The translations under genes were made by a program, and so were the position numbers. From Microglena sp. YARC (Eukaryota; Chlorophyta; Chlorophyceae; Chlamydomonadales; Chlamydomonadaceae), in assembly GCA_022414725.1 (NCBI GenBank), contig CM039462.1, positions 125,175,233 to 125,239,232 of the forward strand: a stretch of DNA of 64,000 nt. Reading direction: 5' to 3'. Within the stretch, counting starts at the first letter, position 1. Every line of letters begins with the position of its first letter. The notes below the pieces were generated by a model. That model saw only the letters and a program-made list of their open reading frames with translations, searched no databases and was not told where the DNA came from. Positions 1 to 64,000 of this stretch are shown here, one piece after another.

Positions 1-2610
1 TGTTCAAGTGGGCGTAGCGTTTGTTTTGAAAGGGTTATAGGTTAGTGCCCTCCACTGGTATAGAAAAGGGCCTTTTTCAACTATTGCGATGCTTGGATGT
101 GGCCGGTCCCCTTGACATTAGGTGAGCATGTTTAGTGTTGTAACTTCATGGTACGAATATGTTCCTATGGTCGCATGGTGATTTCACCCCAGGGATGTGT
201 TCAAGGTGGGCGTATTAGCGTTTTTTTGAAAGGTTATAGGTTAGTGCCCCTCCACTGGTATAGAAAAGGGCCTTTTTCAAACTATTGCGATGCTTGGATG
301 TGCCCGGTCCCTTGACATTGAGGGTTTAGCATGTTGTTACTTCATGTAAACATTTTCCTAGGTCGCATTGTGATTTCACCCCAGGGATGTGTTCAAGTGT
401 GGCGTAGCGTTGTTTTGAAAAGGTATAGGTTAGTGCCTCCACTGGTATAGAAAAGGGCCTTTTCAACTATTGCGATTTCACGGGAGCTGTCAGTGTGTAG
501 CATGTTCTGTCGCATTTTGATTTCACCCAGGATGTGTTCAAAGCGTTTGTTTTGAAAGGTTATAGGTTCGTCCCTCACTGGTACGAATTTTTCAACTATT
601 GTCTTGGATGTGCCGGTCCCCTTGACATTAGGTGAGCATGTTTTAGTGTTGTACTTTCATGTACGAATGTTCTATGTCGCATTGGTGATTTTCACCCCAG
701 GATGTGTTCAAGGTGGCGTACGTTTGTTTGAAAGGGTTATAGGTTAGTGCCCTCCACTGGTATCGAAAGGGCCTTTTCAACTATTGCGATGCTTGGATGT
801 GGCCGGTCCCTTTGACATTAGGTGAGCATGTTTAGTGTGTACTTCATGTACGAATATTTTCCTATGTCGCATGGTGATTTCACCCCAGATGTGTTCAAGG
901 TGGCGTAGCGTTTGTTTTGAAAGGGTTATAGGTTAGTGCCTCCACTGTATCGAAAAGGGCCTTTTTCAACTATGTGATGCTTGGATGACATTAGTGAGCA
1001 TGTTTAGTGTTGTACTTCATACGAATATGTTCCTATGGTCGCATGGTGATTTCACCCCAGGGATGGTTCAAGTGGCGTAGCGTTTTTTTGAAAGGTTATA
1101 GTTAGTGCCTCCACTGGTATAGAAAAGGCCTTTGTCAACTATTGCGATGCTTGGATGTGGCCGTCCCTTGACATTAGGTTAGCATGTTTAGTGTTGTACT
1201 TCATGTACGAACATGTTCCTATGGTCGCATTGGTGATTTCACCCCAGGGATGTGTTCAAGGTGGGCGTAGCGTTTGTTTTGAAAGGGTTATAGGTTAGTG
1301 CCCTCCACTGGTATAGAAAAGGGCCTTTTTCAACTATTGCGATGCTTGGATGTGGCCGGTCCCCTTGACATTAGGTTAGCATGTGTAGTGTTGTACTTCA
1401 TGTATGAACATGTTCCTTTGGTCGCATTGGTGATTTCACCCCAGGGATGTGTTCAAGGTGGGCGTAGCGTTTGTTTTGAAAGGGTTATAGGTTAGTGCCC
1501 TCCACTGGTATAGAAAAGGGCCTTTTTCAACTATTGCGATGCTTGATGGTGAGCCGTTAGTCCCCTTGACATTAGGTTAGAGCTGTTTAGTGTTGTACTT
1601 CATGTACGAATATGTTCCTATGGTCGCATTGGTGATTTCACCCCAGGGATGTGTTCAAGGTGGGCGTAGCGTTTGTTTTGAAAGGGTTATAGGTTAGTGC
1701 CCTCCACTGGTATCGAAAAGGGCCTTTTTCAACTATTGTGATGCTTGGATGTGGCCGGTCCCCTTGACATTAGGTGAGCATGTTTAGTGTTGTACTTCAT
1801 GTACGAATATGTTCCTATGGTCGCATTGGTGATTTCACCCCAGGGATGTGTTCAAGGTGGGCGTAGCGTTTGTTTTGAAAGGGTTATAGGTTAGTGCCCT
1901 CCACTGGTATAGAAAAGGGCCTTTTTCAACTATTGCGATGCTTGGATGTGGCCGGTCCCCTTGACATTAGGTGAGCATGTTTAGTGTTGTACTTCATGTA
2001 CGAATATGTTCCTATGGTCGCATTGGTGATTTCACCCCAGGGATGTGTTCAAGGTGGGCGTAGCGTTTGTTTTGAAAGGGTTATAGGTTAGTGCCCTCCA
2101 CTGGTATAGAAAAGGGCCTTTTTCAACTATTGCGATGCTTGGATGTGGCCGGTCCCCTTGACATTAGGTGAGCATGTTTAGTGTTGTACTTCATGTACGA
2201 ATATGTTCCTATGGTCGCATGGGTGATTTCACCCCAGGGATGTGTTCAAGGTGGGCGTAGCGTTTGTTTTGAAAGGGTTATAGGTTAGTGCCCTCCACTG
2301 GTATAGAAAAGGGCCTTTTTCAACTATTGCGATGCTTGGATGTGGCCGGTCCCCTTGACATTAGGTGGGCATGTTTAGTGTTATACTTCATGTACGCATA
2401 TCAGTGTTTTTTTGTGTGCGACCGGTCGCCAAATCTGCGACCCAGGTGCGACCACCGTGCGACCCTCAGGTGTGCGAGTTTAGGGCGAAATGGGCCCTTG
2501 GTCGCCATGAAGTGCGACCGCGAGAGAGTGATTTGCGCCCTGGTCGAATATGTTCTTATGGTCGCATTGGTGATTTCACCCCAGGGATGTGTTCAAGGTG
2601 GGTGTCCCTT
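1..2610. repeat. ~198-bp satellite array
   Basis: About 13 head-to-tail monomers, recognised by the recurring blocks GGCGTAGCGTTTGTTTTGAA, CCACTGGTATAGAAAAGGGC and GATTTCACCCCAGGGATG. The GGCGTAGCG block recurs at about 1461, 1662, 1860 and 2058, giving a period near 198-201 bp. Monomers from about 1200 to 2400 are nearly identical. Those before 1200 carry many small deletions and shortened homopolymers. The last monomer is interrupted at about 2400-2550 by a ~150-bp segment with repeated GTGCGACC words. No coding potential is evident. The array runs off the left edge, so its full length is unknown. Confidence 0.93.
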
Positions 2611-2614
2611 TAGC

Positions 2615-2900
2615 CAGTGATTTGTTTTCAAATCTGAAAGTGGGTTTTTTCTAGCTTGATGGTTTTAGGCCTCCTCCAGGTACAGCGTTTTATTGCTTAA
2701 TATAACTCGTTGTAGCTTTTTGGGGCCAATTAGGCTATTAAGGGCCATTTTTAGCTATTTTGGGGCCATTTTAGGCTTTTAAGGGCCATTTTTAGCTATT
2801 TTGGGGCAAAAAATAACTACGTGTTTTTCTTTCTTTTCTTTTTTATAGGGTCAATTTCTCCAAAATGGGGTCAGAACTAGCGATCGCTATATATAGCGGA
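2615..2900 (+). repeat. Dispersed repeat family G, copy 1
   Basis: This segment shares ordered blocks with 62040-62255 and, in reverse orientation, with the TIR element at 49676-49898. The blocks are AAATCTGAAAGTGG, then TAGCTT...GGTTTTA.GCCTCCTCC, then GGGGTCA.AACTAGCGATCGCTATA.ATAGC. It also holds an internal tandem of AAGGGCCATTTTTAGCTATTTTGGGGC. It is probably a degenerate non-autonomous DNA transposon of the family described at 49676. No terminal repeats survive clearly in this copy. Confidence 0.6.
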
Positions 2901-2904
2901 AAAT

Positions 2905-2945
2905 ATCCCTGCCTTGAGCCTATTTGGCTACCCCTGGACTGTAAT
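2905..2945 (+). repeat. End fragment of dispersed repeat family A
   Basis: The words GCCTATTTGGCTACCCCTGG and ACTGTAA match the terminus of the longer family A copies at 19261-19402 and 40493-40625. Only this terminal ~40 bp is present here. Confidence 0.6.
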
Positions 2946-2984
2946 AACATCCACATGCGCAACCGCAAATCTTCCATCTATGGA

Positions 2985-4580
2985 GACCCAACACCCACCC
3001 ACCTGCCCATCCACCTACACACCCACCCACCCACCCACCCACCTACATACCCACCCGCATACTTACCACCTACACACCTACACACCCTCATACACACCTG
3101 CACACCCACCTACATACACACCCACTCACCCACCTACATACACACCTGCCTACACACCCACCTACACACTCACATACACACCTACACACCCACCCACATA
3201 CTCACCCGCATACTCACCCACATACACAGCTACACACCCACCTAACACCCACCTACACACCTATCCACCCACACCAGACACACCCACCTACACACTCTCC
3301 CACCTACACACCTCCACACCCACCTACATACCCACCCGCATACCCACCCACATACACAGCTGCACACCCACCTCCACACCTCCACACACACCTACACACT
3401 CGCCTGCACACCTACTTATCCACCTTCACACCTACACACCCACCTACACACCTACACACCCACCTACCTACACACCTACATACCCACATGCACAGCTACA
3501 CACCCACCTACACACCCACCTTCACACCTATCCACCCACCCACCCACCACCTACACACCTACCCACCTACACACCTACCCACCCACCTACACACCCACCC
3601 GCATACCCACCCACATACACAGCTACACACCCACCTGCACACCCGCCTACACACCTACTTATCCACCTTCACACCTACACACCCACATACACTCCTACTT
3701 ACACACCTACTCACCCACCTACATACCCACCCGCATACCCACCCACATGCCCACCCACCTACACACCTACACACCCACATACCCACCTACACACCCACCT
3801 ACACACCTACACACCCACCTATTCACCCACCCACCCACCACATACCTACTCAACCACCCACCCACCTACACACCTACATACCCACCCGCATACCCACCCA
3901 CCTACACACCTACACACTCACCCACCCACCCACCTACACACCCACCTACACACCCACATACACACCACCTACACACCCACCCACCTTCCACCCACACACC
4001 CACCTACACACCCACCCACATACACACCCACATACACACCCACCCACATACACACCACATACACACCCCACATACACACCCACATACACACCCACCCACC
4101 TACACACCCAGCTACACACCTATCCAGCTACCTCCCCACATACCTACCCACCTACACACCCACCCACCTCACGTTACCTCCCCACCCACCTTCACACCCA
4201 CCCACATTCCCACCCACCTACACACCCACACACCCACACACCTACACACACACCCACCTTTACACCCAGCTACACACCTATCCAGCTACCTCCCCACCTA
4301 CCTACCCACCTACCCACCCACCCACCTCACGTCACCTCCCCACGCACCTACACACCCACCCACATTCCCACCCACCTACACACCCACACACCCACCCACC
4401 TACACACCCACACATCTACACACCCAGCTACACACCTATCCAGCTACCTCCCCACATACCTACCCACCTACACACCCACCCACCTCACGTCACTTCCCCA
4501 CCCACCTCACCTCCTCCCTCACCTCACCTCACCTCCCCACCCACCTCACTCACTCACCCACCTACCTCATCACCCACCCA
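2985..4580 (+). repeat. CACCCACCTACA-type low-complexity tract
   Basis: About 1.6 kb built from CACC, CACCTACA and CATACACC words on the plus strand. It is open in all three forward frames over long stretches, giving Thr/Pro/His-rich conceptual proteins with no domain or initiation context. It is read as intron of the ACLA gene, lying just upstream of a duplicated acceptor at 4589. Its C-rich character continues into the next array. Confidence 0.85.
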
Positions 4581-4588
4581 CTCCCTTC

Positions 4589-4672
4589 CAGGTGTTTGTT
4601 GATATTGACGCCACCATGTTTGAGATGAACCCCTTTACCATAGACCCACAATCAGAGGGATCTTATTCTGAC
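4589..4672 (+). pseudogene. Duplicated acceptor plus 5' part of ACLA exon A
   Basis: CCCTTCCAG at about 4580-4590 is followed by a reading frame encoding [19 protein letters not shown]. This matches the start of the full exon at 7251 except for M-L/F changes. After about 22 residues the similarity is lost (SEG...), and the sequence returns to CACCC repeat without a donor. It is a truncated upstream copy of the exon with its own acceptor, so it could act as a decoy 3' splice site. It lacks the rest of the exon, including the PLDIR and PFGRDM segments. Confidence 0.8.
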
Positions 4673-4736
4673 CTACCTACTCCCACTCCTCACCCACTCC
4701 CCACCCACCCACCTCACCTCCCCACTCACCCACCAT

Positions 4737-7245
4737 AGACATATGCTTGAACAAACACCTCTCACCCACCCACCCACCCACCCAGCTGGCTACCTAATCA
4801 CCCACTCCCCACCCATCCACCTCACCCACCCACCCACCCACCCAGCTGGCTACCTAATCACCCACTCCCCACCCACCCACCTCACCTCCCCACTCACCCC
4901 TAGACATATGCTTGAACAAACACCTCTCACCCACCCACCCACCCAACCCAGCTGGCTATCCTAATCACCCACTCCCCACCCACCCACCTCACCCACCCAC
5001 CCACCCACCCAGCTGGCTACCTAATCACCCACTCCCCACCCACCCACCTCACCTCCCCACTCACCCCTAGACATATGCTTGAACAAACACCTCTCACCCA
5101 CCCACCCACCCACCCAGCTGGCTACCTAATCACCCACTCCCCACCCACCACCCACCTCACCCACCCACCCACCCACCCAGCTGGCTACCTAATCACCCAC
5201 TCCCCACCCACCCACCACCTCACCCCCCACTCACCCCTAGACATATGCTTGAACAACCCCACACCCACCTCACCTCACCCACCCACCCACCCACTCCAGC
5301 TGGCTACCTAATCACCCACTCCCCACCCACCCACCTCACCCACCCACCCACCCACCCACCCAGCTGGCTACCTAATCACCCACTCCCCACCCACCCACCT
5401 CACCCACCCACCCACCCACCCACCACCCACCCAGCGGCTACCTAATCACCCACTCCCCACCCACCCACCCACCCACCCAGCTGGCTACCTAATCACCCAC
5501 TCCCCACCCACCCACCCACTCACCGCACCCAGCTGCTGCTACCTTAATCACCCACTCCCCACCCACCACACCCACCCACCCACCCAGCTGGCTACCTAAT
5601 CACCCACTCCCCACCCACCCACCTCACCCACCCACCCACCCACCCAGCTGGCTACCTAATCACCCACTCCCCACCCACCCACCTCACCCACCCACCCACC
5701 CAGCTGGCTACTAATCACCCACTCCCCACCCACCACCTCACCCACCCACCCAGCTGACTACCTAATCACCCACTCCCCACCCACCCACCTCACCCACCCA
5801 CCCACCCAGCTGGCTACCTAATCACCCACTCCCCACCCACCACCTCACCCACCCACCCACCCAGCTGGCTACCTAATCACCACTCCCCACCCACCCACCC
5901 ACCCACCCAGCTGGCTACCTAATCACCCACTCCCAGCCCACCCACCCAGCTGACCTACCTAATCACCCACTCCCCACCCACCCACCTCACCCACCCACCC
6001 ACCCAGCTGGCTACCTAATCACCCACTCCCCACCCACCCACTCACCCACCCACCCACCCAGCTGGCTACCTAATCACCCACTCCCCACCCACCCACCTCA
6101 CCCACCCAGCTGGCTACCTAATCACCCACTCCCCACCCACCCACCTCACCCACCCACCCACCCAGCTGGCTACCTAATCACCCACTCCCCACCCACCCAC
6201 CCCACCCACCCACCACCCAGCTGGCTACTAATCACCCCACTCCCACCCACCCACCTCACCCACCCAGCTGGCTACCTAATCACCCACTCCCCACCCACCC
6301 CTCACCCACCCCACCTAATCACCCACTCCCCACCCACCCACCCACCCACCCACCCACCAGCTGACTACCTAATCACCACTCCCCACCCACCCACCTCACC
6401 CACCACCCACCCAGCTGGCTACCTACAACATCACCCACTCCCCACCCACCCACCCTCACCCACCCACCCACCCAGCTGGCTACCTAATCACCCACTCCCC
6501 ACCCACCTCCTCACCCACCCACCCAGCTGGCTACCTAATCACCACTCCCCACCCACCCACACCCACCCACCCACCCAGCTGGCTACCTAATCACCCACTC
6601 CCCACCCACCCACCTCACCCACCCACCCACCCACCCAGCTGGCTACCTAATCACCCACTCCCCACCCACCCACCTCACCCACCCACCACCCACCCACCCA
6701 CCCACCCACCCACCCAGCTGGCTACCTAATCACCCACTCCCCACCCCCACCTCACCACCCACCCACCCACTGGCTACCTAATCACCCACTCCACCGACCC
6801 AGCCTCACTGCTACCTAATCACCCACTCCCCACCCACCCACCTCACCCACCCACCCACCCAGCTGGCTACCTAATCACCCACTCCCCACCCACCCACCGC
6901 TGGCTACCTAATCACCCACTCCCCACCCACCCACCTCACCCACCCCCACCCACCCAGCTGGCTACCTAATCAACCCACTCCCCACCCACCCACCTCACCC
7001 ACCCACCCACCCAGCTGGCTACCTAATCACCCTCCCCACCCACCCACTCCCCACCCACCCACCTCACCCACCCACCCACCCAGCTGGCTACCTAATCACC
7101 CACTCCCCACCCACCCACCTCACCCACCCACCCACCTCACCCACCCACCCACCCACCCACCCACCCCACCCACCCACCAGCTGGCTACCTAATCACCCAC
7201 TCCCCACCCACCCACCTCACCTCCCCACTCACGCACCCGCACCCG
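4737..7245 (+). repeat. CAGCTGGCTACCTAATCACC minisatellite array
   Basis: About 2.5 kb of tandem units, each with a CAGCTGGCTACCTAATCACC core, a CACTCCCCACCCACC spacer and CTCACCCACC filler, roughly 50-65 bp apart. From 4737 to about 5270 a higher-order unit of about 170 bp is visible, marked by TAGACATATGCTTGAACAA (four copies). Unit lengths vary through CACC slippage. The array sits between the truncated exon copy at 4589 and the real acceptor at 7250. It is therefore intronic and makes an extremely long C-rich tract before the splice site. Confidence 0.9.
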
Positions 7246-7250
7246 TCTAG

Positions 7251-7436
7251 GTGTTTGTTGACATTGACGCCACCATGTTGGAGATGAACCCCTTCACCAT
7301 TGACCCCAGATCCGGCCGACCCTTCCCCCTGGATATCCGCTTGGAGCTAGATGATACTGCCAGGTTCAGGTCTGCACCCAAGTGGGGCGAGGCTGAGTTC
7401 CCTCTGCCGTTTGGCCGGGACATGACAGCAGCAGAG
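7251..7436 (+). CDS. ACLA: ACLA exon A ([16 protein letters not shown]...)
   Basis: The acceptor is CCCGTCTAG and the donor GCAGAG|GTGGGT. The exon has 62 codons, phase 0 at both ends. It encodes the [10 protein letters not shown] block, the [14 protein letters not shown] segment and [15 protein letters not shown], all close to plant ACLA. In the ATP-grasp-like N-terminal half of the enzyme, EMNPF belongs to the nucleotide-binding region (family knowledge). No frame break is seen. Partial copies lie upstream at 4589 (acceptor side) and downstream at 7514 (donor side). Confidence 0.93.
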
Positions 7437-10400
7437 GTGGGTGGGGGCAGGTAGTGCTGATGTCTGCGTGCGGGCTCGTGGGTTGGGTAGTGGGTTAGGG
7501 CACAATAGTGTGCGCCAGGTTCAGGTCTACACCCAAGTGGGGCGAGGCTGCGTTGCCTCTGCCGTTTGGCAGGGGCATGACAGCAGCAGAGGTGGGTGGG
7601 GGGCAAGTAGTGCTGGTGTCTGCGTGCGGGCTCGTGGGTTGGGTGGGTAGTGGTTGTGTAGGGTGGGTGGGGGTGGTGGCGGGGGGGTGAGCGGAGGGCA
7701 GGCAGTGTTGGGTGAGTAGGGGTTGAGTGGGGTGGGTGGGTGGCGGGCAGTGTTGAGGTATGCGTGCGGGCTTGTTGGTTGGGTGGGTAGGGGTTGAGTA
7801 GGGTCGGTTGGGTTGAGGGTGGGTGGGTGGTGGGCAGTGTTGGGCTATGTGTGCGGGCTATGTGTGCGGGCTTGTGTGTTGGTGGGTAGGGATTGAGTAG
7901 GGTGGGTTGGGGTTGAGGCACAAGTGCGGGGTCGTGGTTTTTGGGAGATGGGTGGGTGGGTGGTGGACAGGGTGGGGTATGTGCGCAGGGTCACAGTGTG
8001 TGTTTGGGTCCGGGTTGTGTGTGTGTGTTGGGTCTGGATGGGGGGTGGGCAATGAGGTGTGGTGATTGGGGGGTAGGGGGGGGGGGGGGGGGAGGAGTAT
8101 TGGTATAGGGGTGTACTAATCTTCGCATCGGCGTACAGCTATACATCAACCAATGCTCCGCTTCCTGCTACATCCTGTACCGCATAGCCTGAATCCTGAA
8201 AACCCAAACCCTGGTCACACTTTCAGGAATACGTTCACTCTTTGGATGAGGCCACGGGAGCTTCTCTCAAGTTCACAGTGCTGAACCCTAAGGGTCGAGT
8301 GTGGCTCATGGTTGCGGGTGGGGGGCCTCAGTCATCTACACGGAACACAGTAGCGACTTGGGCTACTCGCCTGAACTGGGCAACTATGGGGAGTATAGCG
8401 GTGCACCCAACACCAACGAGACGTACCTGTAAGTGTTGGGCCTAGGGTGGGTGGGAATGGGGCTGTGGTAGTGGTGGGATGGGGTGTATGGGTAGCCTCC
8501 GCCATCTACACCGACACTGTCGGCGACTTGGGCCACTCGCCTGAACTGGGCAACTATGGGGAGTATAGCGGTGCACCCAACACCAACGAGACGTACCTAT
8601 AAGTGTTGGGCCTAGGGTGGGTGGGAGGGGGGCTGGGGTAGTGGTGGGATGGGGTGTATGGGTAGCCTTCGCCATCTACACCGACACTGTCGGCAACTTG
8701 GGCTACTCGCCTGAACTGGGCAACTATGGGGAGTATAGAAGTGCACCCAACACCAACGAGACGTTCCTGTTTTTGTTTTGGGCCTAGGGTGGGTGGAGGG
8801 GGGCTGGGGTAGTGGTGGGATGGGGTGTATGGGTAGCCTCCGCCATCTACACCGACACTGTCGGCGACTTGGGCTACTCGCCTGAACTGGGCAACAATGG
8901 GGAGTATAGAAGTGCACCCAACACCAACGAGATGTACCTGTGAGTGGTGGGCGGACTGGCGGAGGGTGGTGGGGGCAGAGGGTGTGGTTGTGGTTGTGGG
9001 GAAGGGGGGGGGGGGAGGGGATGACTACCTATGGGGAGTACAGCGATGCACCCAACACCAACGAGATATACCTGTGAGTGGTGGGCGGACTGGCGGAGGG
9101 TGGTGGGGGACGGAGGGTGTGGTTGTGGTTAGTGGGGAGGGGGGGGGGGGGGGGGGGGGGGGAGGGATGACTACCTATGGGGAGTATAGCGATGCGCCCA
9201 ACACCAACGAGATATACCTGTGAGTGGTGGGCGTAGGGGGGGTGGGAAGGGGGTCGGGTAGGGATGAGATAAGGGGAGCCACTGTTTTTTGTTTCGTGCA
9301 GCGCATCGCAAATTGAGTGACTAGGTGTGACCCCAGTGCGACGTGCTGCCCCCCAACCCCGCGGAACGTGAAAAGCGGAGCCCGTGGGGATCGAGTGGAA
9401 GCTGGGGGGGGGGGGGGGGGCATTTCTGAATAATTTAGCCAGAGCCATGCGTCGCCATGCAGCGACGGACTGGCGACGCGTCGCACAAAAAAAACATTGT
9501 AGGGAGCCTCCGTTATGTTGAGAACGCCTGGTAGGGCGTGGTAGGGCGTGGTATTAAGGGGGCCTCCGTTATATTGAGAACGCCTGGTAGGGCGTGGTAT
9601 TAAGGGGGCCTCCGTTATATTGAGAACGCCTGGTAGGGGCGTGGTATTAAGGGGGCCTCCGTTATATTGAGAACGCCTGGTAGGGCGTGGTATTAAGGGG
9701 GCCTCCGTTATATTGAGAACGCCTGGTAGGGCGTGGTATTAAGGGGGCCTCCGTTATATTGAGAACGCCTGGTAGGGCGTGGTATTAAGGGGCCTCCGTT
9801 ATATTGAGAACGCCTGGTAGGGCGTGGTATTAAGGGGGCCTCCGTTATATTGAGAACGCCTGGTAGGGCGTGGTATTAAGGGGGCCTCCGTTATATTGAG
9901 AACGCCTGGTAGGGCGTGGTATTAAGGGGGCCTCCGTTATATTGAGAACGCCTGGTAGGGCGTGGTATTAAGGGGGCCTCCGTTATATTGAGAACTCCTG
10001 GTAGGGCGTGGTATTAAGGGGCCTCCGTTATATTGAGAACGCCTGGTAGGGCGTGGTATTAAGGGGCCTCCGTTATATTGAGAACGCCTGGTAGGGCGTT
10101 AATTAAGGGGGCCTCCGTTATATTGAGAACGCCTGGTAGGGCGTGGTATTAAGGGGGCCTCCGTTATATTGAGAACGCCTGGTAGGGCGTGGTATTAAGG
10201 GGGCCCCGTCTTTCGGCGGTAGGGAACGAGCTGCTACTTCACCTGGACAAAGCTACCATGGCAGTCAACAGTGACCATTGAACCCCGCGCCTTCATCCTT
10301 TCAACGGTCCGTTGTCATCTACACTGATACTTTAGGTGGACTGGGATCAAGTTCAACTTAGATCCCTTGTTCTCACTGCCGTGAAATAACCTTTATATGT

Positions 10401-10749
10401 ACCCCCCCCCCCCCCACACACACACACACCTAAAAATCACTACCACCACCATCACCACCCACCACCACCACCACCACCAATACCCGACCCCCCCCACCGC
10501 CCCCCCCCAGGTATGCCAAGACTGTGATTGACTGTTGCTCTGCCAGCACTGATGGCCGACCTCGAGCATACCCCCCCCCCCCCCACACCCCCCCCCACAC
10601 ACACACGCACAGACCCACCCCCTCACCCCCCCCACATATCACCCCCACCCCCACCACACACACCCCACCGCCACCACCACCACCAGTTATGCCAAGACTG
10701 TGATTGACTGTTGCTCTGCCAGCACTGATGGCCGACCTCGAGCATACCC

Positions 10750-10780
<31 letters not shown>

Positions 10781-13700
10781 CCACACACACACACACACAC
10801 GCACAGACCACCAACCCACCCCCCACACATCACCCCCACCCCCACCCGACACACCCCACCGCCACCACACCCACCAGGTATGCCAAGACTGTGATTGACT
10901 GTTGCTCTGCCAGCACTGATGGCCGACCTCGAGCATACCCCCCCACCCCCCCCCACCCCCCACACACACAGACCACCAACCCACCCCCCCACACATCACC
11001 CCCCACCCCCACTACACACACCCCACCCCCACCACACACACCCCACCGCCACCACCCCCACCAGGTATGCCAAGACTGTGATTGACTGTTGCACTGCCAG
11101 CGCTGATGGCCGACCTCGAGCTTTGCTCATCGGTGGTGGTATTGCGAACTTCACTGATGTGGCCGCCACATTCAAGGTGCGCCAAGTTGAACACGTGAAA
11201 CTTGAGTGAACGTGATAGCAGTGGTGGTTGGTGGCGTGGTGGGTGTGGTGTGGTGGGGGGATGGTGTTGCTCATCGGTGGTGGTATTGCGAACTTCACTA
11301 ATGTTGCCGCCACATTCAAGGTGCGCCAAGTTGAACACGTGAAACTTGAGTGAACGTGGTAGCAGTGGTGGTTGGTGGCGTGGTGGGCGTGGTGTGGTGG
11401 GGGGATGGTGTTGCTCATCGGTGGTAGTATTGAGAACTTCACTAATGTTGCCGCCACATTCAAGGTGCGCCAAGTTGAATGTTGAAGACTTGAGTGAACA
11501 TGGTAGCAGTGGTGGTTGGTGGGGGTTGGTGGTGGTATTGCAAACGTCACTGATGTGGCCGCCAGCAAGTGGCAATGTGGCCCCCATTTAAGGTGGGCCC
11601 AGTTGAATGTTGAAGACTTGAGTGAACATGACAGGAGTGGTGGTTGGTGTGTGGTGGGGGGAGGGGAGGGGGGAGGGTGTTGCTGGTTGGTGGTGTGGTG
11701 GGGGGAGGGGAGGGGGAGGGTGTTTGCTGGTTGGTGCTGTGTGGGGGAGGGGAGGGGGGAGGGTGTTGCTGGTTGGTGGTGTGGTGGGGGAGGGAGGGGG
11801 AGGGTGTTTGCTGGTTGGTGGTGTGGTGGGGGGGGGGGAGGGGGGAGGGTGTTGCTGGTTGGTGGTGGTATTGCGAACTTCACTGACGTGGCCGCAACAT
11901 TCAAGGTGCGCCAAGTTGAATGTTGAAGACTTGAGTGAACATGGCAGCAGTGGTGATTGCAATGCTACCTGCCTGTGGTGGATTGTCAGGTTGGGTGTCA
12001 GAAGGTTGATTTGTTGGTGGAGCCTCCTCTTCAAGGGGGTGGGAGCCCCCAGGGTTACCCATTTGTCCGTCCGACCGACCGACTGACTGACCGTCTGACC
12101 GCGCTGAAGCCTGACACGTCAGCCAACGGTCTCGTAACTAACTCGCTCCTGTTGCCACCTGTTGCTCCGTCGCGATCACTCTCAGCCAATTTGTAGCGTC
12201 GCATGCGACGCTGCATAGAACTTGTTGAAAATATACCTGCACCCAAGCCAAGCGTTTTAAGTCAGCGTTTAAGAGCTTACACTGCTTGCTCAATGCTGCC
12301 TGTCTGTAGGGCAGGGTACTTCAAATGGCCAAATTGGCCAGTGCTTTAGCGCACTTGAAATAAAAAAAACTGCGCTTTGTAGTGCAAAAAGCGCAAAACT
12401 TGCTTGCAGCGCCCACAAGGGGTTGCAAAAACTGCGCTTAAATCGCAGAGGGGGTCAGAAAATCAAGCGCTCAAAAGCGCAAAAGCGCGCGCTTTGAATT
12501 TCCCTGCTGTCGGGGTTATCAGGTCGGGTTTCAGAAGGTTAATTTTAAACATGTATACCTACATCCAAGCCAGTGATTTTTTAAGGAATTGGGCATAAAC
12601 ATTAAGTATATGGCAGCCATATACCCAGGTGTAGACTTTGGTGGGGCATAAACATTAAGTATACGGCAGCCATTCCAAGCCAAGCGCTTGGTGTTTGCGT
12701 GTAAGAGCTTTAAAGTGCTTGCTGCAATGCTGCCTATTTTGCCTGTAGGGGTTATGAGAGTGAGTTTAACAAGGTATATTTTGTGCATGAGTTGGTTGAA
12801 ATTGAACGGTATCCAAGCCAGGTGCTCGGAAGTTTGCGAGTAAGAGCTTACGAATGGTTGCCACAAAGCCGCCTGTTTTAAGGTGATTTTGTTGTACAAA
12901 CTGGACAGTTGGCTGCTCGGGCCGCTGGATTGGCATTGTTTTGTGTAATGTAATCCTGCCTGGCTTGGCTTGGCTTGGCATTGTTTTGTGTAACGCACTC
13001 CCTTCTGGCTTGGCTTGGCATTGTGTTATGTACTCCTGCCAGGCTTGGCTTGGCTTGGCATTGTGTTATGTACTCCTGCCTGGCTTGGCTTGGCTTGGCA
13101 TTGTGTTAAGTACTCCTGCCTGGCCTTTTCTGATTTTGTGTAACGTACTCCTGCCTGGCTTGGCTTGGCTTGGAATTGTGTTATGTACTCCTGCCTGGCT
13201 TGGCTTGGCATTGTGTTATGTACTCCTGTCCGGCTTGGCTTGGCATTGTGTTATGTACTCCTGCCTGGCTTGGCTTGGCATTGTTTTGCTGATTTTGTGT
13301 AACATACTCCTGCCTGGCTTGGCTTGGCTTGGCATTGTGTAACGTACTCCTGCTTGGCTTGGCTTGGCATTGTTTTCTAAGTTTGTGTAACTTACTCCTG
13401 TTTGTCTTTCTGGATGTCTGTAGGGGATTATCTCGGCACTGAAGGAGCGATCAGAAGCATTGAAAGCTGCCAAGGTCAACATCTTTGTGCGAAGGTGAGC
13501 CAGGCGACCAAGTTTTTCTGTAAATGTATAGCAAAAGTTCTGAATTTCGTACCTCTGCTCTGTTTTTGTGTGCGAGGCGTTGCAAATTGAGCGACTCGGT
13601 GTGACCCCTGAACCTTGCGGAGCGCGAAGCGCGGAGCCTGGGGGGCTTTCTGGGGTGGTTGAAATGGTATGCGTGTTAGATACAGGTGGGGGGCTGCTCA

Positions 13701-13849
13701 AGTGAAGGGAAGAGGTAGGGTAAGGGGTGTACGTTTCTGTGTTTGTGGGTGAGGAGGGGGGAGGGAGGGGGGGGGAAAGACAGTGTGTGTCAAGGAATGG
13801 GGATGGGGGCACGAAGATTTAGGGCAAATTAGGGGATCATGTAGGTCCT

Positions 13850-13880
<31 letters not shown>

Positions 13881-15982
13881 TAGAGGGAGAGTAAGGAAGG
13901 GAAGGGGGCATGCGTAATGTATTTCAGTTATTATGGGGGGAATATCTCGACGGTGTGTGTACATACAAGGGTATTACCCATTCTGTATCCCAGACCAGGA
14001 CCCAGGACCAGGGTGGGGGGGGGCCAACGGCCACATGGGCTACCGTACAAGTACATTTATTCATACATTCATACATATCATAACAGTTCACCTTCATATG
14101 GTAGCTCAATCATCATTGCATTCTGTCGCATACAGGGGACTGTAACATAACCAGAACCCAGGGCCTGGGTGGGATGGGTGGAGGGTGGCCACCGGCCACA
14201 CGGGCAATGTACTAGTACATACATACATACATACATACATACAGTACATACATACATTCATACATACATACATACATACATACATACATACATACATTCA
14301 TACATACATACATACATACATACATACATACATACATACATTCATACATACATGCATGCATACATACATACATACATACATTCATACATACATACATACA
14401 TACATACATACATACATACATACATACATACCATAATGGTCAATAGGGGTAGTGGTGCATGTTCGTTTGGTCGAGGGTCGGTATCTCCCACCGACCCTAA
14501 GTGTGCCTACTTTATTTTAGGAAGGGCAACGCCATTCAAACTGAATCCTCCGGGTCGCTGGTTTGTGTCGGGAGACCCACCTCCTGGGGTGAAAGTCCTC
14601 TCACAACTTACAAAAAAATATTCACCCTGCCATGGTGGCTCAATCATTATTGCTTTCTGTCGAGGGACCGGCATATCATATGATTTTGACCAAAGGCGAG
14701 TATGGTATCATATGATATCATGCAAATTGCATCATATGATATTGTATATAACTGGTAACTGTAGCCTAGTCTGACTGCCAGCATCATATGATATCAAATT
14801 GCCATTCCCTACTTCTACCACATCCAGGGGAGGTCCGAACTACGACAAGGGTCTGGAGCTGATGCGTGCCGTGGGTGTTGAGATCGACATACCAATCAAG
14901 GTCAGTGTTGCGGGATGAGCCGGTGTAGCATGCTGAGGTCCTGTGGGGCTTGCAGCTGTGTTTGTGTGGCCGTGCATATGTGTTAGCGTGGTGTGGTGGT
15001 GGTGTCTGTGGGTGTGGGTGGGTGGGTGGGGGGGGTGGGGGGGGTCAGGGATGTGATGAGATGAACATACTAATCAAGTTTAGTGTTGCGGGATGAGCCG
15101 GTGTAGCTTGCTGAGGTCCTGTGGGGCTTGCAGCTGTGTTTGTGTGGCTGTGCATATGTGTATCGTGGTGTGGTGGTGGTGTCTGTGGGTGTGGGTGGGT
15201 GGGTGGGTGGGGGTCAGGGATGTGATGAGATGAACATACCAATCAAGTTCAGTGTTGCGTGATGAGCCGGTGTAGCTTGCTGAGGTCCTGTGGGGCTTGC
15301 AGCTGTGTTTGTGTGGATGTGCATATGTGTTAGCGTGGTGGGGTGGTGGTGTCTGTGGTGTGGTGGTGGTGGTGGGGTGTGGGTGGGTGGGTGGGTGGGT
15401 GGGTGGTGGGGGGGTCAGGGATGTGATGAGATGAACATACCAATCAAGTTTAGTGTTGCGGGATGAGCCGGTGTAGCATGCTGAGGTCCTGTGGGGCTTG
15501 CAGCTGTGTTTGTGTGGCTGTGCGTATGTGTTAGCGTGGTGTGTGGTGGTGTCTGTGGGTGTGGCTGTGGGTGTGTGTGTGGGGGGGGGGTCAGGGATGT
15601 GCTGAGATGAACATACCAATCAAGGTCAGTGTTGCGTGATGAGCCGGTGTAGCATGCTGAGGTCCTGTGGGGCTTGCAGCTGTGTTTGTGTGCCTGTGCA
15701 TATGTGTTTGTGTGGTGTGGTGGTGGTCAAGTGGTGGTGTCTGTGGGATTGGAACAGGGGGGGGGGGGGGGGAGGGGGGGGGGGGGGATGAAATCGTCCA
15801 ACCAATCAAGGTCAATGCAGTGTGGCCATGTTCCCTGATAAGAACCCCCTAAATCTGCCCCCCCCCCCCCCCCCCCCAGTCTAACTATAAAGGGGTGGCC
15901 CCCCCAGCCGGCCCCCCCAAGCCTAACTATAAAGGGGTGGACCCCCCAGCCGGCCCCCCAAGCCTAACTATAAAGGGGTGCC

Positions 15983-16028
<46 letters not shown>

Positions 16029-16780
16029 AGCCAAACTAAAAAAAGGGGGGCGCTTCGTGCCGCACACTACAAAATCTGTGTGGGCTACTCAATTTTGTCT
16101 TAAATCAGGCTTGAGTAGCCCACCCAGCTACACAACCTTGCCTAGAGAAATCTGAAATAAAAAACACTGAGTGTGGTGAGGTGAAAGTCACGATTGGCAA
16201 GTGGTCTGGCATGCCTCGAATTCCTACGGGTTGCCTACTTGGTTTTTTTAGGAATTACTTTTCTGAATTCTCGATGGGCCCTGTTTTATGTACAGAGTCC
16301 CACTTCCTAGGGTGAAATCCTTTCAATACAAATACAAATACAAGAGTTGCTTGATGAGCTGCTGTACTGCTTGATGAGCTGCTGCACAAGAGTTGCTTGA
16401 TGAGCTGCTGTACTGCTTGATGAGCTGCTGTACAAGAGTTGCTTGATGAGCTGCTGTACTGCTTGATGAGCTGCTGTACAAGAGTTACTTGATGAGCTGC
16501 TGTACTGCTTGATGAGCTGCTGTACAAGAGTTGCTTGATGAGCTGCTGTACTGCTTGATGAGCTGCTGTACGAGAGTTGCTTGATGAGCTGCTGTACTGC
16601 TTGATGAGCTGCTGTACAAGAGTTGCTTGATGAGCTGCTGTTCTGCTTGATGAGCTGCTGTACAAGAGTTGCTTGATGAGCTGCTGTGTTTGTTGGTGTG
16701 TTTGTGTGGCAGTGCATATGTGTGCGTGGTGTGGGTGGTGGTGGTCAGGTGGTACTGTCTGTCTGTGTGTGGGGGGTGGT

Positions 16781-16812
<32 letters not shown>

Positions 16813-19256
16813 TAAGCCCCAGTGATCCTAAATCATGTGTGCTTTCTCAGGTAATAGATTTTTTTTTTTTTTAGTTGTGAAAGGACTTTCACCCCAGGAG
16901 GTGGGTCTCCCGACACAAACCAGTGACACAGAGGATTCAGTTTGAATGGTGGTGCCACTCCTAAATGAGATGATCAGTTGGAAGCCAAAGCATTGCAGGC
17001 ATAGGTTCAGATACCTATCCCGTTTCGATGAAAGGTTAACTGGTAGACCATTGAAATTGAAATTGAAATTGTTACATCCGAGTAATGCGCCACTCTCAGG
17101 ACGTGAAGTTAAGGACACCACTGCGTAAGCCGGAGCTAGCAGTAGTCACCATACTGGTAGACCATGCATCTAACGACGCATTTGCGGGGTTCGAATCCCT
17201 CCGGTGCGCCTGAGCGCTCACAGTCCATGTCAACTGTCACGATAGCTAATGTCCAGGTCAGGTAGCAGCCCGAACTCTACTTCCGAACGATAGGCTCCCT
17301 TAATACCACGCACCACCAGGCGTTCTCGTTACGGAAGGTGTTGCTTGTCCATAGTCAGGTTGTTACTTCAAACCAAAAATTCCGTTTCGACGAATGGCTC
17401 AATGGTGAAGCTCATTGAAATGATGAAGGTGCAGGGTTCAAATCCCTACGGGTGCGCTTTAGTGTTTGCGGTCGCTGTCAACTGCCATGGTAGCATTGCC
17501 CAGGTAAAGTAGCAGCTCGTTCCCTACCGTTGTACCCGAATGAAAAAAATCTCCAGATTTTTTGAACAGGGATTAGCCCCATTAAAATGTCCGTCCGTTC
17601 GTCCGTGTGTCACCAACCACATTTTTCAGGTTTTATGAAAAAACATCAAAAAAGTTAAACATTCTATATTTTTGATGAAATTATAAAGACTTATTTATAC
17701 CGGACAAATTCTCACCAGAGCACATATGAGCATCGCAATTCACGAAAAGGAGCTCAGGTTGGGCCAAAAAGCTACAATTAACGGTTAACAACTTGATTTC
17801 AGGGTGTTTTGAGCTAACATTTCAAATTTGAACCACTTAAACATGTGCGTCTACATAGGTTTGGGAGCAGAATTGTCGTCAAAAATTGGAGGCAAAACAT
17901 GTAAGCATCACAATGGACGAAACATTCCCCTCGGGCACTTGTGCTATAATTAGCCCACGGACCTCACCTCAGGGCGTGCGTGGGGCAGGGCGGTGGCCAC
18001 CCGGGCGGGGGCGGGAGCAGGGGCGGGGGCCGGGGGCAGGGGACGGGACGGGGGCGGGGCCACCGGGCGGGGGCAGTGGCAAGCAAAAAAGCTGTTCAGC
18101 AGGACGGGATTATACCGTTCAGTCTGGGCTGGGCCGAAACATGCAATACCTTGAACACATTCCGTAAAATCAACCAGACACCTGATTGGCCTCATTTTTC
18201 TTGCATCAACTTCTTAAAAAAATTCAATCTACATACATACATTTCATTACATTACAGAAACGTTCAATACTGCTTAAAAATCAACAACCCTTCAAAAACT
18301 CTCTTTTTCGTCACTTTGTAGTGAACAATGCTAAATCATCAATCGATTAATTGGAATTCAATTAATTTAAAGCCTCCAGGCGCCCTTCGAATTTAATCCA
18401 ATTCGAATTGATACAATTAAAGCAATTACATGCATTCAAATCACGTTAATTGAATTAAATGGAAAGGAATAAATCGAATTAAAATATCACAACATTAAAT
18501 ACAATTCAATTCAATTAATAAAAATACATTGAATTAAGGATCCAAATCATTTCATTCAGGACGCGCCTCCAGGCGCCCTTAATAAGACAGGGCTCCCTTA
18601 ATACCCCACCCCACCAGGCGTTATCATTACTTTTTTATGGAGTCTGGGCTTATTACCGTATAATCGCAGAATACCACGCCCCAATCAGGGCGTTATGAAA
18701 AGATTAGAAAGATTACAAGGGGTTCATGTCCTAGCAGTGAAAAAACACCGCCCTAAAGAAGGACTCGACAAACCACCCGCCGTCTTCCGGCAGCGGGGCT
18801 CGAATTCCGGTGGCCGAAGCCTTAACCACCGTTATCATTGCCCAAAACCCAAGGGAGTGTCCCCTTCTTAAACCGTTGTTTAATCTCTGACAAACACCCC
18901 CGATCCGAACTCTGAGTGGCTCAATGGAAGAGTATCCGACCTTGATCGAAGGAGATGCCGGGATTGAACCCCGCCGGGAGCGTTTCGGTTCACACGGTGG
19001 CCGTCAACCGTATGAAACGTGACTGGTTCTAGCCTCGTTGCCAACCTCGAGCAAAGTGAGCTTACGAACCGTTGTCGATAAAACCACGTCCTTAGTAGGG
19101 TCAACTGTCCCCGGCAGTGTGACTTACTTGGATGTTCTAATTTTCAAATTTTTTTCTCTCTGACAAACACTCCTTTGCTCATCTCAGGTGTACGGGCCTG
19201 AATCCTCTATGACTGGGATTTGCTCTGAGGCGATAGCATATGTAAAGAGCTGCTAA
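7251..19256 (+). CDS. ACLA: ATP-citrate lyase subunit A, 3' part of spliced gene
   Basis: Six plus-strand exons (7251-7436, 8227-8428, 11065-11176, 13424-13494, 14828-14900, 19188-19256) join in phase, apart from one base in a G-run. They encode the C-terminal ~230 residues of the two-subunit-type ATP-citrate lyase A chain. In plants and algae this chain (about 420 residues) pairs with ACLB to cleave citrate with CoA and ATP into acetyl-CoA and oxaloacetate in the cytosol. Recognisable family blocks, in order, are [76 protein letters not shown] and [11 protein letters not shown]. The N-terminal ~190 residues are not found between 1 and 7250, so those exons are expected upstream of the window. 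Nearly every exon boundary has tandem-duplicated fragments beside it. Confidence 0.92.
7437..8226 (+). other. Intron with G/T-rich repeats and exon A donor-side copy
   Basis: The intron begins GTGGGTGGGG and ends in CACACTTTCAG. A copy of the last ~78 bases of exon A, with its donor, lies at 7514-7591 (GCCAGGTTCAGGTC... to GCAGCAGAG|GTGGGT). After it come GTGGGTGGG and GTGTTG-rich words and an 18-base G-run near 8079. No separate gene is seen here. Confidence 0.8.
8227..8428 (+). CDS. ACLA: ACLA exon B, contains a 1-nt frame break
   Basis: The acceptor is TTTCAG at 8226 and the donor CCT|GTAAGTG at 8429, a strong consensus. The first part reads [20 protein letters not shown] then [13 protein letters not shown], as expected for ACLA. 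At the six-G run 8320-8325 the frame shifts by one. The remainder, read one frame over, gives [20 protein letters not shown] and [14 protein letters not shown]. One extra G would restore the frame, so homopolymer error is the simplest explanation. The stretch TEHSS also differs from TDTVG in the downstream copies and in the family. That is a cluster of substitutions rather than an indel. Confidence 0.85.
8496..9219 (+). repeat. Five downstream copies of ACLA exon B 3' part
   Basis: Copies lie at 8496-8598, 8666-8768, 8837-8939, about 9027-9073 and about 9175-9219. The first three are 103 nt each. They encode (S)[11 protein letters not shown] followed by the [16 protein letters not shown] block. 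The first three follow a GGGTAG that could serve as an acceptor. Donors differ: copy 1 has ATAAGT (GT lost), copy 2 has GTTTTT, and copies 3-5 have GTGAGT. The last two copies keep only the 3' half. Because 103 is not a multiple of three, joining more than one copy would break the frame. These are tandem junction duplicates, not extra coding modules. Confidence 0.88.
9290..9490. repeat. Dispersed repeat family I, copy 1
   Basis: Blocks TGTGACCCCAGTGCGACGTG, GCTGCCCCCCAACCCC, GCGGAGCCC and CATGCGTCGCCATGCAGCGA recur at about 48420-48560. A shorter version is at about 13570-13650 (TTGAGCGACTCGGTGTGACC, GAGCGCGAAGCGCGGAGCC). The function is unknown. A G-run of about 19 lies inside this copy. Confidence 0.6.
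9500..10204 (-). repeat. 46-bp minisatellite expanded from a SINE 3' tail
   Basis: About 15 nearly identical copies of a 46-bp unit containing CCTCCGTTATATTGAGAACG and CCTGGTAGGGCGTGGTATTAA. On the minus strand this reads CCTTAATACCACGCCCTACC AGGCGTTCTC, which is the 3' tail shared by single-copy SINEs at about 17285-17330, 18590-18640, 20545-20590 and (reverse) 61390-61430. The array abuts a minus-strand SINE body at 10205-10310. It therefore looks like tandem amplification of the element's own tail. Confidence 0.88.
10205..10312 (-). mobile_element. tRNA-derived SINE body, minus strand
   Basis: Read on the minus strand, this stretch holds CAACTGCCATGGTAGC, a GTCCAGGTGAAGTAGCAGCT block and CGTTCCCTACCG before the tail, as in the copies at 17385-17560 and 20395-20600. 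A B-box-like GGTTCAAT lies near its 5' end. The 5' tRNA-like head is truncated. It lies in an ACLA intron, antisense to the gene. Confidence 0.7.
10312..10355 (+). pseudogene. Relic of ACLA exon B ([11 protein letters not shown])
   Basis: GTCATCTACACTGATACTTT followed by AGGTGGACTGGG encodes [11 protein letters not shown], close to the [11 protein letters not shown] block of the duplicated exon. It is a short and diverged fragment that ends at unrelated sequence. It is a further copy of the exon, separated from the cluster by the SINE and its tail array. Confidence 0.55.
10511..10937 (+). repeat. Three truncated copies of ACLA exon C, acceptor side
   Basis: Copies start at 10511, 10687 and 10878 after CAG, each encoding [19 protein letters not shown]. 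Each breaks off at CGAGCATA into runs of C and CA without a donor. Spacing is about 176-191 bp. The full exon follows at 11065 with a CAG acceptor in the same context. The copies are tandem duplicates of the intron-exon junction and provide decoy acceptors. The second has T instead of G as its first exonic base. Confidence 0.9.
11065..11176 (+). CDS. ACLA: ACLA exon C (YAKTVIDCC...[12 protein letters not shown])
   Basis: The acceptor is CCACCAG and the donor TTCAAG|GTGCGCC. The exon is 112 nt; its first base completes the Leu codon begun in exon B. It encodes [19 protein letters not shown] and then [18 protein letters not shown]. The [14 protein letters not shown] block is highly conserved in ACLA and in the succinyl-CoA-synthetase-like fold (family knowledge). 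It is the only copy here that has both halves and both splice sites. Confidence 0.93.
11267..11905 (+). repeat. Four truncated copies of ACLA exon C, donor side, plus minisatellite
   Basis: Copies of the [16 protein letters not shown] half with the donor AAG|GTGCGCC or AAG|GTGGGCC end at 11320, 11464, 11592 and 11905. None has an acceptor. The third carries a ~24-bp insertion after the GCCGCC codons. Between the last two lies a ~200-bp G-rich minisatellite built from GTTGCTGGTTGGTGGTGTGG and GGGAGGGGAGGGGG. The repeated intronic part includes GCCAAGTTGAA and CTTGAGTGAAC. Confidence 0.88.
12015..12235 (+). repeat. Dispersed repeat family C, copy 1
   Basis: The order is CCTCTTCAAGGGGG, GTTACCCATTTGTCCGTCCG, a run of GACC/GACT, AGCCTGACACGTCAGCCAAC, GGTCTCGTAACTAACTCGCT, TGTTGCCACCTGTTGC, then CAATTTGTAGCGTCGCATGC. 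The same order occurs at about 49925-50165 (plus) and 24235-24470 (minus). Length is about 220-240 bp. It is probably a non-autonomous element. No terminal inverted repeats were recognised. Confidence 0.8.
12310..12520 (+). repeat. Dispersed repeat family D, copy 1
   Basis: The element starts at CAGGGTACT and carries GCGCTTT, AGTGCAAAAAGCGCAAAAC, GCGCCCACAAGGGG and CGCAGAGGGGGTC words. The same order is seen at 50225-50415 (plus) and 46215-46395 (minus). It is rich in AGCGC/GCGCT palindromic words. It begins CAGGGTACT, and the minus copy ends AGTACCCTG at the matching end, so the boundary is consistent between copies. Confidence 0.75.
12945..13400 (+). repeat. CTGGCTTGGCTTGGC minisatellite
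   Basis: Eight to nine units of about 40-60 bp contain GTACTCCTGCCTGGCTTGGC, TTGGCTTGGCATTG and TGTTATG or TGTAACG. It lies immediately upstream of the acceptor of ACLA exon D. Length differences come from the number of TTGGC words. Confidence 0.88.
13424..13494 (+). CDS. ACLA: ACLA exon D ([17 protein letters not shown]...)
   Basis: The acceptor is GTCTGTAG and the donor GCGAAG|GTGAGC. The exon is 71 nt, starting in phase 0 after the Lys of exon C. It encodes [20 protein letters not shown] and FVR, plus two bases of the next Arg. This matches the helix and strand that precede RRGGPNY in the family. No duplicate copies of this small exon were seen, although the preceding intron is repetitive. 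Confidence 0.9.
13570..14640 (+). other. Intron with G-run, CATA microsatellite and family J repeat
   Basis: This stretch holds a short family I fragment (about 13570-13650) and a G-run of about 28 near 13850-13877. A duplicated segment ACCAGGACCCAGG/CCAGAACCCAGGGCC is followed by GGCCAC..GGGC at about 13995-14060 and 14150-14210. A (CATA)n microsatellite spans about 14215-14430. A family J copy (GAATCCTCCGGGTCGCTGGT, GGGAGACCCACCTCCTGGGG) lies at about 14500-14620. Family J recurs inverted at about 16850-16975 and partly at 16250-16325. No gene is seen. Confidence 0.75.
14662..14812. mobile_element. TIR element family H, copy 1
   Basis: The 5' end is GAGGGACCGGCATATCATAT. The 3' end is GCCATTCCCTAC, whose complement is GTAGGGAATGGC. 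Together they give imperfect terminal inverted repeats of about 12-13 bp. The interior has repeated palindromes ATCATATGAT and TGATATCAT. The element is about 150 bp, with no coding capacity. Related elements with the same termini and the same palindrome lie at 42424-42524, and with the same termini at 42531-42719. This fits a MITE family. Target-site duplications were not convincingly identified. Confidence 0.65.
14828..14900 (+). CDS. ACLA: ACLA exon E ([17 protein letters not shown]...)
   Basis: The acceptor is CACATCCAG and the donor AATCAAG|GTCAGTG. The exon is 73 nt; with exon D it makes 48 codons. It encodes [20 protein letters not shown] and IPIK. The preceding split Arg completes the RRGGPNY block typical of ACLA. 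It joins in phase to YGPESSM in the last exon. Confidence 0.92.
15040..15830 (+). repeat. Five copies of ACLA exon E donor junction and intron
   Basis: Units of about 180-190 bp begin with GATGAGATGAACATACCAAT CAAG, which resembles the GAGATCGACATACCAATCAAG 3' end of exon E. They continue into GTCAGTGTTGCGGGATGAGC, CGGTGTAGC and GGTCCTGTGGGGCTTGCAGC. A GTGTGGTGGTGG tract closes each unit. Copies begin near 15052, 15230, 15430, 15603 and 15787. Some have TTTAGTG or TTCAGTG at the donor and would not splice. The array is intronic. Confidence 0.87.
15850..16035 (+). repeat. C-run repeat with CTAACTATAAAGGGGTG
   Basis: Three units of about 54 bp share CTAACTATAAAGGGGTG and CCCCCAGCCGGCCCCCC. They end in an uninterrupted 45-base C-run at about 15984-16028, followed by a degenerate fourth unit. 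Such a long mononucleotide run is unusual and is a likely site of length error. Confidence 0.85.
16335..16690 (+). repeat. 46-bp minisatellite (two 23-mers)
   Basis: About eight copies of a 46-bp unit made of two related 23-mers, TTGCTTGATGAGCTGCTGTA and CTGCTTGATGAGCTGCTGTA, alternating with CAAGAG. It is intronic in ACLA. The complement is open in several frames (Ser/Ala/His/Gln-rich), which is a repeat effect. Confidence 0.9.
16850..16975 (-). repeat. Family J repeat, inverted copy
   Basis: Read on the minus strand it gives CCATTCAAACTGAATCCTC, GGGAGACCCACCTCCTGGGG and TGAAAGTCCT, as at 14500-14620 on the plus strand. A T-run precedes it on the plus strand. No coding sequence is seen. Confidence 0.65.
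17120..17345 (+). mobile_element. tRNA-derived SINE
   Basis: A tRNA-like head has an A-box-like ACTGGTAGACCATG and a canonical B box GGTTCGAATCC. The shared SINE body follows: TGTCAACTGTCACGATAGC, GTCCAGGTCAGGTAGCAGC. It ends in the shared tail CCCTTAATACCACGC and CACCAGGCGTTCTC. No poly-A tail is present. It lies in the last intron of ACLA, in sense orientation. Confidence 0.75.
17385..17560 (+). mobile_element. tRNA-derived SINE, second copy
   Basis: A box GAATGGCTCAATGGT and B box GGTTCAAATCC are followed by GTCGCTGTCAACTGCCATGG, AGC, CCCAGGTAAAGTAGCAGCTC and GTTCCCTACC. The body matches the antisense copy at 10205-10312. The tail is replaced by a different sequence starting AATGAAAAAAATCTCC. 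Confidence 0.75.
17600..18880. other. Intron stretch without recognised gene
   Basis: This is the last ACLA intron. It holds unique AT-rich sequence, a G-rich block of GGGCGGGGGC words at about 17990-18075, and an AT-rich patch of AATTCAATT words at about 18330-18540. That patch is flanked by two copies of GCCTCCAGGCGCCCTT (about 18372 and 18566). A SINE tail (CCCTTAATACCCCACCCCAC CAGGCGTT) lies at about 18594-18625. No exon-like sequence matching ACLA was found. Confidence 0.6.
18880..19110 (+). mobile_element. tRNA-derived SINE with diverged body
   Basis: A box GAGTGGCTCAATGGA and B-box-like GGGATTGAACCCC are about 45 bp apart, followed by GTGGCCGTCAACCGTATG. The body differs from the main SINE group. 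TCTCTGACAAACACCCC just before it resembles TCTCTGACAAACACTCC at about 19158, so a short direct repeat flanks the insertion (about 18886 and 19158). That supports a mobile origin. Confidence 0.6.
19188..19256 (+). CDS. ACLA: ACLA last exon ([12 protein letters not shown]...stop)
   Basis: The acceptor is CTCATCTCAG at 19187. The exon has 22 codons and TAA at 19254-19256. It encodes [20 protein letters not shown] then SC. The YGPE.(S/T)MTGIC motif is the usual C-terminal block of plant and fungal ACLA chains, and the length past it is as expected. A family A repeat starts within ten bases of the stop, so the 3' UTR is largely repeat-derived. Confidence 0.93.
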   Translation: MYGPESSMTGICSEAIAYVKSC

Positions 19257-19402
19257 TTCAATCACCTCTGTAGCGCGAACTCAGGCCTCCGTCGGTAAAC
19301 GATTTGGGTCCAGTTCAGCAGTGCTTGCTTTCGATTTAGCCCCTCCTGATATTTAGGATGCGCAAGTCCTCTTAGCCTATTTGGCTAACCCTGGACTGTA
19401 AC
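19257..19402 (+). repeat. Dispersed repeat family A in the ACLA 3' flank
   Basis: It runs from GTAGCGCGAACTCAGGCCTC through GTCGGTAAACG, CAGTTCAGCAGTGCTTG and CAAGTCCTCTTAGCCTATTT to CCCTGGACTGTAAC. Related copies lie at 40493-40625 (plus), 42768-42905 (minus) and 32560-32690 (minus, diverged), with an end fragment at 2905. Because it begins at the stop codon, it may supply the 3' UTR or polyadenylation region. Confidence 0.8.
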
Positions 19403-20390
19403 AGAGAAAAACATTTGAATTGTTCATGTAACTGCCAAAGACGGTGAGCAGCCAAATTGCTGGCTGGAGCAGTAAATAAGTACATGGTTTTGCCTTAGTG
19501 GGCGTGAGGTTGAGGGGGCCAGCCCGTTTGCTTGCACTGGGGGCTGGACTGTAACATACACACATTGGTAGTCCGGACAAGCCTGGGTTCTTTGCCTACA
19601 AACATGGACTCTATCTCGGACTCGATCACGTGCATGGGGTTGGAAGAGCAGGGTTGTCCAAAGCCTTCCGGGAGTATACGTGGGCCACGCACATGCCCCC
19701 CCCCTCTCCCCCTCTACACGCACACACAAACAATGTGTAAAACACGTGCGTCCCTATCAAAATGTGCGTGTAAACCTGCGGAAACCAGGGGAAACACGCA
19801 CGTGTCAGTCAAAATATAAACAAAACTGTCAACATTCTGTCCACACGCGCATCCCAGTGAAAGTGTGCGTTCACACGATCTCACCCCCCTGGAACGAGTT
19901 GAGCCACCTTGGTGAAGAGCTGCTAGTGGGAGGGCTGGCCGGCCTGTCTGTTGGATATACTTGGACTTGAACTTGGCTTCATATCTCCAGCCAGCAATTT
20001 GGCTGCTCGCCGTCTTCGGCAGTCAAGACAAATTGTCAGGAATATGTAAACGCGAACAAATCACTTTATATTTCTTCATTTCTCACCATTTTCCATTATT
20101 ATCTTTTTCTTCTTCTGAAGTATAAAGAACAATGCAAAAAACTAATTATATCCGGGAGGAGAAAAAAGATCAGTCCCCCCATCATATGCCTAAAATACCT
20201 GGGGGGCTGCGACCCTCCTGGAAACCTAGTTAAATGGAAACCTTAGATGTGAATCTGTAACTAATCAAACCCGTTATATATTAGTAGGATGTGGAGATCC
20301 TCGATTGCTCGAATCCTCGAATTAGACGTTTTCTAAAAAAAAAAAACTTTGTTTGAAGTCTTTATTAGTTTTACATCTAGTTAGCCTCTT
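19403..20390. other. Intergenic with family B fragments, no gene recognised
   Basis: Family B, the block CAGCAATTTGGCTGCTCGCC GTCTTCGGCAGT, occurs reversed at about 19430-19472 and forward at about 19990-20025. This block recurs at 24155 (minus), 25285, 46930, 47740 (minus) and, diverged, at 22800 and 46010. A 62-bp segment (GGAAACCTTAGATGTGAATC ...ATATATTAGTAGGAT) at about 20233-20292 is repeated at about 20625-20684, flanking the next SINE. No coding sequence is seen. Confidence 0.65.
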
Positions 20391-20394
20391 TAGC

Positions 20395-20600
20395 GATTAC
20401 AATGGTCTAGTGGCAGACAAGATTGCTAAGGAACGAAGAGTCGGGGGGGTTCGACTCCCCCTTCGGTCGCTCTTGGCGTTGCAGGTCGTCGTTAACCGCG
20501 ATGGTAGCTTGTCCAGTTGAGGTAGGAGACCGCTCCCTACCGCGTACGACGGGTCTCCTTAACACCACGCCCCACCAGGCGTCATCATTACCTTTACATC
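20395..20600 (+). mobile_element. tRNA-derived SINE, best-preserved head
   Basis: The A box is AATGGTCTAGTGGCAGAC and the B box GGGGTTCGACTCCCCC. The sequence continues with TTCGGTCGCTCTTGGCGTTG, CAGGTCGTCGTTAACCGCGA, TGGTAGCTTGTCCAGTTGAG and CGCTCCCTACCGCGTACGAC to the tail CCTTAACACCACGCCCCACC AGGCG. The head resembles a tRNA with a TGGTCTAGTGG A box. The extra body and the dispersed homologues (46510-46800 and 61385-61615, both minus) make it a SINE rather than a working tRNA gene. Confidence 0.82.
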
Positions 20601-20684
20601 TAGTTAAATGGAAACCTAGTTAAATGGAAACCTTATATGTGAATCTATAACTAATCAAACCCGTTATATATTAGTAGGATATGG

Positions 20685-21758
20685 CCGTGTGCACTCACTA
20701 GCTGTCGGCATGACCTACCCTAGTGGGAGGCCGACGCTATGACCTAACCTGCTTACGTTGACTATATATACGGGCTCCCGCGCCCGCAATGTAGCCAAGT
20801 GATCATCAGAAGATGCCGAAGGCATCAGAGTGTATGTACCGGTATTGGCTCACGTAACATAGATCTTACCTTGTGAAATTAGATTTTGATGAACTGCACA
20901 AGCGAAATTTCTTAAATTGAAGGAAATTTTGAGCACGAAGAGCTGGTTGGCTCGGGTGGGGGGGTGGGGGTGGGGGGGGAGCGGGTCAGATACTTTCATC
21001 AGGTGATTGGGCGGGTTGGATCTGGTTGTCGGACTGGATCGGGTTATGTGTGGACTGGGTCGAACTGGTTTGGATGGCGTGGCTTGAATGGATCAGGGTT
21101 TGCCCTGGGACGGGTTACGATGTGTCGACCGGCCGAGGTCAGGCAGGTGGCCATAGTGACAAATATGTAAATTCTCGTCAGGTTTCTATCTCTCTCCGAC
21201 CGACGTGGGAAAAGTGGTTGGAGAAGGTGACCGTCTCAACATCAAAAATGGGTTAGATCGATCGGGTCGGGATCGGTGGGTCGGGAACCGCTGGACGGAT
21301 GTGATCGTGATGCACGGGCTCAAGGCCAAGGACGGCAACGTTGCGTCTGGCGAGGTAGCTCGAGGTAGCTGCCCGGAGTGGACCACCGCAGTCGCGGCCG
21401 GGTCGCGGCTGGTCTGAGTTTGAGGCTTTGTCCCGTACGTGACGTTTGCCAGCTGCGCACCCCCTCTCTTATTCCCAACTTGGCCTAACTGGTACTAACA
21501 GTAACCAACCATTATGCAACTGCTCCCAAAATATTGTCCGATTCTTAATATCAGTCGAAGCCGCCAACTCCCGACCATTCTCTTGAATTATCAGATCTCA
21601 TAAACTCAAATCGCATGCTTGCGAATTGAATCGTTGATTGCCAGCCTCTCCAACTCTTTCGGCAGTGCTCGCGTGCCGCGCGCTACTAGTCGCTAGTCAA
21701 TTGATTTCAGCCTGCCAGGCTTCCCAGATTTGTCGTCAAGCAGCACAGCAAACGCAAG
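20685..21758 (+). promoter_or_regulatory. Upstream region of helicase gene
   Basis: About 1 kb of mostly unique sequence precedes the first ATG. A TATA-like CTATATATACGGGC lies at about 20761 after a GTCGGC/GCCGAC inverted pair, but it is about 1 kb from the ATG. It might equally belong to a solo LTR. From about 20955 to 21420 the sequence is rich in GGGT, GGACTGG and CGGG words. The last ~330 bp are more balanced and are the likely 5' UTR. No transcription start can be fixed from sequence. Confidence 0.35.
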
Positions 21759-22178
21759 ATGAGCGGTAGGGGACATCAAGATGAATACAGCAACGCCTAT
21801 GGCGCCCCAACGAGGGGGGGTCGTGGTGGTGGAGGAGGAAGAGGGGCGGGCCGCAGGGGAGGAGGCCAGGGAGGCCAGAGCCAAGGCCAAGGCCAGCAGT
21901 TCAACCAGCAATCTGGGCAACAGCATTATCAGAATCAGGCACCTCAGCAAGGTAACTGGAATGAGCCTGTGTACCAGGTGCCAAACCCACAGTTCCAACA
22001 ACATGCACTTCTCAGGGGTAATTGGGTTGCAGATGATCAAAGAATCAGGCAGCCAAGCAAGCTTCAGAGGCTCTGAGCAGAGCACTGGGCAATGGGAATG
22101 GTGGACGTGGATATAACGGCCGAGGCGGTGGACGTGGCAGGGGCAACCAGGTCCCGGCAAAGCAACATTATGAGTCAG
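21759..22178 (+). CDS. Helicase exon 1: RGG/Q-rich N-terminus, probable frame break
   Basis: The ATG at 21759 (CGCAAGATGAG) starts [20 protein letters not shown], then a G/R-rich stretch and a Q/N-rich stretch ([15 protein letters not shown]). After about 22018 this frame runs to a TGA at 22074. A frame two bases away then gives [20 protein letters not shown], followed by [15 protein letters not shown]. It ends ...HYES at a donor GAGTCAG|GTGATA. Either a short intron or an indel near 22045 joins the two parts. No strong splice sites are visible, so I favour an indel. Low-complexity RGG segments typically bind RNA or help form granules (general knowledge). Confidence 0.7.
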
Positions 22179-25100
22179 GTGATATGTGGCACTCATGCAC
22201 TGAGACTAGTTCACTTGATCTAGGCCTTATGTTATTTTAGTCGTGGTGGTGGTGGTGGTGGTGGGTGGTGGGTGGTGGTGGTGGAAGTGGACGAGGCAGA
22301 GGCGACCAGGGACAGCGACCGTACGAGTCAGGTGATACACTCATCCACTTATGTGGATTCTTTGATCTTGGCCTTATGTGGTGGTGGTGGTGATAGCAGT
22401 GGTGGTGGTCGTAGTGGTGCTAGTGGTAGGGGTGGGGGTAGTGGGCAGGTGGTGGGCGGGTAGTGATCTTGGTGATTGTAGGTAGTGGTGGTGGGGGGTA
22501 ATGGTAGATCTACTACAATGGACTTTCCCACCTCTATATTATTAATGAATATTACACCAAGGTGTGGAGTACTGTCAGGAGTGGCTCTATGGGCTCCGCG
22601 TGATTTTGATATTGATAGATCTCTGAAGGAGATCGGTGGCACCATGCATTATAGGGGGTCCACATGTCAGGTACTGCTGTACATACCTAAGTAGAATGAG
22701 TCGCAATAAATTCATGACAGAATTTTGCCAAATCTGTCATCAGAAGATTGCAGTTACACTTCATAATCAAAGCCCAATTTGAATTTGAATTCTTACATTT
22801 TTTCCAGTCAACTCTGAACTGCTTGCTGTCTTCGTATTCCAAGCCCCCTGTGTGATACCCACAGAAACCAGGGAGCATTTTGAGGGGCTTAAACAGCTTA
22901 AAGACTTTCCCAAGCTCAGGTGGACACCAGGTATCACATGGTGGCGTCAATATCAACAGACACCTGGGAGGGAGTGGGTGGGTGATGAGGACGGTGGGTG
23001 AGTGAGGTGGGTGGGGCGGTGATGTGAGGTAAGTGGGGAGGTGAGGTGGGTGGGTGGGGAGTGGGTGATTAAGTAGTGTCATCTCAATACCAAGCTCTGG
23101 TGGACACCAGAAATAATTGGTTCAAGCGATGTGTATTATTTGTGTTGAAATTGTGTATGAACACTGTTTCCTTCTTTGGCTACGCGTAGCAGCTTCTAAG
23201 CAGCTCCAATTCTCCGTCCCTGGTCCAAACTTTGAAGCTATCTAGCGAGTCTGAAAGCTGACCTTTTTGTTGGATTTGTGTATAGAAACTTTTTCTTTTT
23301 GAGCTTTGCGTAGCAGCTTCTAGGCAGCTCCAATTCCCCTTCCTTTGGCAAACTTGAAGCTAGATAGCGAGTCAAAAAGCTGACCTCTTTGTTGGATTTG
23401 TGTACAGAAACTTTTTCTTCTTCAAGCTTTGCGTAGCAGCTTCTAGGCAGCTCCAATTCCCCTTCCTTGGGCAAACTTGAAGCTAGGAAGCGTGTCAAAA
23501 AGCTGACCTGTTTATTGGGCTGGTGTATGAGCTATGTTTATTGACTGGGTGTATGAGGCTATGTTTATTGGACTGGTGTATGAGCTATGTTTATTGGACT
23601 GGTGTATTCGACTGGTGTATTGGACTGGTGTATTGGACTGGTGGACTGGTATCGGACTATTGGACTGGTGTATTGGACTGGTGTATTGGACTGGTGGACT
23701 GGTATTGGACCAATTGGAACTGGTGTATTTGGGACTGGTGGACTGGATATTGGACTGGTGTATTGGACTGGTGGGCTGGATATTGGACTGGTGTATTGGA
23801 CTGGTGGACTGGATATTGGACTGGTGTATTGGACTGGTGGACTGGTATTGGACTATTGGACTGGTGTATTGGACTGGTGTATTGGACTGGTGGACTGGTA
23901 TTGGACTATTGGACTGGTTGTATTTGGACTGGTGGAACTTGGTATTGGACCATTGGACTGGTGTATTGGACTGGTGTATGAGCTATGTTTATTGGACTGG
24001 TGTATAAGCTATGTTTATTGGACTGGTGTATGAAGTTGGCGGATGTGTAGATTAGGATCATGGTTTTTCTCAAGGAGCTGCCTAGAAGCTACTAATCGTA
24101 GCTAAAAATAAAAGCTATGATTGGAATGCTTAGATTTGACTGTTTATTATTCTGCCAATGACGGCAAGCAGCCAAATTGTTGGCTGAAGCCAGCAGCTGC
24201 CCAGACAGCTGCTAGGATAGCTACTGCTTGTAGCTGAGAAGACAAGTCCTGTGCAGCGTCGCAAGCGACGCGGAAAATTGGGGGAGCGTGTTGGCAATGG
24301 AACGAAAGGTGGCAACGATGGAGCTGACCTAATCGAGTTAGTTACGGCGGCTCACCGTTGGCTGACGTGTCAGGCTTCAAGTTTTTTTTCTTCTTTCGGT
24401 CGGACAAACGGAGAAATGGGTAACCCTGGGGGCTCCCGATCCCTTGAAGAGGGGGCTCCGCCCAAAAGCTATGATTCCAATATGCACTTTACCCCAATAT
24501 GTTCAGCTATTCTGGACAGCAGATAGTGTCAGCTTCAGAGGTTGTGCACTAGGCTGTTTTAGTCCTGGCCGAATCACCTGCCTGAGGCCCGTAGCTGAAA
24601 ATAAAAGCTATGATTATTTGCAGCTTTGGTCCCAGGGTTTTGATTGGTAGCAAAGCCAAAGGAGCTGCCTAGAAGCTGCTGCTGGTTGCTGAACAGAACA
24701 GCTATGATTATTTGCAACTTTGGTTCCAGGGTTGATTGGGTAGGAAGCCAAGGGAGCTGCCTAGAAGCTGCTGCTGGTCGCTGAAAGGGCGGAGGACAGC
24801 CATGATTGGGGCATAGGTGGAAGAATGGACAGGTTCACGAATTGACTGTTTAGTGAGGGTGCGCTGCTTAGTTGGATTAGTTGGTTCTGTTGGTTTGTCT
24901 TGGTTGACTTGCTTAGTTGGCTACTTAATTGGTTAGTTAATTGTTGGTTTGTTTAGTGGACTGCTTAGTTGACTGCTTAGTTGGTAAGTTGGTTGTTGTT
25001 GTTTTGTTTACTGTTGATTTTAGTTGGCTACATTGTTGGTTGGTTGGTTTGCTTAGTTGACTGTTTAGTTGGCTGCTGAGTTGGTTGTTCGTTGTTCGTT

Positions 25101-25348
25101 TCTTTACGGCCCCTCTGAAAGTAACCACATGTGACCTCACACCGACCAGGGATATGTTTTTCAAATCAAAAAGAGAAAATCTTGTTCCTTTTTATTTTTT
25201 CCCCTCCCTTTTTTCCTCCCAAAACAGGATCCTTATTCCGATTTGGGTCGATTTAGGTCATTTTTAGTCAATTTCAGAAAAAAGCTTCAGCCAGCAATTT
25301 GGCTGCTCGTCGTCTTAGGTAGAAACAAAATTACCATGAAAATGCAAC

Positions 25349-25381
<33 letters not shown>

Positions 25382-25459
25382 ATCATCATATCATCATCAT
25401 CAATCATCATCATCATCATCATCATCACCATCATCATCAATCACATCATCATCACCACC

Positions 25460-25503
<44 letters not shown>

Positions 25504-25566
25504 TCATCATGATCATCATCATCACCATCATCAAACATCATCATCATCATCATCATCATCATCACC

Positions 25567-25598
<32 letters not shown>

Positions 25599-25621
25599 CA
25601 CCATCATCAACCATCATCATC

Positions 25622-25674
<53 letters not shown>

Positions 25675-28600
25675 TCATCATCATCCACCAAATCACCAAT
25701 CATCATCACCATCATCACTTCATCGCACATCATCATCACCATCATCACCACCAAATCACCACACCATCACCATCATCCACCACCACCATCACCACCATCA
25801 CCATCATCACTCATCACCATCCATCACCATCACACATCAGCCACCATCATCACACCCTCATCACCATCATCACACCACCATCACCATCACCATCATCACC
25901 ACCACCATCGCCACCCGAATTCACCAATCACCACCATCTCACCACCATCATCCCACCACCATCACCATCATCATCACACCACCATCACCACCATCACCAT
26001 CATCATCACATCATCATCATCACCCACCACCACATTCATCACCATCATCATCTTTCATCATCCCATCATCATCACCATCATCATCATCATCATCAATCCA
26101 AACGTAAGCACTGAACTTATCTCCACTTTGCTTTCCATGTAGGTCCCGACCCCAACCAACAGCAGTGGCAGGCTCAAGGCGGGTTCCCTCAGTACAACGA
26201 TCGTCCCCAGTCCGCCTATGCCAGTGCCAACCAGAACCTCACCCCCCAGCAGCAGTACGCAGAGCAGGCAGCGCAGTATGCCCGCCCCATGTCCGCAGCC
26301 CCCCACGCTGGGGGGCAGGGACCGGCTCAGGGGCAGGGGCAGAACCCCCCTAAGAAGAACTCCCGGGGAAGAGGGGGTCCTTCAGAGCCTGTGCCCTCCG
26401 CACAGCCGGTCCAGGACGCCCGTGGGCAGGGCGCCGGACGAGGGGAGGGCTCCGGCCGCGGGGGCCATAAAGCCAAGCAGCAGCGCCAGGCTGAGCCTTC
26501 CGCTGCTGAAGTATCTCCAATTGGCTTGACCCCACGCTACGACCCCAAGCCTGTCAACAAGACAGCTCTCGACCATCAGAGTGACATCAAGTTCGCCAGC
26601 CTCAATATATCTCCACTCACCAAGAAAGCCATGGCAGAGGTGTTTGGGTACGAGTTCTGCACCAAGGTGCAGGCTAAGTCTATCCCGGCCTGCCTGCACG
26701 GTACCCGTCCGACGTCATGGCCAAGGCCAAGACGGGCACAGGTGGGTAGCCGTTAAGGTGTGTGGTGGGTGGGTGGGTGGTGGTGGTGGTGGAGGTGGGT
26801 GGGTGGGGAGGCTTTTGTTTTAGGAAAGGAACCAGCGTTTGGGTACGAGTTCTGTACCAAGGTGCAGGCTAAGTCTATCCCGGCCTGCCTGCACGGTAAC
26901 CGAGACGTCATGGCCAAGACAGGCACAGGTGGGTACGCCGTTAAGGTGTGTGGTGGGTGGGTGGGTGGTGTGGTGGTGAGGTGGGTGGGTGGGTGGTGGT
27001 GGTGGTGTGTGGGTGGTGTTGGTGAGTGGGTGGGTGGTGGTGTGTGGTGAGGTGTGGGTGGGTGGGTGGTGGTGTGAGGTGGGTGGGTGGGTGGTGTGGT
27101 GGTAGGTGGGTGGGTGGGTGGTGGTGTGTGGGTGGGTGGTGGTGGTGGTGGTGAGGGTGGGGGTGGGTGGTGTGGTGGGTGGTGGGTGGTGGGTGGTGGT
27201 GTGGTGGTGAGGTGGGTGGGTGGGTGGGTGGTGGTGGTGAGGTGGTGGGCTGGGTGGTGGTGGGTGAGGTGTGGGTGGGTGGGTGGTGGTGGTGGTGGGT
27301 GGGTGGTGGTGGTGGTGAGGTGGGTGGTGGGTGTTGTGGTGTGGTGGGTGGGTGGGTGGTGGTGGTGGTGAGGTGGGTGGGTTGGTGGTGGTGGTGGTGG
27401 GTGGTGGGTGGTGTGGGTGGTGGTGGTGGGGTGGTGTGGAGGGTGGGTGGTGGTGTGTGGTGGTGGTGGTGAGGTGTGGTGGGTGGGTGGTGGTGGTGAG
27501 GTGGGTGGGTGGGTGGGTGGGTGGTGGGGTGAGGTGGGTGGGTGGTGGGGTGGTGGGGGTGGTGGTGAGGTGGGTGGGTGGTGGGTGGTTGAGGTGGGTG
27601 GTGGTGGGTGGTGGTGAGGTGGGTTGGGTGGGGGTGGTGGTGGGGTGGTGGGTGGGTGTGGGTGGGTTGGTCGGTGGTGAGGTGGGTGGGTGGTTGGGGT
27701 GGTGGTGGTGAGGTGAGTGGGTGTGGGGTGGTGGTGTGAGGTGGGTGAGGTGGTGGGTGGGTGGTGGTGGTGAGGTGGGTGGGTGGGCTGTGGTGGTGGT
27801 GAGGTGGGTGGGTGGGTGGTGGGTGGTGGTGGGTGGGGTGGGTGGGTGGGTGGTGGTGGTGAGGTGGGTGGTGGGTGGTGGTGGTTGGTGAGGTGGGTGG
27901 GTGGGTGGTGGTGGTGGTGAGGTGGGTGGGTGGGTGGTGGTGGTGGTGGTGAGGTGGGTGGGTGGGTGGTGTGGTGGTGAGGTGGGTGGGTGGTGGTGTG
28001 GTGGGTGGTGGGTGTGGGTGGTGGTGAGGTGGGTGGGTGGGGTGGTGTGGTGGTGAGGTGGGTGGGTGGGTGGTGGTGGTGGTGAGGTGGGTGGGTGGTG
28101 GTGTTGGTGAGGTGGGTGGTGTGGGTGGTGAGGTGGTGGTGAGGTGGGTGGGTGGGTGTGGTGGTGGTGAGTGAGGTGGGTGGGGTGGTGGTGGTGGTGA
28201 AGGTGGTGGGTGGGTGGTGTGTGGTTTGGTGGGGTGGGGTGGGTGGGTGGTGGGTGGGTGGAGGTGGTGGTTGTGGGTGAGGTGGGTGGTAGTGGTCGAG
28301 GTGGGTGGTGAGGTGGGTGGTGGCGTGGTGGTGGTGGGGTGAGGTGGGTGGGTGGGTGGGTGGGTGGTGGTGGTGGTGAGGTGGGTGGGTGGGTGGTGGT
28401 GGTGGTGGGTGGGTGTGGGGTGGTGGTGGTGAGGTGGGTGGGTGGGTGGTGGTGGTGGTGAGGTGGGTGGGTGGGTGTGGTGGTGAGGTGAGGTGGGTGG
28501 TGGTGGTGAGGTGGTGGGTGGGGGTGGTGGTGTGAGTGGGTGGGTGTGGGGTGGTGGTGGTGAAGGTGGTGGGTGTGTGTGGTGGTGGTGTGAGGTGGGT

Positions 28601-31600
28601 GGGGTGGTGGGGTGTGGTGGGTGGGTGTAGGTGGGTGGTGAAGGTGTGGGTGGGTGGTGGTGGTGAGGTGGGTGGGTGTGGGTGGTGGTGGTGAGGTGGG
28701 TGGGTGTGGGGTGGTGTGGTGGGTGAGGTGGGTGGGTGTGGGGTGGTGGTGGTGAGGTGAAGGTGGGGTGTGAGGGTTGTGGGGTGGTGGGTGAGGTGTG
28801 TGTTTGGTTGGGTGAGGTGGGGTTGAGGATGCGGTGGTGATGGTGAAGTGGGTGGGTGGGTGTGTGGGTGGTGGTGCAGGTGGGTGGGTGGGTGGTGGGT
28901 GGTGGTGAGGTGGGTGGGTGGGGGTGGTGGGGTGAGGTGGGGTGGGTGGTGGTGGCGTGTTGGTGAGGTGGGTGGGTGGGTGGTGTGGGGAGGTGGGTGG
29001 GTGGGTGTGGTGGTGGTGAGGTGGGTGTGGGTGGGGTGGTGGTGGTGGTGAGGTGTGGTTGGGGTGGGTGGGGTGGTGGGTGGTGGTTTGGTGGGTGGGT
29101 GGGTGGGTGGTGGTCGGTGAAGAGGTGGGTGGGGTGGTGGGTGGTAGTGGTGAGTGGGTGTGGGGTGGGTGGTGGTGGTGGTGAGGTGGTGATGGTATGT
29201 GGTAGCTGTGTGAGGTGGGTTGGGTGGTGGGGTGGTGGTGGTGAGGTGGGTTGGGTGTGTGTGGTGGTGAGGTGGGTGGGTGGGTTGTGGTGGTGGTGGT
29301 GGGGTGGGTGGTGGTGATGGTGGGTGGGGTGGGAGAGTGGTGGGTGGGTGGTGAGGTGGTGGTGGTGGTGAGGTGGGGTGGGTGGTGGTGGGTCGGTGAG
29401 GTGGGTGGGTGTGGGGTGGTGGTGGTGGGTTGGTGGGTGTGTGGCGTGGGTGGTGGTGGTGGTGAGGTGGTGGCGTGTGGGGTGGTGGTGGTGGAGGTTG
29501 GTGGGTGTGGGGTGGTGGTGTGAGGTGGGGCCTGATCGGTGCGTGACGTGTGGGTGGGTGTGGTGGTGGTGAGGTGGGTGGGTGGGTGTTGGTGGTGTGA
29601 GTGCAGGTTGTGGCGTCGAGGTGGGTGGGTGGTGGTGGTTGGTCGGTGAGGTGGGGTGGGTGGTGGGGTGGGTGGTGGTGAGTGGTGGTGGTGGGTGGGT
29701 GACGTGGTGTGGAGGTGGGTGGGGGTGGGTGGGTGGTGGTGAGGCTCTGTGTGATTTTCTGGTGGTGTGTTTGAGGTTGATGTGTGTCGTGGTTGAGGCT
29801 GGGGTAGGTTGCGTGGTGTAGAGGTGGTGTGTGGGGGTCTTGGCGTTGGGTTGTCGGGTTGGTTGTGGGCAGATCTGGCGCTTCAGTTGGGTGTTAGTTT
29901 AGACGTTTTGTGGCGTTGAGCTCGGTAATGGATGCGAGAGAGACATCGCGCCGTGGCCTGCCGTGTGCGGGGCTGGGTGGTGAGGGTGGGTTGGTGTGGT
30001 TGGGGCTGGTGGGAGTATGGGTGGTGTTAGTGAGGATGGGTGGGGTGGGCTTTGGTGGTGCGGGGAGGCGGGGGGGGGGGGGGGGGGTTCGGGTTGGGGT
30101 GGGGTGGGTGGTGTTGGTGGTGAGGTGGTGGTGTGGGGTGTGGTGGTGGAGGCGGGTGGGTGGTGGGTGGTGGGTGGGTGGGTGGGTGGGTGGTGTGGGG
30201 TGTGAGGTGTGAGGTGGTGGGTGGTGGGTGTGGTGGGTGGGTGGGTGGGGGTGGGTTTGTGAGGTGGGTGTTGGGTGTGCGTGGTGAGGGTGCGTAGGTG
30301 TGGGTGGTGATGGTGGTGAGGTGGTGAGGTGGGTCGGTGGGTGGTGTGAAGGGGTGGGTGGGTGGGGCTGGGGTGGTCGAGGTGGGTGGGTGGGTGGTGT
30401 GTGGAGGTGGGTGGTGGTGGGTGGTGTGTGGTTGGGGTGGGTGGGTGGGTGGTGGTGGTGAGGGGTGGTGGGCGGTGCGGTGGTGGTGTTGGTGCAGGTG
30501 GGTGGGTGTGGGGTGTGGTGTGTGAGTTGTGGTGTGCGGTGTGGGGTGTGGTGGCTGGTGAGGTGGGTGGGTGGTGGGTTGTGATGGTGTGGTGAGGTGG
30601 GGGTGGGTGTGGGTGGTGGTGCTGTGAGTGGTGGGTGTGGGTGGGGGTGGTGGTGGTAGTGGGTGGTGGGTGGGGTGGTGGTTGTGGTGAGGTGGGTGGT
30701 GGGGGTGGTGGGGGTGGTGTTGGTGGGTGGGTGGGTGGGTGGGTGGGTGGTGGTGGTGGAGGTGGGTGGGTGTGGGTGTTGTGGTGAGGTGCGGGTGTGG
30801 GTGGGGTGTGCGTGGTGAGGTGGGGTGTGGGGTGGTGGGGTGAGTGGGTGGGTGTGGGTGGTGGTGGTGAGGCTGAGGGGTGTGGTGGTGGTGTGGTGAG
30901 GTTGGGTGGTGTGGGTGGGATGGTTGGGTGGGTGGGGGTGGGGGTGGTGGTGAGGTGGGTGGTGTGGGTGGTGGTTGTTGAGGTCGGGTGGGTGTGGGTG
31001 GTGGTTGGGAGGTGGGTGGGTGTGGGGTGGTGTGGTGAGGTGGGTTGGGTGTGGGTGGTGTGGTGAGGGTGGGTGTGGTTGGGTGTGGTGGTGAGGCGGG
31101 TGGGTGTGAGGTAGTGTGGTTGGGTGGGTGGGCTGGGTTTGTGGGGTGTGGTGTGAGTGGGTGGGTGGCGTGGTTGTGGTGAGGTGGGTGGGTGTGGGTG
31201 GTGGTGGTGAGGTGGGTGGCTGGTGGTGGTGAGGTGGTGGTGGGTGGTGGTGGTTGTGGTAGGTGTGGTGGGTGTGGGTGGTGGTTGGAGTGGCGTGGGT
31301 GTGGGGTGGTGGTGGTGATGTGGGTGGTGTGGGGTGTGGTGGGAGGTGGGTGGGGTGGGGTGGTGTGTGAGGTGGGTGGGTGTGGGTGGCTGGTGGTGAG
31401 GTGGGTGGGTGTGGGGTGGCTGGTGGTTGCAGGGCGCGAGTGGTGGGTGGGTGTGGTGTGAGGTGGGTGGTGTGGTGTGTGGTGTGAGAGTGGTGGTGGT
31501 GGGTGTGGTTGGTGAGCGTGGGTGGGTGTGGGTGGGGTTGGTGAGCGTGGGGGCGAGGTGGGTGGGGGTAGGGGGTGGGTGTGGTGTGTTGGGGTGAGGT

Positions 31601-34600
31601 GGGTGGTGTGGGGGTTGGTGGATGGGAGGGGGTGTGAGGGTGTGGTGGAGGTGTGTGGTGGTGGTGGTGGTGAGGTGGGTGGGGTGGGGTGGGTGGTGGT
31701 GAGGTGGGTGGGTGTGGGTGGCGTGGTGAGGGGGTGGGTGTGGGGTGGTGGTGGTGAGGTGGGTGGGTGGGGGTGGTTGGGTGGCTGTGTGAGGTGTGGG
31801 GTGGTTGGTGTGATGGGGGTGGGTGTGGGTGGTGTTGGTGAGTGTGGGTGGGGTGTGTGGGTGGTGTTGAGGTGAGGTGGGTTGGGGTGTGGGGTGGTGT
31901 TGGTGGGTGGGTGGGTGTGGGGTGTGTTGGTGAGGTGGTGGGTGTGGGTGGTGTGGTGAGGTGGGTGGGTGGGGTGGGGTGGTGGTGGTGTGGGGGTGGG
32001 GTGGTGGTGGTGAGGTGGGTGGGTGGGGTGGGGTGGTGAGTGGGTGGGGTGGGTTGTGAGGCTGGGTGTGTGGGGTGGGTGTGGTGAAGGTGGTGTGGGG
32101 TTGGGGTGGTGTGGGGAGGTGGTGGGTATGGGGTGGTGCGGTGAGTGGGTAGGGTGGGGGTGGTGGTGGTGAAGGTGGGTTGGGTGTGGGGTGGTGGTGG
32201 AGGGTGGGGGTGGGTGTGGGGTGTGGTGAGGGTGGGGTGGTGGTGGTGAGGTGGGTGGCTGTGGTGGTGGTGTGAGGTTGGGTGGGTGGGTGGTGGTGGT
32301 GTGGAGGTGGGTGGGTGTGGGTGGTGGGTGTGGGGTGGTGTTGGGAGGCGAGAAAATTGTACGTAAATGCTTGCCGCACTGGAAAAGTCGAGGTAGCGAA
32401 ATTACAATGTCACGGCTGTTGATTCCAAATCAACCGCTGAATTGCTACATGCCTTGCTGGTGCACTCCCCATGATTCGTTTTGGGGGGTAGTGGTGGTGG
32501 TGTCTGGATCTGGACAACACATAGATTTAGTTGGAACAGAGTGCAAGCAAGATGTGTGTATCGCTGTTACAGTCACCCGGGGGGTAGCCAAATAGGCTAA
32601 AAGGACTCTGCTCAAGCCACGGTATCAGGAGGGGCGGTAGAGGTACGGGAAAAACACCGATGGTAAGTACTGAACCCCCTGGTTGGCGGATGGTATGTGA
32701 GTATGTATTTACAGTCACAGGGGGCAGGTCCCCCCCCCGCCCACCACCCCACACGAGTATAGGTATCTTTCCACGTGGTGGCGGTTCACACAGCCCACAA
32801 CACACCCCACACACCACCACTCCACTCCACACCACACAGCCACCCGCCTTCTCTGTGTAAGTGCAAGACATTGCTGCTTCATAATCCCTGTGATTAAAAG
32901 GCTGACCCCCCCCACCCCCCCACACACCCACCACCACAGCAGACCACACAGCGGCTACACAGCACACACACTACACACCACATCACACACCCACCACCCC
33001 ACCCCTCAAGCTCGGCATCACACAGCCACACACCACCCGCCTTCTCTGTGTAGGCAAGAGCATTGCCTTCATAACCCTCACTTGTGATTTAAAAAGGCTG
33101 ACCCCCCCACACCGGGTGGCCACCACCACCACTACACCAACACATACACAGACTACACCACACACACACACACACACACACAGCACCCGACCAACACACC
33201 CCACCCCCACTCCACTCCAACTCAAAGACCACACCCACCGCCTTTTCTGTGTAGGCAAGACATTCCTTCAATGATTCATGTCATAGCAAAGGCTGACCCC
33301 CACCCCACCTCACCACCCACCAACCACACACACAACACACCCCCCACACCCCCCTACCTCCACCATCCCCCCCACACACACACTCCCCCCCTCCCACCAC
33401 ACACACCCCACCCGCCTTCTCTATGCATGCAAAACCATTGCCTCATGATCCTGGACCCCCCTCCCCCCCACCCCCCCCACCCACCCCACACAAACACACC
33501 TGCCTTCGCTGTGTAAGGCAAGACATTGCCTTCATGATTCCATGTGATAGAATGGCTGACCCCCCCCCCCCCCCACACACACACACCCCACTCCACTCCA
33601 CACACACACACACACACCACTCTGCCTTCTCAACTATGTAGGCAAGACCATTGCCTTCATGATTCATGTGATAAGAAAGGCGCAGACCCCCCCCCCCCCC
33701 CCCCCACATTCACCACTCCACTCCACACACACACACACAAAATACCGCCTTCTCGCTTGTTGTAGGCAGAGACCATTTGCCTTCATGATTCATGTGGATA
33801 GAATGGCTGACCCCCCGCCCCCCCCCCCACCCACCCCCCCCCACACCACCACACACACCTCCACACACACACACACACAGCTACACCCGCTTTCTCTGTG
33901 GGTAGGCAAGACCATTGCCTTCATAATTCAATGTGATAGAAAGGCCGACCTCACCCCTCCCCCCCCCTCCCCCCCTTACACACACATTGTCATGAACACC
34001 ACAACCTTCTCTGTGTAGCGCAAGACCATTGCATTCATGATTCATGTGATAGAAAGGATGACCCCCCCCCCCCCCCCACACACACACACACACAGCACAC
34101 ACATTCACAGCACTCCACTCCACACACACACATACACCCACCCGCCTTCGCTGTGTAGGCAAGACCATTGCCTTCCTTCATGATTTCATCGTGATGAGAA
34201 TGGCTGAACCCCCCCGCACACTCACACACACACACACATACACACACACCATCACACTCCACACACACAACGCAGACACACCACCGCGCCTTCTCTGTGT
34301 AGGCAAAGACCATTGCCTTCATGATTCAATGTGAATAGAAAGGAATGACCCCCCCCCCCCCCCACACACACACACACACACACACAACACTTCTCTGTGT
34401 AGGCAAGACATTGCATTCATTGATTTCATCTGATAGAAAGGATGACCCCCCCCAACAGCCCACAACACACCTATCGCACACCAACACAATTCACCCACTC
34501 CACATACCACACACACCACACCAACCGCCTTCCTCTGTGTAGGCAAGACGCATTGCATTCATGATTCATGTGATAGAATAGGATGACCCCCCCCCCGAGA

Positions 34601-37600
34601 CCCCTCCCCCCCCCACACCAGCCACACATTCACACTCCACTCCACACACACATTGAACTACACATTCCGCTTTCTCTGTGTAGGCAAGACCATATGGCCT
34701 TCTCATGATTCCTGTGATAGAAGAGGCGACCCCCCCACCCCACCTCACACCCCCCCCACACACACACACACCTTCTCTGTGTAGGCAAGACCATTGCCTT
34801 CATGATTCAATGTGATACGAGAAGGATGACCCTCCCCCCCCCCCCCCCCCTCCCGCCCCACAAGCACACACACCACACACACACCACCTCCACTCCACAC
34901 CACACACCCCACCCGCCTTCTCTGTGTAGGCAAAGACTATTGCCTTCATGATTCAGTGATAGAAAGGCTAACCCCCCCCGCCTCCCCTCCCCCCCCCTAC
35001 ACCACCACCGAAAACACACACCTTGCTCTGTGTAGCCAAAGACCAAATGCCTGTTCATGATCCCTGACCATGCCTTCATGATCCCTGTGACCCCCCCCGA
35101 CACACAACTCCATGCACTCCACCACACCACCCACCGGCCTTCTCTGTGTAGGCAAGACCATTGCCTTCATGATCCCTGTGATCGAAAGGCTGACCACCAA
35201 TCCTTAGCCGCTCGCGGCCCAAGTGGGCGCCATCGTGCTCAGTCCACGTGAGCTGGCCAACCAGATTTATGCAGAGTGCGTCAAGCTACTCAAATTCCAT
35301 CCTTTCAGTGCCAGGTGAGTAGGTGTCCAATCTATTTCGCCAGTGCAATCTGTTCACCAGTCTAATCTAGTTCACGAGAGCTGTTGTTTATATACCGGCG
35401 CCTCCTGAGCTGGCCAAACAGGTAAATGCAGAGTGCGTCAAGCTACTTCAATTCCATCCTCTCAGTGCCCAAATGAGTAGCTACCTACTCTGTGGCAGGC
35501 AGTGCAATTCTGTTCACCAGTGCAATCTGTTCCAGCAGTGCAATCTGTTCACCAGGGCAATCTGTTCACCAGGGCAATCTGTGCACCAGTGCATCTGTGC
35601 ACCAGTGCAATTCTGTTTTCACGCAGTCTAATTGTTCAGCAGTGCAAAAAATCTGTTCAAAACAGTGCAAATCTGTTCACACCAGTGCAATCCGTTCACC
35701 AGTGCAATCTGTCACCAGTTGCAGTGCAATCTGTTCAAAGCCAAGGGCAAATCTGTTCACCAGGGCAATCTGTGGCACCAGTGCAATCTGTGCACCAGGG
35801 CAATCTGTTCACCACCAGTCTAATCTGGGTTCAGGGCAATCTGTTTCCTTTTTTGTTTCAGCAGTGCAATCTGTTAGCCAGTGCAATCTGTTCACCAGTG
35901 CAAATCTGGTTTTTTCCACCAGGCATCTGTTTCATGCAATGTTTCAGCAAGTGCAATCTTGTTCACCAGGGCAATCTGTTCACAGGGCAATCTGTTCACC
36001 AGTGCAATCTGTTCAGCAGTGCAATCTGTTCACCAGGGCGATCTGTTCACCAGTGCAATCTGTTCAGCAGTGCAATCTGTTCACCAGTGCAATCTGTTCA
36101 CCAGTGCAATCTGTTCACCAGTGCAATCTGTTCAGCAGTGCAATCTGTTTCAGTCAGTGCAATCTCTGTTTTCACTGTTCAGTGCAATCTGTGCACCAGG
36201 GCAATCTGTGCACCAGGGCATCTGTGCACCAGGGCAATCTGTTCACCAGTGCAATTCTGTTTTCAGCAGTGCAATCTGTTCACCAGGGCAAAATCTGTTC
36301 ACCAGGGCAATCTGTGCAGCAGTGCAATCTGTTCAGCAGTGCAATCTGTGCACTGACCAGGGCAATCTGTTTCACCAGGGCAATCTGTTCAACAGTGCAA
36401 TCTGTTTCCACCAGGGCAATCTGTTCACCAGGGCAATCTGTTCACCAGTGCAATCTGTGCAAACTTTGTTCAGCAGTGGCAATCTGTTCACCAGTGCAAT
36501 CTGTTCACCAGTGCAATCTGTTCAGCAGTGCAATCTGTTCAGCAGTGCAATCTGTTCAGCAGTGCAAATCTGTTCACCAGTGGTTCAGCAGGCAATCTGT
36601 TCACCAGTGCAATCTGTTCACCAGTGGCAATCTGTTCACCAGTGCAATCTGTTCACGCAGTGGCAAAATCTGTTCAGCAGTGCAATCTGTTCAGCAGTGC
36701 AATCTGTTCACCAGTGCAATCTGTGCACCAGGGCAATCTGTGCACCAGGGCAATCTGTGCACCAGGGCAATCTGTTCACCAGTGTAATCTGTTCAGCAGT
36801 GCAATCTGTTCACCAGGGCAATCTGTTCACCAGGGCAATCTGTGCACCAGTGCAATCTGTTCAGCAGTGCAATCTGTTCACCAGGGCAATCTGTTCACCA
36901 GGGCAATCTGTTCACCAGGGCAATCTGTTCACCAGGGCAATCTGTGCACCAGGGCAATCTGTTCACCAGTGCAATCTGTTCAACAGTGCAATCTGTTCAC
37001 CAGGGCAATCTGTTCACCAGGGCAATCTGTTCAGCAGTGCAATCTGTTCAGCAGTGCAATCTGTTCAGCAGTGCAATCTGTTCACCAGTGCAATCTGTTC
37101 ACCAGTGCAATCTGTTCACCAGTGCAATCTGTTCAGCAGTGCAATCTGTTCACCAGGGCAATCTGTTCACCAGGGCAATCTGTTCACCAGGGCAATCTGT
37201 TCACCAGTGCAATCTGTTCACCAGTGCAATCTGTTCACCAGTGCAATCTGTTCACCAGTGCAATCTGTTCACCAGTGCAATCTGTTCACCAGTGCAATCT
37301 GTTCACCAGTGCAATCTGTTCAGCAGTGCAATCTGTTCACCAGTGAAATCTGTTCACCAGTGAAATCTTTTCACCAATACTTGTTGTAATATACCGGCGC
37401 CCGTGAGGTGGCCAACCATATATATGCAGAGTGCGTCATGCTACTCAAATTATATCCTCTGAATGCCCCTTACCAGCAGGTTTTGCTTGGAGGCACCATC
37501 ATCAACAGCAAGGGAAATAAATGACCCCCCAAACACAACACCCAACACACCCACCCAACACACTTATCCCTCCTGTCTCCTTTCCACCCCACTTCCGCAG

Positions 37601-39404
37601 GTTGTGGTTGGAGGCACCAACATCAACGCCGAGGGCAAGAAAATGAACACACGCACGCACACCTGCCACATGGTGATACCCCGCGCCCTCCCCCCCCCTT
37701 CCCCCCCCAACACACACGCACCCTGCCCTCCCCACTCCTCCGTACCCCTACCTCTATCCCATCCTCTTATCACCTCCTCTCACCCTGCCATCCCCTTACC
37801 TCCAGGTCGTGGTTGGAGGCACCAACATCAACGTCGAGGGCAAGAAATGACCTCCGAACACCTGCCACATGATGCTACCCCCCACCCCCGCCTCTACTCC
37901 CATCCCTCTTATCACCCTCCTCTCACCCTCCATCCCCTTACCTCCAGGTCGTGGTTGGAGGCACCAACATCAACGTCGAGGGCAAGAAATGACCTCCGAA
38001 CACCTGCCACATGATGCTACCCCCACCCCACCCCCGCCTCTACTCCCATCCTCTTATCACCCCTCTCACCCTGCCATCCCTTACCTCAGGTCGTGGTTGG
38101 AGGCACCAACATCAACGTCGAGGGCAAGAAAATGACTCCCGAACACCTGCACATGATGCTACCCCCCCCCACCCACCCCCGCCTCTACTCCCATCCCTCT
38201 TATCACCCTCCTCTCACCCTGCCATCCCCTTACCTCCAGGTCGTGGTTGGAGGCACCAACATCACGTCGAGGGCAAAGAAAATGACCTCCCGAACACCTG
38301 CCACATGATGCTACCCCCCACCCACCCCCGCCTCTACTCCCATCCTCTTATCACCCTCCTCTCACCCTGCCCCCCTTACCTCCAGGCTGTGGTTGGAGGC
38401 ACCAACATCAACGTCGAGGGCAAGAAAATGAGCACACACACTCCTGTCACATGGTTATACCCCGCGCCTCGCCCATGCCTTCCCCCCCCCACACCCACCC
38501 ACCCACACACACACTCACACCCTGCCCCTCCCCACCCAACCTCTACTCACTCTCCTCACATCCCTCTTATCACCCTCCTCTCACCCTGCCCCCCCTTACC
38601 TCCAGGTTGTGGTTGGAGGCACCAACATCAACGCCGAGGGCAAGAAAATGAGCGCTCGCACTCCTGATATTTTGGTGGGCACCCCCGGCCGTCTGTTGGA
38701 CCACATGGTGACCTCAGGACTGAAGGAGCATGTCCAAGACCTGCGCCTCTTTGTCGCTGATGAGGCAGACAGCTTGCTGGACATGGGATTCAGGTGAGTG
38801 TGTGTGTGTGTGTCAGGGGGTGGGGGTGGGGGGGGAGGTGAGTAGATATGAACTTAGTAGCGGTAGAGTTTGCTGCAAGGCTAGGATCCCGTGGGTTAAG
38901 ACAGGCTAAAAACACGCCCAGGTGACCCACCACCCACCACTACCACCACCATTATCCCCACCCCACCAACGCCACCACCACCATTCACCAACCACCACCA
39001 TTCACCACCACCACCACCACCACACCATTTCACCACCACCACCCACCACCACCACTGCCACCACCAACCACCACCACACCCCACACCACCACCACCCACC
39101 ACCACCACCATTCACCACCACCACCACCACCACCGACACCACACCACCCACACCACACACCACCATCACCACCACCCATGTGTGAGTCCCTCTCATCTTC
39201 CAAACCATCCTTCCCATTCAGGCAACCCCTCACCTTGTCCCCTCACCTCACCCTCACCTCAGCTTCAGCTTCTACCTCCGCCTGGGCCAGGCACATCAAA
39301 GAAACTATCCTTGGCCATTTGGCAACCCCTCCCCCTCCCCCCCCTCCACACAGGCCTACGGGAGAAAAGATCTTTGCCATCTTGCCCCCACACCTTCTAC
39401 CCCC

Positions 39405-39438
<34 letters not shown>

Positions 39439-40239
39439 CCTACCCTAGAGAAGATCTTTGCCTTCTTGCCTTCTCGTGAGAAGCGTCAAGCCCTCCTCTT
39501 CTCAGCCACGTTCCCTCAAGACGTCAAGTCCCTTGCCAATTATGCCCTGCGTCAGCCCTATGAGATGGTGGACTGTGTTGGAGAGCAGACCGGCACCAAC
39601 GTGCAGGTGCGCCTTGTGTATGGGGTGTGGGGAGTGTGTGGGGTGTGGGGAGTGCGCCTTGTGTGTGGTGTGGGAGTGTGTATGGAGTGGGGAGTATGTG
39701 GGGAGTGCGCCTTGTGTGGGGTGTGGGAGTGTGTATGGAGTGGGGAGTGTGTATGGTGTGGGGAGTGTGTGGGGTGTGGGGCGTGCGCCTTGTGTGTATG
39801 GTGGGGGGAGTGTGTGTGGCGTGGGGAGTGTGTGGGGCGTGGGAGTGTGGGGCCTGGGGAGAGCGCCTTGTGTGTGGTGTGGGGAGTGTGTGGGGCGTGG
39901 GGAGAGCGCCTTGTGTGTGGTGTGGGGAGTGTGTGTGGCGTGGGGAGTGTGTGGGGTGTGGGGAGAGCGCCTTGTGTGTGGTGTGGGGAGTGTGTGTGGC
40001 GTGGGGAGAGCGCCTTGTGTGTGGTGCGGGGAGTGTGTGTGGAGTGGAGGGTAGTAGGTGCGCCTTGTAGGGTGCTGTAACTTAACCTTGCTAGTCAAGT
40101 CCTTTGCTAACTATGCACTGCGTCAGCCTTATGAGATGGTCTACTCTGTTGGAGAGCAGACCGGCACCAACGTGCAGGTGCGCCTTGTGTGGTGTGTGTG
40201 GGGAGTGTGGGTGTGTGTATGGTGTGGGGAGTGTGTGTG

Positions 40240-40270
<31 letters not shown>

Positions 40271-40692
40271 GGGGGGGAGTGTGTGTGGAGTGAAGGGTGG
40301 TAGGTGCGCCTTGTATGGTGCTGTAACTAAACCCTGCTATTAAAATCCCTTGCTAACCATGCACTGCGACAGCCTTATGAGATGGTGGACTGTGGGGGAG
40401 AGCAGACCGGCATCAACGTACAGGAGTGCCTGAAGCAATGTTTCGTGGGCAGTTACGCTTTTGAAGCAACCTATAATATTGTAAAGTAAATTATCACTGT
40501 AGCACGAACTCAGGGCCCCCGTCGGTTAAACGGTTGTTTGGGGCTCAGTTCATCAGTGCTTGTTTTTTAAGCCCTTTCTATACAGGCAAGTCCCTTTAGC
40601 CTATTTGGCCTACCCCTGGACTGTAATATACATACAATATATAATATATATAATATAATATATATATAAATATTATAAAATATAATAAAATA

Positions 40693-40728
<36 letters not shown>

Positions 40729-43700
40729 ATATAATATATAATATGTAGCTCTGCGGTGCGGGTGTGGGTGGTGCATATGCAGTACTGGTATTAAGTGGCC
40801 AGGAGGTAGGGGGGAGAGACCTGCGGGTCAGCAGGGTCAGCATGAGGCACAAATATGAGTGCAAACCGAACATGGGGACTGAACATAGGGGCAGACTCAT
40901 GAGGCTCAAATGTGAGTGCAAACCGAACACAGGGACTGAACACAGGGGCAGACTCATCAGGCTCAAATAGGAGTGCAAACCGAACATGGGGACTGAGCAT
41001 AGGGGCAGACTCATCAGGCTCAAATGTGAGTGCAAACCGAACACAGGGACTGAACACAGGGAGAGACATGAGCGGATCAGCAGCAGGGATCGACATGAGC
41101 TGGCCTACCCCTGGACTGTAACATACATACAACCTGTAATGACTAAATGTAGTACCCTGGAAACAAGAGCGTCAGTGCTTATCTTCAACAGCTGAAAACT
41201 CTTCCACCACAACCAACCACAACCAACCACAACCAACCAAACACAACAACCCTAGACGCTGAAGCCCACTCGTCATATGAGCCTCAAGAACCAACCCCAA
41301 CCCAACACAAATTCCATATTTGTCTCAAACTCTTCCACCACAACCAACCCAACCAACCCCAAACGTTGTAGCCCACTCGTCATATGAGCCTCAAGTACCA
41401 ACCCCAACCCTAGAGAAGATTCCATGTTTGTCTCAAACTCTTCCACCATTACCAACCCAACCAACCCTAAACGCTGACGCCTACTTGTCAAAGGGGCTTC
41501 AAGTACCACCCCCAACCCTAGAGAAGATTCCATGTTTGGCGCAAACTCTCCCACTATAACCAACCCCAACCAACCCAACCAACCCCAACCAACCCCAAAC
41601 GCTGAAGCCTACCTGTCATATATGAGCCCCAAGTATTTTATGTTGTCCTAGCCCCCCCCCACACACACCAACCACCACACACCACACCACCACGCGCGCG
41701 CGTGATACTCCCTCATGCACAGAAGTCAAGACTGCCCAGTGGGGGATGCTTCATGTTGTACTAGCCCCACCACCAATCACCACCACCACGCGCGCGCGTG
41801 ATACTCCCTCATGCACAGAAGTCAAGACTGCCCAGTGGGGGATGCTTCATGTTGTACTAGCCCCCACCACCACCACCACCACCACGCGCGCGCGTGATAC
41901 TCCCTCATGCACAGAAGTCAAGACTGCCCAGTGGGGGATGCTTCATGTTGTACTAGCCCCACACACACACCACCACCACCACGCGTGCGCGTGATACTCC
42001 CTCATGCACAGAAGTCAAAGACTGCCCAGTGGGGGATGCTTCATGTTGTACTAGCCCCACCACCACCACCACCACCACGCGCGCGCGTGATACTCCCTCA
42101 TGCACAGAAGTCAAGACTGCCCAGTGGGGGATGCTTCATGTTGTACTAGCCCCCACCACCACCACCACCACCACCACGCGCGCGCGTGATACTCCCTCAT
42201 GCACAGAAGCCAAGGCTGCCCAGTGGGGGATGCTCTATGTTGTCCTAGCTTTAACGCATGAGCCTTAAGTACGGTCCTGCAACATCAATCTAGCAGTATA
42301 TCCAGTGTTTGTGCATTCCTCATTATCCAGTGTTTTTGCATTCCTCATTATCCAGCGTTTTTGCATTCCTCATTATCCAGCAGTATATCCAGTGTTTTTG
42401 CATTCCTCATTATCTCCATACAAGTAGGGAAGGGCAACATGGCAGCATATGATATCATGTCATCATATGATGCCGGCAGTCACACTCAACTTAGGTCAAC
42501 ATCATATGATATGCCTATCCCTACATAAAAGTAGGGAACGGCAAGTAATATAAGTGTTTGAAAACCTATTATTAGCTAATATTATTATTATGTCACAATA
42601 ATATTCGTTTTTTTTAAATACATTCGAATTTCTGGTGAGAGGGCTCGTCTGAATAATATTATACACTATTTTATAATACTATTTATTCACCAATATTGTA
42701 TAACATAGCCGACCCCTACATATAAGTCATTCAATACTAAGCTGTAGTGCAACACATGTATGTTTGTTACAGTCCAGGGGTAGGCCAAATAGGCTCTAGG
42801 GACTTGCCCAACCGTGACAGGAAGGGCTAAAAAGAAAAGGCATTGATGAACTGAACCCCAAACAACCGTTTTACCAATGGGTGACCTGCGTTTCTGCTAC
42901 AGTGATAATTTAATTATATAATTTAAAATAAATCTTCATCCCACATGAGATGATAATTTAATTCTGCTATTCTTAGTGCAGCACGAGCAGCTCATCCACT
43001 CCATGTACTGCCTCATCACAGGTCGCCCAGTACAAGGCTGTAGTGCCTCACGAGCAGCTCATCCACACCATGTACTGTTCCCTCACAGGTCATCCAGTAC
43101 AAGGCTGTAGTGCCTCACAAGCAGCTCATCCATTCCTTGTACTGTTCCCTCACAGGTCATCCAGTACAAGGCTGTAGTGCCTCAAGAGCAGCTCATCCAC
43201 ACCATGTACTGTTCCCTCACAGGTCATCCAGTACAAGGCTGTAGTGCCTCAAGAGCAGCTCATCCAGTACAAGGCTGTAGTGCCTCACAAGCAGCTCATC
43301 CACTTCATTTACTGCTCCATTATGGACCACACCAGGGAGGAGCCCAACTTCAAAATCATCGTCTTCTTCCCTACGGCACGCGGCACCCAGCTGTGTTCAG
43401 AGATCTTTAACGTGCAGCTCATCCACTCCATGTACTGCCCCCTCACAGGTCATCCAGTACAAGGCTGTAGTGCCTCACGATCAGCTCATCCACTCCATGT
43501 ACTGCTCCATTATGGACCACATCAGGGAGGAGCCCAACTTCAAAATTATCGTCTTCTTCCCTACAGCACGCGGCACCCAGCTGTGTTCTGAGATCTTTAA
43601 CGCAGTGAAGGTTCCCGTGCTAGAGATGCATAGCCGCAAGAGCCAGGCACACAGAACAAAGATGAGCGATGAGTTCAGGAACAGCAGTGGCGTCATTATG

Positions 43701-43774
43701 TTCAGTTCGGATGTGTCAGCACGAGGTGTTGACTACCCTGATGTGTCCATGGTCCTGCAGGTCAGTCCCTCTCT

Positions 43775-43808
<34 letters not shown>

Positions 43809-45715
43809 TTACCCCCCCTCCCTCCCCTCTCCTCTCTTTCTCTTACCCTACCCTTCTCTTACCTTGTCTTACCTTACCTTACCTTCTCTTACCTTACCTT
43901 CTCTTACCTTCTCTTACCTTCTCTTACCTTACCTTACCTTACCTTACCTTACCTTACCTTACCTTCTCTTACCTTCTCTTACCTTACCTCATCCTCCCTT
44001 ACCTTACCTTACCTTACCTTACCTTACCTTACCTTACCTTACCTCACCCTCCCTTCCCTTCCCTTTCCTTTCCTTTCCTTCTCTGCTTGTCTACCTGTCT
44101 GTTTGTCTTTGTTTCTCTCTTTTTTCTCTCCCCCCCCCCCCCCCCCCCCCCCCTCTATTTCTTTCTTTCTTTCTTTTGGGACAGAAGATACTTTACCTCC
44201 CCACTTGACCTCCTCCCCTCCCCTCGCTTCCCTTCCCCTCCCTTCTCTTCTCTTTCCTTCCCTCCCCCCCCCCCTTCCCTTCCCCCCCCCCCCCCCCCCC
44301 CCCCTTCCCTTCCCTTCCCTTCCCTTCCCAGCTTGTCTACCTGTCTGCCTGTCTTTGTTTCTCTCTTTTTTCTCCTTCCCCCCCCTCTCTTTCTTTCTTT
44401 CTTTAGGGACAGAAGCTACTTGTTTAGTCAAGTGATGCAGAATTCCTTATTTTGAGCTGCCTGCCGGCTGCCTGCTGCCATAAATATAAATAAATAAATC
44501 TCAACTTCCAAGACATGTCACAATGACACTTCTAAGGACGTGGTATTAAGGGAACCGGCTCGTAAGTATGCGATGGACGGGCTTACATCACACCTAGAGT
44601 CCAGTTATCATGCCGGTCGACGACCCTCTGGATGGGCCCAGGTGACCTTTATGGGCCTGCTACCATAAAACTATCATCCGCTTAGTGTGCTCCTTGATAT
44701 CCGTGGGTATCGCATGGGGTGAATTGGATTTGGAAGACGGTGGGCAGTCCAGAGGTGGCTGAAAAAGCATGTAACAATTCAAATTCAGAAAGGTCTCTTG
44801 ACGAGGATTAACGAGCAGCAGTGGGCACAGACCAAACCAAACGCAACCCAATGTTACCAAATCAGATTAAAACCAAAACAGACTAAACAATCTAAACCAA
44901 TCAAAAATAAACCAAACCAAACCAGATCAAAACCAAACAAAACAAACTAAACTAAACTGGGCTAAACCAAATAAAACTAAATCGGATGAAAACCAACTAA
45001 AACCATACCAACCAAACCATACCAACCAAACCATACCAACCTAACCATACCAACCTAACTATTCCCACCGAACCATACCAACCAAACCATACCAACCAAA
45101 CTATTCCAACCAAACCTTACTAACCATACCAACCAAAACATATAAACCAAACCATACCAACCAATCCAGGTGGGCCTGCCCTCCGACAAAGCCCAGTACG
45201 TACATCGTGTGGGACGTACCGCTCGTGCCGGCAAGGCTGGCATCAGCCTGCTGCTGTTAGCTGACTTCGAGGGAATTTTCACCCGGAAGTTGATCGACCT
45301 CCCAGTCCAGGACCTACCCCAGTACTCCCCCCAGGACCTAGCTGCTGCAAAAGCCCTCATCACCACCGGCCTGAAAAAGGTATCCAGCGATACCAAGGAG
45401 AAGGCGTACGCGGCGTGGCTTGGCTTCTACAACTCCGCTGGGACCCTGTCCCTGTCCAAGCCACACTTGGTTGAACTTGCCAACGACTTTTCCCGCATCC
45501 TGGGCTGTCCCGAGCCCCCAGAGCTGGAGGCTCGTACAGTGGGCAAGATGGGTCTCAAGGGCACCCCTGGCCTAAGGGTGGGCAAGGGCCCCCCAGGTGG
45601 GGCGGGAGGAGGTGGAGGCGGGCGAGGAGGAGGAGGTGGGCGAGGAGGAGGAGGAGGGCGTGGGGGTGGGGGTGGCAGGGGGGGCGGAAGGGGGGCAGTA
45701 CTAGAGTGTTATTGA
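21759..45715 (+). CDS. DEAD-box RNA helicase, RH26/RH31 (Mss116-like) type
   Basis: A plus-strand spliced gene with exons at about 21759-22178, 26143-26741 (or its copy 26836-26938), 35152-35314, 38606-38793, 39438-39606, 43449-43760 and 45170-45715. Order of motifs: RGG-rich and Q/G-rich disordered N-terminus; Q motif ([10 protein letters not shown]); motif I AKTGTGKT; Ia as SPREL (one residue short of SPTREL); Ib [63 protein letters not shown]. The region after motif VI ([11 protein letters not shown]..., [11 protein letters not shown]) resembles plant RH25/26/31. The tail is RGG-rich. It would be an ATP-dependent RNA-remodelling enzyme. Frame problems occur near 22045, 26700, 35170-35210 and 35310, so function at this locus is uncertain. 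Confidence 0.9.
22241..22331 (+). pseudogene. Duplicated RGG exon with GGT slippage
   Basis: The acceptor is TTATTTTAG. A GGT run leads to codons for [16 protein letters not shown] and a donor GAGTCAG|GTGATA, matching the end of exon 1. The flanking intron is duplicated too (GATCTAGGCCTTATGT and GATCTTGGCCTTATGT). Entering at the acceptor in the phase set by the donor, the GGT run reads as Trp/Val, so the copy is probably not translated as an RGG module unless slippage corrects it. It could be an alternative exon. Confidence 0.6.
22250..22510 (+). repeat. GGT microsatellite patches
   Basis: GGT/GTG runs lie at about 22245-22300, 22378-22440 and 22485-22500, separated by the duplicated exon and its flank. 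They are intronic. Slippage here probably explains the frame of the neighbouring RGG copy. Confidence 0.8.
22780..22935 (+). repeat. Family B related repeat
   Basis: Blocks TTTGAATTTGAATTCTTACA, CAGTCAACTCTGAACTGCTT, GCTGTCTTCGTATTCCAAGC and GTGTGATACCCACAGAAACC AGGGAGC align with about 45985-46100 and about 47160-47270. Those copies carry GCTCACCGTCTGCC and GTGCGATAGCCACGGAAACTGG or GTGCGATAACCATGGAAACC AGGG. It is a dispersed element of about 120-150 bp. Confidence 0.65.
22936..23085 (-). pseudogene. Inverted ectopic copy of the ACLA exon A junction
   Basis: Read on the minus strand it gives CTTAATCACCCACTCCCCAC and CACCTCACCTCCCC. It continues with CACTCCCTCCCAGGTGTCTG and TTGATATTGACGCCACCATG, that is, ACLA intron repeat, acceptor and the first codons of exon A (V.VDIDATM). 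It resembles the truncated copy at 4589 more than the full exon. It sits in an intron of the helicase gene. On either side is a near-identical direct repeat, AAGCTC(A/T)GGTGGACACCAG (about 22911 and 23091). Confidence 0.85.
23160..23515 (+). repeat. ~115-bp tandem repeat, family E
   Basis: Three units carry GCGTAGCAGCTTCTAGGCAG, CTCCAATTCCCCTTCC, CAAACTTGAAGCTA, GCGAGTCAAAAAGCTGACC and TTGTTGGATTTGTGTA. Single related copies lie at about 24590-24800 (partly inverted, with AGCTGCCTAGAAGCTGCTGC) and about 60890-61010. It is intronic. Confidence 0.8.
23518..24035 (+). repeat. TATTGGACTGGTG 13-mer array
   Basis: About 40 units of a 13-bp word, TATTGGACTGGTG, alternate with GGACTGGTGGACTGG. TGAGCTATGTTTATTGGACT marks both ends of the array. 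The period keeps all three forward frames open with Trp/Gly/Leu-rich translations, which is a repeat effect. It is intronic. Confidence 0.92.
24130..24470 (-). repeat. Family B fragment and family C copy 2, minus strand
   Basis: The family B core is inverted at about 24150-24192. From about 24235 to 24470 lies the reverse of family C: GCGTCGCAAGCGACGC, GGTGGCAACGATGG, GAGTTAGTTACGGCGG, CGTTGGCTGACGTGTCAGGC, GGTCGGACAAACGGAGAAAT, GGGTAACCCTGGGGGCTCCC and CTTGAAGAGGGGGCTCCGC. The GACC run of the other copies is missing here. Confidence 0.78.
24480..25340. other. Intron stretch with family E and TTAGTTGGCT repeats
   Basis: It contains family E copies at about 24590-24800 and a diffuse TTAGTTGACTGCTTAGTTGG tandem at about 24855-25090. 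A family B core (CAGCCAGCAATTTGGCTGCT) lies at about 25287. The rest is unique sequence. No exon-like open frame matching a helicase was found. Confidence 0.65.
25345..26100 (+). repeat. ATC/ACC trinucleotide microsatellite
   Basis: About 750 bp of CATCAT and CACCAT trinucleotides, purer at the 5' end and increasingly interrupted by CACCACC toward the 3' end. Conceptual translations are poly-His, poly-Ser or poly-Ile and carry no gene signal. It ends about 45 bp before the acceptor of the next helicase exon. Confidence 0.95.
26143..26741 (+). CDS. Helicase exon: Q-rich linker, Q motif and start of motif I
   Basis: The acceptor is TTTCCATGTAG, joining in phase with the preceding GAGTCAG donor (ES|GP). 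It encodes about 190 residues. First comes a Q/P/G-rich disordered part ([20 protein letters not shown]) with RGR and GRGG words. Then come [37 protein letters not shown] and the Q motif [20 protein letters not shown]. After LHG a net +8 nt relative to the copy at 26836 breaks the frame before the GKT motif: +2 near 26705 and a 6-nt CCAAGG-type duplication near 26722. The donor is GGCACAG|GTGGGT. The break removes motif I in this copy. Confidence 0.88.
26836..26938 (+). CDS. Second copy of Q motif/motif I exon 3' part, intact frame
   Basis: Starting at about GTTTGGGTACGAG, it encodes [20 protein letters not shown] then [11 protein letters not shown]. It ends at GGCACAG|GTGGGT, whose split Gly would be completed by GC at 35152 to give GKT. 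The preceding intron part is duplicated as well (GCCGTTAAGGTGTGTGGTGG). The only AG just upstream is AACCAG at about 26834, which is not a strong acceptor. So the locus has one copy with a good acceptor and a broken frame, and one with a good frame and a weak acceptor. Confidence 0.7.
26942..32345 (+). repeat. 5.4-kb GGTGGGT/GGTGGTGAGG array
   Basis: A very long G/T-only tract on the plus strand, with rare A and C. Its irregular 20-30-bp units have the form GGTGGTGGTGAGGTGGGTGG followed by GTGGGTGG. Purity falls gradually after about 29500. Four or more G-tracts of two to three bases within short windows recur throughout, so it has strong G-quadruplex potential on the plus (and transcript) strand. 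Long open frames exist on both strands only because stops are rare in this composition. It is intronic, starting directly after the 26938 donor. Confidence 0.94.
32346..32850. other. Unique stretch plus diverged family A copy
   Basis: About 32346-32560 is non-repetitive in this window and not recognised. From 32560 to 32690 the minus strand carries family A words (GTTACAGTC...GGGGTAGCCAAATAGGCT AAAAGGACT, GTACTGAACCCCCTGGTT). It is intronic. No exon is seen. Confidence 0.55.
32850..35140 (+). repeat. About 17 decoy copies of the motif I (KTIAF) acceptor junction
   Basis: Units of about 85-200 bp each contain a C-run and CA-rich tract, CCGCCTTCTCTGTGTAG and GCAAGACCATTGCCTTCATG. They go on with ATTCATGTGATAGAAAGGCT and GACC, then re-enter a C-run. 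Copies start near 32862, 33050, 33253, 33427, 33516, 33642, 33765, 33904, 34017, 34159, 34302, 34401, 34543, 34683, 34784, 34927 and 35034. Translation is KTIAFMI(H)VIERLT. Most have His (CAT) where the full exon has Pro (CCT or CCC). None has a donor, so each is only an acceptor plus a 43-nt exon start. Confidence 0.93.
35152..35314 (+). CDS. Helicase exon: GKT to motif Ia, with in-frame TAG and indels
   Basis: The acceptor is TCTGTGTAG and the donor GCCAG|GTGAGT. It encodes (G)[17 protein letters not shown], then TAG, then [20 protein letters not shown] and [15 protein letters not shown]. Three oddities are seen. The in-frame TAG lies between motifs I and Ia. SPREL lacks the Thr of the canonical PTREL. 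The exon ends two bases out of phase for the next exon, and one extra C (GCCCAG, as in the partial copy at 35405) would repair that. Single-base read errors could explain two of these, but pseudogenisation is equally possible. Confidence 0.85.
35315..35500 (+). pseudogene. Donor-side copy of the preceding helicase exon
   Basis: GAGCTGGCCAAACAGGTAAA through TGCAGAGTGCGTCAAGCTAC and TTCAATTCCATCCTCTCAGT to GCCCAAATGAGTAG (about 35407-35477) repeats the 3' half of the exon at 35152. The donor is changed from GTGAGT to ATGAGT. Another diverged copy follows the 17-bp array at about 37400-37467. Both are preceded by the block TATACCGGCGCC. Confidence 0.85.
35500..37378 (+). repeat. 17-bp minisatellite GCAATCTGTTCACCAGT
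   Basis: About 110 units of a 17-bp word GCAATCTGTTCACCAGT, with variants CAGCAGT, CACCAGG and GTGCACCAG. The last ~800 bp are nearly perfect, while the first ~500 bp are more irregular. Since 17 is not a multiple of three and the unit has no stop in any forward frame, each frame reads the same 17-residue word ([17 protein letters not shown]). That explains open frames of up to 502 codons. It is flanked by diverged copies of the same helicase exon fragment. It is intronic. Confidence 0.96.
37400..38600 (+). repeat. Seven decoy copies of the VVVGGTNIN acceptor junction
   Basis: After an exon relic at 37400-37467, units of about 140-150 bp repeat ACCTCCAG|GTCGTGGTTGGAGG, CACCAACATCAACGTCGAGG and GCAAGAAAATGA. 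A CCTGCCACATGATGCTACC and CTCACCCTGCC tract follows. Starts lie near 37480, 37600, 37806, 37949, 38090, 38239 and 38385. Each stops at GAAAATGA or the following CTCCGAACAC and lacks a donor. Several carry 1-2-nt indels (GAAATGA, ATCACGTCG). The copies with Asn-Val-Glu-Gly differ from the full exon's Asn-Ala-Glu-Gly. The earliest copy ([12 protein letters not shown]) is the most diverged. Confidence 0.92.
38606..38793 (+). CDS. Helicase exon: GG, TPGRLLD and DEAD motifs
   Basis: The acceptor is ACCTCCAG and the donor ATTCAG|GTGAGTG. Its 188 nt encode [58 protein letters not shown] and DMGF, plus two bases of Arg. It contains the GG motif, motif Ib TPGR and motif II DEAD. No disruption is seen. 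It joins in phase to RPTLEKIF at 39438. Confidence 0.95.
38794..39437 (+). other. Intron with GT-rich start and CA/CACC-rich end
   Basis: It begins GTGAGTGTGTGTGTGTGTCA followed by GGGGGTGGGGGTGGGG and ends CCCCCCCACACACACACACA ...CACAG. These ends are reverse-complementary over tens of bases. A CACCACC microsatellite fills about 38925-39180. A truncated copy of the next exon's start ([50 protein letters not shown]) lies at about 39350-39395. The sequence around 39290 is unique and unassigned. Confidence 0.8.
39438..39606 (+). CDS. Helicase exon: SAT motif
   Basis: The acceptor is CACACAG and the donor GTGCAG|GTGCGCC. The first base completes an Arg codon. It encodes [40 protein letters not shown] and [22 protein letters not shown] is motif III, and the following [14 protein letters not shown] is the usual linker into the second RecA-like domain. 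The frame is intact. Confidence 0.95.
39607..40425 (+). repeat. G/T array and two donor-side copies of the SAT exon
   Basis: About 39607-40075 repeats GTGTGGGGAGTGTGTGGGGC and GAGCGCCTTGTGTGTGGTG units of 40-70 bp. The GCGCCTTGTGTG word copies the intron start. Two copies of the exon 3' part follow. One at about 40098-40178 ([27 protein letters not shown]) has the GTGCGCC donor. A diverged one at about 40343-40422 ([17 protein letters not shown]...) lacks the GT donor. A G-run lies near 40256. Confidence 0.88.
40493..40625 (+). repeat. Dispersed repeat family A, plus-strand copy
   Basis: GTAGCACGAACTCAGGGCCC, GTCGGTTAAACGG, CAGTTCATCAGTGCTTG, TACAGGCAAGTCCCTTTAGC and CTATTTGGCCTACCCCTGGA are in the same order as at 19257. 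An AT-dinucleotide microsatellite of about 110 bp follows (about 40626-40745). Confidence 0.82.
40835..41080 (+). repeat. ~57-bp minisatellite (GTGCAAACCGAACACAGGGA)
   Basis: Four units carry GTGCAAACCGAACA, GGGACTGAACA, AGGGGCAGACTCATCAGGCT and CAAATGTGA. It ends in a fragment of family A's terminus (GGCCTACCCCTGGACTGTAA). It is intronic, with no stops in some frames. Confidence 0.88.
41195..41640 (+). repeat. ~105-bp tandem repeat (CAACCAACCCCAAACG)
   Basis: About four units carry AACCAACCCCAAACGCTGAA, GCCTACTTGTCA, CAAGTACCAACCCCAACCCT, AGAGAAGATTCCATG and TTTGTCTCAAACTCTTCCAC. The word CCTAGAGAAGAT also occurs in the SAT exon, but the surroundings differ. That match may be chance. It is intronic. 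Confidence 0.85.
41650..42250 (+). repeat. ~90-bp minisatellite with CGCGCGCG core
   Basis: Six to seven units carry CACCACCACGCGCGCGCGTG, ATACTCCCTCATGCACAGAA, GTCAAGACTGCCCAGTGGGG and GATGCTTCATGTTGTACTAG. Each unit has an alternating CG tract able to adopt Z-DNA (general knowledge) beside a CACCACC tract. A 30-bp tandem (CCAGTGTTTTTGCATTCCTC ATTAT, four units) follows at about 42297-42415. Confidence 0.9.
42424..42524. mobile_element. TIR element family H, copy 2
   Basis: It starts GTAGGGAAGGGCA and ends TGCCTATCCCTAC (complement GTAGGGATAGGCA), giving 13-bp imperfect inverted termini. The interior carries CATATGATATCATG and ATCATATGATG palindromes, as at 14662-14812. It is about 100 bp. 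Confidence 0.7.
42531..42719. mobile_element. TIR element with family H termini, AT-rich interior
   Basis: It starts GTAGGGAACGGC and ends GCCGACCCCTAC (complement GTAGGGGTCGGC), so termini match at 10 of 12 positions. The interior is AT-rich (AATATTATTATTATG, CAATATTG) and unlike copies 1 and 2. Only six bases separate it from copy 2, so two elements with related ends are side by side. Confidence 0.55.
42768..42905 (-). repeat. Dispersed repeat family A, minus-strand copy
   Basis: GTTACAGTCCAGGGGTAGGC CAAATAGGCT, GGGACTTGCC, GCATTGATGAACTGAACCCC and AACCGTTTTACC are the reverse of the copy at 40493-40625. It lies directly upstream of the next duplicated junction array. Confidence 0.82.
42975..43448 (+). 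repeat. Six copies of the VIQYKAVV exon start
   Basis: The ~67-bp unit is CACAG|GTCATCCAGTACAAGG, CTGTAGTGCCTCACGAGCAG, CTCATCCACACCATG and TACTGTTCCCT. It repeats at about 42978, 43021, 43088, 43156 and 43223. A longer copy at about 43263-43410 extends through [20 protein letters not shown] to CSEIFN before jumping back into [12 protein letters not shown]. Most copies have CACAG acceptors. The Glu, Lys or Asp at the residue after His varies between copies. Confidence 0.9.
43449..43760 (+). CDS. Helicase exon: motifs IV and V
   Basis: The acceptor is CCTCACAG and the donor CTGCAG|GTCAGT. Its 104 codons, phase 0 to 0, encode [20 protein letters not shown], the motif IV region [20 protein letters not shown], a linker [18 protein letters not shown] and motif [21 protein letters not shown]. 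The frame is intact. HSRKSQ...R and [10 protein letters not shown] closely match plant RH26-type helicases. Confidence 0.95.
43761..45169 (+). other. Intron: CT-rich microsatellites, SINE-like fragment, AACCA repeats
   Basis: It starts GTCAGTCCCTCTCTG with C-runs, then a (TACCTT)n/(ACCTT)n pentanucleotide tract (about 43850-44045). Two similar CT/C-run blocks follow, with CTTGTCTACCTGTCTG and TTTCTTTCTTTCTTT (about 44085-44190 and 44333-44405). About 44530-44650 holds GGTATTAAGGGAACCG, GATGGACGGGCTTACATCAC and TAGAGTCCAGTTATCATGCC GGTCGACGACCCTC, shared with 46515-46640. About 44870-45169 is an AACCAAACCATACC-type repeat running up to the acceptor. Confidence 0.8.
45170..45715 (+). CDS. Helicase last exon: motif VI and RGG tail
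   Basis: The acceptor is CCAATCCAG; there are 181 codons and TGA at 45713-45715. It encodes [20 protein letters not shown] (motif VI), [19 protein letters not shown] and the family-specific [11 protein letters not shown]. Then come [20 protein letters not shown] and [15 protein letters not shown], followed by a G/R-rich tail of GGRGGGGG repeats ending AVLECY. The RGG tail parallels the RGG N-terminus and suggests nonspecific RNA binding. The frame is intact. The resemblance past motif VI is what points to the RH25/26/31 group rather than to other DEAD-box families. Confidence 0.95.
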   Translation: MGLPSDKAQYVHRVGRTARAGKAGISLLLLADFEGIFTRKLIDLPVQDLPQYSPQDLAAAKALITTGLKKVSSDTKEKAYAAWLGFYNSAGTLSLSKPHLVELANDFSRILGCPEPPELEARTVGKMGLKGTPGLRVGKGPPGGAGGGGGGRGGGGGRGGGGGRGGGGGRGGGRGAVLECY

Positions 45716-46210
45716 AGCGGAGTGTGTTGAGTTTTACTTTGGTTTGATTATATGGTCTATCCTGATGGGTTTTTTAGAGACCATATTTGAGAGAGCACTT
45801 GGCTCTCTGAATATGGTTACACAAAAATCGATCACATGGGTGTGAACCAGGGTTGTTTAAGGTATTTAAAATGTACGTTTCCTGCGGGGTTTCATGTGAC
45901 AAATCTGTGTTGACGGCATGATAGACCCTCAGGAATCTGTGAGACATGCAGCGCAACGTATTGAACCACCCTGTTTTGGACAGATTAAATTTGAATTGTT
46001 ACTTGGTTCTTCAGCCAACTCTGGGCTGCTCACCGTCTGCCGATTCCAAGACCCCCCGTGCGATAGCCACGGAAACTGGTGAGCACTCCAAGCAGATTAG
46101 ACAGTTTAAAGACTTGTCCAGGACTAAAATGGTGAACTGGTTTGTCGAGATTAAGAAGCCAACTACACTGGAGAGCGAGCGACTGAACTGCCACATGACT
46201 GAAGGACTAC
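45716..46210 (+). other. Helicase 3' flank and family B related repeat
   Basis: No gene is seen in the first 260 bp, which probably holds the 3' UTR. From about 45985 (TTTGAATTGTTACTTGGTTC, CAGCCAACTCTGGGCTGCTC, ACCGTCTGCC, GTGCGATAGCCACGGAAACT) it matches the element at 22780-22935. Confidence 0.55.
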
Positions 46211-46214
46211 AGCT

Positions 46215-46395
46215 ATCAGGGTACTACAAAGCGCGTGCGGCAGCGCGGTGCCGCGCTGCCTTTTTGAGCCCCTCTGCGCAGTTTTTTTAACCCCCTGTGG
46301 GCGCAGCGCGCAGTTTTTGCACTAAAAAGCGCTGACCAATTTGACGTTTGTGCGCTTAAAGCGCTGACCAATTTGGCAAGAAGTAGTACCCTGAC
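46215..46395 (-). repeat. Dispersed repeat family D, minus-strand copy
   Basis: GCGCGGTGCCGCGCTGCC, CCCCTCTGCGCAGTTTTT, GGGCGCAGCGCGCAGTTTTT, GCACTAAAAAGCGCTGACCA and GTAGTACCCTG are the reverse of 50225-50415. The terminal CAGGGTACT matches the plus-strand copies at 12310 and 50225. Confidence 0.8.
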
Positions 46396-46509
46396 AGCTA
46401 TATGACAGCTATGTAACTGCTTCAAGAGTGCAGCAACGTGGATCCAGTGGGCACTCAATACCTAAAAATTGAAAAATGAAAATTTGAACATCCAAGAATT
46501 GCCACAGAA

Positions 46510-46800
46510 TGACCTGAAGGACGTGCCCAATGGGTATTAAGGGAACCGCCTCGTAAATATGTGATGGACGGGCTTACATCACACCTAGAGTCCAGTTACC
46601 ATGCCGGTCGACGACCCTCCGGGTGGGCCCAGATGACCTCGTTGAGGTTACTCAATACCCCCATTACTGCAGGAGAGATGGAAGCTACCATCGCGGTTGA
46701 CGACGACCTGCAACGCCCAAGAGCAACCGAAGGGGGAGTCGAACCCCCCACTGTTCATTCTTATAGTGATTCAGTCTACCACTAGACCAATGTGTATCAC
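46510..46800 (-). mobile_element. tRNA-derived SINE, minus strand, with fused fragment
   Basis: On the minus strand, TTGGTCTAGTGGTAGACTGA (A box) and GGGGTTCGACTCCCCC (B box) are followed by TTCGGTTGCTCTTGGGCGTT, CAGGTCGTCGTCAACCGCGA and TGGTAGCTTCC, as at 20395. On the plus-strand left side (46515-46640) it abuts the GATGGACGGGCTTACATCAC block shared with 44530-44650, which also carries the GGTATTAAGGGAACC tail word. The element may therefore be a longer composite SINE. Confidence 0.75.
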
Positions 46801-48368
46801 CGAAAGAGGCTACTGAATACCCCCATTCCTGCAGGAGAGATAGAATAGGTCGCAATGTTGATATTATTTGTTCTTGGTTGGGCGAATCCTTTTCCTCACA
46901 ACTTGAATTTGAACGTGGTTGCATGGTCCCAGCCAGCAATTTGGCTGCTCGCCGTCTATATTAATTACCAGGAAAATGTAATATGTATCAAAAAGAAACA
47001 CAGTCAATCAGCTATCTGGGTATTCTTTCCCTTTCCTCAAAGATGGCTCTACTAAGGCTGTAACGTACGTTTTAAATCCATTACTGTACGAAGAGATTGG
47101 ATCAAGTAATCAATGTGTGTACATATGTTACGTATTCAGAATTCCTCCGCCTTTCTCGACAATAATTTATAATTGTTACAAGGTTCTATAGGCCAGGTAT
47201 GGCGTCTAACCGTCTGCACATGGCAGTTAACAATACCCCCCGTGCGATAACCATGGAAACCAGGGATTTCTAGAGCACATGTCAGTGCAGATTCGACCCG
47301 GAGACCCGGAGAGCCGCCTTTCTCTATGAATCCTCTGGATCGCTGGTTTGAGCCAGCTGTGAGCCAGGGGTACCACCCAGGCTTGTTCAAAGGGACTCCT
47401 GACTCTGCTTCTCAAAACGCAGCCTGTTTCAAAATCTGCTTCTTAAGTCGCAACAGATTTCAAAATCTGCGTCTGCGACGCACCCAGGCCGTCAGAGAAG
47501 CAACCTACCCACTGGATCTGCATTGCAACCACACCAACCGATTCACTGGATCTGCATTGCAACCATACCAACCGACCCACTGGATCTGTAATGCAACCAT
47601 ACCAACCGACCCACTTGATCAGCATTGCAACTGACCCATTGTCGTTGCGTCTGCGACGAAGGAAGCAGTGTCCCGAACAGCTGCAGCGCCCTGAATCCTG
47701 ATTTGTTCGCGTTTACATTATCCTGGTGATAATATTTTCACTGCCGAAGACGGCGAGCAGCCAAATTGCTGGCAGGAGCTATGTAAGCAAGTTTAAGTTC
47801 AAGTCCTTTAAAAAAACAACGATCAAATGTAACAACTTCAACTTCTGCAATATGCAGACGGCTAGACGCCAAAACTGGCGTATATAACCTTGTAACAATT
47901 CGTCTTCTTCTTCTTCTTTCAGAAAATAAGTCACAAAACATTTATTAATCGGTTCAACAGGTTATGATAACGCTATTTATTTTAAACTTATTTGAATCAG
48001 GTTTTGGTACAGCTATTATTTTTCAACTTGTTTGAAACGCATGTAATACCGCTATTTATTTTCCAAATTTCACTCTTATCGTCGGGCAGTACGTCGGGCA
48101 GTACGTGCACGTGAAAATCCGTAAACAAAAATGTGTTCCTTGCTCTGACTCTTCTACGTATTTCATTCTAGATCCCTCTGGTTGCTGGTTTACGTACGAG
48201 AGTGAGTGCCCCCTAAAATCAAATCTCAAACACAATACTCGTTGTGGTTTCGGCATCTCCGGGACTCTTCAGCCATTCAAAGACCACCACACTTTCTTCA
48301 GCCGTTTAAGAACCATCATAATTTCTTCAGCCGTCCAAAGACCATTACTATTTCTGTACTGCTGCAAG

Positions 48369-48406
<38 letters not shown>

Positions 48407-48420
48407 ATACACACAAATGA
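46801..48420. other. Repeat-fragment region without recognised gene
   Basis: Family B cores lie at about 46930-46955 (plus) and 47742-47782 (minus), with a related element at about 47155-47275. A family J word (GAATCCTCTGGATCGCTGGT) is at about 47328. A ~34-bp tandem (CCCACTGGATCTGCATTGCA ACCATACCAACCGA) spans about 47508-47635, four units. A ~25-bp tandem (TTCTTCAGCCGT..AAGACCAT) spans about 48265-48350. A C-run of about 30 starts at about 48376. No convincing exon is seen. Confidence 0.6.
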
Positions 48421-48560
48421 GCACTTCGGTGCGGCCCTAGTGTGACACGCTGCCCCCCAACCCCCACAGAGCACGAAGCGTGGAGCCCAGGGGGTTTGGG
48501 GGGGCATTTCTGACTAGTTTAGCCGGACCCATGCGTCACCATGCAGCGATGGAATGCTGG
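48420..48560. repeat. Dispersed repeat family I, copy 2
   Basis: GTGTGACACGCTGCCCCCCA, GAGCACGAAGCGTGGAGCCC, GGGGGCATTTCTGA and CCATGCGTCACCATGCAGCG correspond to 9290-9490 in order. The junction of C-run and element resembles the G-run position in the other copy. Confidence 0.6.
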
Positions 48561-48604
48561 CGCGTCGCAAAAACAAAGTGCTGCAAGCTCCAGGCCTAGT
48601 AGAG

Positions 48605-49005
48605 AGACCGCATAGTACCGTAGGTCTCACTCTCTGTCGGAAGAATAGCCACATAGCTTTGCGGATCACGCTGAGTAGAGAAGAGTGACCACATGGCAAT
48701 ACAGGCCTCACTCTGCACATATGAGTGACCACCTGGCACTACAGGCCTCACTATGCACATAGAAGAATGACCACCTGGCACTACAGGCCTCACTATGCAC
48801 ATAGAAGAGTGACCACCTGGCACTACAGTCTCACTCTGCACATAAAAGAGTGACCACCTGGCACTACATGTCTCATTCTGCACGTATAATAGTGACCACC
48901 TGGCACTACAGGTCTCATTCTGCACATTTAAGAGTGACCACCTGGCACTACAGGTCTCATTCTGCACAGAGAAGAGTGACCACATGGCGCTGTAGGTCAC
49001 TGGCA
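48605..49005 (+). repeat. ~42-bp minisatellite (GAGTGACCACCTGGCACTAC)
   Basis: About nine units carry AGAGTGACCACCTGGCACTA, CAGGTCTCATTCTGCACA and TA(T/G)AA. Units in the middle are nearly identical, and the outer ones have CATGG or CACAGCG variants. The array ends about 15 bp before an acceptor-like CTTGATCCAG. Confidence 0.9.
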
Positions 49006-49020
49006 TGTTGCTTGATCCAG

Positions 49021-49092
49021 GTGGGGGGTCCAGCTGACGATGAGGAGTTGGGCGCAGACCCCTCCTGGTTCCAGAAGGGCATCACGCTTGCG
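49021..49092 (+). CDS. Orphan exon candidate (GGPADDEELGADPSW...)
   Basis: TGCTTGATCCAG precedes and GCTTGCG|GTGAGCC follows a 72-nt stretch with codons for VGGPADDEELGADPSWFQKG and ITLA. It is phase 0 at both ends and has the GC-rich, synonymous-third-base look of the real exons. The protein is not recognised. No partner exons were identified nearby, so it would be part of a gene extending elsewhere, or a duplicated exon fragment like those described above. A tandem array directly before the acceptor is the same arrangement seen at known exons. Confidence 0.35.
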
Positions 49093-49289
49093 GTGAGCCA
49101 TGCTCTTTGCAGGGCTAACTTTAAGGGCGGTGGGAGGGCGCGCCCACTCAGGCAGGTGTGTCCCCAAGCCTGCAGGGTGTTTAGGTTAGGGTTCAGGGTT
49201 CAGGTCAAAAACCTGTTTTGTTTCTTTGTTGTTTTAACAGTCACAAAAGCTTGTATATAATACTGCACACTTAGCCGGTGTAGACAGTT

Positions 49290-49510
49290 TGATGGTGGCC
49301 ATGAGCACCACCTCCAAAAAATACTACAAATATAATACATAAATAATATACATACAATAATATACATACATATAATATACTACAAATATAATACATAAAT
49401 ATAATACATTAATACATAAATATACATCAACATACATAAATACATACATATACACATATACATATATACATAAATATACATAAATATAATATGCACATTA
49501 TAATAAACGA
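49290..49510. repeat. AT-rich ATACATAAATAT microsatellite
   Basis: Tandem words AATACATAAATA, TATACATACA and ATACATATACA occupy about 220 bp. No gene is seen. Confidence 0.85.
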
Positions 49511-49675
49511 TAATAATGCACTTAGAATTCGCACAATGCGTTGCCGCTCAGGGTATAAAGTGCTACCAGTAATATACACCCAGGAAGAACTAAATCATCT
49601 TGTAGTAATTGATTTCAGGTCCTCTGTCTTACCCCTCCGATTTGTTGGGGACCAGATCTCGTAGTGCTTGTTAAT

Positions 49676-49898
49676 CAGGGCTTTTTTACACTATCGCTAG
49701 TTTCGACTCCGTTTTAGCGGAAATGTCGGTATAAACAGGGTTTTTTGTTGTAGCCCTAAATAGCCTTCAAAAGCTAAAAGAAAGCAAAGGCTGCAAAGGC
49801 TGTAAAAGCTAAAAGAAAGCACTAAAACGCTGTCCCCGGAGGAGGCCTTTAACATAAAGCTAGAAAAAACCCACTTTCAGCTTTGAAAAAAAGCCCTG
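49676..49898 (-). mobile_element. hAT-like MITE with TIRs and 8-bp target duplication
   Basis: A 223-bp element starts CAGGGCTTTTTTACA and ends TTTGAAAAAAAGCCCTG. The complement of that end, CAGGGCTTTTTTTCA, matches 14 of 15 bases. It is flanked by TTGTTAAT (49668-49675) and TTGTTTAT (49899-49906), an 8-bp duplication with one mismatch. CAGGG termini and 8-bp duplications are typical of hAT elements (family knowledge). The interior, read on the minus strand, shares AGCTTTATGTTAAAGGCCTC-like and CTAGCGAT-like blocks with the family G copies at 2615 and 62040. It has no coding capacity. Confidence 0.82.
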
Positions 49899-49924
49899 TT
49901 GTTTATAGCCTCTCCAGATAGTCA

Positions 49925-50165
49925 ACACTTATATTTGGCGGAGCCCCTCTTCAAGGGGCCGGAGCCCCAGTTTATCCCGTTTCCGTCCGTCCGACCGACC
50001 GACTGACCGACCGACCGACCGACCGACCAACCGATCGACCGAAAAATTGAAGCCTGACACGTCAGCCAACGGTCTCGTAACTAACTCGCTTCTGTTGCCA
50101 CCTGTCGCTCCGTCGCGAACACTCTCCGCCAATTTGTAGCGTCGTATGCGAAGCTGCATAGAACT
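49925..50165 (+). repeat. Dispersed repeat family C, copy 3
   Basis: GGAGCCCCTCTTCAAGGGGC, CGTTTCCGTCCGTCCGACCG, a GACC run, AGCCTGACACGTCAGCCAAC, GGTCTCGTAACTAACTCGCT, TGTTGCCACC and AATTTGTAGCGTCGTATGCG agree with 12015-12235 at most positions. The GACC run is longer here. Confidence 0.82.
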
Positions 50166-50224
50166 TGTTATTATTTGAGGTTGTGGAACTCACACAAAGC
50201 TCGTTTATTGTTGCAACCTTAACA

Positions 50225-50415
50225 GGGTACTATTTCTGCCCAAATGGTCAGCGCTTAAAGCGCACAAACGTCAAGTTGGTCAGCACTTTTTAGTGTAAAA
50301 AGCGCAAAAACTGCGCGCAGCGCCCGGGGTGTTGAAAAAACTGCGCGGAACACGCAGAGAGGCCTAAAAAAGCAGCGCGGAACCGCGCTGCCGCGCGCGC
50401 TTAGTAGTATCCTGC
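50225..50415 (+). repeat. Dispersed repeat family D, copy 3
   Basis: CAGGGTACTATTTCTGCCCA, GTCAGCGCTTAAAGCGCAC, TTTTTAGTGTAAAAAGCGC, AAAAACTGCGCGCAGCGCCC and GGAACCGCGCTGCCGCGCGC end in TAGTAGTATCCTG. It matches the minus copy at 46215-46395. Families C and D are adjacent here as they are at 12015-12520, so they may be parts of one larger element. Confidence 0.8.
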
Positions 50416-50489
50416 ACCTTTACATTGGCTTCAGTTGAACAGAAAACATGTGCTGTGTGTCACTGCACAAGCCTCTCAATAGTTTGGTC

Positions 50490-53400
50490 AACACCGTACC
50501 TTGTGAGCTGTTGATGAAAGTTCTGTTGCACTACGCTACGTGTATACAACGAACTCCAACCAAACAGTTCGTGTGTACGAGTTGTGAGCTGTTGCTGAAA
50601 GTGCTGTTGCACTCTTGTGTCTCACGCTTCAACGTATCAACCAGCCTCCCAACTCCCAAACAGTTTCGTGTCACGAACACCGTACCTTGTGAGCTGTTGA
50701 TGATACGTGCTGTTGCACTCTTTGTCTCACGCCACCTAACGTATCACCAGCCTCCCAACTCCAAACAGTTCGTGTACGACACCCTACCTTGTTCGAGCGT
50801 GTTTGGATGATGAAGTGGCTGTTGCACTCTTGTGTCTCACGCCACCTAAAACGTATCACAGCCTCCCAACTCCACAACAGTTCGTGTCTACGACACCGCT
50901 ACCCGTTGTGAGGGGTACTGTTGATGATAAGTGCTGTTGCACTCTTGTGTCTCACGCCACACGTACGTATCTACCAGCCTCCCAACTCCAAACAGTTCGT
51001 GTACGACACCGTACCTTGTGAGCTGGAGTGATATACGTGCTGTTGCACTCTTGTGTCTCACGCCACCTAACGTATCACCAGCCTCCCAACTCCAAACAGT
51101 TCGTGTACGACACCCTACCTTGTGAGCTGTTGATGATAAGTGCTGTTGCACTCTTGTGTCTTCACGCACCTAACGTATCACCAACTTCCAAAACAGTTGT
51201 GACCTCCTTTGACAACTAATAATCCAAACAGTTCGTGTACGGACACCCTACCTTGTGAGCTTGTTGACATTGATAAGTGCTGTTGCACTCTTGTGGTCTC
51301 ACGCCAGCCACCATAACGTATCACAGCACTAACGTTCCAAACAACAGTTCGTGTACGACACCGTACCTTGTGAGCTTGATAAGATAAGTGCTGTGCACTC
51401 TTGTTGGTCTCACGCCACCTAAAAAACGTAATATCACCGCAGCCTCCAACTCCAAACAGTTTCGTGTACGACACCCTAATATCTTACTGTCTGTGAGCTG
51501 TTGTATGAAAAGTGCTGATGCACTCTTGTTTCTCACGCCACCTAACGTATCACCAGCTCCGACTCAAACAGTTCGTGTACGACCCCACCCGTTACCTTGT
51601 GAGCTGTTGATTATATATGATCGATAAGTGCTTTGGCACTTTTCTCTTGTGTCTCACGCACTATCCTCTTAGAGCTCTCCAGTTCACTCCAAACAGTCGT
51701 GTACGAAACGCCACATGTACTTGTGACGTGATATACTTGCTGTTTTTTTTGGCGGCACTCTTGTGTTATACTCAGGCCTCTTAACCTTAACTATCACAGC
51801 CTCAATCTCAAACAGGTTCGTGTACGACACCGTCCTTTTATTGATGATACGTGCTGTTGCACTCATTGTGTTCACAGCCACCCACTAACGTATCACCAGA
51901 CCTCCAACTCCAAACAGTTCGTGTACGACACCGTACCTGGACACTTGTGAGCTGCTGCCGTGCTTATGCACTCTTGTGTCTCACGCCACCAGTGTATCAC
52001 CAGCCTCCTCCAACCCAAACAGTTCGTGTACGACTCTTACCAGCTATGATCCGTACCTTGTATCTTTTATGTGTTATGATAAGTGCTGTTGCACTCTTGT
52101 GTCTCTAACGCCACCGATACGTACAAACATTCGTGTAGGACCAGCCCCCAACTCCAAAACAGTTGAGCGTGTACGGACACCCTACCTTGTGAGCTGTATG
52201 ATGAATAAGTGCTGTTGCGTTCATCCTTCACCACCTACGCTACTCCCACTCCAAACGTTCGTGTACGACACCGTACCTTTGTGAGCTGTATTGATGAAGC
52301 TGTTGCACTCTTGTGTCCTTCACGCCACCGCGTAACGTAACTCACCAGCCTCTTCCTTATCTCCAAACATTCGTGTACGACACTTCCAGTACCTTGTGAG
52401 CTGTTGATGATTAATTTTGCTGTTGCATTCTCATTGTGTCTCACGCCACCATAAATCGTATCACCAGCCTCCCAACTTCCAAACAGTTCGTGTACGACAC
52501 GGGTGGGGGACTACCCTTGTGAGCTTGTTCTCACGCCACTTATGATACTTGTTTGCTGGGTAGTGCTTTGCCTTCTTCTGTGTCATCTTGTTTATTACGC
52601 CACCTAACGTATCACAGCCTAAGCCTCCAACTCCAAAACAGTTCGTGTACGACACCGCTACCTTGTGAGCTGTTGATGATAAGTGCTGTTTCAACTCTTG
52701 TTTCTCTAACGTATCTCACCCACTCCAAACGTCGGGTACACCGCAAATCTCCATACATGTCTTGTTACGATCAGCGTTGCTGGGATACCGTGAGCTTGAT
52801 GATACTCGTGCTTGTTGCACCTCTTTGTGTCTCAACGCCACCTAAAACGTGGTACACCACCTCCCAACTTTAGTCATTTGAATATAATTGCTTCTGCAGT
52901 CTCGTCACGCACTACGTGCACCACCTCCTACCAACTCAAACGTGTGAGCTGTCAAACACCAGTGATGATAGCTTATGATACTGTTGGCACTCTTGTGTCT
53001 CACGCCACCTAACGTATCACGAGCCTCCCGAACTGCCAAACAGTTTCGCCTCGACCGTGTACTGCCCGTACCTTTGAGCAGTTTGATGATAAGTGCTGTT
53101 GCAAATCCTTAGTTGTCTCACGCCACTAACGTATCACAGCCTCCCAACTCCAAACAGTTCGTGTACGACACCCTATACTTGTGAGCTGTGGTGTGATTGA
53201 TAAGCTGCTGTGCACTCTCTTGTGTCTCACGCCACCATAACGTATCACCAGCCTCCCGACTTGCCAAACTGACAGTTCGTGTACGACAAGCGTTAACGCC
53301 CGTCACCTGGATGTGAGAAAGACTTTTGAGAGGCCGCAGCGTGATGCATATGAACGACGATGCTTTTTTGTTGCACCTTTTTTTTTGGGGGTTCTCACGC

Positions 53401-56400
53401 ACCTACCTAACGTATCACCAGCCTCCCAACTCCAAACAGTTCGGTATACGACACCGCGGTACCTTGTGAGCTGTTGATGAATACGGTGCTGTTCACTCCT
53501 GTGTCTCATCTCTTGGTCTAAAACCGCCACCTAACGTATCACCAGCCTCCCAACTCCAAAACAGTTCGTGGGTCGACACCCCAGCTTCTACGACTTGTGA
53601 GCTGTCTATGAATGATAAGTGCGTGCTCGTGCACTCTTGTCCCCCAGGCTCCACAGCCACCGTAACGTATCACCAGCCTCCAACTCCAAACAGTTCGTGT
53701 CCACGACAGCCCTACTACTTGTGACTGTTTGATGATACGTGCTGTTGACTTCTTGTGTCTCACGCCACCTAACGTATCACCAGCCTCCCAACTCCAAACA
53801 TTGTTTACGACACCTCTACCTTGTGACGTTGCTGATAAGTGCTGTTGCACTCTTGTGTGCTCACGCCACACCTAACGTATCACCAGTCACCCTCACCAAA
53901 CAGTTCGTGTACGACACCCTACACCATGTGAGCTGTTGATGAAAATACGTGCTGTTGCACTCTGTTGTGTCGCACGCCACCTAACTGTATACCAGCCTCC
54001 AACTCCAAACAGTTCGTGTACGACACCGTACCTTGAGCTGTTGATGAACGTACGCTGTTGCACTCTTGTGTTCTCACGCGACCCTTAACGTATCACCAGC
54101 CCTCCAACTCCAAACAGTTCGTTTTGTACGACACCTGCTACTACCTTGTGAAGCTGTTGATGAACGTAGGCTGTTGCAACTCTTGTGTCTCGCAAACGCC
54201 ACCTAACGTATCAGATCCCAACTCCAAACAGTTCGGTACGAACACACCCTTGTAGCTTTGATGATAAGTGGCTTGGGTTGCACTCTTGTTCAACGTCCAC
54301 TAACGTTATACAAGCTCCCCTCACTCCAAACAGTTCGTGTACGAACACCCTACCCCTTGTGAGCTGTTGATGGATAAGTGTGTGCATCTCTGTTCTCACG
54401 CCACACTAACGTATGACCAGCCTCCCAATCCCAAACAGTTCGTTGTACGACCAGCTGCTACCTTGTGAGCTGTTGATGATAAGGTGCTGGTTTGCACCTC
54501 TTGTGTCTCACGCACCACTAACGTATCACCAGCCTCGCCCAACTCCAAACAGTTCGTGTACGACACCCAACCTTGTAGCTGGTTGATCGATACTCTCGTT
54601 AGCACTCTTGTGTCTCACGCCAAACCTAACGTATGGGGCGTCACCAGCCTCCCAACTCCACACAGTTCGTGTATAGCGACAGCCGTACTTGTGTGCTGTT
54701 GATCCGATCCGTGTGCTTGTTGCACTCTTATACTTGTGTCTCACGCCACCTAACGTATCACCAGCCTCCCAACTCCAAACAGTTCGTGTACGACACCCTA
54801 CCTTGGTGAGCTGTTATGATAAGTTGCTGTGCGAACTCTGTGTCTCACGCCACCTTAAAGTATCACCGCTCTTCCAATAACTCCACAGTTCGTACGACAC
54901 GTAATCTGTTGTTGAGCTGTTTCTAACTGCTGTGCACTCTTGTGTCCTCAACTAACTATCACCATCCCAACTCAACAGTTTCGTAACACCGTACTTGTAG
55001 CTGTTTGATGTTACGTGTCTGTTGCAACTCTTTGTGGTTCACGCACAACCGTTCGCCGTACGCACCTACCATGTGAGCGTTGAATGATAAGTTGCTGTTG
55101 CCACTCTTGTGTCTCACGCCACCTACGTATCAGCCAAGCCTCCCAATCCCAAAACAGTTCGTGTACGACACCTAATCCTGTGATCTGTTGACTGAACGTA
55201 GCTGTATCGCACTAATCTGTACGCCAACGTAACGTATGTGTTCCACTTTTCCACGTTAACGTCCGACAACCTACCACCCTTCCAGATCAAACAGTTTGTA
55301 CTACCTTGTTGCATCTCTTGTGGTCTCAACGCCACCATAACGTATAAACCAGCCTCCAACCAAAGTTCGACGACAACCCCTACAGCCTGTGACTGTTGAT
55401 GATCAAGTGCTGTTGCACCTGTGTCTCACGCCACTCGTATCACCAGCCTCCCAACTCCAAACAGTTCGTGTAAGACGTGACAGCCACATAACTTGTGGTA
55501 GCTGTTGATGATACGTCTGTTGGCACGCTTGTGCTCACGCCACCTAACGTTACACCAAGCCTTCCGCAACCCACAACAGTTCCTGTCGGTAAGACAACCC
55601 GTACGCTTGTGAAGCTTTATGATAAGTGCTGTTGCACTCTTGTGTCTCACGCCACTAACGTATCAACCAGCCCCCAAACTGTACGAAACACCTGATGATA
55701 ATGCCGTTCCTCTGTTCTTGTGTACGAACGTACCGTCTTGTGAATTACGTGCTGTTTGATGCACATACATGTGTACACACCTACCTTGTAGCTGTTTATG
55801 ATAATTATGCTGTTGCACTCTTTCTCACGCACTAAACGTAGCAACCGAGCCTCCCAACTCCAAACCAGGTCGGTACACACTCTATCTTATGTTGAAATCA
55901 AGGTTGCTGGTGCACTCGTGTTCACGCCACGTATCAGCCTCCACAACTCCAACAGTAACAAACGTTACCTTAGTTGAGCTGTTATTGAGTACGGCTGTTC
56001 ACCTCTTGTTTCACGCCTAACGTACACCACCTCTTCCATACTCCTCAAACAGTTCGTGTACGACACCTACCTTGTGAGCTGTATGATAATGCTGTTGCTC
56101 TGTGTCTCACGGCTACTCAGTATCACCAGCCTCCCACTCACGAAACAGTTGTGTAACAGTCGCTGCCCTCTTGAGGCTGGATGAACGTGCTGTTAGCACT
56201 CTTTGTGTCTCACGCCAAAAACCCGTCTCTAACGTATCACCCCACCTCCAGACTCCAAACAGTTCGTTACGACACCCTACCTTGTGATCCTTTAGAATAA
56301 GTGCTGTTGCACTCTTTGTGTAATCTCACGCCACTAACGTATCACCAGCCTCCCACTCCAAACAGTTCGTGTACGACACCTACCTTGTGAGCTGTTGATG

Positions 56401-58480
56401 ATAAGTGCTGTTGACGTTACACTCTTGTGTCTCACGCACCGTAACGTATCACCAGCCTCCCAACTCCGAAACAGTTGTACGACACCGGTACCTTGTGAGC
56501 TGTTGTGATAAGTGCTGTTGCACTCTGGCTTGTGTCTCACGCACACCTAATAAACGTATCACCAGCCTCCCAACTCCAAACAGTTCGTGTACGACACCGT
56601 ACCTTGTGAGCTGTTGATGATACGTGCTGTTGCACTCTTGTGTCTTCTCACGCCACCGTATACGTATCACCAGCCCTCCACCCAAAAACAGTTCGTGTAC
56701 GACACCCCTACGCCTTGTGAGCTGTTGATGATAATGCTTGTTGCACTCTTGTGTCTCACGGCCACCTAACGATTCACAGCCTCCCAAACTCCAAACAGTT
56801 CGGTGTACGACAACCCTACTTGTGAGCTGTTTGATGAATACGTGCTGTTGCAACTCTTGTGTCTTCAAGTCTCACGCCACCTAACGTATCACCAGCCTCC
56901 CAACTCCAAACAGTTCTGTCGTACGACACCTACGTTGTGACTGTTTGATGGATAATGTCTGTTGCACTCTTGTTGTCTAAGCCACCTAACGTATCACCAC
57001 CTCCCAACCCAAACATTCGTTACGACACCGTAATGATACTGCTGTTGCAGTTTCGTGTAACGACACTCTACGCCACTGTGAGACTGTTGATGATTACGGC
57101 TGTAACGTATCACCAACCTTTCACTCTGTGTCCTACAACATAAGTATCACAGTCGTGTAACACCTCCAACTCCATACACCTTAACGTACACCAGTTCGTT
57201 CGTGCGGTACGACACCCTGTGAGCTGTTATAACGTTGTGAGCTGTGATGATACCTTGATGTTGCGTTGCACTCTACCTAGACGTGTGTCTCACACCCTAT
57301 CCTTGTGCACCATAACTATCACAGCTCTCCAAACTCAAACAGTTCGTGTAGAGCGAATCATATCTTGGAGCTGTTGTGATAATGCTGTGCACCTGTGTTC
57401 TTCACCGCCACCGTAACGTATCACAGCCTCGCATACTCCAACAGACTTTACATTCTTATCCTGTGAGCGTTGATGGTGCACCTTGTCATCACGCCACCTA
57501 AACGTATCACAGCCTCCCAACTCCAAACAGGTCGTGATACGACCCTCCTTGTGACCACCCTAACGTATCACCAGCCTCACCAACTCCAAACAGTTCGTGT
57601 ACACACCCTTCCTTGTGAGCTGATGAAATAAGTGCTGTTGGCACCTTGTGTCTCACCCACTAACGTATCACCAGCCTCCCAATACCACAGTCGTGACGAC
57701 AACCCTACCTTGGAGCTGTGATGATACGGCGTTGCCTCTCTGTGTCCAGCCAACTATACGTACACCAGCCCCCAACTCCAAACAGTTCGTGTAGGACACT
57801 CCTGGGCTGTTGATGAACTGCTGTTGCATAGAGCGTATCACACAGCCTTGTGTCTACACGCTAACCTTGTACGTCTGTTGCAGCCTGTGTCTCACCAGCT
57901 ATCACCAGCAACTCAAAACAGTCTTACGACCACCGCTAACCCTGTAAGCTGTTGAGATAAAGTGCTGTTGCAACTCTTGTGTACTCACGCCACTAACTAC
58001 ACCACCGTCTCCAATCAACAGTTGTTGTACGACACTCGCTATCCCTGTGGACCTGTTGAGATACGTGCCTTGTGCACTCATTCTGCCCACCGGTATACCA
58101 GCCTCCCAATCCCTCGCGCGCAGAACAGCGAGAGCGAGGTTCGTGTATCGACATATCCTCCCTTGTACTGTTGAGATAAAGTGTGTGCACTCTTTTTCTT
58201 TCACGAACACCTAACGTATCACAGCTTCCACTCCAAACATTCGTGACATTCTAGCTTGTGGAGCTGTGATGATAAGGTGCTGTTGCACTCTTGTGTCTCA
58301 CGCACCTAACGTACGCACCACCTCCAAACCAAAAAGTTCGTGTACGACCCAGCTACCTTGTGAGCTGTTGAATGATACGTGCTGTTGCACCTTGTGTCTC
58401 ACGCCACCTAACGTAACGTTCACCAGCCTCCCAACTCAAACATTCGTGTCGACCCGTACCTTGTGAGTTGCGCGCTTTGA
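50490..58480 (+). repeat. ~8-kb array of a 103-bp unit
   Basis: About 75 units have the consensus GTGCTGTTGCACTCTTGTGT, CTCACGCCACCTAACGTATC, ACCAGCCTCCCAACTCCAAA, CAGTTCGTGTACGACACC, CTACCTTGTGAGCTGTTGAT and GATAA. Two variable positions recur: GATAAGTG or GATACGTG, and CACCCTACC or CACCGTACC. Some neighbouring units alternate between them. Units near 50690-51170 and 56330-56800 are close to consensus. Many others are full of one- to several-base indels. No unit-length open frame is kept, so coding is unlikely. It is one of the largest single features of the window. Confidence 0.96.
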
Positions 58481-58517
58481 ACTAGGCTCAATGTATACGC
58501 ACTTGCACGAACCCTCA

Positions 58518-58531
58518 TTTTTTTTTTTGTT

Positions 58532-58577
<46 letters not shown>
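58518..58577 (+). repeat. Poly-T run inside the 103-bp array
   Basis: About 58 T with two interruptions, flanked on both sides by AGTTGCGCGCT. That 11-base word may be a target duplication or part of a partly duplicated array unit. An antisense poly-A tail of a retrotransposed sequence would look like this, but no body is attached. Confidence 0.7.
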
Positions 58578-58579
<2 letters not shown>

Positions 58580-58584
58580 TTGCG

Positions 58585-58815
58585 CGCTGTTGATAGAAAT
58601 GGCTGTTGCAACTCACCACTACGTTCAACACTCCCCCAACGTCCAACAGTTCTTGACACACCCTACTGCGCGCGCTGTGAATAAGTGCGTTTGCACTTTT
58701 CTTCAGCGCCTAACCGAACACCCAGCCTCCCAATGACCCCCATAGTTTGTTCTACACCACCCGGGATACCCTTGTGGCTGTTGAAGAGAAGTGCTGTCGC
58801 AACTGTCAATAGAGC
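58585..58815 (+). repeat. Diverged end of the 103-bp array
   Basis: GTTGATAGAAATGGCTGTTG, CCCAACGTCCAACAGTTCTT, GCCTCCCAATGACCCC and GTGGCTGTTGAAGAGAAGTG are two to three degenerate units of the array beyond the poly-T run. Confidence 0.75.
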
Positions 58816-58834
58816 TTGTCTTCTTGAAGTAGGT

Positions 58835-59915
58835 CGCTAAACAGCCGTGAGGAGGCACCAAGGGAAGATGGGCAAGCAAGCTGCAAGATCTCTCTCCCTG
58901 GTGGTGAGGAGGTTTTGGTGGTGTTGGTATTTTGGCGGAGTCTTTGTTGCTTCAGGTTGGGGGTGTGTGTGCGGGGGTGGGTGGGGTACTGTCCATATAA
59001 AGGAGGAGCCAAGAAGATGGCAAGAAGTCTGCAAGCTTCTCCTGGTGTGTGGAGGGTGTTCTGTGTTGGTTGTTTTGGGGATTTTGGTAAGCTTCAAGTT
59101 GGGTGCGTGTGTGTTGTGGGGGGGGGGGGGGGGCTACTGTCACTACAGGAGGCAGCAAGGGAAGATGGGCAGCAGCTGCAAGCTTTCCCTAATGTGTGGG
59201 GAGTTGGGTTTGGGAGTGGGTCTTGGAGGAGTTGGGGGATTGGTGGTTTGGGGAGTGGGGTTTGGTGGTTGTTGGGAGTTCTTGTGTGGTGGTGTTGGGA
59301 TTGTTGGGTTGGGATTGGGATATGGCTTGGGGAGTGTTGTGTGGACGTTGGGGATATGGGGGTTGGGTGAGTTGGGTGTTGGGGAGTGGTGGTGTTTGAG
59401 ATGCTGGGGATTGGGCTTTGGGGGCGTTGGGTGGGTGGGAGTGGATAGTTGGGTTTTGGGGGAGTTGTGGGTTGGGGGATGTTGGTTGCGGGCTGTTGGA
59501 ATATGGGCTTTGGGGAGTGGTGTGTTGGGGACGTGGGATATTGGGGGGTCTTGGGCTATTGTGTGTGGGGATTTGGTTGGAGATGTTGGGAATATTGGGG
59601 CTTTGGGGGGAGTTGTGGTGATGGGGAGTTGGGGAATGGTTTTTTGGGATGGGTGTGGGATTGGGGGTGGGGGAGTTGGGGAGTGTTTTTGGGAGTTGGA
59701 ATTTGGTGTGTTGGGGCTTGGGGCGTTGTTGGTTGTGGGATATGGGGTTTGGGGTGTTGGGATATTAGGGTGCTGGGTTTTGTTGTGTGTTGTTGTGTTG
59801 TTGGTGTTGTGGATATTGGTGTTGTTGGTTGTTGTTTTTTGATGGGGATATTGGGTGTTGGAGATATTGGGGAATGTGGGGTGTTTGGGGTGTTTGGGGT
59901 GTTTGTAAATATGGC
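58835..59915 (+). repeat. Three ~155-bp units followed by a G/T-rich tract
   Basis: Units with AGGAGGCA(C)CAAGGGAAGA TGGGCA, AGCTGCAAGATCTCTCC and GTGTGTGCGGGGGTG repeat at about 58850, 59003 and 59148. They continue into about 700 bp of almost pure G/T (TTGGGGAGTTGGG, GGGATATTGGG words) on the plus strand. Long open frames here are compositional. No splice sites or domains are recognised. Confidence 0.8.
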
Positions 59916-60890
59916 TAGTGTTATTTGTAATATTTATTTATAATTGTTTTGCCATGCATTTATTGCAACTTGTATGTGTTATTGATTTAAAATTTGATTG
60001 GTTTAAGTTTGCAATTATTGCACTTTTTGTCTGCGTTTACTATAATATTTGTTTAATAGTTGTTCCAGTATAGCTTGTTTTTTTTTTTTTTTTTGTTGCA
60101 ATCATTGCATTTTGTTGTTTGCAATCATGCACTTTTCTTTTTTTGTATGTATTGATTTCATTATTGTGATTTTGTTTGTTTTGATTTTTTGTTTTGATTA
60201 TGTTTTTGAATTGCATTTTTATTCAGTTTTTGCGTAAATGTTCTTGTTACTTTGTTTGCATATGGTAATTTTATTCATTATATTCATTTAATCAGATTTA
60301 ATATATATTATTACATTTTCTATCTATTTAGTTTTGTTTTCTCTATTAACCTAAATCTTATTTGAGGAAAATAGATTATTATTTTCATTTCTCAAACTAG
60401 ATGTCTATCCTCTGCGGTACAACCGGACATTAAACTGATATTAAATAGCATTTCTTAGACTCTCTCTACGTCCAACGCACCAATATCACAGCACCTGAAA
60501 TTCCTGCAGAAGCGAGAAGTAACGCCAGTCTGAAATGCAACATTTAAGTTGTGAGCTCGAAGGCCGTAAGTCTTGCTGTGCATTTAATATCATCTATATT
60601 AATAAAAAAGGTTACTGCAATGTGGAAACTATGGTTTCCTATCCACTCACATCAATCGAATTCACATACGTAATAGGTTTTAATACCGTTTAATACCTGG
60701 CCCATGTCTTCTTTAGGGGTAATGCCTTATGGTTTGTCTCAAGCGTCGAGGCTGCTTCTTCTCACTGGCAATAAGGATTGTTCTGGCGGTCCATGGATGA
60801 CGCTTTAGATTTTGATAATTGGCTTCTGGTCTAGTTACCAATTGCCACTGTTTTTATTGATGCAAAATGGCTCGAGTCCTATGTTAGTGG
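59916..60890. other. AT-rich intergenic stretch, nothing recognised
   Basis: About 59930-60420 is T-rich with words such as TTTGTTTTGATT and ATTGCATTTT. About 60420-60890 has mixed composition. No repeat family of this window, exon or RNA gene was identified. Confidence 0.6.
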
Positions 60891-61380
60891 CACTGTTCTC
60901 TTTGGGCTACGTGGTAGCAGCTTCCTAGACAGCTTCCCCTTTCCTGTCCTTGGGCCAAACCTGAAAGCTAGCTAGCTAGCAATAGTATGTAAAGCTGACA
61001 AGGCAAGGCATCCAATTACAATCGGCATTAGCTCTGTTTGACCAAGTGGCTGGCTAAAGGGGCCTGACGGGGAAGCTGCCAATGAAGCGTAGCCCCCAAA
61101 GAAGCAGGGGACACTTCTGCAATGTCCATGACCCCAGTCTCACTGGCTGCACCCTCACACCCAACACAGCGTTAGGGTTTGAAACCAGTGTCGGCTATAA
61201 AGAGCGGCTGGAAGCTGCCATGAGTAACGCCAACAAAGAAGCAGGGGATGACTTCTGCATTCCATGACCCCAGCTCTCACTGCTAGCACGCATCACACCG
61301 ATCAACACAGCGTTGGTTGAACCAGTGCTGGTATAAGAGCTGTCTGGAAGCGCCATGAGTAGCCCCCCAAAGAAGCAGTG
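60890..61380 (+). repeat. Family E copy and ~135-bp tandem repeat
   Basis: About 60893-61005 is family E (GTAGCAGCTTCCTAGACAGC, CAAACCTGAAAGCTAGC, AAAGCTGAC). About 61080-61375 holds just over two units of AAGAAGCAGGGGAC, ACTTCTGCA, CCATGACCCCAGTCTCACTG, CAACACAGCGTT and GGCTGGAAGC(T)GCCATGAGTA. Related units are joined head to tail. Confidence 0.75.
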
Positions 61381-61384
61381 TTGG

Positions 61385-61615
61385 TGGGAAAATGTAAGAT
61401 GATAACGCCTGGTGGGGCGTGGTGTTAAGGGAGCCCGTCGTACGGCGGGTGGGAAGCGTCCTCTTACCTCCATACTGGAGCAAGCTTTCCCATTGCGTTG
61501 ACAACGACCTGCAATGCTAAAGAGCGACCGAAGGGGGGATCACCCCCGACTCTTCATCCTCAAGAGTGATTTGGTCCACCACTAGACCAATGGTAATATC
61601 ACTGAAAGGGGCTGG
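61385..61615 (-). mobile_element. tRNA-derived SINE, minus strand, with tail
   Basis: On the minus strand, CCATTGGTCTAGTGGTGGAC (A box) is followed by a B-box-like GGGGGTGATCCCCCCTTCGG. Then come TCGCTCTTTAGCATTGCAGG, TCGTTGTCAACGC, CCGCCGTACGACGGGCTCCC and TTAACACCACGCCCCACCAG GCGTTATC. This full-length copy shows the head, body and tail order. The tail word is the one amplified at 9500-10204. Confidence 0.8.
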
Positions 61616-62040
61616 TTGGTGGAAGTTACCTACCTGTACTGCGTCGCCATGCTGTCATTGTAATTTTGCTTCGGACAACACAATAGGTTTGGGCGGCTGC
61701 CCCCCCGCACCCTCGGGCACGGCGCTAATGCCATGCGCTCCGTCAAGCGACTGGCTTACTGGTAACGCACAATCACTTTTTTAAAAACATTGAACCATGA
61801 TCACACAAAAAAACTAAACCTGAACCATAAACCCTGAACGCAACCAACCATGACCACACAAAAAACTAACAGAGCCCATACCATCTCTTCCTACCTCCCT
61901 GTACCAAACGTTTTTTTCCCCGGGACGACTCGTCACCTTTCTGTTGCTGCAGGTAACGCAACAGACTGGCTAACCTAGCCAGAATGGCACCCGGACCCCC
62001 CGGCTCGGACATACCATGGCTATCGTGCGCAAGGCAAAGT
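61616..62040. other. Unassigned stretch
   Basis: Mixed-composition DNA with a short duplicated phrase (ACCATGATCACACAAAAAAA CTAA and ACCATGACCACACAAAAAAC TAA, about 61795 and 61848). No gene or known repeat of this window was recognised. Confidence 0.5.
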
Positions 62041-62255
62041 TTTTTTTTTAAATCTGAAAGTGGTTTTTTCAAGCTTAAATAAATTATAATGGTTTTAAGC
62101 CTCCTCCAAAAACTGAAGCGTTTCAGTGACTTTTCATAGCTATTTTGCAGCTGTTAGGTGGCATTGCAGTGGATACAAAAAAAACTGTATTACAGCGATA
62201 ATTTCACTAAAACGGGGTCAAAACTAGCGATCGCTATAAATAGCTGGGAAAAAAA
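62040..62255 (+). repeat. Dispersed repeat family G, copy 3
   Basis: AAATCTGAAAGTGG, CAAGCTTAAATAAATTATAA, GGTTTTAAGCCTCCTCC and GGGGTCAAAACTAGCGATCG CTATAAATAGC parallel 2615-2900. The GCGATCGC palindrome and following TATAAATAGC are preserved in both. No intact termini were found. Confidence 0.65.
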
Positions 62256-62272
62256 CCATTTTCCTGGCAGCA

Positions 62273-62530
62273 GTGCATTCCCTGAAATCAGGCTTTGAAG
62301 GAGAACTACTAGACGCAACTCAAGTTCCTAAACTCAACCTGGCCAACAGAAATCTGAGAATAAAAAAAACCACGCTGCCTGCATTGCTCTCAATCCTTCC
62401 ATCAGAATGCTCGCAGGCAGCGATCAGGCGGAAGCCAGCTGCGTACCGCTCTACAAGCACTACAGCGCCTGCTAGCTGCTTGAAGGAGGGGACTGCTTCA
62501 GCACTCTGGTCCTGCCCTGGCTGGCTTCAG
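62273..62530 (+). CDS. Possible exon of unknown gene
   Basis: An open frame from ATG 62273 (MHSLKSGFEGELLDATQVPK) runs about 85 codons of non-repetitive, mixed-composition sequence to GGCTTCAG|GTGCCGAGG, a possible donor. The product has no recognised domain. It begins only about 20 bp after the family G copy. It could equally be part of a larger transposable element. Weak call. Confidence 0.2.
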
Positions 62531-62549
62531 GTGCCGAGGTTGTGGGGAA

Positions 62550-63000
62550 AGTGGAGCTATGGCTGGGGTGGAGGTGCGGGCATGGGGGCAAAGGTAGGGG
62601 TGGAGGTGCGGGTTGGGGCAGATGTTTGTGGGCGGGACGGCATAGCCTGGGAATGGAGGTTCGGAGCAGGGGGGTTGGTAGGGGTGGAGCTGCGGTGGGG
62701 CAGATGTTGTGGGGGGTCGACATAGCCCGGCATGGAGGTTTGTGGGAGTGGAGCTATGGCTGGGGTGGAAGGATGTGGGGGTGGTGCTGCGAGGTGTGTG
62801 TGGAGGGGCGTGGCTTGCACTGGGACGGTGGGTGGGTGTGGAGGATGAGAGAACTCTCACCCCCCTACGATCTAGTCCAGTTGCAGCAGCACCACAAGCA
62901 CTGAGTCACTGGGAAAGTAAGGCCTTAGCTTGATCCACACATGGCAGAGCATGCCCATCCACTCTGGCAGCTGAGTCAAACAAAGCGAGCTGGCACTTCC
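62550..63000 (+). repeat. G-rich tandem (GGGGTGGAGGTGCGGG)
   Basis: Words GTGGAGCTATGGCTGGGGTG, GAGGTGCGGG, GGGGCAGATGTTTGTGGGCG and ACATAGCCCGGCATGGAGG recur two or three times at about 62550-62840. The rest to 63000 is unique. Open frames on both strands are compositional. Confidence 0.7.
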
Positions 63001-64000
63001 ACTCTATGTTGGGATAGCTGCCAGCTGGCAGTGAGCCGGCGCCCATCTGCAACAAGGCATGCCCAAGGCCTGAGCGTCGCAAACGTAAAAGAGGTACACT
63101 AAAGAGCAGATGTTAACAGACTTCGACATCGGCACTCTGGGAGGGAGACCACTGGAAGGAACGCCCATCAAAGCACTTTGCACCGCATCTCTACAAGATC
63201 CTACGCCATCCGGCCAGCCACTTTTGTGTCGTATGCACGCACCATCCACCACCAACCACCACAATACAACCACCACCAACAACAATCATCACCGCTACCT
63301 TCACCACCACCACACGCACTTGACTACTTTGTCTCCCTTCTCTGAACCACCACACACACATGCTGAACCACCACGGTATCGTGCTCCGGATCCGCCCCCA
63401 TCACCACTACCACCATTCACCTCCACGCACTACCGTCACCACAAACAACCCCATGTTGGTGGGGGTTCCCAATCTCCAGCAGGGGCACACATTTAGCGGG
63501 ATCTGGAGCATGCATCTGCCAGCGCCGTGATAAGAGAGCCGCTCAAAGCACCTCCCCCTGTAGGGCAGCAATCACTCGATGAAGCTGGGACCAAGCCGGC
63601 TTGAGTGCTTTTTCACTGTCTGGGACCAAGCCCGCTTGGGAGTCGCTTTGTTCACTATCTGGGGTAGCAGGCCAGCGGGAGTAAGGCGCTGTGCTGACAG
63701 CGTGTCACATGTGGTAAATCCAGACCCTCAACGCACTATTGTTGCAGTTGGAGGAGGAAGATAATACTTAGGTTCATGCCCCGCTTGATTGTGGAGATTT
63801 GTTTGTTCGGGATATTTATGCGTACATGGTGCCTAGTCAACTGTCGTCTACTTCTTGCCTCTCACGGCTCTTTCCGGCACCAGTTGGCGTTGAAACTCCC
63901 ACGGGTCTACTTCTTCTCAACTCCCCAATTCCTCACTCAAGTTTCACAACCAATAGCAAGGTCACCAGTCTATACGCTGGGCGCTCCACCCTGTGTATGT
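63000..64000. other. Right end: unassigned, with ACCACCA patch
   Basis: A CACCACCAACCACC-type patch lies at about 63238-63435. TGGGACCAAGCC(C/G)GCTTG occurs twice at about 63583-63640. No repeat family of this window or convincing exon was recognised in the last ~550 bp. Confidence 0.5.

Follow-up and report, generated by a model that had tools for sequence, protein, structure and literature searches.

Tandem copies of exon edges at splice junctions of two adjacent genes in a green alga, with no detectable excess over the surrounding non-coding DNA

The window, a 64,000 nucleotide stretch of contig CM039462.1 of Microglena sp. YARC, carries two neighbouring genes on the forward strand, ACLA and a DEAD-box helicase. 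The nearest organism-labelled protein relatives were from the Chlamydomonadales among the best 120 matches listed in each of two protein listings, one of which scored only the 8000 candidates with most words in common. A record labelled Brassica cretica ranked second for the helicase among the best 120 matches listed. Neither tRNA genes nor Rfam families at gathering score were found in the window. Protein homology placed ACLA exons at 7251..7436 (ending in MTAAE and 100% identical to residues 192-253 of P0121), 8227..8428 (two frames needed, with one frame break in the window letters), 11065..11176, 13424..13494, 14828..14900 and 19188..19256, the last being the final exon. Helicase exons were placed at 26143..26741, 35152..35314, 38606..38793, 39438..39606, 43449..43760 and, for the final exon, 45170..45715. 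No credible exon for ACLA residues 1-190 was found in the window (best E 0.78), so that the initial exons of this gene are probably located upstream. These boundaries supplied a set of 22 splice junctions (12 acceptors and 10 donors). The set does not extend to helicase exons before 26143, since homology did not fix their ends, and a candidate donor at 21951 in that part was dropped. What may be a donor copy around 22178-22329 does not enter the copy count.

Same-strand copies, consisting of a partial exon, a splice site and the intron flank, were found at 13/22 of the curated junctions (6/12 acceptors and 7/10 donors). A strict 60-base test was passed by 11/22; the donor at 35314 and the acceptor at 39438 were counted by inspection and by exon-end 40-mers. 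By hand listing there are 52 extra copies, 33 on the acceptor side and 19 on the donor side, all on the forward strand. Within ACLA, the 7251 exon has a copy at both ends, that of its start at 4592..4660 and that of its end at 7514..7600. The donor end of the 8227 exon is followed by five extra copies (8489..9233) that were absent from an earlier sequence-only reading of this DNA. The 11065 exon is amplified by halves, the left upstream (three extra copies of its start at 10500..10937, with a C/CA-rich intron flank) and the right downstream (four extra copies of its end at 11267..11960, with a G-rich flank, three of which pass the strict test). The donor of the 14828 exon is amplified into five extra copies (15053..15830), four passing the strict test and three having TT in place of GT. 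In the helicase, one copy of the donor end of the 26143 exon occupies 26837..26993. The 35152 exon is amplified at both ends, with 17 extra copies of its start in indel-rich letters at 32827..35110 and one of its end at 35406..35480. The amplified acceptor of the 38606 exon comprises a fused copy, in which a donor-side exon piece abuts an acceptor-side one (37402..37520), and six further acceptor-side copies (37571..38420). Both ends of the 39438 exon (acceptor AG at 39436-39437) are copied, the start once at 39354..39395 and the end twice at 40094..40431, where one copy passes the strict test. The amplified start of the 43449 exon is represented at 42975..43448 by four extra 67-base copies and a longer copy of part of the exon (43256-43411).

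At the acceptors 8227, 13424, 14828, 19188, 26143 and 45170 and at the donors 13494, 38793 and 43760, a search of 3.5 kb around each found no copy that spans the junction. The sequence-only reading had listed 12 sets of copies, and all 12 hold a same-strand exon edge with a splice site or its remnant. Its figure of at least a dozen duplicated junctions stands at 13/22 with the 8428 donor added here, and comes to 11/22 by the strict test. Since nine junctions have no copy, its description of duplication at nearly every junction was overstated.

A closer inspection of the copies shows that they are one-sided. All 13 duplicated exon blocks sit at an exon end and 12 of them meet the junction unbroken, the 26741 block being interrupted once in the scan, by a 10-base gap. 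No interior or whole-exon duplicate was found among the 13; the computed expectation for random units of 70-190 bases is that 20-61% would be interior. Repeat units here measure 67 to about 200 bases. AG is present at the hand-aligned base in 28/33 acceptor copies (32/33 by eye if a shift of 1-2 bases is allowed), and GT is kept in 12/19 donor copies (13/19 by eye with the same shift). The earlier proposal that each copy retains one splice site thus describes the arrays in general, but the dinucleotide has been lost in some copies and the fused copy at 37402-37520 does not conform. Its view that the duplication units straddle splice junctions on both donor and acceptor sides is borne out, and introns have been lengthened.

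Copies are far above random-sequence expectation, and the junctions show no detectable excess over their non-coding surroundings. Exon-end 40-mers were compared with complexity-filtered DNA under nine settings of threshold and reach. Across these, 10-12/22 exon ends were duplicated, against 39-47% of regional non-exon DNA, 36-53% of the window flanks and 8-10% of exon interiors (exon ends versus non-exon DNA, binomial p 0.39-0.83). At score 36 and a reach of 3.5 kb, for example, the values were 12/22 for exon ends, 0.47 of 1348 for non-exon DNA (4.5-45.7 kb), 0.52 of 1393 for the flanks and 0.10 of 157 for exon interiors. Placing the acceptor at 39438 (score 41) gives 9, 10 and 10 of 22 at the score-46 settings. 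When all junctions were jointly shifted in a circle, the observed 13/22 compared with a mean of 13.5 (sd 2.5), and 66% of shifts equalled or exceeded 13, the same being true with the acceptor at 39438. Junction targeting was therefore rejected for this window, there being no significant excess by 60-mer classes, by joint circular shift or by 40-mers over the nine settings. What is depleted is the exon interior. The duplicated share in introns is 15-17/22 at 100-300 bases deep and 10-17/22 in the last 100; in exons it is 12-13/22 at depths of 0-30 bases from the junction and 10/17 at 40 bases, falling to 1 of 5-6 at 100-140 bases and 0/5 at 150.

These comparisons bear on the intron-growth process seeded at splice-site tracts that the sequence-only reading had suggested. 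In a junction-seeded account, pyrimidine-rich acceptor and G-rich donor tracts would start repeated duplication of exon edges, so that junctions would be hot spots and introns would lengthen conveyor-like from their ends. Several observations are consistent with such seeded growth. The 300-base intron flanks are oppositely skewed, with C exceeding G at 10/12 acceptors and G exceeding C at 7/10 donors (p = 0.012). By eye, 4/6 acceptor-side arrays pass from the exon straight into a C-rich or CA-rich tract and 3/7 donor-side arrays emerge from a G-rich tract, which makes the slippage-type origin suggested earlier plausible. Exon-near copies tend to resemble the exon more closely in sequence than distant ones do (concordance p = 0.08, seven arrays), a gradient that growth from the junction would also yield. 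According to the available portion of PMC3887541, Chlamydomonas reinhardtii and Volvox carteri have an excess of tandem repeats close to their intron-exon junctions. In a high-complexity subset, 11/18 junction centres were duplicated compared with 0.40 of 1820 pool positions (p = 0.09); given this value and only 22 junctions, there may be a modest junction preference. However, junctions within this window were no more often duplicated than its non-coding DNA, a comparison of low power with 22 junctions, nine of the 22 carry no copies, and the gradient is reversed at the 14900 donor and absent at the 35152 acceptor (rho 0.04; left out of the seven for indel noise). An exon-proximal growth gradient was accordingly not accepted, and we regard seeding at junctions as unlikely.

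Unpolished or misjoined long reads could also have created or multiplied copies. In the 2.3 kb array at the 35152 acceptor and in another array within 50-58.8 kb, indels outnumber substitutions between copies (ratios of 1.67 and 4.23), noise that is typical of poorly polished long reads. The frame break of the 8227 ACLA exon is absent from P0121, and the helicase exons contain one frame break and one in-frame stop in the window letters. Against this, the five short junction arrays (donors 8428 and 11176, acceptors 11065, 38606 and 43449) differ mainly by substitutions, at 3.6-6.8 per 100 and indel:substitution ratios of 0 to 0.62, and variants in common and unequal units are unlike stutter. 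In the 38606 array the interior copies have variants in common, 37806 and 37948 differing by no substitution, and the edge copy at 37601 matches the letters of the true exon in its exon part. An assembly artefact is thus very improbable as the source of the arrays. A function for the arrays, whether in splicing through pairing of G-rich donor with C-rich acceptor ends or as regulated alternative sites, would fit the opposite skew of the intron ends and the retention of AG or GT in most copies. The donor and acceptor ends of the same intron, however, showed no greater complementarity than shuffled pairs did (mean -126.4 versus -128.9 kcal/mol, p = 0.62, 10 introns), so that pairing was discarded and a functional role is given very little credence.

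From one window and two genes, we consider it probable that ordinary minisatellite-type duplication occurs everywhere and is filtered by selection, leaving mirage-type exon-end arrays without any targeting of junctions. The locus belongs to the nuclear genome of a green alga and is rich in tandem repeats. In it, tandem duplication of units of about 70-200 bases, by slippage or misaligned exchange and perhaps beginning in G-rich and C-rich tracts, would hit non-coding DNA throughout. Units born in an intron would often extend some tens of bases into the exon, and a duplicate holding only the edge of an exon with a single splice site would become part of the intron. Only the copy joined to the remaining exon would be spliced; the others would be silent, and therefore tolerated and free to expand and drift as a minisatellite. 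Interior or whole-exon copies would alter the mRNA and be removed. Under exon definition, use of a splice site would need a partner site. We infer that purifying selection acts in this way, that splicing is correct and that the decoy sites are ignored for want of a partner site, as exon definition would require.

The earlier opinion that no described system produces such copies does not hold, as amphioxus mirages share their anatomy, though not at this density in the available portions of PMC3087553 and PMC3902484. There, mirages are imperfect tandem copies across a 5′ or 3′ exon boundary, many with splice signals, with units that measure 10-160 bases in the cases described, edge copies less homogenised, copies 81-100% identical in BflGb6, undisturbed splicing and reported length polymorphism. 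Similarly, the repeat unit here spans the exon/intron boundary, both 5′ and 3′ exon boundaries are affected, and copies in the short arrays are imperfect. The edge copy at 37601, with the letters of the true exon beside interior copies that have variants in common, resembles the pattern reported for amphioxus; this is seen in the 38606 array and is not clear in the others. In contrast to amphioxus, the arrays lie in a green alga, at 13/22 junctions of two adjacent genes known from DNA alone and from one haplotype, and in host DNA with about 40-50% of complexity-filtered non-coding 40-mers copied nearby. The Rogers model of intron gain, as given in the available parts of PMC3087553 and, for a potato case, PMC4974935, also involves tandem duplication of exon sequence with splice sites, there an AGGT-bearing exon segment; here the copied unit is a junction that was already present and an intron already in place becomes longer, with no new intron seen in this gene structure. 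The repeats of C. reinhardtii and V. carteri likewise occur in green algae, toward intron ends and with GT/AC motifs, but lie inside introns, and exon edges are not described in their units in the portion of PMC3887541 available. Human genes in segmental duplications have internal tandem repeats that cross exon-intron boundaries, but there the repeats create introns, alternative or new, in recent paralogs (PMC2812944, available portion). Apart from these human repeats, no mirages beyond amphioxus, and no algal mirage, appeared among the matches listed from partly available literature, mostly outside subscription journals.

Taken together, these data suggest that mirages at exon edges also exist outside amphioxus, and that widespread tandem duplication, once filtered by selection, suffices to give splice junctions the look of special amplification. 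More tentatively, and with considerable doubt, mirage-type arrays might occur at about half of exon ends genome-wide and be a main engine of intron lengthening. Transcripts would then find the right site in a field of as many as 18 near-identical acceptors, since both splice sites are present at the true exon only, and the genome would amount to a large natural experiment on exon definition. Should the density hold genome-wide, it would provide many natural arrays of decoy splice sites in which to study how one acceptor is chosen over others almost as good, and would let introns be observed as they grow by taking in copies of exon edges.

Twenty two splice junctions (12 acceptors and 10 donors) were examined in the ACLA gene and the neighbouring DEAD-box helicase gene, both on the + strand. 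ACLA junctions were placed by tblastn homology to the protein records P0121 and P0127, and helicase junctions by tblastn homology to the DEAD-box helicase records P0001 and P0004, followed in each case by reading of the splice signals. From 23 candidates, ten were moved by 1-7 bases according to GT/AG and reading frame fit, and D21951 was excluded (D denotes a donor and A an acceptor at the given position). GT or AG was present at 21/22 junctions as first placed; the remaining acceptor, 39435, was reset to 39438 and the results depending on it were recomputed with A39438. Three ACLA stretches were 100% identical to P0121, one of them continuing into the intron after 14900, so P0121 derives from this species or one very near to it. 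Named relatives among the matches listed were Chlamydomonas eustigma, Haematococcus lacustris, Dunaliella salina and Gonium pectorale.

Junctions were screened with a centred 60-base probe, requiring a same-strand copy within 3.5 kb that extends at least 10 bases past the centre. This strict test was passed by 11/22 junctions, namely acceptors A7251, A11065, A35152, A38606 and A43449 and donors D7436, D8428, D11176, D14900, D26741 and D39606 (all +). Two more had copies by inspection and by exon-end 40-mer, D35314 (score 61) and A39438 (score 41), the latter falling narrowly short under the 60-base criterion, with seven intron bases and a score of 49. The resulting 13/22, the identical 13 being flagged by a looser scan, bears out the sequence-only reading that copies of exon edge, splice site and intron flank occur at a dozen or more junctions. 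A possible extra donor-side copy at 22128-22444, in the helicase 5′ region (~69% identity), was left out of the counts as its exon has no homology-fixed ends. Hand listing gave 33 acceptor-side and 19 donor-side extra copies, with 17 in the A35152 array, seven in the A38606 array (one of them fused) and five apiece at D8428 and D14900. Exon 11065-11176 is divided, with the extra copies of its left half lying upstream and those of its right half downstream. Copies are one-sided, each joining an exon edge to intron flank through one splice site, intact or as a remnant, with the exception of the fused copy at 37402-37520, where a donor-side exon piece abuts an acceptor-side exon piece and a single frame is open for ~40 residues. 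The proposed rule of one splice site per copy thus describes the general anatomy, but not the fused copy or those copies that have lost AG or GT. At the hand-aligned base, AG was found in 28/33 acceptor copies and GT in 12/19 donor copies, becoming 32/33 and 13/19 with a 1-2 base shift by eye; at D14900, GT has become TT in three copies. Since AG is kept in most acceptor copies, most of these are potential decoys.

Indel:substitution ratios, counted against a reference unit per array, were 4.23 in the 50000-58800 array (59 matches to a 103-base unit), 3.96 in a 197-base array, 2.67 in a 46-base array of very low divergence, 1.67 in the A35152 array (15 copies matched), 0.53 in a 98-base array and 0-0.62 in five short junction arrays. 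On these ratios, copy letters and copy number are unsafe in the long arrays, but the short arrays at junctions look authentic. Indel dominance at 50000-58800 suggests long reads with insufficient polishing, or else very rapid slippage. In the window, the reading frame of the ACLA exon at 8227 is broken where that of P0121 is not. Helicase exons within 26143-35314 are interrupted by a frame break close to motif I and by an in-frame stop (35205-35207), and their SPTRELA stretch lacks one residue relative to P0001. These defects may be residual errors or, in the helicase, signs of a decaying gene or paralog; P0001, 72% identical to the joined query, looks like an intact relative.

Junctions were not detectably special for duplication in this window, and the suggestion that duplication is targeted to them found no support in any of three comparisons, which with only 22 junctions have low power. 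Among 60-mers of 3-mer entropy ≥4.5, those having a copy no further than 3.5 kb away made up 53/196 in exon interiors, 36/75 in junction zones, 655/1354 in introns and 982/2356 elsewhere; unfiltered, the shares were 53/223, 49/92, 2220/3147 and 1300/2926. Joint shifting of all 22 junctions through 4.5-45.7 kb gave a mean of 13.5 (sd 2.5), with 66% of shifts reaching at least the observed 13. Exon-end 40-mers were duplicated in 10-12/22 cases versus 0.39-0.47 of non-exon 40-mers of equal minimum entropy (n = 1348, including 19.3-26.1 kb, from the ACLA end to the first fixed helicase exon), with p between 0.39 and 0.83 over nine threshold and reach settings. Once the acceptor was corrected to A39438, exon-end counts at the top threshold were 9/22, 10/22 and 10/22. 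Corresponding shares were 0.36-0.53 in the window flanks (n = 1393, nine settings) and 0.08-0.10 inside exons at distances above 60 bases from any junction (n = 157). An opposite lean came from high-complexity junction centres, duplicated at 11/18 versus 0.40 of 1820 pool positions (p = 0.09).

Such arrays would plausibly start at C-/CA-rich and G-rich tracts through slippage or template switching, both of which had been proposed. By eye, acceptor copies run from exon into a C-rich or CA-rich tract at A11065, A35152, A38606 and A39438, and donor copies at D8428, D11176 and D14900 emerge from a G-rich tract. However, this passage is less evident at A7251, the A43449 unit is mostly exon-derived, and D7436, D26741, D35314 and D39606 show no clear G-rich origin. 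In 300-base intron flanks, C exceeds G before 10/12 acceptors and G exceeds C after 7/10 donors (p = 0.012). Pairing between both ends of the same intron was negative (p = 0.62, 10 introns). Copies nearer the exon tend to resemble it more (p = 0.08, seven arrays), with D14900 reversed; A35152, excluded from this test, was flat.

GC skew is opposite at the two ends of most introns. Downstream of a helicase donor lies a GGTG-type tract of 5.4 kb (26945-32344), and a 4.2 kb CACC-repeat-rich stretch precedes an ACLA acceptor (2992-7238). Dispersed short repeats also occur within introns and flanks, several in inverted pairs (40484-40636, 42757-42915 and 19254-19403; 12014-12226, 24242-24462 and 49935-50169; 14516-14618 and 16863-16965), which look like small mobile elements. 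Stretches at 17160-17210, 17390-17460, 18910-18990 and 20395-20475, tRNA-like by eye with a GTTCGAATCC-type box, are possibly tRNA-derived short elements; neither ARAGORN nor Rfam gave an entry for them in the window.

Mirages, amphioxus minisatellites whose unit spans an exon/intron boundary (PMC3087553, PMC3902484), did not appear for algae in any of the papers listed by the literature searches. PMC3902484 adds PGBD5 to the mirage cases and mentions troponin C; tandem repeats are reported to be enriched near junctions in green-algal introns (PMC3887541), and repeats to occur at exon-intron boundaries of human paralogs (PMC2812944). The arrays described here fit mirages in their sequence anatomy.

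The duplicated share is 15-17/22 at 100-300 bases into introns, 10-17/22 in the last 100 intron bases, 12-13/22 from the junction to 30 bases inside the exon, 10/17 at 40 bases inside and at most 1 of 5-6 at 100-150 bases inside. Each of the 13 duplicated exon blocks sits at an exon end; 12 reach the junction without interruption, and the one at 26741 shows a 10-base gap in the scan. None was interior or exon-spanning; if units of 70-190 bases were placed at random, 20-61% of them would be interior. Such a distribution is expected to remain after selection acting on the mRNA. Under exon definition, the copies would be ignored by splicing for lack of a partner splice site.
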